This document shows, one piece after another, positions 1-64,000 of a stretch of DNA of 64,000 bases. Positions within the stretch are counted from its first letter, which is position 1. Every line of letters starts with the position of its first letter. Below the pieces are notes generated by a model. It had not been told where the DNA came from and ran no database searches. It saw only the letters and a list, made by a program, of their open reading frames with translations. Position numbers and translations under genes: made by a program. The stretch is from Chrysoporthe austroafricana (lineage: Eukaryota > Ascomycota > Sordariomycetes > Diaporthales > Cryphonectriaceae), in NCBI GenBank assembly GCA_001051155.2, contig JYIP02000007.1, positions 1,614,342-1,678,341 of the forward strand, read 5' to 3'.

Positions 1-1100
1 AGGCCTTGTCCATTGTCGTCATGCCGCCCGCAGCGTCCTCGAGTCCTGCGAGGTTGCTCTGGGGACCCTCTGGGGCCTCCCCCTCCCCCGGCAGATCCTG
101 CACAGCCGCCTCCCTCGTCCCCGCTTGGCGGGAAAAAATCAGGGTCTCGCACCGCGTCGCTCGGGTCAGACGACCCTGACGTGCGACTGGCGGAGCGCTG
201 AGAAACATGATCTGTCTGCCCTTGTGGCGGCAGCAGAGCGCTTGTTCGGGTTTTGGCCGTGGGATTCCACAAATACAAAAACACACACACCAAAAAAGAA
301 CCTTTTTGATAAGCATCAAGATAGGGCGATCTCTCTCGACCTCCCCTTGTCTCACGCCACAAACCTGGCTGGGCGAGCCGGTGGTCGCACCGTAAGCGCG
401 AGAGCGAGGCGACAGACAAGCGGACCACTCGGCCGCCTCTCGTTTCCATGCGCTGGGATACCCCCTTGGTGCGAGCCCGCCTCGTCCTGGGCGATCTTGG
501 CGTTCACGTTATACTACTATGGTAGTACGTATAGTAGCATGGCACCTGGGGACCGGGCAGCGCCTCGCGCCGAGGGCTTCTCACCGTCTGTCTGCGCCGC
601 GGGACTGTGCAGGATGCAGACAGGCCCTCACTGCAGAGTACCTGTACCGGTGCTGGCACAGCAACACGTTTTTCCCTTCCCAGGGTGTTACATCTCCGCG
701 TCGACTGCGCGCTCGGCGTCTCGTATCAGAACCTAGAATCCCTCGCCACGTCGACGTGCCGCACACGTTCTGAAACAGAACCACACACCTGCAGAGAGGT
801 GCATATGTCCCGTCCTGTCCGCTGGGCCTTAGCGGCCGCGCCACCTCCGCGCCGGGCCGGTTCTGGAGTACAACGTTGCGTCTGGCATGAGCAGGAGGGT
901 CCCGTGGACGGCTGCTTTTTTTTCCATAGTCCCGCATGTTATCTGGAGGACAGTGTAGCCGTGGGAAGCTACGGGCAGTGGCTACTAGGCTGAGTATCAA
1001 GGCGATGAAGAGAGTGTTACCAAGGGGGATAGACACGGCAGACCCACCCCCCCAGGGGCCAGAGGTACGCGCCCCTCTCATCGTGGAGGCATGTCTACTC
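1..1100. other. GC-rich segment, no supported gene
   Basis: This stretch is clearly richer in G and C than the rest of the window and has overlapping open frames on both strands (longest about 200 codons at 125-736 + and 177 codons at 581-1114 -). Such frames are expected by chance in GC-rich DNA, and none shows a domain, signal peptide or motif I recognise. A small dyad lies at 514-520/531-537 (CTACTAT ... ATAGTAG, 10-base loop). It may be intergenic or the mutated 5' part of the AnmK-like gene that follows. Confidence 0.4.
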
Positions 1101-1101
1101 C

Positions 1102-1509
1102 ATGAGGCCGTCAAAGAGAGCCTGTGTTTTTATTATCGAGTCTGGCGATAACATCATGATACAGCATGCCGATACTTCTACCGAAGACCTATTGGCCACT
1201 CTGACCGAATTCACTGCAACTTCCATCATGCATGCCCTTACGGAATTTGTACTGCGCCGCACGTCTGTGCGAAGAATTATCGTATCCGGGGGCGGTATGC
1301 GGAACTTGACTATCATGAAATTCCTTTCCGACCTCTTGGGAAAGCAAGGTCTGAAACTTGAGGTTTCAGACGCATACGGCCTGCCCGCGCCGTACAAGGA
1401 GGCCATAAAGTTTGCGACTATCGTGTTTTCCTGCAAGCGTGACATCGCGAACAATATTCCTGTAGCTGGCGGAGCCAAGAAGTATGGTGTGCTAGGTAAA
1501 TTAACCTAG
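1102..1509 (+). pseudogene. AnmK-like kinase, C-terminal fragment
   Basis: This 135-codon frame carries the C-terminal part of an anhydro-N-acetylmuramic acid kinase-like protein (AnmK/UPF0075, ASKHA fold), a family that phosphorylates 1,6-anhydro-MurNAc during peptidoglycan recycling in bacteria and has fungal homologues. Visible hallmarks are the helix with LLATLTEFTATSI near residue 30, the strand and glycine loop IIVSGGGMRN near residue 60, the block SDAYGLPAPYKEAIKFA near residue 90, and the ending NNIPVAGGAKKYGVLGKLT just before the stop, which is the family's normal C-terminus. Family members are about 370-400 residues, so roughly two thirds is missing; I do not see the N-terminal catalytic part upstream. 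The first ~12 residues do not look like the family, so this Met is probably not the native start. Most likely a 5'-truncated relic; an intron-interrupted gene with a diverged 5' part is the alternative. Confidence 0.65.
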
Positions 1510-1687
1510 GCTCCTAGCAAGGCGAAGTTTGGCGTAGTGGTCTCGAATAGGAATGAGAGAGTCTTGGGACCTCATGGCTGGACGCCATAAACGTAGCTAG
1601 TAGGAGAAATGGGAATGGGAGCATGTGATGAAGAGCTCTAATTTTATCAGGAAATAAGGTCTATCTAAACAAGAGAGCGGTGTGATC

Positions 1688-1695
1688 TATATATA
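1688..1695 (+). promoter_or_regulatory. TATA-box-like sequence
   Basis: TATATATA sits 67 bases upstream of the ATG at 1762, with a C/A-rich leader (ACACCAACTACTTC) directly before that ATG. The spacing and leader fit a fungal core promoter for the small ORF downstream. No other element was recognised. Confidence 0.3.
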
Positions 1696-1761
1696 GAGCA
1701 GTGTACACATGATCTATAGCACAGGGCTGCAGAGCAATACAGTCTTCACACCAACTACTTC

Positions 1762-1980
1762 ATGATTGAATTTAAGTATAAGGTGTTGGCAATTGTGTTA
1801 TGCCAACTTATAAGTTTGTATGCTGCCTTCTGCGTAACGACGAATGTAATTACAGGTGACAGTATCATCCCACATGATAGGTCTTGTGCTGAAAAGGCAC
1901 AGAATGATAGTCTGCCTTTCTTCAGCTTAAGCTTTCATGAATCTATAGCTTCCGGCGACCTATTTCGGGCAACTCGGTAA
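1762..1980 (+). CDS. Small secreted-protein-like ORF (72 aa)
   Basis: The 72-residue product starts with a basic N-terminus and a hydrophobic core (MIEFKYKVLAIVLCQLISLY, then AAFC), which resembles a secretion signal with cleavage near residues 22-24. The rest is a short polar peptide with one further Cys. A TATA-like box and a C/A-rich leader precede the ATG. It ends 16 bases before the convergent end of the MFS pseudogene. I recognise no family. It could be a small secreted protein, the first exon of a longer decayed gene (an AG|GT junction occurs at about 1854), or a chance ORF. Only the signal-like N-terminus and promoter context support it. Confidence 0.3.
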   Translation: MIEFKYKVLAIVLCQLISLYAAFCVTTNVITGDSIIPHDRSCAEKAQNDSLPFFSLSFHESIASGDLFRATR

Positions 1981-1995
1981 ATAGTAGACCGTGAC

Positions 1996-3458
1996 CTAGT
2001 GTGTGTGCGAGCCATCGTCTTCACCCGGGCTTGACTCTGTATCCAGCTTTCGGTTCTCCCCATGCACCTCGATGCGGTACTCTGTATCCAGCTCTTCTCT
2101 AAGCTTCCACCCTCTCTCCACACCAACAAGGAAGAAGCTGACGAGAGCAACACCCATGCAGAAGTACCAGATGGCATGCAGGCTCTTGATAAATGTTTGC
2201 ACTATCTGTTCCAAGGCCTGCGTAGATAAGGTGCCACCTTCTCGCAATTTACGGATTTGGCTGGCAAGGGAGTAGGCCGCGCCATTCACAGTTGAAGATA
2301 GATAGTAAAGTCAAAGATATTAGATACATAATCATTGAAAACGGCATTGAATACAATACCGGAGAAGGTAACGCCCCAGATGAACCAAAAGCCTCTGACA
2401 AAGCTATAAGCAGCGCTGGAAGCAGCAACATCAGCCTCGGGCAATGAAGCCATAATTGCGGGCAGCAAGACCGGCATGATCAAGCCGACACCTGCACTAG
2501 CATGCAGCGGTCTATAGGCACCAAACTTGTTCAAAAGAGTCCCGCCTCTTTTAAGCAAGTTTGGTATTAGCGAAGAATAAAAAACAGGTGACAGACTGAA
2601 GGATTGTGGTACCTTTTTTGATCTGGAAATAAATCGGGAAGAAGTATGTAACGGATTGTAAAATGATAGAGCTTGTAAAGGTTAACATGAGCGCTGCGGT
2701 CGAGGTTCGGTCGGCAATAAGGCGCATCGGAACGCTGGGGTATTTGGCGAAAAAGGACTGCTGGAGGTGGAAAGCAATCCAGCCGAGGAAGCCAAGGGCA
2801 AGTGGGACAATGACGTTAAGATGGCCAAGGGATCTCACTGCCGCCCGTCACTACGCCCCATAGCAGTGAGATCATGGTGAGGATGAAGATGAGGTTGCCG
2901 CGGTAGTCCAGTCGAGAGAGGCCGGAAAGTCACTGGGCAAGATACGAATTGGCGGTGGTCTTTGGCTCGTCATTGCCCTGTTGACGAGGTGAAAATTTGC
3001 CCATCTTGACGTGCATAAAGACGACGAGACCCACCAAGACAACGAGAGCTCCTCCGACGGGAGGTCCAAGTGCCGCTGCAATGCCAGACCAGGAGAACAT
3101 GAGGCCAGGGTTTACCACGTCCACGCATTGATACTAGGTCGCAGCATACATCTATGAGGACATTGATACCGCCGGCGCCCGCGCCCTGAACGGTACTGCC
3201 AGCGATCAGCATGCCTGGTGTGGTAGCGCCGCCGGACATGCCACTACCGAGCAGAATCAGAGCGACAGAGCTGAGCAGTGGACTACAGCGGCCAAGTATA
3301 TCGGCAAGCTGGCCGAATAGCGGCTGCAAGACGCACGACGCGACAACGAAAGAGTTGGCAATCCAGATGTATTCAGTGGCGCCACCGATATCAGCCACGA
3401 CAGTAGGCAACGCGGTGGTCATGATGACAACCTCAAGGGCGGGAGGGCGGGTCGGCAT
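1996..3458 (-). pseudogene. DHA2-family MFS drug transporter pseudogene
   Basis: Read right to left, frame fragments match in order a 14-helix drug:H+ antiporter (DHA2, MFS) of the fungal multidrug/toxin-efflux type, a plasma-membrane exporter. 3458-3150 has IMTTALPTVVADIGG, then IWIANSFVVASCVLQPLFGQ and LADILGR (helices 1-2 and the motif A loop). 3120-2990 has LMFSWSGIAAALGPPVGGAL (motif C region). 2920-2840 has LDYRGNLIFILTMISLLWG. 2838-2560 has the RLIADRTS block and FFPIYFQIKKGTT. 2558-2290 has GAYRPLH, VLLPAIMASLPEADVA and AYSFVRGF. 2289-1996 has NGAAYSLAS and the cytoplasmic tail ending before TAA. A ~2-bp loss after RGRGK shifts frame near 3110. A block expected after GGAL (WRWIF type) and one between GAYRPLH and SAGVGLI are missing, and frames also break near 2845, 2560 and 2285. 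The N-terminus before helix 1 is absent and an in-frame stop lies just upstream. Too many breaks for introns, so I call it a pseudogene. Confidence 0.85.
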
Positions 3459-4059
3459 TCCCGCGTGAGAAGCTGATCCTTGCGCTCCTAATGGAACTCC
3501 TGAGCAGGATCATCCCCGGTCTTCTCCAGATCAAGTATGTGTGTCAATAGCCGGATAGCCAAAAAGCTGGTAGAGTGAGACCAGAAGGCAAAATGAATGA
3601 TACTGAAAGTTTCAAAGAATGAAATGGCCAGGAATAAGAACAGGACTGATGGAGGCGCGAAATGCTTGGATGTGAGGAGGACAGGACAGAAGAAGTTGTG
3701 GATTTGTCGAAGCACGAGAAGGCAGCAGCCTCTGAGCTTAAAAAAACACAAGACTCTGCCTGAGCAGGAAGAGTCAAAGAAAAGATAAGGGAAGCAGGTC
3801 ATGGCTGGGCCAATCAATTAGACCCACCGTCCAGAGCATTCTTGTTCAGACTTGGGAGATGGGAACGACGGTTGGTTACCACCTTTTGACACCCGCGGTG
3901 AATTCATATGGATTTTCTCGTAGCTCAAGAGGTGGCTGCCAGTGCGCTGAAATACTTCATGTTCTCGGAGAGCTAGTCCGCATTCAGTGTCGCCTTCATT
4001 TCAGCACGCAATTGAGATGGCACTCAGTACAGAGTGCGGTCGCCCGAGTTAGTTACAAG
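3459..4059. other. Intergenic, no gene recognised
   Basis: Between the transporter and the rhodopsin-domain relics there are short frames on both strands (for example 3488-3817 -, 109 codons, and part of 3859-4260 +). None carries a recognisable domain. The plus-strand frame continuing to 4260 is the shadow of the minus-strand rhodopsin relic over its right half. Remnants of the missing N-terminus of the transporter could lie at 3459-3600 but I cannot identify them. Confidence 0.4.
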
Positions 4060-4789
4060 ATAACCGTGATGAATATGACAGCGAGGCCGATTTTCTTATG
4101 CATGGCCATTTTGAACTTGACCATGTTGGGAATCGGGATGACTAGAACGACAAAATCGACAACGACTGACATAACAGTCAAGCCGACGCACCACTGCGAG
4201 GCAGTATTTGAACAGTCAAGGGCGGACAAAGACCTTTGGGCCCTATTCCGTAGGTTGTAGGTTTCAGTAGCGACGGCTGCAACTGTGATGATAGCAATAC
4301 CCAGTACCGCCGGCGTTGTGTACCAAGTATGCGAAAAACCTAGAGCACTCTATGGCTAGTGTAGCTGCCCAATTCGCGATTTTTGTGTAAACTGGGGCCC
4401 GCCGATCGTCCTGATTGGAGGACCGTTTGAGTTAGGTCAAGGAAGGAGAAATGGCGGAGCAACGTATTGCTTCAAAGGTGTTGTAAATATGTGTTCGTTC
4501 ATGTAGTAGCTTAAGCCGACGAATGCGCCAAGGAAAACCACTGAGAAGAACCCAACTACTGCGTAAATTTTAGCATCGTGATACTGTGAGGTATTAAAAG
4601 TTTAGCTTCCGTCTGCCCCCTGCGTAGGTCGGCCGCAATGCGCACGACGATGAAGAAAGCTGTGAAAGACAACATGATAGTGCCTACCTTCAGGAACTTT
4701 TGCGGCGACATACTAGCCGTAGTGACCGTAATAACGGCTGACGCCTGTCGTATAGGTTTCAATGCTGCCCACTTATCCAATTCTAGCAC
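4060..4789 (-). pseudogene. Fungal rhodopsin/SAT4-domain membrane protein relic
   Basis: On the minus strand, fragments line up with the fungal seven-helix rhodopsin-like domain (SAT4/DUF3468 type integral membrane proteins, function mostly unknown). From right to left: near 4720-4620, SPQKFLKVGTIMLSFTAFFIVVRIAADLRR (helix 1, given here as a descriptive segment); near 4555-4440, FFSVVFLGAFVGLSYYMNEH (helix 2) and TTPLKQYVAPPF; near 4310-4265, VLGIAIITVAAVATE; near 4200-4060, ALDCSNTASQW, then VDFVVLVIPIPNMVKF and MHKKIGLAVIFITVIL (the D...LPIP and K+KIG landmarks). A frame change near 4570 and in-frame stops near 4435 and 4370 interrupt it, and the last helices and C-terminal tail are not found. 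Some breaks could be introns, but several and the missing end favour a pseudogene. It lies in the same orientation as the transporter relic. Confidence 0.65.
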
Positions 4790-5074
4790 GATTTGCTTCT
4801 GTGTAGCAGACGAAGAAGCGGAAGGAGATCCAAAGCTCGATCGAGGAAGATCAGAGGATCATAAGTAAACGTGTGTTGTGGCACAAGAAATGGGCTCGCG
4901 AAATTTCAGGAGATGAAGCAAATGCTAATACAGTGCGAGGCAGGGAGAAGCCTGCTCGACTTCTAGAGCCCCTCCTGCAAGGAACTTTGTGCTTACTATC
5001 AATAGTAAATAGAAATTTGGCATATCATAATGCTCGGGTTAGTTGTGGCCCAGACCTTTAAGTGTGAGGGCGGT

Positions 5075-5132
5075 CTTGTTGGTTAGTTGGGTGGTTAGTC
5101 GGTTGAGTGGTTGGCGGTTGGTGGTTGGGTGG
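5075..5132. repeat. G/T-rich low-complexity tract
   Basis: The + strand runs as reiterated GGTTGGT/GGTGGTT words with almost no A or C, for example TTGGCGGTTGGTGGTTGGG. It is not a regular tandem repeat. It directly precedes the C-rich, G-poor stretch that follows, so base skew flips across about 90 bases. Confidence 0.6.
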
Positions 5133-5221
5133 CTGAAGCTCCTGTTTCTCCATATAAGATGAACATGTGGAGAAGGCTTGGTATGTAGCTATATAACTTA
5201 CTCTCCACTAGAATAAAATTC

Positions 5222-5572
5222 AGCTCATTACAACCACCCTAAAAAATCACCTAACCCATCTCACATACATACTTAAAAGCTCGTATCTCCCAATTCCACC
5301 AAGCAAGCATCTTATCTACTCCGTCCATACATCCACCACCCATAACCAAAACACTTCCAAAAATCCACATCTTTTACTACTTCTGATTCAAATAAATAAA
5401 CCCTATTATACTAACCTCTACGATATATACTCTTATCCTCACACTTCAAGTTATATTAAATACCTTTATTCCAACAATACTATCAACCTACAACCCTAAC
5501 CAAAGCTTCCTCTTCCACCAACTTACTACCATATTTACACTCATATCTATTATATTAAAAAAATCTTACGCA
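5222..5572. other. Nearly G-free C/A/T stretch
   Basis: Over about 350 bases the + strand contains only a handful of G residues while C remains frequent (words such as CCACCACCCATAACC). No open frame or repeat period is visible. Such a strong C-over-G skew is unlike either the GC-mixed DNA to the left or the AT-rich transposons to the right. Confidence 0.6.
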
Positions 5573-5573
5573 T

Positions 5574-5595
5574 TAAAATAAAATAAAATAAAATA
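5574..5595. repeat. (TAAAA)n microsatellite
   Basis: Four perfect copies of TAAAA plus a partial fifth. Confidence 0.9.
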
Positions 5596-5599
5596 TAGA

Positions 5600-8278
5600 G
5601 AATTTTATTACAAATGTCCTATTGAATGACATTGCAATGCTTGCCAACATATGTATCAACCTAACATAACAAGATCGATTAAGTTGGGGGACTATGCGTT
5701 CGGCGGATTGGGGTAATATTCTATTCACAGGATTGGTTACTGCTATCAGGATCCTATTCTTAGCTGAGTTTGGTGTGCAAGATAACAGCAAGTTGAAGAA
5801 TCTATGAGAAAGCGAATTTACCCCGTCTGTGTTTCCCTCTTCATTTCTCTTCTGTAGCGCAAGACAGATCCTTTATCACGACCTTTTCAGTATGTTTCCC
5901 ATAGGCTGTGCATTAAAATACCGTCCAGCAGCACCATGCTACCAGACAATTACCATGAGATACTACCGTCATATTAGAGAGGGGCAATGCACCAAGGCAA
6001 ATAGGAGATGAGTCGTTTTCCAAAGAAGACAAAACACAGCACATATGAACGCGTATAAGCACATTTCTCTATTCCTTTGAGAGCCTCAATAGTCTTTTCG
6101 TGGCCTGGTCCCAAGGCTATTGACAACCTGCTACCCTCGACGCTTCACAGAGAATCGCCTCCAAGTCCACCCCGGGGAGCAATCTCTATCCGTTGTATAG
6201 TTCTGATAAATATAATGCGGCTCTTCGCAACCCTGGACGTGTCGCGAGGTGTTTCTCCCCACATCTGCTCCATGGGTCTATCGTTCCATCAACATGATAT
6301 CACGGAGACAGCTCCTGTGGGACCTGGAGCCGCAGAATAGACTTCTAGAGAGAAGTTATGAACAAACTAATACTAGTTGTTAAGGATGTAGAAATGATCA
6401 TCGGGTTAAAAAAGAGGCGTTGGAGGACATGGCCTTTGTTTCTTCCGAATGTGTAAGTTGCCCGGAAGAGACGTCTCCGGTAGCCCTTTCCATTCTTCAG
6501 ACGACCCGTGCTAGGCTGAGGTTAATGCTTTTTATGTAATACTGGTTGGATTGCGAGCCTCTTAGTGAGGCCGCTTAAAGTCCAAACGCTTCCAAGGTTT
6601 GATTCGAAAGACTGTTCGAGATGATTAAGAATAAAACCTTTACTTGGTGAAGAACATCCCCGCCGAATATGCTCTGATTCGTTGCCGAGACCTGAGCCCC
6701 TGTAGCAAAGTATGTCCTGGCCTTGAAAAGAGAAAGCGATCAATCTGTCCGGTTCACAAGTCGGATAGCGATAGCTAAGACTATGCAGAGCTCGAATTTA
6801 TGTACGGCTCCGCAGCTGCGCAAATCGCAGAACATAATGGAGAGAACACTTTGAGCACGTTGGCAACGGCGTAGATCTAGTGAATTTCCATCGCAGGATG
6901 ACTAGATCTGGTAAGTTGATCAAATACACAATCCCGATCTCGCTAGCATCTGTCACAAGTCCTGCACAAGTTCAAACGCTGTGCTTCTCATTTACATGCC
7001 TCAGCCTTTTGTCGCAGAGCCACGATGTGATTGGCAAGCGCTCATCTCAACTCAACTTAATTATAGACTCGCCACTATGTCGGCATTAATATCACCCCAT
7101 TACTGTTTCCGTCATCATTTTTCTGCGACACAAGCTTTCAAGTCTAAAACCTCGCCTACGAGTGACCAGCCCGTCTCCACTCTGCACTAGACCTCGAGCA
7201 CCAGCACTTGACACTCTCCGATTCTGGGCCAGACCAAACTACGCATATACTAATCCAGCAGCTCTTTTCCATAGTGAATCCTAGCGACTGGACCCAGTTC
7301 GTAGAACTGAGTAGGATCGCTTGGTGCTTGACCTAGTGCCCGAATTCATGGCGCTTGTCCGTGGGCTATTAGACGCTATTGGCGCTAGATAGCACTATTT
7401 GAGAGAGATAAAAGAGTGGTGGGAAGATGCTGGCGCGGGTAAACTAGTTGTGAAATTGAAGTTTTGGACCAAGGATGCTGACGACAGAATGACATCCCAG
7501 TAAGGCACCACCCCTACCTAGATAGATAGAGGAAACGGATATGAAAACGCTAGAAAGGAAAAGGAAGGGTCAGCAGTAGCCTGCTTTCTGGAGTAGAAGC
7601 AAATAAGAAGGCCCTCTCCAGAATTAAGTCCATCACATATCGCAGTGCCGATTTCTCATCCACATATCACACAAGTATACTGTATGGCGCACCTTTTCGA
7701 GTAAATGAAACAGACATTCGGGATTGAGGTATGTAGATAGCCCATAGGATGCCAGGGAAGAAGGAATTACTGTGGTTATCTACGATGATGATATGAGGAG
7801 TATATCAGATGAACTTAGATGCGGTAGCTTCGAAGGTATGGTCGAGGTTGTTGGGGGTATTGTATACGCTTTCCTGGCATAAGAAACGAAGTATTAAGTT
7901 GACTTGCCCAAGTCATTCTCACTATTGATAAGCTATTGCGCTCACACAACATGCGCGAGATAAAATTTCTTAAATGAAATGTCCAGATCTTGAATCATTC
8001 TTCGAGCGTAAGGCTGACTATGCGCGTACAGCAGGTAATAATTGATGCTTCTGATCATACCCCTCGTTGACCTGCGCTGTAATGGAACGTACTGCTTCAA
8101 ACATAACTTCCTGTTAGAGAAGCCTGCCGACGTATCCGGTCGCCTGCTACCACCTCCTAGCGTGTCATTGTATGAATGCGCTCATCCCAATATTCCACTA
8201 GAAATATTCCTACAGCCAACGCAAGGTTGCCAGCCCTAGGCAAAGCTTCGAGAGCTCAGATTGCCAGGGCACTGCCGA
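5600..8278. other. Gene-free or fully decayed region
   Basis: About 2.7 kb of moderate composition. The longest frames (72 codons at 5573-5791 -, 87 at 6077-6340 +, 73 at 6522-6743 -, 69 at 6880-7089 +, 65 at 8042-8239 +) are short, mutually overlapping, and none has a recognisable motif. No LTR ends, tRNA or long repeat was noticed. It may hold relics too degraded to name. Confidence 0.5.
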
Positions 8279-8434
8279 TATAGCGAAAATCGCGAGCGAT
8301 TTCGAGCTCAAGCTCAAGAACCGAATGGCGCCTGGCCTGCTATAGAACGCGGGCCGAAACCACGCGCCGCCTACGGCGTCCCGTAGTTTTCGCCAGCCCG
8401 CATTCGCAGGCGCCATTCTGGTTCTCTCGCTATA
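8279..8434. repeat. MITE-like imperfect inverted repeat
   Basis: Outer arms TATAGCGA (8279-8286) and TCGCTATA (8427-8434) are perfect complements. Inner arms AGAACCGAATGGCGCC (8317-8332) and GGCGCCATTCTGGTTCT (8409-8425) pair with one inserted base. The left arm carries about 30 extra bases between the two blocks. The outer pair can be read as TAGCGA termini flanked by a TA duplication, as in Tc1/mariner-derived MITEs. No coding capacity. It may instead be a palindrome of another origin. Confidence 0.45.
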
Positions 8435-8461
8435 TACGCCTCTGGTCTGGCCGGCGTGGAG

Positions 8462-8546
8462 GCTGGAAGGCTGGCTGGGCTGGAGGGCTGGCTGGGCTGG
8501 AGGGCTGGCTGGGCTAGAGGGCTGGCTGGGCTGGAAGGCTGGCTGG
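8462..8546 (+). repeat. 17-bp minisatellite, five copies
   Basis: Five consecutive 17-bp units of consensus GCTGGAGGGCTGGCTGG with one or two differences each (8462-8478, 8479-8495, 8496-8512, 8513-8529, 8530-8546). Read on the minus strand it gives a Pro/Ser/Gln-rich frame, which I regard as a by-product of the repeat. Confidence 0.9.
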
Positions 8547-8640
8547 TCTGGCCGGTAGAGGCCCTTTCTAAACGGCTTAACCTCTAGCATTTATCCGCAG
8601 ATAATGCTTAGACGGAGGATTCTTCTGCGCCGAGCGTACG

Positions 8641-8708
8641 GATAGAAGGCTTGTCAGTCTAGAAGGCTTGTCGGTCTGGAAGGCTTATCGCTCTGGAAGA
8701 ACTTGCCA
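8641..8708 (+). repeat. Second 17-bp tandem array, four degenerate copies
   Basis: Four units at 8641-8657, 8658-8674, 8675-8691 and 8692-8708, consensus TCTGGAAGGCTTGTCGG. The period and the TCTGGAAGGCT core are shared with the array 95 bases upstream, so both probably derive from one ancestor; this one has shifted toward A/T. Confidence 0.75.
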
Positions 8709-8790
8709 AAGAAAATATTAGCCAGAATCCTTAGCAGAAATATATAAACCCAGTTCGTTTACGGCTACTAGCATAAGCCGGCTAGAGAAA

Positions 8791-9268
8791 ATGGAATCTA
8801 TTATTAGTATCTATTATCGAAATAAGCAAGTTAAGCTTGGGCTGAGAAAAGGTTAAGATATTACGGATTATTTCTATTGCTAAGGAAAATAGTATTGCTA
8901 TTATCAAGTTCCTTTTGTAAAAGAAAAATATAAGTTTTGTATTATCGTATCTGAAGCCGTAACTTTTCGATAATAAAAGCTTAAAAGTAAGTTTCGCTAT
9001 AACAAGCTTAAATACGATAGCATTACTGAATTACGGCAAATTCGTATTTAGCAGCAACCGTATTAAGCATATCTTTAAGATTAATACTTTGCTAAAAGAA
9101 ACGATTATACTTATCTTCTTCTTATTAGCTGCAATAATAAAGAGGAATATCAGGAATAATAAGAGCAGGAAAAAGAATATAAAGTATATTTTGGCTCGAA
9201 ATAAGCATATTTAGCTATATTTCAGGAAAGGAAAAGGGCAAGAGCTGCTTTTACTAGTTTTGCAATAC
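8791..9268 (+). pseudogene. Decayed ORF of unknown function, 5' part (split by element A)
   Basis: From an ATG at 8791 one frame reads through to the left LTR of element A with interruptions only by TAA/TAG, the expected outcome of C-to-T change at Gln codons. The product would be Gln/Lys/Tyr-rich with a late stretch YLAIFQERKRARAAFTSFA. The frame resumes correctly after the element: the last codons before 9269 (GCA ATA C) join in phase to the bases after 57033 once one TSD copy is dropped. I recognise no family; the protein could belong to the host or to an older transposon. It is AT-rich like the nest, unlike the flank to the left. Confidence 0.45.
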
Positions 9269-9700
9269 TGTTATAACCCAATAAGAGGACAGAGCGTACG
9301 AGGAAGAAACGGGGGTCAGTCGGGCACTTAGCCCGCAACCCTATTCGGAAAACTCTCTACCCACTTACGTAAGCTAGGGTTAAGGTTACGAAATAAGGAG
9401 AATCTGGGAATCTGCTTTAAAGCTAGCAGAACCAGGATCTAAGGATCTGTTCCAGATTTAGCAAATCCAGTACTGAAAAGCTGGATATATATAAAACGGG
9501 ATATTTACCGGGGATAGATTATTATAGCTTTTCAGTCGTAAATCTAAGTATCAATCGGCCTTTACTATTAATAGCCATATTGGCTTATGAATATTATTAA
9601 ACCAGTTTCCGGTATTCAAAGCTATACTTAATACTATTTTTGCTAATATAAACCTTTTAACCTTATAGTTTATCCTAGGATTGCTATAGCGTTTATAATA
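9269..9700 (+). repeat. Left (5') LTR of element A
   Basis: 432 bp, starts TGTTATAACCC, ends TTATAATA (TTATAACA after RIP). Same length as its partner at 56602-57033. Inside, GGATATATATAAAACGGG provides a TATA-like box before the likely transcript start. Confidence 0.92.
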
Positions 9701-10083
9701 TTTTTACGATTCTTATTCAAAAACGGTTTAATATATACCCTTTAAGCAATACCGGAAATATAATAGCGCCTTAAACTTTATTTTCTTCTAGCAATTAGGC
9801 CTTTCAGGAAAAAGCCTTAACTATCTTTACTAATAAACAATTCCAATAACAAAATATAGCTTTATATTAATAGCTTAAAGAAATCAAGAATAAAGTTTTT
9901 TGCTTTAACGCTTTCTAGCAAATTAAGGCTTTCAAGCTTAATAAGCTTAAGCCCTATAAAAGCATTCGAAGAAACTTTCAGGCTTTCTTAACTTAATTTA
10001 AGGCCTATTTTAAATATTATAGCGCTTAGTTCAGAACTACTTACGACAAAATTGATTTTGCGAAAAGCCGTTTCGAAAGGATA
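9701..10083 (+). pseudogene. Element A gag, first segment, with leader
   Basis: The segment begins with the leader shared by all type I elements (ATTCTTATTCAA close to the LTR, then GGTTTAATATA). From about 9800 a degraded frame shows the Ty3/gypsy gag capsid signature: SIRRNFQAFL followed by TQFKAYFKYY and FRTTYDKIDFA, the usual FLTQ..AYF...F...DKI.FA pattern, with Gln codons turned to TAA/TAG. It stops at the insertion of element B; 10079-10083 (GGATA) is the TSD. Gag continues at 24716. Broken by stops as well as by the insertions. Confidence 0.75.
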
Positions 10084-10535
10084 TATTATAAATGCTATAG
10101 CAATCCTAAAATATGCTATAAAGTCAAAGGGTTTTATGCTAGCAAGAGCGGTGCCAAGTATAAGCCTTGAGTAAGGGAATACGATTTACCGAATATCGCA
10201 ATATTTATAAATCTTGAGCGACTATTAGTAATAGGGTCTAATTGATATTTAAATTGATAACTGAAGAACTATAGTAATCTATCTGGGGATTATCTTATTC
10301 TTTATATTCCTAGTCCTTCCGTCTTATACTGCTGGATTTGCTAGATCTGGGATAGATTCCTAGATCTGGGATCGGGTAATCTTATAGCAAATCCTTAAAT
10401 CCTCTTTCCTTTATAACCTTAACTCTAGCTTATATAAGTAACGGGAAGGGGTTCCGTAAATGGGGCTATGGGTATAGTATTTGTTTGTCCCTATTCTTGC
10501 CTTAATATACCCTGTTTCTTTGCCGGGTTATAATA
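10084..10535 (-). repeat. 3' LTR of element B
   Basis: 452 bp. Lower end TATTATAAATGC (TGTTATAA... after RIP), upper end GGGTTATAATA. Immediately above it (10536-10555) the minus strand gives a polypurine tract, GATTGGAAAAAGGATAA, the expected plus-strand primer site. Confidence 0.92.
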
Positions 10536-10727
10536 TTATCCTTTTTCCAATCGGTTATTATCTTTAACAATTCCTGTAAATAGCCCTGGTTCGTTTGTAT
10601 GGCTTGTTATGCTTTCCTGAATAGGATAAGTAATAGAATCTCGAAACCCAAATCTTCCAATCTTTATTCTGACAAGCGCAAATAATATAATTCCCTGATT
10701 TTCCGGATTACCCATTACGCTATTATT

Positions 10728-11231
10728 ATGCATCTTTATTCTTATTGCGATTGCTTGGGTTTGGAAACTTGCGCAATATCCAAGCAAGACTTATCTCGTT
10801 ATTTTAAATATATCTAATATAACCAGGCAAGCTGCGATATCCTGGAGCCGACTAACGCTATAGAGCTCTCTTTTGCATCTAACCAGTTTCAGAAACTGGA
10901 AGACAAGATTAAGGGTCTGGAAGACAAATTGATACGATTACGGAAACAGAAACGAATATAGCAAGAGCGAATAGCGCGGGCATTCTGCCGTAACTTGTCT
11001 AACTTCGAGGAATTAGAAAAACTGGAAACCGAAAAGGCAGCAGAAGAGAGTCGCAAAGCCAAGGCCGAGTACCGTATTGCGGAAAACCTAGTTCCTAAAA
11101 GCCTCTTTCCTGAAAGCTTCGATCTGGACGCGATTTTGCAGCAATTTGGCTCGGATACTGACTAGGCTAGTACTAACCTGACTTTGGAATTCGAAACTGC
11201 TTCTGGCCTTTCTAGTCCCTTATCTAGCTAG
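10728..11231 (+). pseudogene. Antisense accessory ORF of element B (Cys motif + coiled coil)
   Basis: A 504-bp frame on the strand opposite to gag-pol, starting 193 bp inside the 3' LTR and read away from it. It has only two premature stops (TAA at codon 30, TAG about codon 78), plus a third TAG near codon 146 where relatives read on. The N-terminus has a Cys cluster (CDCLGLETC, then SRYFKYI and ASCDI; Tyr replaces Cys of related copies). Residues ~50-115 are a heptad-rich coiled coil (FQKLEDKIKGLEDKLIRL; FEELEKLETEKAAEES). The tail carries PKSLFPESFDLD and ILQQFGSD, shared with the other four copies. This is the least damaged copy. Function unknown; the Cys motif suggests a zinc-binding, perhaps nucleic-acid-binding, protein. 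Probably inactive here. Confidence 0.75.
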
Positions 11232-11239
11232 CGGGTTAA

Positions 11240-13972
11240 TTGCTTCTCCTAGTATTCTTTAAATGCTTGCTATGCATTCTTTAAATTGCTAACTGGTTCT
11301 TAGCTATTTTCATTCGAATAATATCTTTTCTATTTAATCAGATATTCTCTATAATCTATTAATTCCCGATATTTAAGGATTCGTTCCATTTCATATTCTA
11401 GTTCGTTATTTTTTGCTTATATTATATTATTTGTTTCGGCTATTTCGGGTATGAGTTTAAAGAGCGAAATATAGAAAACTAAGTAGATTCTTATTCCGTA
11501 AAGTAATGCGAGTTCAAAATTAATATCTGAAATTTTCTTTAAGATTTTGAATAGTCCCAGTTTTTTATAATCCAATAAATAAGAGGGTTTTATTATTTTA
11601 ATATGCTCTTTTTATTATATAAAGTAGATTTTATCCTTTTCTCGTAAGAGCGGTCTTTCGATCCTTTTGGAATTGGCATATTTTATCATTTTTCCTTATA
11701 TAAATTTCAGTTCTTTCTAAAGTTCTTTTTAAACTTTTTTAATCCTTTTGATTCGCTTTTCTGCTACTTCTGCATTTATTCCCGATAATTCGTTATAATA
11801 AGCTATCGGGTTATAGTTATATAGTATATAGAATAATAACTTCTTTATTATATTTATATTTATACTATTATATGCAAATTATATTAAAGGCAATAAATTA
11901 ACCCAATTATCCTATTCGTAATTTATATAATGCTATAAGTATTATTTAATAATTTGGTTCGTTCGTTCTATTTATCCGTCCGTTTATAAGTGGAATGCTA
12001 TAAATATCTTTTGTCGCGTTCCGAATAGCTTTATAAGCGATATCCAGAAATTTGATACGAACTTCTTATCTCTATCGGAAATAATTTCTTTAAGCATACT
12101 ATAATTGGCTATAACTATTCTGAAAAATATATATACGAAATCTTCTACTATACTGCTTTCCTTATATAGAAAGAAATAAGCGTACTTGCTTAATTTGCAA
12201 ACTATTATTAGAATGCTATTGTATTGTACTTTAATTAAGGGTTTTCGTAAGAAAGGTAGTTTAGTAATAAAATCCTAGCTAATAGATTGCTAAACCGTTT
12301 TTAAAATAAGGAATAATTGGAATAATTTATAAGGCTTATAATATTCAATTTTATTCTTCTTATAGCTATTGCATTTTCGTAAGATTTTCTCAATCCTTTT
12401 CTTTAATCCTAAAAAGTTCCAATATCTCTTGATTCTTTTATATATAGCTCTAATCCCTTAATGGCTATAAGCTAGTATACTGTATATGCTTCGGATATAT
12501 TCGTCCTGTTTTTCAGAAATTATATTTTCTGGTTCCTTTTAATCGTTACTAATTCTAATAGCTATATCAAGTTCCCTAATTTCATTTACAAGATTGCCGT
12601 CCTTATCTTGCCAGAAAATATTTTGGAATTCTTTTAGCTTTATACTTTAATAATCCGATTATCTGCTAAATATATCTGCTTTGCCGTTTTCTGATCTTTT
12701 GCAATATACAATTTTTAAATCGAATTATAAAAGGAATTCCGCTTACCTAACTTATTATTTATTCAAGACTTTTGTCGTTATGAATATTGTTAAGTTCTTA
12801 TAATCGGAATGCATTATAATCTGGTATTTTATTCCGATTAAATAGTGCTGCTATTCCTCGAATGCTTTTACAATTGCTATTAATTCCTTATTCGGAATGC
12901 CGTAATTGAGCTCTAAGCTATTCAGTTTTTTCGAAAAGTTACTTACGATCTTAAAGCGTCTTTAATCGTCTCGTTAGCCCAATTGTCTTCCTAATATATA
13001 GTCTAATATATCGGTTTCGATTTCAAATAGCTTATTTAAGTCCGCTTTGCAAAATATAAGCTCTGATATTATTCGTTTTTTAATCTTATTAAACGCTTCC
13101 TATACTTCTTATATCCATTCGAATCTTCGGTTTTTTTTCGTAAGATCTGTAAAGGGTCGTGCGATTTTGCTATAATCCCGAATGAATTGTCGGTAAAAGT
13201 TAGTATAGCCGAAAAATATTCTAACTTCTTTTGTTTTTTCTAATATAAGCTATTCCTTTATTGCTTAGACTTTATTTTTTTGCATGCTAATTTTACTTGG
13301 TTTTATCGTATAACCGAAATAATTAACTTTTTGCTAATGGAAATAATATTTACTTGGTTCGATTAGGAATTTATTATCTTGCAAAATTTAGAATACTTGC
13401 TATATATATTATTTATAAGATTCGAAATCTTTTGAATAGATAAGGATATTATTAAAGTAAACGATAACGGTAATATCCAAGTATTCGCGAAAGATATTAT
13501 TAATTATTTCTTGGAAAGACGCAAGCGCGTTAGTTAATCCAAAAGGTAAGATTATATATTCGAAATATCCATAATATATCCTAAATGCTATTTTCCAAAT
13601 ATCGTCTTCTTTAATTCGGATATAGTAATATCCTTCTTTAAGGTCTAATATAATAAACTAGTTTATTCCGATTAGTCGGTCCTGCATTTCTCTTATTAGG
13701 AATAAAAGATAGCAGTTTTTAATCGTAATATCGTTAAGCTATTTATAATCTATATAAAGTCGTAATTTGCTATTCTTTTTGGGTATAAATAGGATTAAGT
13801 ATTTTGCGAATAATCGTAATTTCCGTATATAGCCTTTCTTTAAGTTTTTATTAATATATTTCCTGAATGCTTCGAGCTTTACTTAATCGAATTTGTAAAT
13901 AGAATAGTTCTTGGGTTTTATCCTTTTCTTTAATAGGATTTCGTAATCAAAAAGGCTATATTCTGGTAAACC
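11240..13972 (-). pseudogene. Element B pol, C-terminal part (RT to chromodomain)
   Basis: Read right to left: RT core near 13660-13400 with the box LDITVIVYFNNILIYSKDF, in which the catalytic YxDD reads YFNN (13445-13459); RNase H near 13100-12700; integrase H2C2 and core near 12450-12000, retaining the conserved ISDRDKKFVSNFW block at about 12040-12090; GPY/F-type C-terminus and a chromodomain-like segment near 11600-11290. Numerous TAA/TAG stops occur. The frame is cut at 13972/13978 by element C and resumes at 21273. Confidence 0.75.
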
Positions 13973-13977
13973 GGTAT

Positions 13978-14396
13978 TGTTATAAACGCTGCAGCAAATC
14001 CTAAGAGATACTATAGGGTTAAAGGGTTTATGCTAACAAGAGCAGTACCAAGTACGGCCTTGAATCTCAAGACGGTTTACGGGTATTTCGCAATATTTAT
14101 AAGCCAATAGGGCTATCAATAATAGGGTATAATTGATATTTAGATTAATAATTGAAAATTATATACTAAGTTTACTTACCGCGAACAAGTACGTTCTTAT
14201 ATACTTAGCTTTTCAATTTTGGATCGATAGGACCGTAACCGATCCTTTCGGTCCAGGGTAATATCGATAGGACTATCGATAGTCCTATCAGTCCTAACTC
14301 TAACCTTAAATTATATAACCTGCTTATATACGGTTTCTATTAGGATATTAATTCCTTAGTTCCTATTATATTATATATATTGGATAAGTTATAATA
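13978..14396 (-). repeat. 3' LTR of element C
   Basis: 419 bp; lower end TGTTATAAACGC is unmutated. It contains a perfect 24-bp palindrome at 14266-14289 centred on ATCGAT and, just above it, CCTAACTCTAACC next to a TATATAA box. Confidence 0.93.
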
Positions 14397-14412
14397 TTAT
14401 CCTTTCTCTATA
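14397..14412 (-). other. Polypurine tract of element C
   Basis: On the minus strand, TATAGAGAAAGGATAA directly precedes the 3' LTR, as expected for the plus-strand primer of reverse transcription. Equivalent tracts adjoin the 3' LTRs of A, B, D and F. Confidence 0.65.
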
Positions 14413-14577
14413 GATCGTTATCTTTTAATGATCTTTCGTAAATCTCTCTTATCCTTTCCCTGTTCCTATTATCGTATTTTCCTAATCGAGATATCGAATA
14501 AAGTTTCCAAGTCTTATTTTAAAAAAACCGAATAGTCTTTTTCTCTCTAGTTTTCAGTTTTCTATCAGGGTATTATT

Positions 14578-15099
14578 ATGCTTGCTTGTTTGTCTTGTAA
14601 GGACCGGAAAGTCCTATATATGGCTTCTGAAAAAGATTCTTCCCGTTATACCGAATGCGTTCGTTCCAAGAAAGGGGGTTGCGATATACGTAACTTGATT
14701 CCAGTACAGATATGCAAGATTACTTTATAGCATTCCAAAATAGAAACCGAGCTAGATTATACCGAAAAAAAGGCAATAGCCGCTAATACCAAAGTATAGC
14801 GCTTGCAGTTACAATATTATTTGTAAGCTTTTAAGATAGCACGTACCGTATGCTAGAATTTCGATATTATTAAGGAATTGGAACGTATTAAAGCTGAAAA
14901 AGCCGAGGAAGAGCGCTATAGGGCTGCGGCAGAATGCCGGAATGTAAAATCCCTAATTCCCGAAAGTCTTTTTCCCGAAAGTTTCGATTTGGATATCGTT
15001 CCGCAGCAATTCGGTTCTAACTTTGATTAGCCAGTATTGGATCGGGAATTTGATTTCCTAAGAATAGCCGGTCTTTCTGGCATTTCCCGTCTCTCTTAG
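14578..15099 (+). pseudogene. Antisense accessory ORF of element C (Cys motif + coiled coil)
   Basis: 522-bp frame opposite to gag-pol, starting 182 bp inside the 3' LTR. Residues 4-36 show C-x2-C, then Y-x2-C-x7-CD (MLACLSCKDRK at the start; SSRYTECVRSKKGGCDI later), a zinc-finger-like pattern in which Tyr24 is probably a RIP-altered Cys. A charged helical region follows (IKELERIKAEKAEEERYRAA), then PESLFPESFDLD and QQFGS. Five internal stops are all TAG/TAA. It has the same length as the copy in D. Function unknown; I infer a nucleic-acid-binding or regulatory accessory protein. Confidence 0.78.
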
Positions 15100-15180
15100 A
15101 TTTAATATGTAATTTCTTTATATTCCTTTTTGTTATTATTTGTTTAAATAGTCTGCTAATATTCGGGATATATTTTGTAA

Positions 15181-18100
15181 ATTAGTCTTTGGTTTTTACG
15201 AATTTTCGTTTGCTAGATAGCCTTTCCATTTGATAAAATATTCGGAATTGTAATTTGGTTTGTAATATTTGAGAATTCGTTCGATTTCGTATTTTGGTTC
15301 GTTATTTTCGATCTGGATAATTTTATTTATATTAATTGATTTGAATGCTAGTTCGAAAAGCGAAATATAGAATACTGAGTAGATTCTTATTTTATAGAAT
15401 AATATAAATTCGAAATTGATATTTGAAATTTTCTTTAGAATTTTGAATAGTCCTAGTTTTTTATAATCCAATAAGTAAAAGGGTCTCGTTATTCTGATAT
15501 ATTCTTTTTGTCGAATAAAATAAATTTTATCCTTTTCCTATAAGATTGGTTTTTTAATCCTTTTAGAATTGGCATATTTCGTTATTCTTTTTTATACGAA
15601 TTTCAATTCTTTCTGGAATTCTTTTTGAATTTTCTTAATCTTTCTAATTCGTTTTTCTGCAATTTCTATATTTATTCCTAATATTTTATCGTAATAGGTT
15701 ATCGGGTTATAACCGTAAAATGCATAAAATAGTAATTTTTTCGTTATATTTATATTCGCGCTATTATATGCAAATTATACTAAAAATAGGAAATTAATTT
15801 AATTATCTTATTCGTAATTTACGTAATATTATAAATATTGCTTAATAACCTAATTAGTCTTTTCTATTTATCTATCTGTTTATAAGTAGAATGCTATAAA
15901 TATTTTTTATTATATTCCGAATAACTTTGTAAATAAAGTCTAGAAATTTGATACGAACTTTCTATTTCTATCAGAAATGATTTCTCTAGGCATACTATAA
16001 TTAGCTATAACCGTTCTCAGAAATATATATACGAGGTCTTCTGCTATACTGCTTTCTTTATAAAAGAAAAAATAAGCGTACTTGCTTAATTTGCAAATTA
16101 TTATTAAAATGCTATTATATTGCATTTTAATTAAAGGTTTTCGTAAAAGGGATAGCTTAATAATGAAATCCTAGCTAATAGATTGCCAAACCGTTATCGG
16201 GATAAGGAATAATTGAAATAATCTATAAAGCTTATAATATTCGATTTTATTTTTCTTGCAGTTATTGCATTCTCGTAAGATATTTTCAATTCTTTATTTA
16301 AATCTTAATAAATTTTAATATCTCTTAATCCTTTCGTAAATAGCTTTAATTCCTTAATAGCCGTATGCAAATATATTATGCGTAATCCTAATATATTCGT
16401 TTTGTTCCCTAATAATTATATTTTCTAGCTTCTTTTATTTATTATTAATTCTAATAATTATATTAAGCTCTTTTATTTCGTTTATAAGGCTGCTATTTTT
16501 GTCTTGCTTAAAAATATTCTGTAATTCTTTAGATTCTATATTTTAATAATCTGCTCGTTTGCTAAATATATTTGCTTTGCCGTTTTCTAATCCTTTGCAA
16601 TATACGATTTTTAAATCGAATTATAAGAAGAATTCTGCCTATTTAATTTATTATTTATTTAGGACTTTTATTATTATAAATATTATTAGGTTTTTATAAT
16701 TTAAATATATTATTATCTGATATTTTATTCCGATTAAATAGTATTGCTATTTCTCGAATGCTTTTATAATTGCTATAAGCTTTTTATTTAAAATGCTATA
16801 ATTAATTTCTGGACCGTTTAATTTTTTTGAGAAATTGCTTATGATCCTGAAATATCCTTAATTATCTCGTTAGCTTAATTATCCGCTAAATACGTAATCC
16901 GATATATCAGTTTCAATTTCAAATAGTTTATTTGGGTTTGTTTTGCAAAATATAAGTTCTAATATAACTCGTTTTTTAATCTTATCGAATGCCTCTTGCG
17001 CTTCTTTAATCTATTCAAATTTGTAATCCTTTTTTATAAGATTTATAAATAGTCGTACAATTTTGCTATAATTTCGAATAAATTGTCGATAGAAATTGGC
17101 ATAGCCGAAAAATGCTCTAATTTCCTTAGTTTTTTCTAGTACTAGCTATTCTTTTACTGCTTGAACCTTATCTTTCTGCATATTAATTCGTCCTAATTCG
17201 ATAATATAGCTTAAATAATCGACTTTCTATTAATAGAACTAGCATTTAATTAATTTTATAAAGAATTTATTATTTTGTAATATCTAGAATATTTGCTATA
17301 TATATTATTTATGCATTATAAAATCTTTTGAATAAATAAGGATATTATCAAAATAGATAATAACGATAATATCCAGGTATTCGCAAAAGATATTATTAAT
17401 CATTTCTTGGAAAGATACGAATATATTAATCAATCCAAAGGGTAAAATTACGTATTCAAAATATCCGTAACGAGTTCGGAAAGCTATTTTCCAGATATTA
17501 TCTTCCCTGATCCGAATATAATAATATCCTTCTTTAAGATCCAAAATGGTAAACTATTTTGTTCCTATTAATCGGTCTCGCATTTCTCCTATTAGCGGTA
17601 AAGGATACTGATTCTTGATTGTAATATTATTAAGCTATCGATAATTTATGCAAAGTTGTAATTTGCTATTCTTCTTTAGAATAAATAGGATTGGATATTC
17701 TGTTAATAATCGTAATTTCCGTATATAACCTTTTTTGAGATTTTCCTTAATATATTCTTTGAATGCCTTGAGTTTTGCTTGGTTAAGCTTATAAATAGAG
17801 TAATTTTATAACTTTGCCTTTTTTTTTAATAGGATCTCGTAATCGAAAAGGCTATGCTCTAATAAGCCGTTATCGAATTTCTTTTGCTATAATTTCTTGA
17901 ATTCGTAATATTCTTGCAGTACGTTTTTGAAATCTGGTAATAGTCTTTCCTTGTTTTCTGCGATTTGTAAGAATATAAAGTATTATTATGCATATCTTGC
18001 CTTGCCAGCTTCTTGTTTCTAAAGCTTTCTTGCTTCTAGTAATCTCGGGTATTTGCTAAGTACTGAGCCGAATTGTTTTTTGGCATATTCGTATTATGGA

Positions 18101-18900
18101 AGCTATATTTCCTTATAGTTTTATAATCCATATTTCTTTATATTGTTTCGTACTTAATTAAATTTCTGTTAATCGATAATTATTTATAGTTTTAATTCAT
18201 TTCTAACTTTTATTTAGGGGTTTAAAGTATTCGTAACCTTTCTTTATATTATAGCTTGCTTTTCTGCCTTAAGAATATTTACGAGCTTATTTAAGCGCAT
18301 TTCTCTTATGCTATCCTTAATAATTAAATCTTTTCTTTTACTAATAATTGCAACCTTTTTAGTAAGTACGGCTTATTCCTATAAAATCTGGCTAGTAGTT
18401 CAATCGATTCGAAAGTTATGCTTTTTAAGCTAAGGTATTTTTAAAATTAATTTATACTATACCGTATCTGTAATATCAAAAATGATATTTATCGTAAAGC
18501 TTTGGATCGAAATAAGTAAGTAATTAATTTCTATATCGATTATACTTAAGTTATACGCAATCGGTTTTCCTTTTATAGTATTGAACTTATAAGGACTTTT
18601 TTTCTATATCCAGGGAATTCGTTCCTTATTAACGACTTCTAGCGAAATGAAATTTCTTTGCATATTATTATCCATTAATGCGCTATATTGTTATCTTTTA
18701 ATATATATATCCAGAATAATATGTTTTTCGTTTTCCTTAATAATAGCATATAAGGATTTCGTAATCCTGATCGGCTATTATCCCGTTATAAGCGATCTTT
18801 CCCTTTTGGGGTTTTCTGAGCATTTCTTGCTGCTTATTATGCTAGCTTTTTTGCTTAAGTATAGCTTCGCTGCCGATTCTTCTCGATTTTCTGCAGCCTA
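15181..18900 (-). pseudogene. Element C pol (RT, RNase H, integrase, chromodomain)
   Basis: Right to left: near 17880-17560 the RT N-terminal part; 17544-17305 the RT core starting MDLKEGYYYIRI, with ILPFGLIN and a YFDN box at 17341-17355 replacing YxDD; 17100-16550 RNase H (ETDISDYV, NYSILNKKLIAIIKAFEK); 16400-16230 an H2C2-like zinc site (ECNNCKKNK); 16125-15940 integrase core (SKYAYFF ... IISDRNRKF); 15471-15196 the integrase C-terminus (LGLFKILKKIS ... FYISLFELAF) fused to a chromodomain (EYFIKWKGYLANE). Chromodomain integrases direct insertion to heterochromatin in this class. The protease probably lies near 18300-18800 but I could not fix its DTG. Many stops; catalytic Asp lost. Confidence 0.8.
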
Positions 18901-19799
18901 TGCCATTCTTTAGCTTTATTTTATGCATATATAGAATATGCTATTATATAGCATTATCCTTATATAGTTTTCCTATCGATATATATTCGTAGGCAATTAT
19001 CGAATAGCCTTATATATGCGTTATTATTTTCGATATATAGGACTTTTCTATATCTTCCTTTTTTTTCCGTAATAGGATAGATCAATTAATCTTATTCCTT
19101 AAATGGAAACCAATCGTATTTAACTTTCTCGCTGAAATATATCTAGCAATTATAATAAATATAATTAATCCAAGCAAATTCGTAATAATAAGGGTATAAA
19201 TAATTAATCTTTCTGTCTTCTTAGGGTAAATATTCGCTATTTTGAAATGGTATGCTTTGGAAGAATTCTTTTATTATAAGCTTATAAATAATATATTCCA
19301 TTTCTATATATTTGGATATTTATTTGCTGCAATCCTAGCAATCTTTTTGCTAGTAATAAGCTATTTCCTTTAATAGTTCTTTATCGAGAATTGGAATTAG
19401 TAAGTTATCTAGCTATCTATTAAGGTATATCGATTCCTTGATAATATTACTGGGTATCAGTAACTTGGTTTGTATAATGCCGATTTCTTCTTTTACTATA
19501 TTGCTCTATTATCGTTCTAAATAGTAATTCAAAAGGTATTTTCTTAAATCTTTTTCGTTTTGTAAAAATCTCTCGCTAGAATAGTCGGAATTACTATTCT
19601 AGATAACTATATCGTAAAGTAAGCCTTTTCTGCCCATAACGAGCTATTATTATCCCTAAGGCTTATATAGAAATTATCCCGAACTTTTTTTTGCCGAGAA
19701 ATGCAATATGCAATAATTTTAATAGCAAGCTATCCAGCTAAAGCTGCTATAATCAGAATCCGCTATTTGTTCCGGTTAGATATTTTTGTCTAGCTAATT

Positions 19800-20848
19800 A
19801 AGTTCTTGCTGCTAAGCGATACTGAGCTATTTTTCTGGGATTAGCTTTTATTCTCGCTTCTTTCGTTCCTATTAATAATTACGAGCGATATAGCCTTTCT
19901 TGCCGCAATTATAATAAATAACCCTTTTGCATTATTCGCATACGAGAATATTTAATTCTATAAATTTAGCATACGTAATGCCCGAATAGGCCGTATTATT
20001 CTTATTCTTATACTGAAATTTGCGTTTCTTAGTATTTAGTTAATATTGCGGGGTAATACCGTAATTCTTTTGCCGTTATTATTATTATTCGTATAGTCTA
20101 TTATCGATTCGGATTGCTTTATTAATAAACTTACTGAATTTTTCGAGTCGGTTTTCCTTATAGAATTCGTTTTTGATTTCTTCCTTAAGTCTTGCGTAAT
20201 AGGCATTTATAAGAAGTTCGTTTTCGTAATCAAAATAAATTACGATTTGCCGAAATTTGGCCGTATAATTTGCAGCCGAACCGGTTTATCGAAATGCTTC
20301 TAATTGCCGTATTATAATGCATCGCTTATTTGGATTTCCAAAAGTCTTAGTAAAGGCTAATTCGAAATTGGCATAATGCTAGAAGATGCATTTGGTATTT
20401 TCCGAGCGGAATTCCTTACTATTATCCAAATAATTGCGGAAGGTTGGTTCTTATTATTGGAAAGCTGTCTTTTCGAGATGGCTTCTTGCGAAATTAATCT
20501 TGTCGTAAGTAGTTCGGAACTGGGTTCTGTAATGCTTGAAATAAGCTTTGAATTGCGTTAAGAAAGCTTGAAAGTCTTTTCGAATGCTTTTGTAAAGGCT
20601 TGGCTTATCGAGCTTGAAAGCTTTAGCTTGCTGGAAGGCATTAAAGCAAATAATTTCGTTCTTAATTTCCTTAAGTTGCTAGTATAGGGCTATATTCTAT
20701 TATTGGAATTGTTCGTTAATAAGAATAATTAGTATTTCTTTCTGAAAAATTTGGTTGCTGGACAAAAACGGGATCTGAAGCGCTATTATATCCTGGATAT
20801 TACTCAAAAAGTATATATTAAACCGATTTTGAATAAGAATTATCAAAA
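19800..20848 (-). pseudogene. Element C gag with CCHC knuckle and leader
   Basis: On the minus strand the leader (ATTCTTATTCAA) lies just inside the 5' LTR. Gag follows with the FQAFLTQFKAYF pattern near 20560, then RSENTK and ELAFTKTFGNP downstream, and near 19925-19870 a knuckle reading YYNCGKKGYIARNY. That is CxxCxxxGHxxxxC with two Cys and the His turned to Tyr, exactly the effect of G-to-A on Cys/His codons. The opposite-strand frame at 20376-20561, which recurs in other elements, is only a shadow of this gag. Confidence 0.75.
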
Positions 20849-21267
20849 TATTATGAATGCTATAGCAAATCTTAAGAGATATTATAGGGTTAAAGGGTTT
20901 ATGCTAACAAAAGCGGTATTAAGTATAGCTTTGAATCCTAGGACGGTTTACGGGTATTTCGCAATATTTATAAGCCAATAGGGCTATTAATAGTAGGGTA
21001 TAATTGATATTTAGATTAACGATTGAAAATTATATATTAGGTTTATTTATTGCGAACGAGTACGTCCTTATATACTTAGCTTTTCAGTCTTGGATCGATA
21101 GGATTATAGCCGATCCTTTCGGTCTAGAGTAATATCGATAGGACTATCGACAGTCCTATTAGTCCTAACCCTAACCCTAGATTATATAACCTGCTTATAT
21201 ACGGTTTCTATTGGGATATTGGTTCCCTAGTTCCCATTATGTTACGCGTATTGGATAGGTTATAATA
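20849..21267 (-). repeat. 5' LTR of element C
   Basis: 419 bp, lower end TATTATGAATGC, upper end TTATAATA followed by TSD GGTAT. Contains CCTAACCCTAACCCTAG (21164-21180) just above a TATATAA box. Confidence 0.93.
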
Positions 21268-21272
21268 GGTAT

Positions 21273-24258
21273 CGAATTTCTTCTGCTATAATTTCTTGAA
21301 TTCGTAATATTCTCGTAATATATTCTTGAGTTCTAGTAATAATCCTTTTTCATCTTTCGCGATCTGGAAGAATAGAAAATACTATTAAGCGTATTTTTTT
21401 TCTATCGTTTCCTTTTTCTATTTGTATATCCTGATTTCTAGTAGCTTTGGATATTTATTATTCGTAAAGCCAAATCTCTTTTCGTAATTCTCTTATGCTT
21501 ATTATACTGGAAATTGAATTTCCTTATAATTCTATAATTTATATAGTTTCGTAATATTCTATGCCGGATTAGCCTTTTGCTAACCGCTAATCGCTTGAAT
21601 TCTTAATCTATTTTTAATTTGTACTTATAAGTTCGAAATATCCGTAACCCTTCCTTATCGTTTGGCAAATACTTTTACTTTAAGGGTATATCTAAGCCTA
21701 TTTGAATATACGTTCTTGATATTATTTTCAGTAATTAAGTCTTTCTTTTTTCCGTTAATTGCAACCCTTTTAATAAGTACGGCTAATTCTTACGAAATCT
21801 AGCTAGTAATCCAATCGATATAAGGATTATGCTCTTTGAGCTAAAGTATTTCTAAAATCAATTTATGCTATACTATATCTGTAATATCGAAAGTAGTATT
21901 TATTATAAAGCTTTAAACCGAAATAAGTAAGTAATTAGTTTTCATATCGATTATATTAAAATTGTATGCTATTGCCTTTCTTTCTATAGTATTAAGTTTA
22001 TAAGGATCCTTTTTCTGCATTCAGAAAATCCATTCTTTATTAACGATTTCTAGCAAAATGAAATTTCCTTATGCGCTATTATCCAATAATGCGTTATAAT
22101 ATTGCCCGTTAATATATACGTCCAAAATAATATATTCTTCTTTATTATTTATAGTAATGTATAAAGACTTTATAATCCTGATTGGCTATTATCCCTTTAT
22201 AGGCGATCTTTCCTTTTTGGGTCGTTCTATATTTATTTCGCTGCTTGCCTCGCTAGCCTTCTTGCCTGGCTTTAAGCGTATTGCCTTGCCTTCTCGGTTT
22301 TTTGCAATCGGTATTATTCTTTAGCTTTGTCTTGCGTATAAATAAAATATACCGATATATAGCATTATTCCCATATTATTCTTTCTTGAATATACTTCTA
22401 TAAATAATTATTAAGTAATCCGATATAAGCATTGCTATATTCGATATATAAGACTTTTCTATATTTCCTCTGGAATTTTATAATAAGCTAAATCAATTAG
22501 TCTTATTCTTTAATAAGGAACTAATTATATTTAACTTTCTTGCTAAAATATATCTGGCAATTATAATATATATAATATATCTAAGCAAATTCGTAATAAT
22601 AAGAGTATAAATAACTAATTCTTTTATTTTCTTGGGGTTTGCATCCGCTATTCTGGAACGGAATGCTTTAAAAAAGTTCTTATAATATAAGCCTATAAAC
22701 AAAGTGCTTAACTTTCGTATATTTGGTTATCCAGCTGCTATGCTTTTATTATAGCTATTTCGTACTTAAAACGCTATACTTTTCGGATTCTTTTTCGAAC
22801 GTAAAGGTTAGTAAATTATTTAGCTATCGGTTTAATAATACCGTTTCCTTTATTACTATACCGGATATTAATACTATTATATTTAGAATACCGAATTCTT
22901 CTTTTATTATTACTTCTTATTATTTATCGAAATATATTTCTAAGAGAAATTATCCTAAATTTTCTTTTCTAGCAATTAGTAAATTGCTTAAGCAATCTGA
23001 ATTGCTATCATTTATAGCTATATCGTAAAAAAGGCCTTTTCTTCTTATAGCGAGTTATCTTTATCCTTTAAATTTATATAAAAACTATTCTAAACCTTCT
23101 TTCGCTAAGAAATATAATAAGCAATAATTCTAATAATAAGCTATCCAGCTTATACTACTATAATTAAGGTCCGCTACTTATTCTAGCAAGATATTATTAT
23201 TTAACTAATTGGGTTTTTATTGCTAAGCGATATTAATTTATCTTTTCGGAACTAGCTTCTATTCTCGTTTTTTCTTCTCTTAATAGCAATTACGGGCAAT
23301 ATACCCTTTTTTGCTATAATTATAATAAATAACCCTTTTGCGTTATTCTCGTATAAAAGCATTCAGTTCTATAAGTTCGGCATATATCGTACTTAAATAA
23401 GCTATACTATTTCGGCTACCGTATTGGAATTTGCGCTTATTAGAATTGGATTAATGCTAAGGAATATTATTATAATTCTTCTATTATTATCGTTTTCGCT
23501 TGTAAAACCGATTATCGATACGAACGGCCTTATTAATAAATTTATTAAATTCTTTAAATCAGTCTTCCTTATAGAATTCGTCCTTAACTTTTTTTTTGAA
23601 TCCTATATAATAAGCATCTATAAAAGGCTCGTTTTCGTAATCGAAATAGGCAATAATTTGTCTGAATTTAGCCGTATAATTTACTGCTAATCCCGTTTGC
23701 CGAAATGCTTCCAATTGCCGTATTGCAATGCGTTATTTGTCTGGATTTCCGAAAATTTTAGTAAAGGCTTTTTCGAAATTGGAATAGTATTAGAAAATGC
23801 GTTTAGTATTTTCGGAACGGAATGCATTATCGTTATTTAAGTAATTACGAAAAGTAGGTTTCTATTACTAGAATGCTATTCTTTCGAATCGGCTTTTCGC
23901 GAAATCGATCTTATCGTAAGTAATCCTGAATTAGGTTCCATAATGCTTGAAATAAGCCTTAAATTGGGTTAAGAAGGCCTGAAAGTTTCCGCGAATGCTT
24001 TTATAAGGCTTAAGCTTATTAAGCTTGAAAGCCTTGGCTTGCTGAAAGGCATTAAAGCGGAAAACCTCGTTCTTGACTTCTTCGAGCTATTAATATAGGG
24101 CTATATTTTGCTCCTGGAATTGTTCGTTAATAAAGATAACCGGGTTTCCTTCCTGAAAGGCCTGGTTGCTAGAAGAAAACGAGATTTGAAGCGCTATCGT
24201 ATTCCGATATTATTTAAAGGGAATATATTAAACCGTTTTTGAATAAGAGTTATCAAAA
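21273..24258 (-). pseudogene. Element B gag and start of pol
   Basis: Continuation of B beyond the C insertion. At the left edge the sequence resumes with the segment just upstream of RT (compare C near 17870-17930). Farther right lies the region between gag and RT, including the frame 22702-22493 that has counterparts in A (33189-33355) and F. A CCHC knuckle relic lies near 23300, the gag capsid region near 24100-23700, and the leader next to the LTR at 24258. Stops throughout. No intact protease motif was found. Confidence 0.65.
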
Positions 24259-24710
24259 TATTATAAATGCTATAGCAATCCTAAAATATGCCGTAAAATT
24301 AAAAGGTTTTATGCTAATAAGAGCAATATTAAATATAAGCTTTAAGTAAAAGAATACGATTTACCGAATATTGTAATATTTATAAATCTTAAGCGATTAT
24401 CAGTAATAGAGTCCAATTGATATTTAAATTGATAACTGAAAAACTATAGTAATTTATTTGGGGATTGTTTTATTCTTTATATTCTTAATTCTTCTGTCTT
24501 ATACTGCTAGATTTGCTAAATTTGGGACAGATTCTCAGATCTGGGATTGGGTAGTCTTATAGCAAATCCTTAAATCCTTCTTCCTTTATAACCTTAACCC
24601 TGGCTTATATAAGCAACGGGAGGGGGTTCCGTAAATAGGGCTATAAATACGGTATTTATCTATCCCTATCCTTGCTTTAACATACTTTATTTCTTTGCCG
24701 GGTTATAATA
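24259..24710 (-). repeat. 5' LTR of element B
   Basis: 452 bp, same length as its partner; upper end GGGTTATAATA followed by TSD GGATA (24711-24715). Many C/T and G/A differences from the 3' copy are evident by eye. Confidence 0.92.
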
Positions 24711-24715
24711 GGATA

Positions 24716-25036
24716 GCCTTTCAATAATAAGAACTAACCTTTTGTAACTATTTAGATAATAGCGAAGATTTCCGTTCTGAAAATACCAAGCGCATTTTTT
24801 AACGCTATATTAATTTCGAATTAGCTCTTATAAAGATTTTCGGAAATTCGGACAAACGACGCATTGTAATACGGCAGCTAAAAGCATTATAGCAAATTAG
24901 CTTGGCCGCAAACTATATAGCCAAATTCCGATAGATTATCGCTTATTTGGATTATGAAAACGAACCTTTTATAAATGCTTATTATACGGAATTTAAAAAA
25001 GAAATTAAGAACAAACTCTATAAGGAAAACCGATTC
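24716..25036 (+). pseudogene. Element A gag, second segment
   Basis: Resumes gag of A after element B: frames include SENTKRIF, FELALIKIFGN and KRRIVIRQLK, then YIAKFRQIIAYLDYENEPF (a conserved gag stretch also seen in F near 47000-47060), and ends at the insertion of D. 25032-25036 (GATTC) is the TSD. Interrupted by RIP stops. Confidence 0.7.
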
Positions 25037-25455
25037 TATTATAAACGCTGCAGCAAATCCTAAAAGATACTATAAAGTTAAAGGGTTTATGCTAATAAGA
25101 GCAGTACCAAATACGGCCTTAAGTCCTAAAACGGTTTACGGGTATTTCGCAATATTTATAAGCTAATAAGGCTATCAATAGTAAAGTATAATTAATATTT
25201 AGATTGACAATTGAAAACTATATATTAGGTTTACTTATTGCGAACGAATACATTCTTATATATTTAGCTTTTCAGTCTTGAATCGATAAGACCGTAACCG
25301 ATCCTTTCGGTTTAGGGTAATATCGATAGGACTATTAATAATCCTGTTAGTCTTAACCCTAATTCTAAATTATATAACTTGCTTATATACGGTTTCTATT
25401 AGGATATTAGTTCCCTGGTTCCTATTATATTACGCGTATTGGATAGGTTATAATA
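25037..25455 (-). repeat. 3' LTR of element D
   Basis: 419 bp; lower end TATTATAAACGCTGC, upper end GGTTATAATA, adjoining the polypurine tract TTACAGAAAAAGGATAA read on the minus strand. Confidence 0.92.
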
Positions 25456-25636
25456 TTATCCTTTTTCTGTAAATCGTTATCTTTTAACGATCTTTCGTAA
25501 GTCTTTCTTATCCCCCCTTTGTTCCTGTTATCGTACTTTCTTAATCGAGATATCGAATAAGGTTTCCAAGTCTTATTCCAAGAAGACCGAATAGTTTCTT
25601 TTTTTCTGGTTTTCAGTTTTCTGTCAGAATATCGTT

Positions 25637-26158
25637 ATGCCTGCTTATTCGTTTTATAAAGACCGGAAAATCTTATATATAGCTTTTAAAGAAGATTCTT
25701 CCTATTATGCCGAATGCGTTCATTCTAAGAAAGGGAATTGCGATATATATAGCTTGATTCCGGTATAAATACGCAAAATTACCTTGCAGCATTCTAAAAT
25801 AGAAACCAAGCTAAATCGTACCGAAAAAGAAGCAATAGCCGCTAATGCCAAAATGCAATGCTTGCGGTTGCAACGTTATTTATAAATTTCTAAAATAATA
25901 CGTACTGTATGCCGGGATTTCGATACTATTGAGGAATTGGAACGTATTAAAGCTGAAAAAGCCGAGGAAGAGCGCTATAGGGCTGCGGCAAAATGCCGGA
26001 ACGTAAAATCCTTAATTCCCGAAAGTCCTCTTCCCGAAAATTTCGATTTGAATATCGTTCTGTAGCAATTCGGTTCCGACTTTAACTAGCCGGTATTAGA
26101 TTAGGAATTTGATTTCCCAGGAATAGCCAGTCTTTCTAGCACTTTCTATCCTTTTTAA
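25637..26158 (+). pseudogene. Antisense accessory ORF of element D
   Basis: 522 bp, 182 bp inside the 3' LTR: identical length and position to the copy in C. The N-terminal Cys residues are more eroded (MPAYSFYKDRK: both Cys of the first pair are Tyr) but AECVHSKKGNCDI is kept, as are ELERIKAEKAEEERYRAAA and PESPLPENFDL. Stops are TAA/TAG. C-to-Y changes match G-to-A RIP on TGT/TGC codons. Clearly a decayed homologue; function unknown. Confidence 0.72.
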
Positions 26159-26199
26159 ATTTAATATATAATTTCTTTATATTCTTTTTTATTATTATT

Positions 26200-29100
26200 T
26201 ATTTAAGTAGTTTGCTAATATTTGGAATGCATTTCGTAAGTTAGTTTTTAGTTTTTACGAATTTTCGCTTACTGAATAGCCTTTCTATTTAACGAAATAT
26301 TCGGGATTATAATTTGGTTTGCAATACTTGAGAATTCGTTCGATTTCGTATTCTGGTTTATTATTTTCGATTTGGATAATTTTATCTATATTAGTTAATT
26401 TAAGTATTAATTCGAAAAACGAGATATGGAATACCGAGTAGATTCTTATTCTATAGGGTAATGCGAATTCGAAATTAATATTTAAAACTTTCTTTAGAAT
26501 TTTGAATAATCCCAGTTTTTTGTAATCTAATAAGTAAAAAGGTTTCGTTATTCTGATATATTCTTTTTATCGAATAAAATAGATTTTATCTTTTTCTTAT
26601 AAAATTGGTCTTTCAATCTTTTTGGAATTAGCATATTTTGTTATTCTTTTTTATACGAATTTCAGTTCTTTTTGGAATTTTTCTTAAATTTTCTTAATCT
26701 TTCTGATTCGTTTTTCTGCAGCTTCTATATTTGCTCTTAATATTTTATCGTAATAGGCTATCGGATTATAATTATAGAATGCATAAAATAATAATTTTTT
26801 CGTTATGCTTATATTCGCGCTATTATATGCAAATTATACTAAAAGTAAGAAATTAATTTAATTATTTTATTTGTAATTTATATAATATTGCAAATATTGC
26901 TTAATAATTTGGTTAGTCCTTTCTATTTATCTATCCGTCTATAAGTAGAATGCTATAAATATTTTTTATTATATTCCGAATAGCTTCGTAAATAAAGTCC
27001 AGAAATTTGATACGAATTTTCTATTTCTATCGGAAATAATTTCTCTAAGCATACTATAATTAGCTATAACCGTTTTCAGAAATATATATGCGAAATCTTT
27101 TACCGTATTGCTTTCTTTATAAGGGAAGAAATAAGCATATTTGCTTAATTTGCAAATTATTATTAAAATGCTATTATATTATATTTTAGTTAAGGATTTT
27201 TATAAGAAAAATAGCTTAATAATAAAATCCTAGCTAATAGATTGCCAAACCGTTATCAGGATAAGGAATGGTTGGAATAATCTATAGGGCTTATAATATT
27301 CGATCTTATTTTTCTTATAGCTATCGTATTCTCGTAAGATATTTTCAATCTTTCGTTTAAGTCCTAGTAAATTCTAATATCTCTTGATCCTTTCGTAAGT
27401 AGCTCTGATTCCTTAATAGCCGTATGCAAGTGCATTATACGTAATCCTAATATATTCGTTTTATTCCCTAATAATTATATTTTCTGGTTTCTTTTGTTTA
27501 TTATTAATTCTGATAATTATATTAAGCTCTTTTGTTTCGTTTATAAAGCTGCTATTTTTGTCTTGCTTGAAAATATTCTATAATTCCTTAGATTTTATGC
27601 TTTAGTAATCTGTTCGTTTGCTAAATGCATTTGCTCTGCTATTTTCTAATCCTTTGCAATATACGATTTTTAAATCGAATTGTAAAAGGAATTCTGCTTA
27701 TCTGACTTATCGTTTATTCAAGACTTTTATCATTATAAACGTTATTAGGTTTTTATAATTTAAATGCATTATTATTTGATATTTTATTCCGATTAAGTAA
27801 TACTATTATTTTTCGAATGCTTTTATAATTGCTATAAGCTTTTTGTTTAGAATGCTATAATTAATCTCTAAGCCATTTAACTTTTTTGAGAAGTTGCTTA
27901 TAATCCTGAAATGTCTTTGGTTATCTCGTTAGCTTAATTATCCGCTAAATGCATAATCCGATATATCGGTTTCAATTTCAAATAATTTATTTGGGTTTGC
28001 TTCGCAAAGTATAGGTTCTGATATAATTCGTTTCTTAATCTTGTCGAATACCTCTTACGCTTCCTTAATCTATTCAAATTTGTAATCCTTCTTTATAAAA
28101 TCTATAAATAATCGTATAATCTTGCTATAATTTCGGATAAATTATCGATAGAAATTAATATAGCCGAAAAATGCTCTAATTTCTTTAATTTTTTCTAATA
28201 CTAGCTATTCTTTTACTGCTTAAACTTTATCTTTCTATATACTAATTTGTCTTAATTCGATAATATAGCTTAAATAATCGACTTTCTATTAATAGAATTA
28301 GCATTTAATTAGTTTTATAAGGAATTTATTATCTTATAATATCTAGAATACTTGCTATATATATTATTTATGTATTATAAAATCTTTTGAATAAATAAAG
28401 ATATTATCAAAATAGATAATAATAATAATATCCAAATATTCGCGAAAAATATCGTTAATTATTTCTTGGAAAGATACGAGTATATTAATTAATCCAAAAA
28501 ATAAGATTACGTATTCAAAATGTCCGTAACGAGTTCGGAAAGCTGTTTTCCAAATATTATCTTCCCTAATCCGAATATAGTAATATCCTTCTTTGAAATC
28601 CAGAATAGTAAACCATTTTATTCTTATTAATCAGTCTTGTATTTTTCTTATTAGCAGTAAGGGATACCAATTCTTGATTATAATATCGTTAAGCTATCGA
28701 TAGTTTACGCAAAGTCGTAATTTGCTATTTTTCTTTAGAATAAATAGGATTGAATATCCCATTAGTAATCGTAATTTCTGTATATAACCTCTTTTGAGGT
28801 TTTTTTCAATATATTCCTTAAGTATTTTAAGTTTTGCTTAATCAAGCTTGTAAATAAAATAGTTTTATAGCTTTGCTTTTTCTTTTAATGGGATTTTGTA
28901 ATCGAAAAAGCTATATTCTAATAGGCCGTTATCGAATTTCTTTTGCTATAGTTTCTTGAATTCGTAGTATTCTTGCGGCACGTTTTTGAGATCTGGTAAC
29001 GGTCTTTTTTCGTTTTTTGCGATTTGTAGGAATATAAAGTATTATTATGCATATCTTGCCTTGTTAGCTTCTTATTTTTGAGGCTTTCTTGTTTCTGGCG

Positions 29101-29950
29101 GTTTCGGGTATTTGCTAAGTACCGAGCCAAATTATTTTTTAGCATATTCGTATTATAGAAGCTGTATTTCTTTATAGTTCTATAATTTATATTTCTTTAT
29201 ATTGCTTCGTACTTAATTAAGTTTTTGCTAATCGATAATTATTTATAATTTTGATTCGTTTCCGACTTTTATCTGGGGGTTTAAGGTATCCGTAACCTTT
29301 CTCTGTATCGTAGCTTGCTTTTCTGCCTTAAGAGTACTTACGAGCTTATTTGAACGCATTTCTCTTATGCTATCCTTAATAACTAGGTCTTTTCCTTTAT
29401 TAATAATTGCAACTTTTTCAATAAATATAGCTTATTCCTATAAAATCTGGCCAGTAGTCCAATCGATTCGAAAGTTATGCTTTTTAAGCTAAAGTATTCT
29501 TAAGATCAATTTATGCTATGCTATATTTATAATATCAAAAGTAACGTTTATCGTAAGGCTTTGGATCGAAATAAGTAAGTAATTAGTTTCTATATTAATT
29601 ATATTTAAATTATACGTAACCGGTTTTCCTTCTATAATATTAAGCTTATAAAAACTTTTTTTCTGTATCCAAAGGATTCGTTCTCTATTAATGACTTCTA
29701 GCAAAATGAAATTTCTTTATATACTATTATTCATTAATACGCTATATTATTATCCTTTAATATATACGTCCAGAATAATATGTTTTTCGTTTTCTTTAAT
29801 AATAGCGCATAAGGATTTCGTAATCCTAATCGGCTATTATCCTATTATAAGCGATCTTTCCTTTTTGGGGTTTCTTGGGCGTTTTTTGCTGCTTGCTATA
29901 CTAGCTTTTTTTGCTTGAATATAGCTTCGCTACCGATTCTTCTCGATTTT
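26200..29950 (-). pseudogene. Element D pol
   Basis: Collinear with pol of C. Chromodomain and integrase C-terminus about 26255-26530, integrase core about 26999-27184, RNase H about 27600-28160, RT core about 28364-28603 with the catalytic box reading YFDN (28400-28414). Small surviving frames such as 28918-29145 are pieces of the RT N-terminal extension. Many TAA/TAG stops; not functional. Confidence 0.72.
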
Positions 29951-30858
29951 CTGCAGCTTATGCCATTCTTTGGCCTTATCTTATGCATATATAAAGCATG
30001 CTATTATATAGCATTATCCCTATATAATTTTCCTATCGATGCATATTTGTAAGCAATTATCGAATAGCTTTATATATACGTTATTATCTTCGATATATAG
30101 GATTTTTCTATATCTTCCCCTTTCTTCCGTAACGGGATAGATTAATTAATCCTATTCCCTAAATAGGAACCAATCGTATTTAATTTTCTTGCTGAAATGT
30201 ATCTAGCAGTTATAGTAAATATAATTAATCCAGGCAAATTCGTAATAACAAAAGTATAAGTAATTAATCTTTCCGTTTTCTTAAAGTAAATATTCGCTAT
30301 TTTAAAATAGTATACTTTAAAAGAATTCTTTTATCGTAAGCCTATAAATAATATATTCCATTTCTATATGCTTAAATATCTATTTGCTGCAATCTTGGCA
30401 ATCTTTTTGCTAGTAATAGGCTATTTCTTTTAACGGTTTTTTATCGAGAATTGGAATTGGTAAGTTATCTGGCTATTTGTCAGAATATATCGATTCCTCG
30501 ACAATATTATTAAATATTAGTAACTTAGTTTGTATAATGCCGATTTCTTTTTCTATTATATTATTCTATTATTATTCTAAATAATAATTCAAAAAGTATT
30601 TTCCCAAGTCTTTTTCGTTCTATAAAAGTCTTTCGCTAAAATAATCGGAATTACTATTCTGGATAACCGTATCGTAAAATAGGCCTTTTCTGCCTATAAC
30701 GAGCTATTATTATTCTTAAAGCTTATATAGGAACTATCCCGAATTTTCTTTTGCCGAAAAGTGCAATATGCAATAATTTTAATAGCAGGCTATTTAGCTA
30801 AGGCTATTATAATTAGGGTCCGCTACTTATTCCGGTTAGATATTTTTGTTTAGCTAAT

Positions 30859-31908
30859 TGGGTTTTTGTTACTAAGCGATATTAAGCTATTTTTCTGGAA
30901 TTAGCTTCTATTTTCGCTTTTTTCGTTCTTATTAATAATTGCGAGCGATATAGCCTTTCTTGCCGCAATTATAACAAATAATCCCTTTATATTATTCGTA
31001 TATAAAAGTATCTAATTCTATAGGTCTAATATGCATAATGCCCGAATAAGCCGTATTATTTTTATTTTTATACTGAAATTTGCATTTCCTAGTATTTAGC
31101 TAGTATTGCAGAATAATACTATAATTCTTTTGCTATTATTATTATTATTCGTATAATCTATTATCGATTCGGATTGCTTTATTAATAAATTTACTGAATT
31201 TTTCGGGTCAGTTCTCTTTATAAAGTTTATCTTTAATTTTTTCTTTAAATCCCGCATAATAAGTATCTATAAGAAGTTCGTCCTCGTAATTAAAGTAAGT
31301 TACGATTTGCCGAAATTTGGCTATATAGTTTGCAGCCGAACCGGTTTATCGAAATGCCTTTAGTTGCCGTATTGCAATGCGTTGTTCGTCCGGATTTCCA
31401 AAAGTCTTGGTAAAGGCTGATTCGAAATTGGCATAATGCTAGAAAATGCGTTTGGTATCTTCCGAGCGGAATTCTTTACTATTGTTCAAATAGTTGCGGA
31501 AAGTTGGTTCCTATTACTGGAAAGCTATCCTTTCGAGACGGCTTCTTGCGAAATCGATTTTATTATAAGTAATTCGGAACTGGGTTCCGTAATGCTTGAA
31601 ATAAGCTTTGAATTGCGTTAAGAAGGCTTAAAGGTTTCCTCGAATATTTTTGTAAGGGCTTAGCTTATCGAGCTTGAAAGCTTTGGCTTGCTAGAAAGCA
31701 TTAAAGCGAATAATTTCGTTCTTGATTTCCTTAAATTGCTAATACAAGGCTATATTCTGTTATTAAAATTGCTTATTAATAAGGACGATTAATATTTCTT
31801 CCTGAAAAACCTGGTTATTAGACGAAAACGGGATTTGAAACGCTATTATATTCTGGATATTGCTTAAGGGGTATATACTGAACCGATCTTGAATAAGAAT
31901 TATCAAAA
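30859..31908 (-). pseudogene. Element D gag with leader
   Basis: Collinear with gag of C: knuckle relic near 30930-30985, capsid region near 31400-31700, leader with ATTCTTATTCAA next to the 5' LTR. Stops throughout. The plus-strand frame 31436-31621 is its shadow. Confidence 0.68.
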
Positions 31909-32327
31909 TATTATAAATGCTATAGCAAATCTTAAGAAATATTATAAAGTTAAAAGGTTTATGCTAATAAGAGCAGTATTAAATACGGCTTTGAATTTTA
32001 GGATAGTTTACGGGTATTTCGCAATATTTATAAGCTAATAAGGCTATTAATAGTAGAGTATAATTGATATTTAGATTGATAACTGAAAACTATATACTAG
32101 GTTTATTTACTGCGAATGAATATATCCTTATATATTTAGCTTTTCAATCTTGGATCGATAAGACCGTAGCCGATCTTCTCGGTCCAGGGTAATATCGATA
32201 GGACTGTCGATAGTCCTGTCGGTCCTAACCCTAACCCTAAATTATATAACCTGCTTATATACGGTTTCTATTGGGATATTGGTTCTCTGGTTCTTATTAT
32301 ATTACGCATATTGGATGGGTTATAACA
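31909..32327 (-). repeat. 5' LTR of element D
   Basis: 419 bp; upper terminus GGTTATAACA is unmutated. It contains CCTAACCCTAACCCTAA at 32224-32240 followed by a TATATAA box, and a copy of the GATAG/CTATC dyad. Confidence 0.93.
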
Positions 32328-32332
32328 GATTC

Positions 32333-33360
32333 GAAAAACTTAATAAGTTTATTAATAAAGCAATCCGCATTAATAACTAACTTTACGAATAGCGCCAATA
32401 ATAATAGAAGAACTATAATAGCGTCCCGAAATATTAATTTAATTTAAGAAAGCGCAAATTCTAATAGAAAACCCGGAATAATATAGCTTATTCAAATACG
32501 ATATATATTAGATTTATAAAGCTAAATACTTTTATATAGGAATAATGCAAAAGCGTTATTTGCTATAATTATAATAAGAAAAGCTATATCGTACGTAATT
32601 GCTATTAGGAAAAAAAGAAATGAAATTGGAAACCAATTCTAAAAAAATAGATTAATATTGCTTAGCAATAAAAACCCAATTAATTAAGCAATAATATTTT
32701 ACCGGAATAAATAGCAGACTTTAATTATAATAGCATAAGCTAAATAGCTTGCTATTAAAACTATTGCTTATTATATTTTTTAACGAAAGAAAGCTTAAAA
32801 TAATTCTTATATAAATTTAAAAGATAGAAATAGCTTGCTATAAAAAGAAAAGGCTTTATTTATAATGCAGCTATAAATAGCAATAATTCCGATTATTCAA
32901 GCAATTCTTTTAATACTGGGAAAAAAAATTTAAGGAAATTTCTTTTGAATTACTATTTCGAACGATAATGGGATACGATAATAAAAGAAGAATTCGGCAT
33001 TCAAAAAAAGAGAATACTTATATTTAATGCTATACTTGAAAGAATAATTTTATAAGATAAATAGCCGGATAACTTATTAACTCTTATATAAAAAGAAGAA
33101 CTCGATATAGGAATAGAAGAAATAATATCCTAGCGTATAAAATAAAAATAACCGGAACGAAATAACTGGATATCCAAATATACAAAAATTGAATACCTTA
33201 TTTACGGATTTATATTATAGGAACTTTTCTAAAATATTCTATTTCAGAATAGCAAATACAGATTTCAGGAAAATAAAAGAATTAATTACTTATACTCTTA
33301 TTATTATAAGCTTGCTTAAATATACTATATATATTATAACTGCTAAATATACTTTAATAA
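32333..33360 (+). pseudogene. Element A gag C-terminus and gag-pol linker
   Basis: Third segment of A. At 32561-32602 a knuckle reads CYNYNKKSYIVRNC, i.e. CxxCxxxxHxxxxC with the second Cys and the His changed to Tyr. The frame 33189-33355 (LYYRNFSKIFYFRIA ...) matches the equivalent linker of B (22702-22493). It ends at the insertion of E; 33356-33360 (AATAA) is the TSD. Stops elsewhere in the frame. Confidence 0.7.
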
Positions 33361-33568
33361 TAATAGCAAAATCTATTAACGAAGTAAATTCGTAATAAAT
33401 TCGCCTAGTAAATTTATAGTAAATCCCTTAATAAATACGCAATGAATTTACTAAATAAATGCTATACTCTTACCGGGAAGCTTATATAATGCCTTAATAA
33501 GCTTTTAGCATAATTTACTTTCTTGAAAAAATTATGCTTTATAACATATTTTAATACGTTTACTATCA
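33361..33568 (+). repeat. Left (5') LTR of element E
   Basis: 208 bp, begins TAATAGCAAAATC (TGATAGCAAAAC in the partner), ends ACGTTTACTATCA. Two bases after the LTR the sequence TAGTAGCTACGC could be a RIP-altered primer-binding site (TGG start), but I cannot assign a tRNA. Confidence 0.92.
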
Positions 33569-33637
33569 ATTAGTAGCTACGCTTTGCACGCTTTTATTGC
33601 GTAATCGGATTTCGATTATCGGCTTTATAAAGCAATA

Positions 33638-33773
33638 GCTCTTATAAGAATATCGGTCCTGTAAGATAATAACTTCTATAAAAGTATCGACTTTGTAAAG
33701 TATCGGCTCTTATAAAAATATCGGTCTTATAAGATATTAGCTTCTATAAAAATAGCATTCCTATAAAAGATAT
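33638..33773 (+). repeat. 68-bp tandem duplication in the leader of E
   Basis: Two adjacent 68-bp units (33638-33705, 33706-33773) sharing GCTCTTATAA, AATATCGG and AACTTCTATAAAA-type words; shorter CTTATAA/TATCGG motifs recur inside each unit. It lies in the untranslated leader between LTR and gag. Confidence 0.7.
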
Positions 33774-33829
33774 TATAATTATTTATTAATAATTCATTGC
33801 TAATTTATTATAGCAATTACTGGCAATAA

Positions 33830-36800
33830 CGTTTTATTATTGCGGCCTATCGATTATATTGAGATTAAGTATCCCGCCCAGGTATATAAATTTATATAAG
33901 CTTTGAATAACTTTGAGAAGAAAGATTGGATTATATCGGATATTAAGATTTTTTTCGAAATTATATGCGCTTTCGTTAATTAGAAACTTTTGGCCGATCG
34001 ATATGAAAAAGCAAAGCAAAATTTCAGAAAAGCCAATATATTTTTGCAAAAAGTAAAAGTATAAATAATTAAATAAAAATAGCCTTTATTGCTTAAATAT
34101 TAGATTTAAAAAGGAAGAAAGTCGAATTTCGATAAGAATTTATCTTAATAAATAAGAAAGAATAATACGTTCTGAAAAGATTTTTCCAAATATTACAAAT
34201 TTCGATAGCTTGCCGAAACGATAATAGAAAAAGAATAATAATAAATGCTTATAGAAATAAACGAAAGCAAAAATATTTTTCAATCTAATAACCCGGAAAA
34301 TCTATTAAAAGAATTAGCTTAATAATAATCTATCGAAAATCGAAAGTATTATATGCTTAAATATATTAATATTAATAACAGAATTAAATATATTTATTCA
34401 TTATAATATTTAACCGAAAACTTAAATCCTAAATTTACCGATAAATCCGGAAATTTTTTAGTTATAATAAAAAGAATAAATAAAAGCAAAGGAAAATAAT
34501 TAATTCTAAGAAATAAGCATATTTTTTTCCTTTTAACGAAAGCCTAAAATCGGAATATTTCCAAATAAAATTCTATTATAGCTATTCCGGCTAATTTTAT
34601 AAACTTTATAATAGAAAGCATATTAATGCCCTAATCGGGTTTATCGGACTATTCGTAGCTTTTCGAGAAAGAAAATTATAAAGAAAAAAGATTAAATAAA
34701 GGAAAATCGGATAGTTTTATTATTATTTTTCAGAAATACTCAACCCTTTTTTCCTTAATTATTAGCTTATTAAACTAATTTTTGCAATAACCCGAAATGA
34801 AAGCAATTTACCAAAATAGCTTTATTTCGGAAAAAATAATATATATTGAATTTAAGAAAATATTTCGATTGCAATAAATTTTCAATATGCAAGCATTTTA
34901 ATCGAAACCTATTAAGAAACCTTTTTCCGTTTCGGCTGCAAAATATTATGCTAATAACGGATATCGCTTTACTAAATTAGCATTTTTTAATATTAAGAAA
35001 CGTATCCGGCAAATATTTATATTAAAGGCAAGAAATTAATTAGACTAAAAACTATTTTCTAGTCCCGAATTAAATATTGAAATTAATTCTAATTTCCAAG
35101 AAAAACTAATTAATAAGCTAAATAAATTACCGGATCTATCGGATTTCAGTAATAATAAAAGCAATAATTTTCGAAATTTATTATTTAGCTATAAGCAACC
35201 TAAAAATTTCCAAATTTATCGATTTAATTCATTTAAATTTATAGCATTGCCTATTAGCATTAATAGAGAATTTAAAGATACGGTTATAAAGCAATTCCGA
35301 CTTTATAAAAACTAGAATAATTATATTAATTTAATAATTATATTTATTATAAATAGCAAAATTATTATTTAAAAGGACTTTTAAGCTTTTATAAACCGGT
35401 ATAAAATATATATAACTAGAAATGCAAAACGTACTAAATATTTTAATTTCCATTTACCCGTTTGCTTAATTAGAATAATATATATTTAGTTTTATTCTAT
35501 ATTATTCTCTTAAAAGCATAAAGATTTTATTTTGTATAAGCATAATTAAAGCTAATAAAAGAAGTAATTAAGAAGAGATTTCTCTATATTACGGAAAATT
35601 ACAAAAGACTTGCTAAATGCTTAATAATATTCCAGAAAAAATATACGAAATAATCGCAATATTCTGGAATTTACCCATTATATTTATCGATTTACTAAAC
35701 TGGCCGAATATTCAAACTCGTATTTGGCTAGGAATATTTGGGATCGGATCGATAAAGAATTGATAACTAAATATTTCGATAAACCTGGTCGAAATAAGGA
35801 TACGAAAGATATTATAAACGCTGCAGCAATCCTAAAATATACCGTAAAGTCAAAGGGTTTTATGCTAGCAAGAACAATGCCAAGTATAAGCCTTAAGTAA
35901 AGGAATACGATTTACCGAGTATCGCAATGTTTATAAGTCTTGGGCGACTATTAGTAGTAAGGTCCAACTGATACTTAGATTGACAACTGAAAAGCTATTG
36001 TCTATCTGGTAGATGTCTTGTCTTTATATATCCAGTTCTTCAATATGGGATTACCGGCTCGTTAGATAAGCTAGTAAGCCAGGCTTACCGGCTTACCTGG
36101 TAATCCAATAATCCTTATCTTATCCAGCCCTAACCTTAGCTTATATAAGCATTTGTTGGGTTCTGCAGCTAGGCCCGAAAATCCTGGCACTGAATGGGCC
36201 GTTTTCCTGGGTGGTTTTGGTATTACACCTCGGCTCTGCATGTTAGTTCATAACAAAAGATTTCGAAAAACGTCTTAAAGCAAAATAAGAAATATAGCAT
36301 ATTTTCAAATTAGACTGCATAATAAGACTATCTCGTAAACCCGCATAACCGGTACAGAAAGTTATACAATCGGCTGCCAATCTTCCCAATATTAATATTT
36401 ATTTCCTAATCAATATATTCTTAAGATACCTTAGAAAATTCAAGCCTTAAAGACTTGAATATTCATTTCGCTTAATAAAGATATTTAATTAGCCAAATCT
36501 ATTCAAAAGTACTGGATATATTCCGGAATACGAATTCCGAAAGCTCTTACTAGAATAATAACGAAAGCTAATAAACGCTTGGAACTAATTACGGGAACGG
36601 ATAGCTAAATAATAAAATATTTTTAATATAGCCAGGAAAATATTAACTAATATTATAAATAATAGCAAAAGTTCAATTTCAAAAAACCGAAATTTCTAAT
36701 CGCGCTTTTACTATCGATTCGTACGAAAAAATATTAGAAAATATTTTATCCAATTAACCCTAATAAATTTCAATATTAATAATAGAAAATTGTAATATAA

Positions 36801-36960
36801 TTCAGATAAAAAGGATAAGCTAGCTCGAAAAGGCTATTTCCTTATAAATAATGATCTATTTATAGCAAATAGCAATAAATAAAATAAAAAGACCGAAAAT
36901 AGCGAAAACTTATAGAAGTAAAAGGGCGAATTGGAAGAATAAGCTAATAAGGAAAACGTA
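33830..36960 (+). pseudogene. Element E gag region (split by solo LTR S)
   Basis: Between leader and protease, degraded plus-strand frames include KFIQALNNFEKKDW and DRYEKAKQNFRKA followed by lysine-rich stretches, resembling the helical N-terminal part of gag in fungal Ty3/gypsy elements of the skippy kind. Frames break repeatedly with TAA/TAG. Solo LTR S interrupts it at 35810-36255. The minus-strand frame at 33837-34049 is a shadow. I cannot delimit capsid and nucleocapsid, so limits are approximate. Confidence 0.5.
35810..36255 (-). mobile_element. Solo LTR S (type I family) inserted in E
   Basis: 446 bp related to the LTR of B, flanked by the perfect TSD AAAGA (35805-35809, 36256-36260). 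No internal region is present, so the element was lost by LTR-LTR recombination. It is visibly richer in G/C and retains CpA/TpG (for example CCTGGCACTGAATGGGCC near 36182-36199), so it is less RIP-mutated than its surroundings. A dyad GGATTACC (36048-36055)/GGTAATCC (36099-36106) lies inside. Confidence 0.9.
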
Positions 36961-37189
36961 ATAATCGAAAATAATATTTAAATTTTTCGAGCCAAGAAAA
37001 TAAAACTATCGGTAAACGAAAATATATTTTATATTAAATATTCTATATAATTATCCAATTAGTTATAGAATTTTCTTAAAATCGATATATAGAAAAGAGA
37101 AATCTTAGAATATAATATTCCTATATTTATAATTAAGCCTTATTATAATAGCAGCTATACGTATATAAGAGCTGCAGCTAGAATATACC

Positions 37190-37490
37190 CGAATAGGCCG
37201 GATATAAAGGTTTGTATTAATATAAGCGCTAATCGTTATGCTATTGCCGAAAAATTGCTAATACAATTTCTTAAAACGAAAATAGATTGGAATATAAAAG
37301 CCAAGCTTAAAAGCATAAGCTAATTACTAGCAAAAGGCTAAGCTAAATTCGATTTATATTTCTAAAGCAATAAGTACGGCTATTTAATTATATTTCGTAT
37401 TCGAATAAAAGCTTGAATATTAGATCGATTAAAAGTAAATATTTTGCTAAAATAGAAATATAATATTCTTTATAAACTGGATATTCTAAA
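37190..37490 (+). pseudogene. Element E retropepsin-like protease
   Basis: A frame reads VCINISANRYAIAEKLLIQF, where the aspartic protease DTGA box appears as NISA, then FDLYF, RIRIKAWILDRLKVNILL and KYNIL. This matches the family layout (DTGA ... vhvvd.LkaN.LiG.DIL). The catalytic Asp is replaced by Asn, the usual RIP outcome of GAC/GAT to AAC/AAT. Interrupted by several stops. It lies between gag and RT as expected. Confidence 0.65.
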
Positions 37491-37999
37491 TTCAGAATTA
37501 TTTATACAATTTGATTATTTTAATAATGCTATAGCGAAAATAGAAATATTTGCCCGAATATTAATATAATCCCGGCAAGCAAAAGCTACAATTATTACAA
37601 TAATGCTGCTTAAATCTTATAAGCTAATCCTTATTAATATTAAGCGAATTTCAAAAACGTAACTTTTCTATTTAAGCCGAAATAAAAAAAGTAAATAAAT
37701 TGCTTAATAGGCTATTAAATTAAGGAAATTCTAATAATGAATTAAGCAGCAACCCTTTTAAGGATTTAGAAAAACCAATTTTTAAGGATAATCGAACTAT
37801 TTTAAACGGATTATATAACCTTGCTAGCGAATTACGATAATTATTATTATATTGCATAATAATACTTTTTTCAATAAACTTAAAATAGGTTATAGCTTTT
37901 AGGAAAGTTAAATTCAAATTAATTATTATTTATTAAGCATATTTTCCAATAAACTGCGAAAATTACGGGAGAATAGCTAAAAGAATACTAATTCCCGAA

Positions 38000-39010
38000 T
38001 ATAGAAATTCCCAAAATAAAAGACTATTTCGAAAATAGTAATAAATTGGGGATTCAAAAAGATAAAGCTATTAAGGAATCGGAAATTGATTTCGGTATAT
38101 ACGTTTGCAAGCATTTATTAGAATTTCTTTATAAAATTATAAAATTAATATAAGCATATATTAGAATTTTCAAAAATATAAATCTTATTAATATGCTAAT
38201 CAATTAATAAATAAAAGTCGATTTAATCGAAAAATAATAAAATTAGAAAATAAGATAAAAGCTATATTATTTAAATAAGGAAAATCAAGAAATAATTAAC
38301 GAAATTTTAGATAAATTATATTAATAAAATCGAATTGAATAAATTATAAATGCAATGCTATTCGGTTTATTAATCTTTATAATTTGGAAGAATATAAATA
38401 ATTAAAAGAAAAGATATATAATAATTGATTTATATATTTTAAATAAAATTTCAGTTTTCGATATTTATTCTTTGCTATTATAATAAGAAATTATTAAATA
38501 GCTAAGAAGAAAAATATATATTATAATAATAAATATACGGCAATTTTTGTATTAATTTTTAATATATCCAAATTATAAAAACCGATTTATTATTATTAAT
38601 TATCGTAATTAAGAAAAGATAAAAGTTTTACTTATAGGATTTCGAAATTCATTATCCTATATTTAGCATTTTATAAATTAACTCTTACGATTATATTATA
38701 AGTTTATTTCCGCTTTTATAAACGATATTATTATCCATTCAATTATAAAATAAAATTATTTGCAATATTTATAAACTATTTTCTTGCTATTTTTATGCAA
38801 AAATATTTCATTAACTAAACTCAAATCGTTTTTTAAATATCTTTTAATTTAGATTTTAAGATTCAAAATAAACGGATTCGGAATTTCTAATACGGAATAC
38901 CGAATGCAAGCTATTCGTAACCTGGAATTCCTTAAAATATTCCAGTAACTGAAAAGGTTTATTGGATTTACAAAATACTTACGCTATTTAATTCTTAAAT
39001 ATAATTATAA
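38000..39010 (+). pseudogene. Element E reverse transcriptase
   Basis: With stops ignored, the frame shows the RT blocks in order: IDLYILNKIS ... DIYSLLLQQEII (block around the first catalytic region), FLYQFLIYPNYKNRF, IGFRNSLSYIQHFI (the GY+NSpAYvQr block), AFINDIIIHS near 38710-38750 (catalytic YxDD turned to INDI), NISLTKLKSFF and RAI/QAIRNLEF-LQQLKRFIGFTKYLR near 38900-38990. This matches RTs of the fungal skippy/CfT-1-like Ty3/gypsy branch rather than type I. Collinear with RT of G. Not functional. Confidence 0.75.
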
Positions 39011-39949
39011 AATTAATCTATTTCAGAAAAAAAAAATTAAAATGCTAAGCAAAACTTGCTAATCGAATTATTTACTTTTAAATACAAAATAGCGAAATTA
39101 TATTATGCAAATTATTTTTAACTTAATATTAAACGAAATTAATAATTTCTATAATTTCAAAATAGCTTTAGAAGCTAAAAATGCTTTATTTTATTATATT
39201 CTAAACAAATTTCTTTTTATTTAGCTAAATATATTTAAGGAAATAAAGTTTTTAAGTATTATTTTTTAATTAATAAACGATTATATATAGAATAGAATAT
39301 TATTAATAGCAAATATAGCTATATAATTAATTTTTTATTTAAATAAAATAATTAATAAAGCAAAACGAAAATACTGGCTTATAAAGCTTGAAATAGCTTA
39401 TTTAATATAGCTAATACGAAAATTATAAATAATAATAAAATCGAACCGAGCTAAGCTAATTTATATTTTTACCGATTATATAATAATAATTAGCATTATT
39501 TATTTGTTATTTATAAATATAATAAATAAGATTAAAGCAAATATATAGCTAATTCTTATTTCGGAATATTTAAGCTAATTCGATTTAAAAGCTTATTATA
39601 TATTGAGAAAGTCGAATATTCTTGCAAATGCTATATTAAGATTATTATTTATTCAGAAACTTATTAATAATAAAAGCGTTCTAGATAAAATATAAAAAAA
39701 CGAATTTATTCAAGTTTTCAATAAAATATTTATAAATAGCGAAATGAAAAGGTATATTAAGAAAGGATACGAAAAATACCTTTTATAATCCAAAATAATC
39801 GAATAATTAAAAAACTCAAATAAAATTGCCCGATTACTTTTTATATTAAATTATAATAGCTTATTATTTCTTAAATATTATTATTAGAAATAACGATTAT
39901 ATATTCCGAATAAAATAGTATTGGATTTTATTAAAAAAGCTTATAATAG

Positions 39950-41450
39950 AAAATACTATTTCGGTATAAACTATATATAATACGATTTAATAAATCGATT
40001 TATTATTAAATATTGCTATGCTAAAATACGCAATTGTATATTGATATATCGAGCTTATAATAAGAATAAAAACGATTTATAATAACTTTTAAAGGAAATA
40101 TAACTTATATTATCTTTATTAATTCCATTTTATACTATTATTATAAACTTTATTATAAGATTACCGATAATATTATTTATAAATATTATATAAGCTTTAA
40201 CTAAAATATTATTCTTAAATATATTTCTTATAATTACGGATAAATATTCTAAAGCTACGATTATTATATTAAGCAATATAATATATATTATAGCAAACTA
40301 AGTAACCCTTATCTTACGGATATTTTATATTATTAGCTAAAGAATACTCAAAAGGATTATTTCAAATAGAAATTCGAAATTCCTATCGGAATTCTGGAAA
40401 TATTTATAAGAAGCTATCAGAACGAAACTTGCTTACTTTACTACTTCGTATTTGCAAACAAACGGGCAATCTGAAATAAAGAACCGAATAATTGAAATAG
40501 CAATTCGGCATTTTATAACCGCCTATTTTAATACAGAATAGACCGAAATAATACTAGCATTATAATTCAATTTAAATAATGCATATAACCGAGCTATAAA
40601 ATATTCAGCTAGCCAAATATTATTTGGATTCAATTTATTATTAAGCTTATAAATAAAAAATATAATACTTTTAATAAAAGAAATCTTTTAGGAAAAAGCT
40701 TAATTTTTTATTATTAAAATGCAAATAATAGCCAAATTGCAATATAATAAGCATTATTGCTAAATAATTTTCAAATTAAATAATTGAATATATATTCGTT
40801 TGAATTACAAGTATTTATTGTTAAGTAACTTATCTTTAAAATCTTTATAATAAAGGATAAGATTTTTCCAAATTATTCGAAAAATAAAGAATTTAGCGTA
40901 TAAATTGAAATTAGCTCTTTATATAAATATCTATTCAATAATCTTAATAATATAATTAATGCTTGCAAATTTTTTTAAAACGGACTTTTATAAATATAAT
41001 TTTATATATTAAAACCCAATAAATATATTAGAAAATCCGGATATCGAAAAATATTTAGAAAATTATCGATATTACGAACTAGAAAGGATAATTAGCTATT
41101 ATAAGCGAAAATATAAATATAATACGCGCAAAATTAAATATTTAGTAAAATAAATAAATTATTCTAGCTATTATAATATATAGATATCCCGTAATGCTCT
41201 GAATACGGACAAAATAATATATAATTTCGAACGGAAATGCGAAGCTATAGCCGAATTGCAAGAAAGAATAAAGCAAAGGCGGCTATTAGCGGAAAAAGTT
41301 TCTAAACCGGGAGATATTATCGTAATTGCTTTACGAAAACGAAGCAAGCTAAAACGCAACTTATAAACAGAAAGTATATTAGAATAAGCTAGTTTACTTA
41401 TTCTAAGAAATCGAAAGAACTCGCAATGCAATAAGCGCATATTAGAATAA
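39950..41450 (+). pseudogene. Element E integrase with chromodomain-like C-terminus
   Basis: The integrase core shows TDKYSKATIIIL near 40255, RIISNRNSKFLSEFW near 40350-40395 (SDRD turned SNRN), LAYFTTSYLQTNGQSE and NRIIEIAIRHFIT near 40430-40520, the classical HPQTDGQSER region with His lost. At 41036-41140 a chromodomain-like segment (YYELERIISYYKRKYK ... IKYLVK) follows, then ISRNALNTDKIIYNFERK and a basic tail RKRSKLKRNL near 41370. Type II integrases of this kind may target chromatin through that domain. Stops throughout. Confidence 0.78.
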
Positions 41451-41830
41451 AAGCGATTGCTAAATAGAGCAAATGAATTTCTAATAAATACAAAAAGCTA
41501 TTATTTCGTAAATTGCTAGTAAATTTATTTTATTTTCTTTTTCTTATTAGCGCGCTTACGATTATTATTCCTATCTATTTATTATAGCTAGCCGTATTGC
41601 TCCGTTATTATTATTTTTTATTATACTTTTGAATATTATTTTTGAATATTAAGCTAATATTATTATTAATTTCGTTTTATTTTGCCAAGCTTTTGTAAAC
41701 TTGCAAGGATTATATTAATAAGGCTATTAATATTATTAAAATTAAAACGCATTATGCAATTATTAAATTATATTTTTCCGTAAATGCTTTATTATAAGAT
41801 TAAAATTAATAAGAAATAATATATTTAGCT

Positions 41831-43033
41831 ATACTTAATTTTTATGCAATACCGTATTTTATATCTTAAAAGGAACCTTTTAAAGTTTGCTAAAAAAGCA
41901 AGATTATATAATATACCAAATATATTTATAAGGTATCGTTTAAAAACCGCTTCTTTCTGGAAAGATATCGGTAAGCTATATATTTATATAATAGCGAAAG
42001 CTGTTTTTACTATAATACTTATATAACGAAAAATTACTTAAGCGATTTCTTTCGCTATTAAGAAGCTTATATAATAGCCTTTTATTAAGCGCTAATCAGT
42101 AAAGGTTATACCGATATAATAAACCGAGAAGTCGAATATAATATTTATATTTTTAATACCGAATTAAATAGCGGCGATATTAATCGGCTATTAATTATTA
42201 AAGAAGCTTAGAAACTTATTTTATAGTATTCTATATTATTATAAATTGATTATTCCAGCTTTATTTACGAAAAATAAGAGTTTTATTCAAATACCTTTAC
42301 TAGCGCAAATACTATTACGAGCGAAAATATAAATAACGGATTAACGGATAACTTTATTAAAGAAATATTGCTTAAATTCATTCCGAATTTACTTACTATT
42401 CGTAATCCTATCCTTACTCTATATACCCTATTAATAGCTTATTATATCCTATTTCCTATTATAATATCGAAAGATAATTGCTTACGAAATAAGTATAGCC
42501 GTTATATCAAAAATAAAGCTAAATAGATAATATTAAGCAATTGCGGCAATTTTATCAAAAAAGAAATAAACGCTATATGCTATATAGCCAATATAGCAAA
42601 GGTTATTATAATTTACGAATATGATTATAATATAGCCCTTACTGCTTAAAAGAAAATAGCCAAAAATATTAAATTAATTTTAATTAAGCTTAAAGTTTCC
42701 GAATTTATTATGCCGGTCGCTAATTTAAGCTTATTTGCTATAATAAAGCGAAATTTTATAATACTAGCCAAATGCTATCGAATTATAAATAATACTATCG
42801 ACTTAACCGAAAATAATTTACCGAATATAGCTAGTCTATTAGCTATACCAAATAAGGCTTTTCGAGCTAATATTAATAATATTTTGCTTTTACGGGCTAT
42901 GCTTCGCGCTATCCCTGCTTTATTTATCAAATATAACTTTAAATTTAAAGCTATTAAAGCCGAAATTATAATATATTACCGTATGCTAGCCTTTTATATA
43001 TCCAAAGAATATATATATTATAATTTCACTTAA
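41831..43033 (+). pseudogene. Element E accessory sense ORF, 401 codons, unknown function
   Basis: After the integrase, one frame spans exactly 1203 bp, from a former ATG (now ATA, 41831) to TAA at 43031. Interruptions are TAA/TAG only, at positions that fit mutated Gln/Trp codons; the last 107 codons are open. The corresponding frame in G (58628-59830) is also exactly 1203 bp. Shared blocks include FLERYR near residue 40, AIYLYNSES, YITKNYLSDFFRY, INRLLIIK, ENINNGLT, IRNPILTLYTLLIAY, ILSNC and IPALFIKYN near the end. No Cys cluster, GxxxxGK or transposase motif is apparent and I recognise no family. Its place after pol parallels envelope-like or accessory genes of other LTR elements, but there is no membrane-protein signature, so I assign no function. 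Confidence 0.7.
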
Positions 43034-43670
43034 AGAAGCAATTTCGGCATTAATTATCTTTATATTATTAATAGCTTCGCTATTTATAATAATATTAAGT
43101 TTAGCATTATCGGAATTTACGATAATCGTATTTAATATTTCTTCTTTTTTACTATAAGAAAATATATATACGAATTCGTTATTTAGTTCTATAACTTTAA
43201 TCTTATTATTTTATCCAACCAGTCGGGCTTATATTTTATTATAAACCAAATTTTCCGTTTCGAATATAATTTCAAAGCTATTAAAATTATCTTTATTAAA
43301 GACGATATAGATTATAATTTTAATATTACCTTTCAGAAATAAGCTAATAAAAACAAAAACTATTTTAGCGCTATCCGGTCCTTGCAATGCTAAAATCGCA
43401 TAATAAGCTTTAAGTCTTATATCCAAACGTATAGGCTAGTCAAAACCTTATAGCTTAATATTTATAATTATATCGATTTTTGCAATTATATCGGAAAAGA
43501 AAAACTATTTGCTATATTTTTTTGCAATTTATTAAACTTTAAAGCTATTATTAAAGCCCGGGAAATTATTCCTAATTAATAAATATAGCTATTATTTATC
43601 GATATAATATTATTAGCAATATATAATACTGCTTTCTTCCAATAATTTATAAACTTAGCTATTTATATTA
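42986..43670 (-). pseudogene. Element E accessory antisense ORF, unknown function
   Basis: On the strand opposite to pol, a frame reads from about 43670 to a TAG at 42986 with only TAA/TAG interruptions. It includes FPGFNNSFKV, DIRLKAYYAILALQGPDSAK, VFVFISLFLKGNIK, YIVFNKDNFNSFEIIFETEN and NNEFVYIFSYSK. The 65-codon open piece 43426-43229 is matched residue by residue in G (58235-58432). Its end overlaps the end of the sense ORF by about 48 bp, tail to tail. No domain recognised; start codon not determined. Confidence 0.6.
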
Positions 43671-44261
43671 AGGACTGGTTATAATATTGCTATATAATAA
43701 TTATATATAGCTATCGGCTTTGCATACCGATATATTTTATCGTAATTTCATTTTATATTTATTATTATTATACTTACTTAATACTTTATTATCTGAAAGC
43801 TATATTTTCTATTAATATTTACGAGCAATTTTGGTTTTTAATTATATTTATACTAAATATTTCAGCAATAAATATAATTAAATATTACCGAAATATACTT
43901 AAATATTAGCTAGCTTTATTATATATAAGTATTATATATATTTATTTACTTTAAGCATAAACCGATTGTAATGGAAGATTAATTCTAAGCTTTTGGTATA
44001 AGCAGGTTTTCTTTTAATCCCCGGTATAAGCATATTTGTTATTCAAGTTCCCGGCATAAGTACGTTTACCTATTAGGATTCTAGTACGAATCGGCTTTAT
44101 AAAACGATTGTTATTTCCTATATAATCTCTTTTGTCTAATAGTGCCGTTATGCTTTTCCTTGCTATATAACTCAAAATTTTATTATATCGTATTACTGCT
44201 ATTCAAAACATTTCTGACAATTAGCTTCCTTTATAAATAAAGGTTATAAGGGGCCGGCAAT

Positions 44262-44469
44262 TGATAGCAAAACCTATAAACGAAATGAATTCGTAATGGA
44301 TTTGCCTAGTAAATCTATAATAAATCCCTTAGTAAATATGCAATGAATTTATTAAGTGAATGCTATACTTTTACTAGGGGGCTTATATAATGCCTTAATA
44401 GGCTTTTAACGTAATTTACTTTTTTGAAAAAACTATGCCTTATAATATATTTCAGTACGTTTATTATTA
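44262..44469 (+). repeat. Right (3') LTR of element E
   Basis: 208 bp; begins TGATAGCAAAACC, ends ACGTTTATTATTA (CTATCA after RIP), followed by TSD AATAA. It is preceded by the purine-rich AAGGGGCCGGCAAT, a possible polypurine primer, also present beside the LTR of G. Confidence 0.92.
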
Positions 44470-44474
44470 AATAA

Positions 44475-45928
44475 GAAAGTTAAATATAATTGGTTTCCAA
44501 TTAAAGAATAAGATTAATTAATTTAACTTATTATAGAATTTCGAGAACGATATAAGAAAGTCTTATATATTAAGAATAATAATGCTTATATCGAATTACT
44601 TAATAATTATTTGTAAAAATGCATTTAAGGAAAAACGATATAAGAATAATGCTACGTTATAATATGCTCTATCCATATGCAAAATAAAATTAAAGAATAA
44701 TATCGATTGCAGAAAGCTGAAAAAGCAAAGCAATATAGCTAAAGCCAAATATAGAAACTAGCAAAGCAAATAGCGAGAAAAGCTTAAAATATTCCAAAAA
44801 GGAAAAATCGATTATAATAGGATAATAGCCGATTAGGATTATAAAGTCCTTATGCGCAATTATAAGAGAAAACGAGAAATATATTATATTAAATATATAT
44901 ATTAACGGGTAATAATATAGCATACTTTTGGATAGCGGCATATAAAGAAATTTTATTTTGCTAAAAATCGTTAATAAAGAACGAATCTTCTGGATATAAA
45001 AGAAAAATCCTTATAAGCTTAATATTATAAAAAGAAAAGCGGTTATATATAACTTTAATATAATCGATATAGAAATTAATTATTTATTTATTTCAATTTA
45101 AAGCTTTATAATAAAAACTACTTTTAATATTACAAATACAGTATAGCATAAATTAATTTTAAGAATATTTTGATTTAAAGAATATAACTTTTATATCGAT
45201 TGGATTATTAGTTAGATTTTATAAAAATAAGCTATACTTATTAAAAAGATTATAATTAACGAAAAAGGGAAAATCTTAATTATTGAAAATAATATTAGAA
45301 ATATACGCTTAAATAAGCTTAAATATACTTTTAAAGCAAACGGATTTACCGGAAAATAAAAAAAAGTTACGGATATTTTAAACTTATAAGCATAAATTAA
45401 AAACGGACCGGAAAATCAAACAATTAATAATTAACAGAAAGCTAATTTAGCGCAAAATATTATAAAGCTATATAAATTATAGAATTATAAAGAAATATAG
45501 CTTTTAAAATAGCGAATATAAAAAGATTACGGATAGAGATTTGAGTTAATAAATAATAAATATTCGAAACCTTTAAAGGCTAAATTCCGAAAATAATAAT
45601 AGGAAGCAAACGAAACAAAATACGCTTAATAATACCTTTTATTCTTTCAAATTTCAGAAAATAAGGAAAAACCGTTATTAGAATTCAAAAACGTACTAAA
45701 AGAATATTACGAATTCAAAAAATTATAACAAAAGAAATTCAATATTAATTTATTAGAATACGGCCCTTTTAATTATAAAATTCTATTAAAAGAAAAAATA
45801 AAATTATAAAATTACCCTATTTATAAGTTCGATTAAGCAAAGCTCGAAATACTTAAAGAATATATCGATAAGAATTTAAAGAAAGAATATATACGGAAAT
45901 CGCAATTACTTATAAAATACTTAATCTT
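44475..45928 (+). pseudogene. Element A gag-pol linker to RT N-terminus
   Basis: Fourth segment of A. It resumes in the linker that matches F at 48150 onward and runs to the RT N-terminal extension: near 45740-45925 YGPFNYKILLKE and KLEIL/KEYIDKN-LK-EYIRKS correspond to the segment just before the RT palm in F (49420-49590). It stops at the insertion of F; 45924-45928 (ATCTT) is the TSD. The minus-strand frame 44690-44941 is a shadow. Stops throughout; no protease motif fixed. Confidence 0.65.
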
Positions 45929-46421
45929 TATTATAACCTATCAAAAGAGCAGGGTATGCAAGAAAAGGAATAAGAACGGGCAAGCACGCACGATTATAAC
46001 TCTACTCATTATTTGTACTAGCTAGGATTAAGCTTATATAATAGGATTTGAGGATCTGTACTAGAGCTATTAAATCCAGGATTTAGAGATCTGTATTAGA
46101 GCTACTAGATCTAGGATCTAGGGATCTGCGCCAGAGCTATTAGATCCAGGATTTGGGGATTGGCTATAAATCTAGCAAATCAAATACTGAAAAGCTGGAT
46201 ATATAAAAACGGAATATCTATTAAACAGATTATTATAACTTTTCAATTATCAATTTAAGTATTAATTGGATCTTATTATTAATAGCTAATTTCGGCTTAT
46301 AAATATTGCGAACGATAAGAATGAATTAGTTTTAAAGCTTAAGGCTATATTTGATACCGTTCTTGCTAATATAAACCTTTTGATTTTACAGGAATTTTAA
46401 GATTATAATAGCATTTATAAT
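45929..46421 (+). repeat. 5' LTR of element F
   Basis: 493 bp. Longer than the other type I LTRs because of an internal 35-bp tandem repeat. The GGATATATAAAAACGG box resembles the TATA region of A. Confidence 0.9.
46045..46149 (+). repeat. 35-bp tandem repeat in the LTR of F
   Basis: Three 35-bp units (46045-46079, 46080-46114, 46115-46149) with the core AGAGCTATTAGATCCAG and GGATCTG. The 3' LTR carries the same three units at 52963-52997, 52998-53032 and 53033-53067. A single GATCTGTTCCAG-like unit stands here in A. Confidence 0.85.
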
Positions 46422-47400
46422 ATTTTAATAATTCTTATTCAAGAACGGTTTAATATATTTCCTTTTAAGCAATATTAAGAATATAATAGCGCTTTAAATT
46501 CTGTTTTCTTTTAGCAATTAAGCTTTTCAGGAAGGAAACCCGGTTATTTTTATTAATGAATAATTCCAGGAATAAAATATAGCTTTATACTAATAGTTTA
46601 AAGAAATTAAAAACGAAATTTTCTGCTTTAATACCTTTTAATAGGCTAAAGCTTTCAAACTTAATAAACCCGGGCCTTATAAAAATACTTGCAAGGACTT
46701 TTAAGCCTTCTTAATCCAATTCAAAGCCTATTTCAAATATTATAATATTTAATTCAGGACTATTTACGATAAAATCGATTTCGTAAGAAACCGATTCGAA
46801 AAAATAGCATTTTAGTAATAAAAGCCTATTTTTCGCGATTATTTGGATAATAATAATATATTCCGTTCCGAAAATACTAAACGCATTTTTTAGTATTATT
46901 TCAATTTCGAAAAGGCCCTTATTAAGACTTTCGGAAATCCGGACGAATAGCGCATTGCAATACGGTAATTGGAAGCATTTCGGCAAACAGGATTAGCAGC
47001 GAATTATACGGCTAAATTCAGATAAATTATTGCTTATTTCGATTACGAAAACGAGCCCTTTATAAACGCTTATTATATAAGATTTAAAGAAGAAATCAAA
47101 AACGAATTTTATAAAGAAAACCGACCCGAAAAATTCAGTAAATTCATTAATAAGGCCGTTCGTATCGATAATCGGCTTTACGAATAAAAGCAATAATAAT
47201 AAAAAAATTATAATAATACTTTTTAGTACTAACCCAATTTTAGAAAGCGCAAATTCCAATATAGTAATTCAAATAATATAGCTTATTCGGGCATAATATA
47301 TGCCGAACTTATAGAATTAAACGCTTTTATATAAGAATACTGTAAGGGAATTATTTATTACAATTGCGGCAAGAAAGGCTATATTGCCCGTAATTGCTAT
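46422..47400 (+). pseudogene. Element F gag with leader and CCHC knuckle
   Basis: Leader TTTTAATAATTCTTATTCAA abuts the LTR. Gag follows with FQAKAFKLNKPG, KDFQAFLIQFKAYFKYY and DKIDFVRNRFEK near 46640-46800, then CIFQYYFNFEKALIKTFGN and IAYFDYENEPF near 46880-47065. The knuckle at 47356-47397 reads YYNCGKKGYIARNC, with the first Cys and the His turned to Tyr. Gln codons appear as TAA/TAG. The minus-strand frames at 46711-47259 are shadows that recur in the other elements. Confidence 0.78.
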
Positions 47401-47999
47401 TAAAAGAAAAAGAAATGAGAATGGAAGCTAATTTTAGAAAGATAGGCAAATATTGCTTAATAATAGGAACCCAATTAGCTAAATAATAATATTCTATTAG
47501 AATAAGTAGCGAATTCTGATTACGGTAGCATAAGCTGGATAGCTTGCTATTAGGATTATTGCTTATTGCATTTCTCGGCAAAGGAAAATTCAGAATAATT
47601 CTTACGCAAATTTAAAAGATAAAAGCAGCTCGCTATAAGAAAAAGAGGCTTATTCTATAATACGGCTATAAATAATAGCGATTCGGATTGCTTAAGCAAT
47701 TTGCTAGATATTAAGGAAGAAAATTAAGGAAAATTCTTCTTAGAAATATATTTCGATTAGCGGTAAGAAAAGGCAATAGAAGAAGAATTTAGTATATAAG
47801 CGCTAATACTTAGCGCTATATTCGATAAAATAATATTATAAAATAAATAGCCAAATAATTTGCTAACCCAAATATTCGAAAAAGAATCTATCGAAAAAAT
47901 AAGAAGATTAATTATTTAATATATTAAATCGAATTATTCTAAAAACCGTAATTGGATAATTAAGCATACGAAAATAAAATATTTTATATATAGACTTAC

Positions 48000-50900
48000 T
48001 CTAGAAGAATTCTTTCAAAGCATCCCGTTTTAGAATAGCAAATGCGAACTTTAAGAAAATAGAAAGATCAGTTATTTATATTCTCATTATTATAAACTTG
48101 CTTGGATATATTGCGTATATTATAATTGCCAAATATATTTTAGCGAGAAAATCAAATATAATTAGTTTCCAATTAGAAAATGGAATTAATTAGTCTAATC
48201 TATTATAAAAACCCAGGAGAAATACAGAAAGGTCTTGTATATTGAATGCAATAATGCTTATATTGGATTACTTAATAATTATCTATAAAAGTATATTTAA
48301 GAAAGAACGATATAAGAATAATACTATATATCGGCATATTCTATTTATATGCAAGATAAAGTTAAAGAATAATACCGATTATAAAAAGCCGAGAAAATAA
48401 AATAGTACGCTTAAAGTCAAACAAGAAAATTAGCAAAGCAAGCAGCAAGAGAAGCTTAGAATACTCTAAAAGGGAAAGATTGCTTATAACGGGATAATAG
48501 CTAATCAGGATTACGAAATCCCTATACGCGATTATAAAGGGAAACGAGAAGCATATTATATTAAATGCATATATTAATAGGTAACGATACGGCATATTTT
48601 TGGATAGCAGCATATAAGGAAATTTTATTTCGCTAGAAATCGTTAATAAAGAATAGATTTTTTGGATATAAAAAAAAAATCCTTATAAACTTAATATTAT
48701 AAAAAGAAAAGCGATTATATATAACTTTAATATAATTAATATAGAAACTAATTATTTATTTATTTTAATTTAAGACTTTATAATAAAAACTATTTTCGAT
48801 ATTATAAATACGGCATAGCATAAATTAATCTTAAGAATACTTTAGCTTAAAGAATATAATTTTTAAATCGATTAAATTATTAGCTAAATTTTATAGGAAT
48901 AAGCCGTATTTATTGAAAAGGTTGCAATTAATAGAGAAAGGAAAGACTTAATTATTAAAAATAGTATCAGGAATATATATTCAAATAAGCTTAGATATAT
49001 CCTTAAAGCAAAAAGATTTGCCGGAATAAAAGGAAAAGTTACGAATATTTCGAACTTATAAATACGGATTAAAAGCGAATTAAGAATTCAAACGATTAGC
49101 AATTAGCAAAAAGCTGATATAGCGCAAAGCGTTATAAAAAAATATAGATTATAGAATTATAAAGAAATTTAGCTTCCAATACGAAAAGACTATAAAAAGG
49201 AATTTGGGCCAATAAACGATAAATACCCGAAATTATTAGTAATTAAGCCTCGAAAATAACGATAGGAAGCAAGCGAAACAAAATACGCTTAACAATACTT
49301 TTTATTCTTCCAAATTTCAAAAAATAAAGAAAAACCGCTATTAGAACTTAAGAACGTACTTAAAGAATATTATAGGTTCAAGAAGCTATAACAAAAGAAA
49401 TTCAATACCGGTTTACTAGAATATAGCCCTTTTAATTACGAAATTCTATTAAAAGAAAGAACGAAATTAAAGAATTACCCAATTTACAAGCTCGACTAAG
49501 CAAAGCTCGAAACATTTAGAGAATATATTAACGAAAACCTGAAAAAAGGTTATATACGGAAATTATAATTATTTGCAGAATATTCAATTCTATTTGTATT
49601 AAAGAAAAACGGCAAATTACGACTTTATATAAATTATAAATAGCTTAACGATATTATAATTAAGAATCGCTATTCCTTCCCCTTAATAAGAGAAATGCGA
49701 AATTGCTTAATTGGAACAAATTAGTTTATTATGCTCGACCTTAAGGAAAAATATTATTATATCCGAATTAAGGAAAATAATATTTGAAAAACGGTATTCA
49801 AGATTCGTTACGGATATTTCGAATACGTAATTTTACTTTTTAAACTAATTAATGCATTTGTATTTTTCTAAGAAATAATTAATAATATTTTCCGCAAATA
49901 TTTAAATATTATTATTATTATTTATTTCAATAATATCTTTATTTATTCAAAAAATTTTAAATTATATAAATAATATATATAACAAATATTTTAAACTTTA
50001 TAAAATAATAAGTTTTTAATTGAATTAAGCAAATATTATTTCTATTAGCAAAAAATCAATTATTTCGGTTATATAATAAAACTAAGCAAAATCAATATAT
50101 AAAAAAATAAAATCCAGGTAATAAAAGAATAGCTTATGCTAGAAAAAACTAAAGAAGTTAAAATATTCTTTAGCTATATTAACTTTTATTAATAGTTTAT
50201 TCGAAATTATAGCAAGATCGTACGTTTTCTTACGAACCTTACGAAAAAAGACTAAAGATTCGAATGGACTTAAAAAGCGCAAAAAGCATTCGACGAAATC
50301 AAAAAACGGGTAATATCAGAACCTATATTTTATAAAATAAACTCAAATAGACTATTTAAAATCGAAACCGATATATCAGATTATATATTAGGAAAATAGC
50401 TCGGTTAACGAAACAATTAAAGATATTTTAAGGTTATAAGCAACTTTTCGAAAAAGCTAAATAGCTCGGAATTCAATTATAGCATCCCGGATAAAGAATT
50501 AATAGCAATTGTAAAAGCATTCGAAAAATAGCAGTATTATTTGATCGGAATAAAATACTAAATTATAATATATTCCGACTATAAGAACTTAATAATATTT
50601 ATAATAATGAAAATCCTGAATAAACGATAAGTTAGATAAGCGGAATTCCTTTCGCAATTTAACTTAAAAATCGTTTATTGCAAAGGATTAGAAAACGGCA
50701 AAGCAAATATACTTAGCAAACAGTCAGACTATCAGAATATAAAACTAAAAGAATTGCAAAATATCTTTTAATAAAATAAAAATAGCAATTTTATAAATAA
50801 AATTAGAAAACTTAATACGATTATTAAGCTCTTTAATAATAGGAAAAAACTAGAAAATATAATAATTAAAAAATAAAACGAATATATTAAAAATATATAT

Positions 50901-52149
50901 AGCGTATTCGCATACGGCTATTAAGGAATTAAAGCTATTTATAAAAGAATTAAGAGGCATTAGAATTTTCCAGGCTTTAAAAGAAGGATTAAAAATATTT
51001 TACGAAAATATAATAGCTGCAAAAGGAACAAAATTAAGCATTATAAGCCTTATAAGCTATTCTAATTGCTTCTTATCCTAAAAGCAATTTGGCAATTTAT
51101 TAGCTAGAACTTTATTATTAAGCTATTTCTCTTACGAAAACTTTTAATTAAAATGCAATACGATAATATCTTAATAATAGTTTGCAAATTAAGCAAATAT
51201 GCTTATTTCTTTCTATATAAAGAAAGCAATATAGCAAAAGATTTCGTATATATATTCTTGAGAATAATTATAGCTAATTATAATATGCTTAAGGAAATTA
51301 TTTCCGATAAAAATAGAAAGTTCGTATTAAATTTCTAAATTTTATTTACGAAATTGCTCGGAATATAACAAAAAAATTTATAATATTTTATTTATAAATA
51401 AATAAATAAATAGAATAAACGAATCAAATTATCAAATAATACTTATAATATTATATAAATTACGAATAAAATAATTGAATTAATTTGCTATTATTAGCAT
51501 AATTCGCTTATAATAGCGAAAATACGAATATAATAAGGAAATTATTATTTTATGCATTCTATAAATATAACCCGATAGCCTATTATAATAAGTTATTAAG
51601 AGCAAATGCAGAAGTAATAAAGAAATGAATTAGAAAAATCAAAAAAGTTTAAAAAGAATTTCAGAAAGAACTGAAATTTGTATAAAAGAAAATAACAAAA
51701 TATGCTAATTCTAAAAAGATTAAAAGACTAATTTTATAAGAAAAGAATAAAATTTATTTTATTCGATAGAAAGAATATATCAAAACGATAAAACTTTCTT
51801 ACTTGCTAGATTATAAAAAATTAGGACTATTCAAAATCCTAAGGAAAATCTCAAATATCAATTTCGAATTAGTATTACTTTATAAAATAAGAATCTACCC
51901 AATATTCTATATCTCGCTTTTCGAACTTGCATTCAATATAGCTAAGATAAACGAATTTATACAAATCGAAACTAACGAACCGGAATACGAAATCGAATGA
52001 ATTTTCTATTACCGAAAACCGACTTAATACAGAAAATACTTAATCAAATAGAAAAAGTATTATTCGAACGAAAATAGCTAGAAACCGGTTAATAATTTAA
52101 ATAATATATAGCAAGCATTTAAGAATTATTAGAAAAGGCAATTAATTAG
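48000..52149 (+). pseudogene. Element F pol
   Basis: Linker near 48000-49400; RT from about 49420 (ILLKERTKLKNYPIYKL), core 49730-49990 with MLDLKEKYYYIRI and the catalytic box YFNNI at 49923-49937 in place of YxDD; RNase H near 50270-50760 (ETDISDYILGK, ELIAIVKAFEK); integrase H2C2 region near 51000, core 51153-51338 (SKYAYFFLYKES ... IISDKNRKF); C-terminus 51803-52000 (LGLFKILRKIS ... FYISLFELAF ... EPEYEIE) leading into a chromodomain to about 52130, where the Trp of KWKGY is a stop. All interruptions are TAA/TAG/TGA. Confidence 0.78.
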
Positions 52150-52653
52150 CTAGCCCGAAAGATAATCCGAAAAACCCAGTATAATTTCATATCTTATAGA
52201 CAAATCAATAATAAATCAATTAATATTAAGACTAAATTATTACAAAATTGTATCCAGGTTAAAAATTTCGGGAAAAGGATTTTCGGGAATTAAGATCTCT
52301 AGAACGCAACGCTCAATTTCGGCTTTACGGCATTCTTCTTCCGCCTTTTCAGCCTCTAGCTTCTCTAACTTTTCGAGATTAAATAAGCTATAACAAAATG
52401 CCTTAGCTATCTGTTCCCGCTATATCCGTTTTTATTTTCGCAATCGCATTAGCTTATTTTCCAAACCCTTAATTTTATTTTCTAGTTTCTGAAATTAATT
52501 AGATGCGAACGAAAATTCCATAGCATTAATCGGTTCTAAAATATCGCAACTCGCTTAATTATACTAAACGCACTTAAAATAACGAGATAAGTTTTGCTTA
52601 GATATTGCGCAAGTTTTTAATCCCAAGCAATTGCAATAAGAACAAAGACGTAT
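52150..52653 (-). pseudogene. Antisense accessory ORF of element F
   Basis: Exactly 504 bp on the strand opposite to pol, beginning 194 bp inside the 3' LTR with ATA in place of ATG (52653). It has the best preserved Cys cluster of its subfamily: CSYCNCLGLKTC, then SRYFKCV and ASCDI. FQKLENKIKGLENKL and LEKLEKLEAEKAEEE form the coiled coil, and PENPFPEIFNLD the tail. About ten stops, nearly all TAA/TAG. Same length and position as in B and A. Confidence 0.75.
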
Positions 52654-52846
52654 AATAATAGCGTAATAAATAATCCGAAAAATTAAAGAATTACGTTATT
52701 TGCGTTTATTAAAATAAAAATTGCTAGATTTAAGTTTCGAAATTCTATTACTTATCTTATTTAAGAAAGTATAATAGGTTATATAAATAAGCTAAGAATT
52801 ATTTACAGGAATTGTTAAGGATAATAATTGATTGGAAAAGGGATAA

Positions 52847-53340
52847 TATTATAACTTATTAAAAGAATAAAGTATGCAAAAAAAAGAATAAGAACGGATA
52901 AGCATATACGATTACAGCTTTACTTATTACTTATACTAGTTAGGATTAAGCTTATATAATAAGATCTAAAGATTTATATTAGAGCTATTAGATCCAGGAT
53001 TTGAGGATTTGCGCTAAAGCTACTAGATCCAGGATTTGGGGATTTGTGCTAGAGCTACTAGATTCAGGATTTGGAAATCGGCTATAGATCCAGCAAATCA
53101 AATACTAAAAAGCTGGATATATAAGAACGGAATATCTATTAAACAGATTATTATAACTTTTCAGTTATTAATCTAAATATCAATTGGATCCTATTATTAA
53201 TAGCTAATTTCGGTTTATAAATATTGCGAACGATAAGAGTAAATTAGTTCTAAAGCTTAAAACTATATTTAATACCGTTTTTGTTAATATAAACCCTTTA
53301 ATTTTGCAAGAATCTTAGGATTATAGCAGCATTTATAATA
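52847..53340 (+). repeat. 3' LTR of element F
   Basis: 494 bp, preceded by the polypurine tract GGAAAAGGGATAA and followed by the TSD-like ATTTT. Contains three 35-bp units at 52963-53067. Confidence 0.9.
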
Positions 53341-53345
53341 ATTTT

Positions 53346-55904
53346 ATTCGTATTAAAAAAGAATAGCAAATTATAATTTTGTATAAATTATTAATAGCTT
53401 AACGATATTACGATTAAGAATCGCTATTTTTTATTGCTAATAGGAAAAATGCAAAATCGGTTAATAAGAACGAATTAGTTTATTATATTCGATTTCAAAA
53501 AAAGATATTATTATATCTGAATTAAGGAAAACGATATTTGGAAAATAACATTTAAGATCCGTTACGAATATTTTAAATATATAATCTTATTTTTTAGACT
53601 AATTAATACGTTCGCATTTTTCCAAGAAATAATTAATAATGTCTTTTGCAAATATTTGGATATTATTATTATCGTTTATTTTAACAATATCCTTATTTAT
53701 TTAAAAGATTTTGAATTATATAAATAATATATATAATAAGTATTTTAAATTTTATAAAATAATAAGTTTTTAATTAAATTAAGTAAATGCTATTTCTATT
53801 AATAAAAAGTTAATTATTTCGGTTATATAATAGAATTTAGCAAAATTAATATATAGAAAAATAAAATTTAAATAATAAAAGAATAGCTTATACCGGAAAA
53901 AATTAAAGAAATTAGAATATTTCCCGGTTATATTAATTTTTATTAATAATTCATATGAAATTATAGCAAAATCGCATGCCCTTTTACGGATCTTACGAAA
54001 AAAAATTAAAAATTCGAATAAATATAAAAAGTATAAAAAGCATTTAACAAAATTAAAAAACAAATAATATTAGAACTTATATTTTGCGAAATAAACCCAA
54101 ATAAGCTATTTGAAATCGAAACCGATATATCGGATTACGTATTTGGAAAATAGCTTAATTAAAAGGACGATTAAGAACGCTTTAAGATTATAAGTAATTT
54201 TTCAAAAAAATTAAACGGCCCGGAATTCAATTATAGCATTCCAGATAAAGAATTAATAGCAATTATAAAAGTATTTGAGAAATAATAATATTATTTAATC
54301 GGAATCAAATATTAGATTATAATGCATTCTGATTATAAGAATTTAATAATATTTATAATAATAAAAGTTTTAAATAAATAATAAGTTAAATAAGCAGAAT
54401 TCTTTTTATAATTCGATTTAAAAATTGTTTATTGCAAAAGATTTAAAAATAGCAAAGCAAACGTATTTAGCAAACAATTAGATTATTAGGATATAGAATT
54501 TAGAAAATTCTAAAATATTTTCCGATAAGATAAGAATAGCAATTTTGTAAATAAAGCTAAGGAATTTAATACGATTATTAAAATTTCCAATAATGAAAAG
54601 AAACTAAAAAATATAATTATAGAAAAATAGAACGAATATATTAGAAATATATATAATGCATTTGCATACGGCTATTAAAGAATCAGAATTATATATAAAA
54701 GAATTAAGAAATATTGGAATTTTTTAAAATTAAGAAAAAAGATTGAAATAATCTTATAAGAATGCGATAATTGCAAGAAAAACAAAATTGAATATTATAA
54801 GCCTTATAAATTGCTTTAACTGCTTTTTATTCCGGAAGCAATTTAGCAATTTATTAGCTAGGATTTTATTATTAAGCTATTTTTTTTACGAAAACCCTTA
54901 ATTAAAATACAATACGATAGCATTTTAATAATAGTTTGCAAATTAAGTAAATATGCTTATTTTATCTTTTATAAAGAAAGCAATACGGCAAAAGATTTTA
55001 TATATATATTCTTAAGGATAATTATATCTAATTATAGCATATTTAAAGAAATTATTTCCGATAAAAATAGAAAGTTTGCATTCAATTTCTAAATTTTACT
55101 TATAAAATTATTCGGAATATAGCAAAAAATATTTATAATATTCTATTTATAAACGGATAAATAAACGGAATAAATTAATTAAATTATTAAACAATACTTA
55201 TAATATTATATAAATTATAAATAAAATAATTAGGTTAACTTGCTATTATTAATACAATTCGCATATAATAGCGCAAATATAAGCATAATAAAGAAATTAT
55301 TATTTTATATACTTTATAGCTATAATCCGATAGCCTATTATAACAAATTACTAGGAATAAATGCAAAAATAGCAGAAAAACGAATCCGGAAAATTAAGAA
55401 AGCTTAAAAAGAATTTCAGAAAGAATTGAAATTTATATAAGAGAAAATAACAAAATATGCCAATTCCAAAAAGATTAAAAGACCAATCCTATAGGAAAAG
55501 GATAAAGTTTATCTTATTCAATAAAAGGAATATATCAGAATAATAAGACCCTTTTACTTATTAGATTATAAGAAATTTAGCCTATTCAGGATTTTAAAGA
55601 AAATCTCGGATATAAATTTTGAATTTGCATTACTTTACGGAATAAAAATCTATCCGATATTCTATATTTCGCTTCTCGAATTAATATTTAGCGCAATTAA
55701 AGCAAACGAATTTATATAAATTGAAATTAATAAACTAGAATACGAAATCGAACGAATCCTTAAATATCGAAAATTAATTAAATATAAAAAATACCTGATT
55801 AAATGGAAAGAGTATTATTCGAATAAAAATAGCTAGGAATCGGTTAATAACCTGAATAATATATAGCGAGCATTCGAAAATTACTGGAAAAGATAATTAA
55901 TTTG
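53346..55904 (+). pseudogene. Element A pol, RT core to chromodomain
   Basis: Resumes in RT with LFVLKKNSK and NDITIKNRYFLLLIGKMQNRLI; the catalytic box reads VYFNNILIY at 53677-53691 (YxDD lost). RNase H near 54080-54470 (ETDISDYVFGK), integrase core near 54930-55100 (SKYAYFIFYKESNTAKDF ... IISDKNRKF), C-terminus near 55560-55740, chromodomain near 55740-55890 with KWKEYYSNKNS. Stops throughout. Pol of A ends where the antisense ORF tail begins. Confidence 0.75.
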
Positions 55905-56408
55905 CTAGTTAGAAAAAGTTTTAAAAAAACTCAAGATAGCCCTAAGCTTTATAATCAAATTAATACTAGCCCAATCGATATCAGAACCAAATTATTATAA
56001 AATAGCATTCAGATTAAAACTTTCGGGAAAGGGATTTTCGGGAATTAAAGCCTTTGCAATACGATATTCAATTTCGGCCTTGCAATACTTTTCTGCCGCC
56101 TTTTCAGCCTTTAACTTTTCTAACTTTTTAAAATTAAATAAGCTATAACGGAATGCTTTAGCTATTCGCTCTCGCTATATCCGTTTCTATTTCTGCAACC
56201 GTATTAGCTTATTTTCCAAACCTTTAATTTCGTTTTCTAGCTTCTAAAACTAATTAAATGCGAAAGAAAGTTTCGCAATATTAATCGGTTCCAGAATATC
56301 GCAATTCGATTAGTTATATTGAATATATTTAAAGTAACGAGACAAATTCTGTTTGGATATTGCATAAATCTTTAGCTTTAAACAGTCGCAATAAGAATAA
56401 GAGCGCAT
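55905..56408 (-). pseudogene. Antisense accessory ORF of element A
   Basis: 504 bp, ATG at 56408 preserved, 194 bp inside the 3' LTR, read toward pol. The N-terminus shows YCDCLKLKIYAISKQ, SRYFKYIQ and SNCDI (Cys partly Tyr); helical region with KLENEIKGLENKLIRLQK; tail LIPENPFPESFNL, then FGSDID. Nine stop codons before the final TAG, all TAA/TAG. Same length as in B and F although each copy has decayed separately. Confidence 0.75.
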
Positions 56409-56601
56409 AATAATAGCGTAATAAATAATCCGAAAAATTAAGGAATCGCATTATTTGTTTTTGTTAGAACGAAAATTAGAAAATTTAAGTTTTGAGATCT
56501 TGCTACTTATCTTGATTAAGAAGGCACGATAGGCTACCCGAATGAATTAGAGTTACTTACGGAAAATTGTTAAAAATAATAACTAATTAGAAAAGGGATA
56601 A

Positions 56602-57033
56602 TATTATAACCTAATAAGAGGATAAAGCGTATGAAAAAGAAACGGGAATCAGTTAAGCGCTTAGCTCGTAACTTTATTCGGAAAACTCTCTACTTACTTA
56701 TATAAGCTAAGGTTAAAGTTACGAAATAAAGAAGATCTGGGAATTTGTTTCAAAGCTAATAGAATTAAGATCTAAAGATCTGTTCTAAATTTAGCAAATC
56801 TAGTACTGAAAAGCTGGATATATATAAAACGGGATATTTACCGGGGATAGATTACTATAGCTTTTCAATTGTAAATCTAAATATTAATCGGCTTTTACTA
56901 TTAATAGCTATATTGGCTTATAAATATTATTAAATTAGTTTCCAGTATTTAAAGCTATACTTAATACTGTCTTTGCTAATATAAACCTTTTAATCTTATA
57001 GTTTATCCTAAGATTGCTGCAGCATTTATAATA
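56602..57033 (+). repeat. Right (3') LTR of element A
   Basis: 432 bp, equal to the left LTR 47 kb away; starts TATTATAACC after the purine tract GAAAAGGGATAA and ends TTTATAATA, followed by TSD AATAC. Confidence 0.93.
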
Positions 57034-57192
57034 AATACTGAAAGAGCAAAGCAAATAAGAATACCGAAAGCAAGATCCAGTATCGCAAAAAGCGTAAGCT
57101 AAAAAGGTTGCTAAATTAACGATAGCTAGCTTAATAATAGCTGGCTTAACAATAGCTAGCTTAACAATAACTAGCTTAATTAGCAAGCTTAT
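57034..57192 (+). pseudogene. Decayed ORF of unknown function, 3' part, with pentapeptide repeats
   Basis: Continuation of the ORF at 8791-9268 beyond element A. In phase it reads LKEQSK, a stop, EYRKQDPVSQKA, a stop, AKKVAKLTIAS and then imperfect five-residue repeats (LTIAS, LIIAG, LTIAS, LTITS), encoded by a 15-bp tandem repeat of about four copies (57118-57180, core ATAGCTAGCTTAACA). It is cut at 57193 by element G, so the true C-terminus is unknown. No family recognised. The opposite-strand frame 56935-57186 is a shadow. Confidence 0.45.
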
Positions 57193-57399
57193 TGATAGTG
57201 AACGTACTGAAATATATTATAAAGCATAATTCTCTCAAAAAAGTAAACTACGCTAAAGCCTATTAAGGCATTATATAAGCCTCCTGGTAAGGGTATAGCA
57301 TCCACTTAGTGAATTCATTGCGTATTTATTAAAAGATTTACTATAAATTTACTAGGCAAATCCATTACAAATTTATTTCGTTTATAAGTTTTGCTATTA
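57193..57399 (-). repeat. 3' LTR of element G
   Basis: 207 bp, TGATAGTGAACG ... TTGCTATTA (CTATCA after RIP); reverse-complement homologue of the 208-bp LTRs of E. The adjoining ATTGCCGGCCCTTTATAACC is the counterpart of the purine tract beside the 3' LTR of E. Confidence 0.9.
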
Positions 57400-58007
57400 A
57401 TTGCCGGCCCTTTATAACCTTTATCTATAAAAGAAGCTAACCGTTAGAGATATCTTGAGTAGCGGTAGTACGATATAATAGGATTCTAGGTTATATAGCA
57501 AGGAAAAGTATAACGGTATTATTAGACAAAAAAGATTATATAGGAAATAATAATTATTTTATAAAGCCGATTCGTATTAGAATCCTAATAGGTAAATGTA
57601 CTTATACCGGGAATTTGAATAACAAATATGCTTATACCGGGAATTAAAAGAAAACCTATTTATGCTAAAAGCTTAGAATTAATCCTCTATTACAATCGGT
57701 TTATACTTAGAGTAAATGAATATATATAATATTTATATATAATAAAGCTAGCCGATATTCAAATATATTTTAGTAATGCTTAATTATATTTACTGCCGAA
57801 ATATTTGGTATAAATATAATTAAAAACTAAAATTGCTCGTAAATATTAATAGAAAATATAGTTTTTAAATAATAGGATATTAAATAAATATAATAATAAT
57901 AAATATAAAATAAAATTATAATAGAATATATCGGTATACAAAGCTAATAGCTGTATATAATCGTTATATAGCAATATTGTAATTAGTTTTTAATATAAAT
58001 AGCTAAA

Positions 58008-58675
58008 TCTATAAATTATTAGAAAAAAACAATATTATATGCTATTAATAATATTATATCGATAAATAATAACAGTATTTATTAATTGGGAATAATTTCT
58101 TAGGTTTTAGCAATAATTTCAAAGTTTAATAAATTGCAAAAGAATATAGCAAATAGTTCTTCTTTTCCGATATAATCGCAAAAGTTAGTATAATTATAAA
58201 TATTAAGCTATAAAATCTTAACTAGCTTATACGCTTGAATATAGGACTTAAGGCCTATTATGCAATCTTAGCATTGCAAAAACTAAGTAGCATTAAAATA
58301 ATTTTTATTTTCGTTAGCTTATTTCTGAAAAGTAGCGTTAAAATTGTAATCTATATCGTTTTTAATAAAGACGATTTTAATGGCTTTGAAATCGTATTCG
58401 AAACGAAAGATTTGGTTTATAATAAAGTATAAGCCCGACCAGTTAAACAAAATAATAAGATCAAAGTCGCGGAATTAAATAACGAACTCGTATATATATT
58501 CTCTTATAGTAAAAGAGAAAAAGTATTAAATACGATTATTATGAATTCCGATAATACCGAATTTAATATTATTATGAATAGCAAAGCTATTAGCAATATA
58601 AGAATAATTAATACCGAAATTGCTTTCTTAAATAAAATTATAGCATATATACTCTTTGGATATATAAAGGGCTAG
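58008..58675 (+). pseudogene. Element G accessory antisense ORF, unknown function
   Basis: Opposite to pol of G. Frame with few TAA/TAG stops, ending TAG at 58673. The 65-codon piece 58235-58432 (IGLKAYYAILALQ ... FNKDDFNGFEIVFETKD) matches 43426-43229 of E, and NNELVYIFSYSKREKVLNTII continues the match. Start not determined. It overlaps the sense ORF end by 48 bp. No domain recognised. Confidence 0.6.
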
Positions 58676-59830
58676 CATATAGTAATATACTGCAATTTCG
58701 GCTTTAATAGCCTTAAATTTGGGATTATATTTAATAGATAAAGCAGGGATAGCGCAAAGCGTAGCTTGCAAAAGCAAAATACTATTAATACTGGCTCGGG
58801 AAGCTTTATTTAATATAGCTAATAAACTAGCTATACTTAGTAAGTTATTTTCGATTAAATCGATAATATCGTTTATAATTCGATAATATTTGGCTAATAT
58901 TATAAAGTTTCGCTCTATTATAGCAAATAAGCTTAGATTAATAATCAGTATAATAAGTTCGGGAGCTTTAAGCTTAGCTAAAACTAGCTTAATATTTTTA
59001 ATTATTTTCTTTTAAGCAGCAAAGGCTATATTACGACCATATTCGTAAACTATAATAATTTCTGTTATATTGGCTGCATAACGTACGATATTTACTTCTT
59101 TTTTAATAAAATTGTTACAATTGCTTAATATCGTCTGTTTTGCCTTATCCTTAATATAATGGCTACGCTTATCTCGTAAGCGATTATCTTTCGAAATTAT
59201 AATAGGAAATAAGATACGATAAGCTATTAATAGGGTATATAAAGTAAGGATAGGATTACGAATAATAAGTAAATTCGGAATGAATTTAAATAATGCTCTC
59301 TTAATAGAATTATTCGTTAATCCGTTATTTATATTTTCGCTCGTAATAATATTCGCGCTAGTAAAGGTATTTAGATAAAGCTCTTATCTTTCGTAAATAG
59401 GGCTAAAGCAATCGATTTACAATAGTATAAAGTATTATAAAATAAATTCTTAAGCTTTCTTAATAATTAGCAGCCGATTAATATCGCTGCTATTTAATTC
59501 GATATTAAAAATATAGATATTATATTCGACCTTTCGGTTTATTATATCGGTATAATCTTTACTAATTAGCGCTCGATAAAAGGCTATTATATAAGCTTTC
59601 TGGTAGCGAAAAAAATCGCTTAAATAGTTTTTCGTTATATAAGTATTGCGGTAGAAACGGCTTTCGCTATTATATAAGTATATAGCTTACCGATATCTTT
59701 CCAGAAAAAGGCGGTCTTTAAGCGATGCTTTATAGATATACTTAGCATATTATATAATCCTGCTTTTTCGGCAAACCTTAAAAGGTTCCTCTTAAGATAT
59801 AAAATACGGTATTGTATAGAAATTAAGCAT
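58628..59830 (-). pseudogene. Element G accessory sense ORF, 401 codons, unknown function
   Basis: Starts with a preserved ATG at 59830 (MLNFYTIPYFIS) and ends TAA at 58628: 1203 bp, identical in length to the frame in E. Internal stops are TAA/TAG. Shared blocks include KDRLFLERYR, AIYLYNSESRFY, YITKNYLSDFFRY, IRNPILTLYTLLIAYRI, ISKDNRLRDKRSHYIK, ILSNCNNFIKKEVN and YEYGRNIAF; G often keeps Arg/Gly where E shows Tyr/Asp/Lys-type RIP changes. Unknown family, no membrane or enzyme motif seen. Confidence 0.7.
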
Positions 59831-60211
59831 AGCTAAATATACCGTTTCTTATTAATCTTGGTCTTATAGCAAGGCATTTACGGAAAGATACGACCTGATA
59901 ATTACGTAATGCGTTTTAATTTTAATAGTATTAATAGCCTTATTAATATAATCTTTACGAATTTACGGAAGCTTAGCAGAATAAAGCGAAATTAATAATA
60001 ATATTAGCCTAATACCCAAAAATAATATTTAAAAGTATAATGAAAAGTAATAATAATAAAGCAATACGGCTAATTATAATAAGTAAATAAAGATAATAAT
60101 CGTAAGCGCGCTAATAGGAAAAGGAAAATAAAATGAATTTACTAGCAATTTACGAAATAATAGCCTTTTGTATTCGCTAGAAATTCATTTGCCCTATTTA
60201 ATAATCGCCTT

Positions 60212-61712
60212 TACCCTAATACGCGCTTATTATATCGCAAATTCTTTCAATTTCTTAAAGCAAATAGACTAGCTTATTCTAATATACTTTCTATTCGTAA
60301 GTCGCATTTTGGCTTGCCTTATTTTCGTAAGGCAATTATAATAATATCTCCTGGTTTAGGGATTTCTTCCGCTAATAGCCGCTTTCGCTTTGCTCTTTCT
60401 TATAATTCGGCTATAATTTCGCATTTCCATTCGAAATTACGTATTATTTCGTCCGCATTTAAAGCATTACGGGATATCTATATATTATAATAGCTAAGGT
60501 AATTTATCCATTTCATTAAGTATTTAATTTTGTATAGATTATATTTATACTTTCGCTTATAGCAGCTAATTATCCTTTCCAGTTTGTAATATCGGTAGTT
60601 TTCCAAATATTTCTCAATATCCGAATTTTCTAGTATATCTATTGAATTCTAATATATAGGGTTATATTTATAAGAGTCCGTTTTAAAAGGGTTTGCAAGC
60701 ATTAACTGTATTACTGAAATTACTAAATAGATATTTATATAAAGAGCCAATTTTAACTTATATATTAAATTCCCTATTTTTCGAATAATCTGGAAAAGTT
60801 TTATTTTTTATTATGAAAATTTCAGAAATAGGTTACTTAGCAATAAGTACTTATAGCCCAAACGAATATATACTTAATTATTTGATTTGAAAATTATCTA
60901 GCAATAATGCTTATTATATTGCAATTTGGCTATTATTTGCGTTTCGGCAATGAAAAATTAAGCTTTTTCCTAGAAAATTTCTTTTGCTAAGAATACTATA
61001 TTCTTTATTTATTAGCCCGATAATAGATTAAATCCGAATAGCATTTGGCTAACTAAATATTTTATAGCTTGGTTATACGTATTATTCAGGTTGAATTATA
61101 ATGCTAGTATTATTTCGGTTTATTCTATATCAGAATAAGTAATTATGAAATGCTAAATTGTTATTTCAATTATTCGGTTCTTTATTTCAGATTACCTATC
61201 CGTTTGCAAATATGAAGCAATAAAGTAAGCAAGTTTCGTTCCGATAGCTTCTTATAAATATTTCTAGAATTCCGATAGGAATTTCGAGTTTCTATTTGAA
61301 ATAATCTTTTTAAGTATTCTTTAGCTAGTAATATAAAATATCCGTAAGATAAAAGTTATCCAATTTGCTGCAATATATATTGTATTGCTTAATATAATAA
61401 TCGTAATTTTGGAATATTTATCCGTAATCGTAAGAAATGCATTCAAATATAGCATTTTAGCCAAAGCTTATATAGTATTTATAAATAGTATTATCGGTAA
61501 TTCTATAATAAAATCTATAATAATAGTATAAAATAGGATTAATAGAAATAATATAAGCTATATTTCCTTTAAAGGTTATTATAAGTCGTTTTTATTCTTA
61601 TTATAAGCTCGATATATCGATATATAATTGTATATTTTAGCATAGCAATATTTAATAACGAATCGATCCGTTAAGTCGTATTATATGCAATTTATGCCGA
61701 AATAGTATTTTC
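60212..61712 (-). pseudogene. Element G integrase and chromodomain-like C-terminus
   Basis: Mirror image of 39950-41450 in E. The reverse complement gives the ISNRNSKF block near 61305-61275, TDGQ-type region near 61200 (QTDR after mutation) and the chromodomain-like segment near 60620-60520 with YELERIISCYKRKYK. The basic tail (RKSKMRL-like) lies near 60330. Stops throughout. Confidence 0.65.
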
Positions 61713-62651
61713 TATTATAAGCTTCTTTAATAAAATCCAATGCTATTTTATTCGGAATATATAATCGTTATTTCCCGTAATAATCCTTAAGAAATAATAA
61801 GCTATTATAATTTAATATAAAAGGTAATCGGGCAATTTTATTTAAGTCTTTTAATTATTCGATTATTCTAGATTATAAAAGGTATTTTTTATATTCTTTC
61901 TTGATATGCCTTTTTATTTCGCTATTTATAAATATTTTATTGAAAACTTAAATAAGTTCGTTTTCTTATATCTTATTTAGAACGCTTTTATCGTTAATAG
62001 GTTTTTAAGTAAATAGCAATCTTAATATAGCATTTGCAAGAATATTCGATTTTCCCAATATATAATATGCTTTTAAATCGAATTAGCTTAAATATTCCGA
62101 AATAAGAATTAGCCATATATTTGCTTTAATCTTATTTACTATATTTATAAATAATGAATAAATAATGCTAATTATTGCTATATAATTAATAAAGATATAA
62201 ACTAGCTTAGTTCGGTTTAATTTTATTATTATCCGTAATTTTCGTATTAGCTATACCAAATAAGCTATTTCTAGCTTTATAAGCTAGTATTTTTATTCTG
62301 CTTTATTAATTATTTTGCTTAAATAAAAGATTAATTATATAGCTATATTTGCTATTAGCGATATTCCGTTTTATATATAATCGTTTACTAATTAGAAAAT
62401 AATACTTGAAAACCTTATTTCTTTAGATATATCCAGTTAAATAAAAAAAGGTTTATTTAGGATATAATGAAATAAAGCATTTTTAGCTTCCAAAGCTATT
62501 TTGAAATCGTAAAAATTATTAATTTCGTTTAATATTAAATCGAAAATGGCTTGCATAATATAATTTCGCTATCTTATACTTAAAAATAAATAATTCGATT
62601 AGCAAGTTTCGTTTAGTATTTTAATTTTCTTTTTCTAAAATGGATTAACTT

Positions 62652-63662
62652 TATAATTATATTTAGGAATTAAATAATATAAGTATCCTGTAAATTCAAT
62701 AAGCCTTTTCAATTACTAGAATATTTTAAGGAATTCCAGATTGCGAATAGCTTGTATCCGGTATTCCGTATTGGAAATTCCGAATCCGTTTACTTTAAAT
62801 CTTAAAATCTGGACTGAAAAATATCCAAGAAATAATTTGAGTTTAGCTAATAAAATATTTTTGCATAAAAATAGCAAGAAAATAATTTATAAATATTGCA
62901 AATAATCTTATTCTGTAATTGAATAGATAATAATATTATTTATAAAAGCGGAAGCAAATTTGTAATATAATTATAAGAATTAATTTATAAAACGTTAAAT
63001 ATAAGATAATAAATTTCGAAATCCTATAAATAAAATTTTTATTCTTTTTTAATTATAATAATTAATAACGATAAATCGGTTTTTATAATTTGGATATATT
63101 AGGAATTAATAGAAAAATTGCTATATATTTATTATTATAATATATATTTTTCTTCTTAGCTATTTGATAATTTCTTGCTATAATAATAAGAAATAAATAT
63201 CGGAAATTAAAATTTTATTTAAAGCGCGTAAATCAATTACTATATATTTTTTCTTCTAGCTATTTATATTTTTCCAAATTATAAAAATTAATAAACCGAA
63301 TAGCATTGCATTTATAATTTATTTAGCTTGACTTTATTAATATAATTTATTTAAAATTTCGTTAATTACTTTTTAATTTTCTTTACTTAAATAATATAGC
63401 TTTTATCTTACTTTCTAATTCTGCTATTTTTCGACTAGATCGACTTTTATTTATTAGTCGATTAGTATATTAATAGGATTTATATCTTTAAAAATTCTAA
63501 TATATATTTATATTAATTCTATAACTTTATAGAGAAATTCCGGTAAATGCTTGCAAATATATATACCGAAATCAATTTCTGATTCCTTAATAGCTTTATT
63601 TTTTCGAATCCCCAATTTATTATTATCCTTGAAATAATCTCTTATTTCGGGAATCTTTATAT
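62652..63662 (-). pseudogene. Element G reverse transcriptase
   Basis: Mirror image of RT in E. The catalytic box reads AFINNIIIYS near 62965-62925 (YxDD lost). SLEFLKIF/LIEKAYWI and NGFGISNTEYRIQAIRNLEF-type blocks lie near 62790-62700. The RT N-terminal part runs toward 63662. Many stops. Confidence 0.65.
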
Positions 63663-64000
63663 CCGGGAATCGGTATTCTTCTAGCTATTTTCCAATAATT
63701 TCTGCAATTTATTGGAAAATATGCTTAATAAATAATAATTAATCTGAATTCAGCTTTCCTAAAAGCTATAACCCGTTTTTAATTCGTTAAAAGAAATATT
63801 ATCGCGCAATATAATAATAATTATTGTAATTCGCTAGCAGAATTATATAATCTGTTTGGAATAATTCGATTATTTTTAGAAATTAATTTTTCTGGATTTT
63901 CAAAAAAGTTATTATTTAATTCGTTATTAGGACTTCCTTAATCTAATAGCCTATTAAGCAATTTATTTACTCTTTCTATTTCAGCTTGAATAGAAAAGTT

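What the first reader, a model, noticed from the sequence alone, without database searches (positions are those of the whole stretch)
10084..56601. A conserved antisense gene, Cys motif plus coiled coil, at the 3' end of every type I retrotransposon
Seen: all five type I elements (B 10728-11231, C 14578-15099, D 25637-26158, F 52653-52150, A 56408-55905) have an extra frame on the strand opposite gag-pol, between chromodomain and 3' LTR. It encodes an N-terminal C-x2-C ... C-x2-C-x7-CD pattern, a heptad-rich helix and a tail FPESFDLD-QQFGSD. Lengths are exactly 504, 504, 504 and 522, 522 bp despite heavy point mutation, and damage is mostly TAA/TAG from Gln/Trp and Cys-to-Tyr. Known: a standard Ty3/gypsy element has only gag-pol on one strand; a few plant lineages carry extra or antisense ORFs, but I know no described fungal antisense gene of this kind. 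Inferred: a retrotransposon-encoded, possibly zinc-binding regulator or silencing antagonist.
Basis: partly seen in the sequence, partly recalled or inferred. Interest (0 to 1): 0.88.

Follow-up and report, generated by a model that had tools for sequence, protein, structure and literature searches.

The report
Retrotransposon's own antisense Gal4-like regulator
A fungal jumping element carries, on its opposite strand, a small gene that looks like a Gal4-type DNA-binding regulator; its binding half and a matching repeat array in the element's end sequence are swapped between elements as a pair, which suggests that the element encodes its own switch.

Summary
The antisense frame is real and protein-coding. 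In 44 of 46 loci a chromodomain lies on the opposite strand beyond its 3' end. RIP makes only transitions; transversion-only dN/dS is 0.12-0.22. A profile of intact homologs matches 209 proteins, uncharacterised in 12 named fungal genera. The Cys domain of the most Zn2Cys6-like member, modelled alone, gives 27 Foldseek hits: 25 chains of GAL4, HAP1, PUT3, LEU3 and kin, two CBF3/kinetochore chains; none reaches E 0.001. A long helix and an acidic tail follow. The N-terminal module is shuffled between element lineages. With it travels an 80-bp LTR block holding class-specific half-site arrays. Two element groups are 93-100% identical (purine/pyrimidine code) except at two islands, array and gene; in the array and most of the gene one group matches a third lineage. 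Best reading: a self-encoded Zn2Cys6-like regulator of its own LTR, probably an activator or anti-silencer. Binding is inferred. Boty's antisense gene brtn (Zhao 2011, not held) is a fungal precedent for the position.

The parts
10626..11231 (+). antisense regulator gene of element B (201 codons + stop, broken; reader began at 10728)
14491..15099 (+). antisense regulator gene of element C (202 codons + stop, broken)
25550..26158 (+). antisense regulator gene of element D (202 codons + stop, broken)
52150..52755 (-). antisense regulator gene of element F (201 codons + stop, broken)
55905..56510 (-). antisense regulator gene of element A (201 codons + stop, broken)
15142..15291 (-). chromodomain (PF00385) at the end of pol of element C, opposite strand to the gene
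10341..10403 (.). class B half-site array (CCAGATCC type) in the 3' LTR of B
14225..14369 (.). class C array (CGATAGGA type) in the 3' LTR of C
25284..25428 (.). class C array in the 3' LTR of D
52962..53074 (.). class B array, also seen as a 35-bp tandem repeat (52980-53074), in the 3' LTR of F
56733..56803 (.). class B array in the 3' LTR of A (one further hit near 56880)
46043..46160 (.). 35-bp tandem array in the 5' LTR of F
25020..25455 (.). 3' LTR of D (pair 31893-32327, 85.8%), ends by alignment
10081..10584 (.). 3' LTR of B (pair 24256-24763, 82.9%; C is nested inside B), ends by alignment

Best explanation
The gene encodes a ~200-residue self-regulator: a Zn2Cys6-like DNA-binding domain, a linker, a coiled coil (dimerising) and an acidic tail. 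It is read from the 3' LTR inward, against gag-pol. As a dimer it binds an array of half-sites, often inverted, in the LTR (about -320 to -230 from the gene start). Since both LTRs carry the array, it would act on its own gene (3' LTR) and on gag-pol (5' LTR), most likely as a positive autoregulatory activator or an anti-silencer. The binding module and its array form a specificity cassette that recombines between element lineages and makes separate regulatory groups. Shown: coding, antisense place in this genome, selection, module exchange, co-exchange with the array. Inferred: fold, zinc, binding, dimerisation, direction of the effect, transcription from the LTR.
For: Coding and selection; by segment the Zn part has omega 0.03-0.08, coil and core 0.05-0.08, tail 0.21-0.33. 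Place: 44 of 46 loci. Fold: PF00172 in 20 of 22 chosen Cys domains (best E 0.0024, under the cut-off); Foldseek hits of the domain model are 25 chains of known Zn2Cys6 factors plus two CBF3/kinetochore chains; helix 79-129 at high pLDDT in the full model. Acidic tail: net charge below 0 in 95 of the 97 tails (from 122 proteins) that my pattern cut out. Exchange: pol rejects the S group, p-AU 2.4e-70; N-module rejects L019+L036+L045, p-AU 1.4e-50. Array tracks module: in 45 copies, label permutations inside pol strata with motif rediscovery reach the observed value in 1 of 2000; two-island profile of K against S; B against M4 and C against M3 differ from about -280 or -320 to about +400 with near-identical pol.
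Against: No binding or expression data. No Foldseek hit reaches E 0.001; PF00172 does not reach its cut-off, and on whole proteins it is weak (4 of 23 members, best E 0.41; 4 of 10 x6-spaced members, best 0.03). The member folded alone (P0092) and many of the 22 domains were picked because they look most like Zn2Cys6. Most members lack the basic first loop usual there (recalled), and the second spacing is x7 in 87 of 122. In B/M4 and C/M3 array and module form one nearly continuous differing stretch, so linkage alone could explain those. The two-island case rests on two K and two S copies (L053 adds a partial third). Classes were drawn by me from the N-modules, and motifs were found on the same copies. 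The K tail matches neither S nor M1. Flanking TATA-like words on both sides were found in only 12 of 45 copies. In this genome the fourth Cys is Tyr in 43 of 46 rows, probably RIP. One acidic stretch of the tail shows no constraint (omega 1.03, 0.51-3.49, middle pairs).
Confidence: 0.7

Rival explanations
1. Same protein and same binding site, but it represses: a copy-number or superinfection control, like a phage repressor with its operators, which would also favour cassette swapping.
For: Module and array exchange together as immunity regions of phages do (the phage comparison is recalled); several module classes coexist in one genome.
Against: The tail is acidic (95 of 97), more usual in activators; a weak argument.
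Confidence: 0.18
2. Linkage only: LTR and N-module are neighbours, crossovers near pol exchange them together, and the arrays are fast-evolving sites for host factors; the protein does something else (for example particle or chromatin binding).
For: In B/M4 and C/M3 the differing stretch is nearly continuous.
Against: In K against S, the 240 nt between array and gene are 93-100% identical while both islands differ, and K matches M1 in the array and in +40 to about +480 of the gene.
Confidence: 0.1
3. The frame is a non-coding by-product, or the antisense RNA (not the protein) regulates by dsRNA.
For: Antisense TE RNAs exist in fungi (PMC10648671, passages).
Against: Transversion omega 0.12-0.22 in frame 0 against more than 1 in frames +1, +2 and -3; intact homologs in many fungi.
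Confidence: 0.02

Closest known systems
Boty-like retrotransposons with antisense gene brtn (Zhao et al. 2011, Virology 417:248; not held, known from passages of PMC7264820, PMC8365987, PMC4227169)
   Same: Fungal gypsy-type chromodomain element with an antisense gene between pol and the 3' LTR
   Different: No brtn sequence available here; homology untested; no DNA-binding domain or LTR operator for brtn in the passages seen
Plant aORF-3R: Retand TRP28 (PMC11963269, passages), Grande gene23, RIRE2 (PMC7264820, passages)
   Same: Antisense gene between pol and 3' LTR, suspected nuclear or DNA-binding, kept across copies
   Different: Plant elements (Retand is a non-chromovirus lineage); TRP28 is said to occur only in flowering plants; no cognate LTR arrays or module swapping in the passages seen
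Foamy virus Tas (PMC4929722, abstract)
   Same: Retroelement-encoded protein that binds the LTR promoter and a second promoter
   Different: Retroviral gene, other protein; here action is only inferred
VANC anti-silencing proteins of Arabidopsis VANDAL transposons (PMC5735166, abstract)
   Same: TE-encoded sequence-specific protein whose targets often form tandem repeats that vary between related TEs
   Different: Plant TEs of another type; here an LTR retrotransposon, Zn2Cys6-like, antisense, cassette exchange by recombination
Zn2Cys6 transcription factors (GAL4, HAP1, PUT3, LEU3; PF00172)
   Same: Six-Cys domain followed by a long helix; 25 of 27 Foldseek hits of the domain model
   Different: x7 spacing in most, Pfam cut-off not reached, no large regulatory domain, carried by a retrotransposon
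HTLV-1 HBZ (named in PMC11963269 passages)
   Same: Antisense nuclear regulator encoded in a retroelement
   Different: Retroviral; no relation of the proteins was tested; comparison only

Membership tests
Zn2Cys6 (PF00172) | Curated Pfam score | tested here: not met
   18.3 bits against cut-off 21 for the P0092 domain, whose E 0.0025 is about the best of 22; 14.9 for full P0092. So filed as Zn2Cys6-like only
Zn2Cys6 (PF00172) | Six Cys, C-x2-C-x6-C-x5,12-C-x2-C-x6,9-C (spacing recalled) | tested here: inconclusive
   20 of 122 proteins fit; 87 of 122 have x7 instead of x6; a strict PROSITE-type pattern (recalled) fits 0 of 122
Zn2Cys6 (PF00172) | Fold of the binuclear cluster | tested here: inconclusive
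Zn2Cys6 (PF00172) | Binds two zinc ions and a DNA half-site | not testable with these tools
   needs purified protein
Antisense aORF-3R of LTR retrotransposons | Antisense gene between pol and 3' LTR | tested here: met
   chromodomain on the opposite strand in 44 of 46 loci; LTR pair beside the gene delimited for B and D
Antisense aORF-3R of LTR retrotransposons | Kept in most copies of the element | not tested
   loci were found by the gene itself, so elements without it were not counted
Boty brtn | Sequence homology to BRTN | not testable with these tools
   sequence and paper not held
VANC-like self-targeting TE proteins | Target repeats co-vary with protein type | tested here: met
   (by co-segregation, not by binding)
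VANC-like self-targeting TE proteins | Homology to VANC | not tested
   no comparison made

The most novel reading that the evidence does not exclude
Fungal LTR retrotransposons are divided into regulatory specificity groups, like phage immunity groups: each carries a self-encoded Gal4-type factor plus a cognate LTR operator array, and recombination swaps this cassette between otherwise different element backbones, so that elements escape or share control (host silencing, rivals, or their own copy-number feedback).
Probability: 0.5. Interest if true: 0.93.

Novelty: new variant of a known kind. Interest (0 to 1): 0.9.

Why it matters
Antisense genes of LTR retrotransposons have been known in plants and in Boty, with function undetermined in the review seen (PMC7264820, passages). 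Here one gets a concrete, testable role: a self-encoded sequence-specific regulator with identifiable operators. It would show that LTR retrotransposons can carry a transcription-factor/operator circuit and exchange its specificity as a module, and it would give a role to a family of at least 209 proteins. Each class supplies its own predicted binding motif, so the idea can be checked in vitro.

Tried and rejected
Non-coding chance frame: rejected by transversion omega. 'Module does not follow the LTR': I first held this from whole-LTR distances and dropped it when the window-by-window comparison showed the array island. Divergent TATA-like words round the array: 22 left, 18 right, 12 both of 45 copies, inconclusive. 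Full-length model: Foldseek 1 hit, E 6, no meaning; VIA only matches along the helices. Pfam and NCBIfam on whole proteins: only weak names, DUF465 in 8 of 23, best 9e-6. PDB sequence search of the Cys domain: the 23 top rows are TAL-effector proteins matched over 10 residues, taken as spurious; GAL4, LEU3, LAC9 and a CBF3 subunit are weak (E 0.14-5.5). Virus contigs: no relative. Rfam at gathering score: none. An AU test of N-module data for L019+L036+L045+L047 told nothing because rows identical to one another lay on both sides (p 0.40); the test without L047 rejected the clade. Papers: searches showed no fungal retrotransposon-encoded Zn2Cys6 gene with LTR operators in their listings (top rows only, open-licence papers only). 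Genomic contexts of homologs in other fungi could not be fetched, so the antisense place is shown in this genome only.

Full report
Observation. The five frames exist as described. All five have a chromodomain piece on the opposite strand past their 3' end, and element C shows RT, RNase H, integrase pieces and a chromodomain on the minus strand. For B and D the LTR pair was delimited by alignment; the gene starts about 40 (B) and 95 (D) nt past the LTR's inner end. The 5' LTR of A was not found. The window's repeat blocks look RIPed: GC 0.24-0.29 against 0.49 in the first 9 kb.

Extent. In 29 element copies the frame runs from ATG, or ATA at the same place, to a stop at codon 195-200, and internal stops recur at a few codons. 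Window copies have the same upstream start, ATA in all five. Over 46 frames the start codon is ATA in 37 and ATG in 9.

Coding. RIP makes only transitions, so I used transversions alone. Among 45 copies (46 less the solitary L027), non-overlapping pairs within each distance bin (18, 16 and 19 pairs; copies recur between bins) gave omega 0.119, 0.120 and 0.217; frames +1, +2 and -3 gave 1.3-5.8, frame -1 0.58-1.76, and frame -2, which shares the third codon position, 0.16-0.29. The 300 nt upstream had 0.0415 transversions per site against 0.0152, 0.0093 and 0.027 at the three codon positions (close pairs; pairs whose upstream parts were under 60% alike were dropped). By part, close and middle pairs: Zn region 0.08 and 0.03, coil and core 0.08 and 0.05, leader 0.07 and 0.12, tail 0.21 and 0.33; one acidic stretch of the tail is not constrained in the middle pairs (1.03, 0.51-3.49).

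Place. Of 46 loci (40 other element copies, the solitary L027, five window copies), 44 have the SH3-chromodomain piece on the opposite strand beyond the gene's 3' end; L027 and L032 do not. The loci were found by the gene, so elements lacking it were not counted.

Relatives. The five translations found one protein; the intact L027 protein found 32; a profile of 23 found 209, of which 120 were listed. Named fungi in the lists: Pyricularia, Colletotrichum, Gaeumannomyces, Cytospora, Hirsutella, Cordyceps, Beauveria, Fusarium, Metarhizium, Monosporascus, Chaetomium and Microdochium, as hypothetical or uncharacterised proteins; three were looked up and are Sordariomycetes, the rest are so to my knowledge. 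Some metagenome rows bear automatic names (seryl-tRNA synthetase, EnvC, DUF465 family).

Mosaic. Among 6632 protein pairs, 63 have tails at least 85% identical with N-modules at most 60% identical, and 10 the reverse (pairs are not independent). In this genome, by median transversion distance: B and M4 share pol (0.021) but not the N-module (0.245); M1 and K share the N-module (0.015) but not pol (0.165); K and S share pol (0.014) but not the N-module (0.201); within S, N-module 0.009 but pol 0.166. In purine/pyrimidine trees of 44 copies, L047 and L053 have identical N-modules but lie in different pol clades; pol rejects an S clade, p-AU 2.4e-70; the N-module rejects L019+L036+L045, p-AU 1.4e-50. 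Many inner branches of these trees are weak (3 of 30 and 6 of 35 starred).

Operator. K and S LTRs are alike except one block (L053 shares the S block and what follows it, not the far part of the LTR). The K form is found in M1 LTRs of another backbone, from whose lineage K's N-module also comes. Along the K reference (2 K, 2 S, 8 M1 copies), K-S identity is 0.93-1.0 except at -320 to -240 (0.75) and from 0 to 560 in the gene (0.62-0.91); K-M1 is 0.93-0.97 in the array and 0.91-1.0 from +40 to +480, but the tail of K at +520 matches neither (0.60 and 0.66). The 240 nt between are K-S 0.93-1.0. So two separate pieces, array and module, match one source. B/M4 differ mainly from -280 to +400 (with a partly alike stretch at -120 to -40) while pol is 0.92-1.0; C/M3 differ mainly from -320 to +400 and again at +520 to +600, pol 0.91-1.0; those alone would allow plain linkage. 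Class motifs, my picks (RIP-tolerant mean counts in 420 nt, 45 copies): B CCAGATCC 5.3 against at most 0.6 in other classes; C CGATAGGA 5.0 against 1.0; M GGCTTACC 5.7 against 2.6; M4 GGATTACC 5.0 against 2.5; S GAATCGCC 3.3 against 0.7. Permuting class labels inside pol strata and rediscovering motifs each time reached the observed sum in 1 of 2000. Sites cluster at about -320 to -230 in most copies, often 8-9 or 17 bp apart, with some outside; L030 holds inverted repeats such as GCTTACC-A-GGTAAGC (read).

Mechanism. A dimeric Zn2Cys6-like protein binding an LTR array would explain all of this. As both LTRs hold the array (shown here for F), it would act on its own gene and on gag-pol. Activation or anti-silencing is my first choice because of the acidic tail; repression is possible. 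Neither was tested.

Known work. [quoted passage not shown] passages of PMC8365987, PMC4227169 and PMC5987419; Zhao 2011 itself not seen). VANC (PMC5735166, abstract) and foamy virus Tas (PMC4929722, abstract) are the closest functional models. The searches named under Tried and rejected showed no report of a Zn2Cys6-like gene or cognate LTR arrays in a fungal retrotransposon.

Noticed in passing
G000:C12:3390462-3391115 (L027; L039 4660-5319, minus strand): Intact, un-RIPed, GC-rich 218-aa homolog in a region of ordinary GC; no RT, RNase H, integrase or chromodomain match (E up to 1) in the 10 kb around it and no LTR-like repeats. A domesticated copy or an old host gene.
   Followed up: partly
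L019 (G000:C8:88761-89180): Element copy with no internal stop in the antisense frame but an ATA in place of the start codon.
   Followed up: partly
window 10081-24763 and 45929-57000: Nested insertions: C lies inside B, and F appears to lie inside A.
   Followed up: partly
fourth Cys of the motif, 46 aligned rows: Tyr in 43 of 46 rows although most intact homologs have Cys; the three rows with Cys are L002 (class B), L045 (class S) and L027, so probably a RIP hot spot.
   Followed up: partly
window 8461-8699: 17-bp tandem repeats in the GC-rich part of the window.
   Followed up: no
L039 6259-6676: Tandem TGGCTGGGC-type repeats about 1 kb upstream of the solitary homolog.
   Followed up: no
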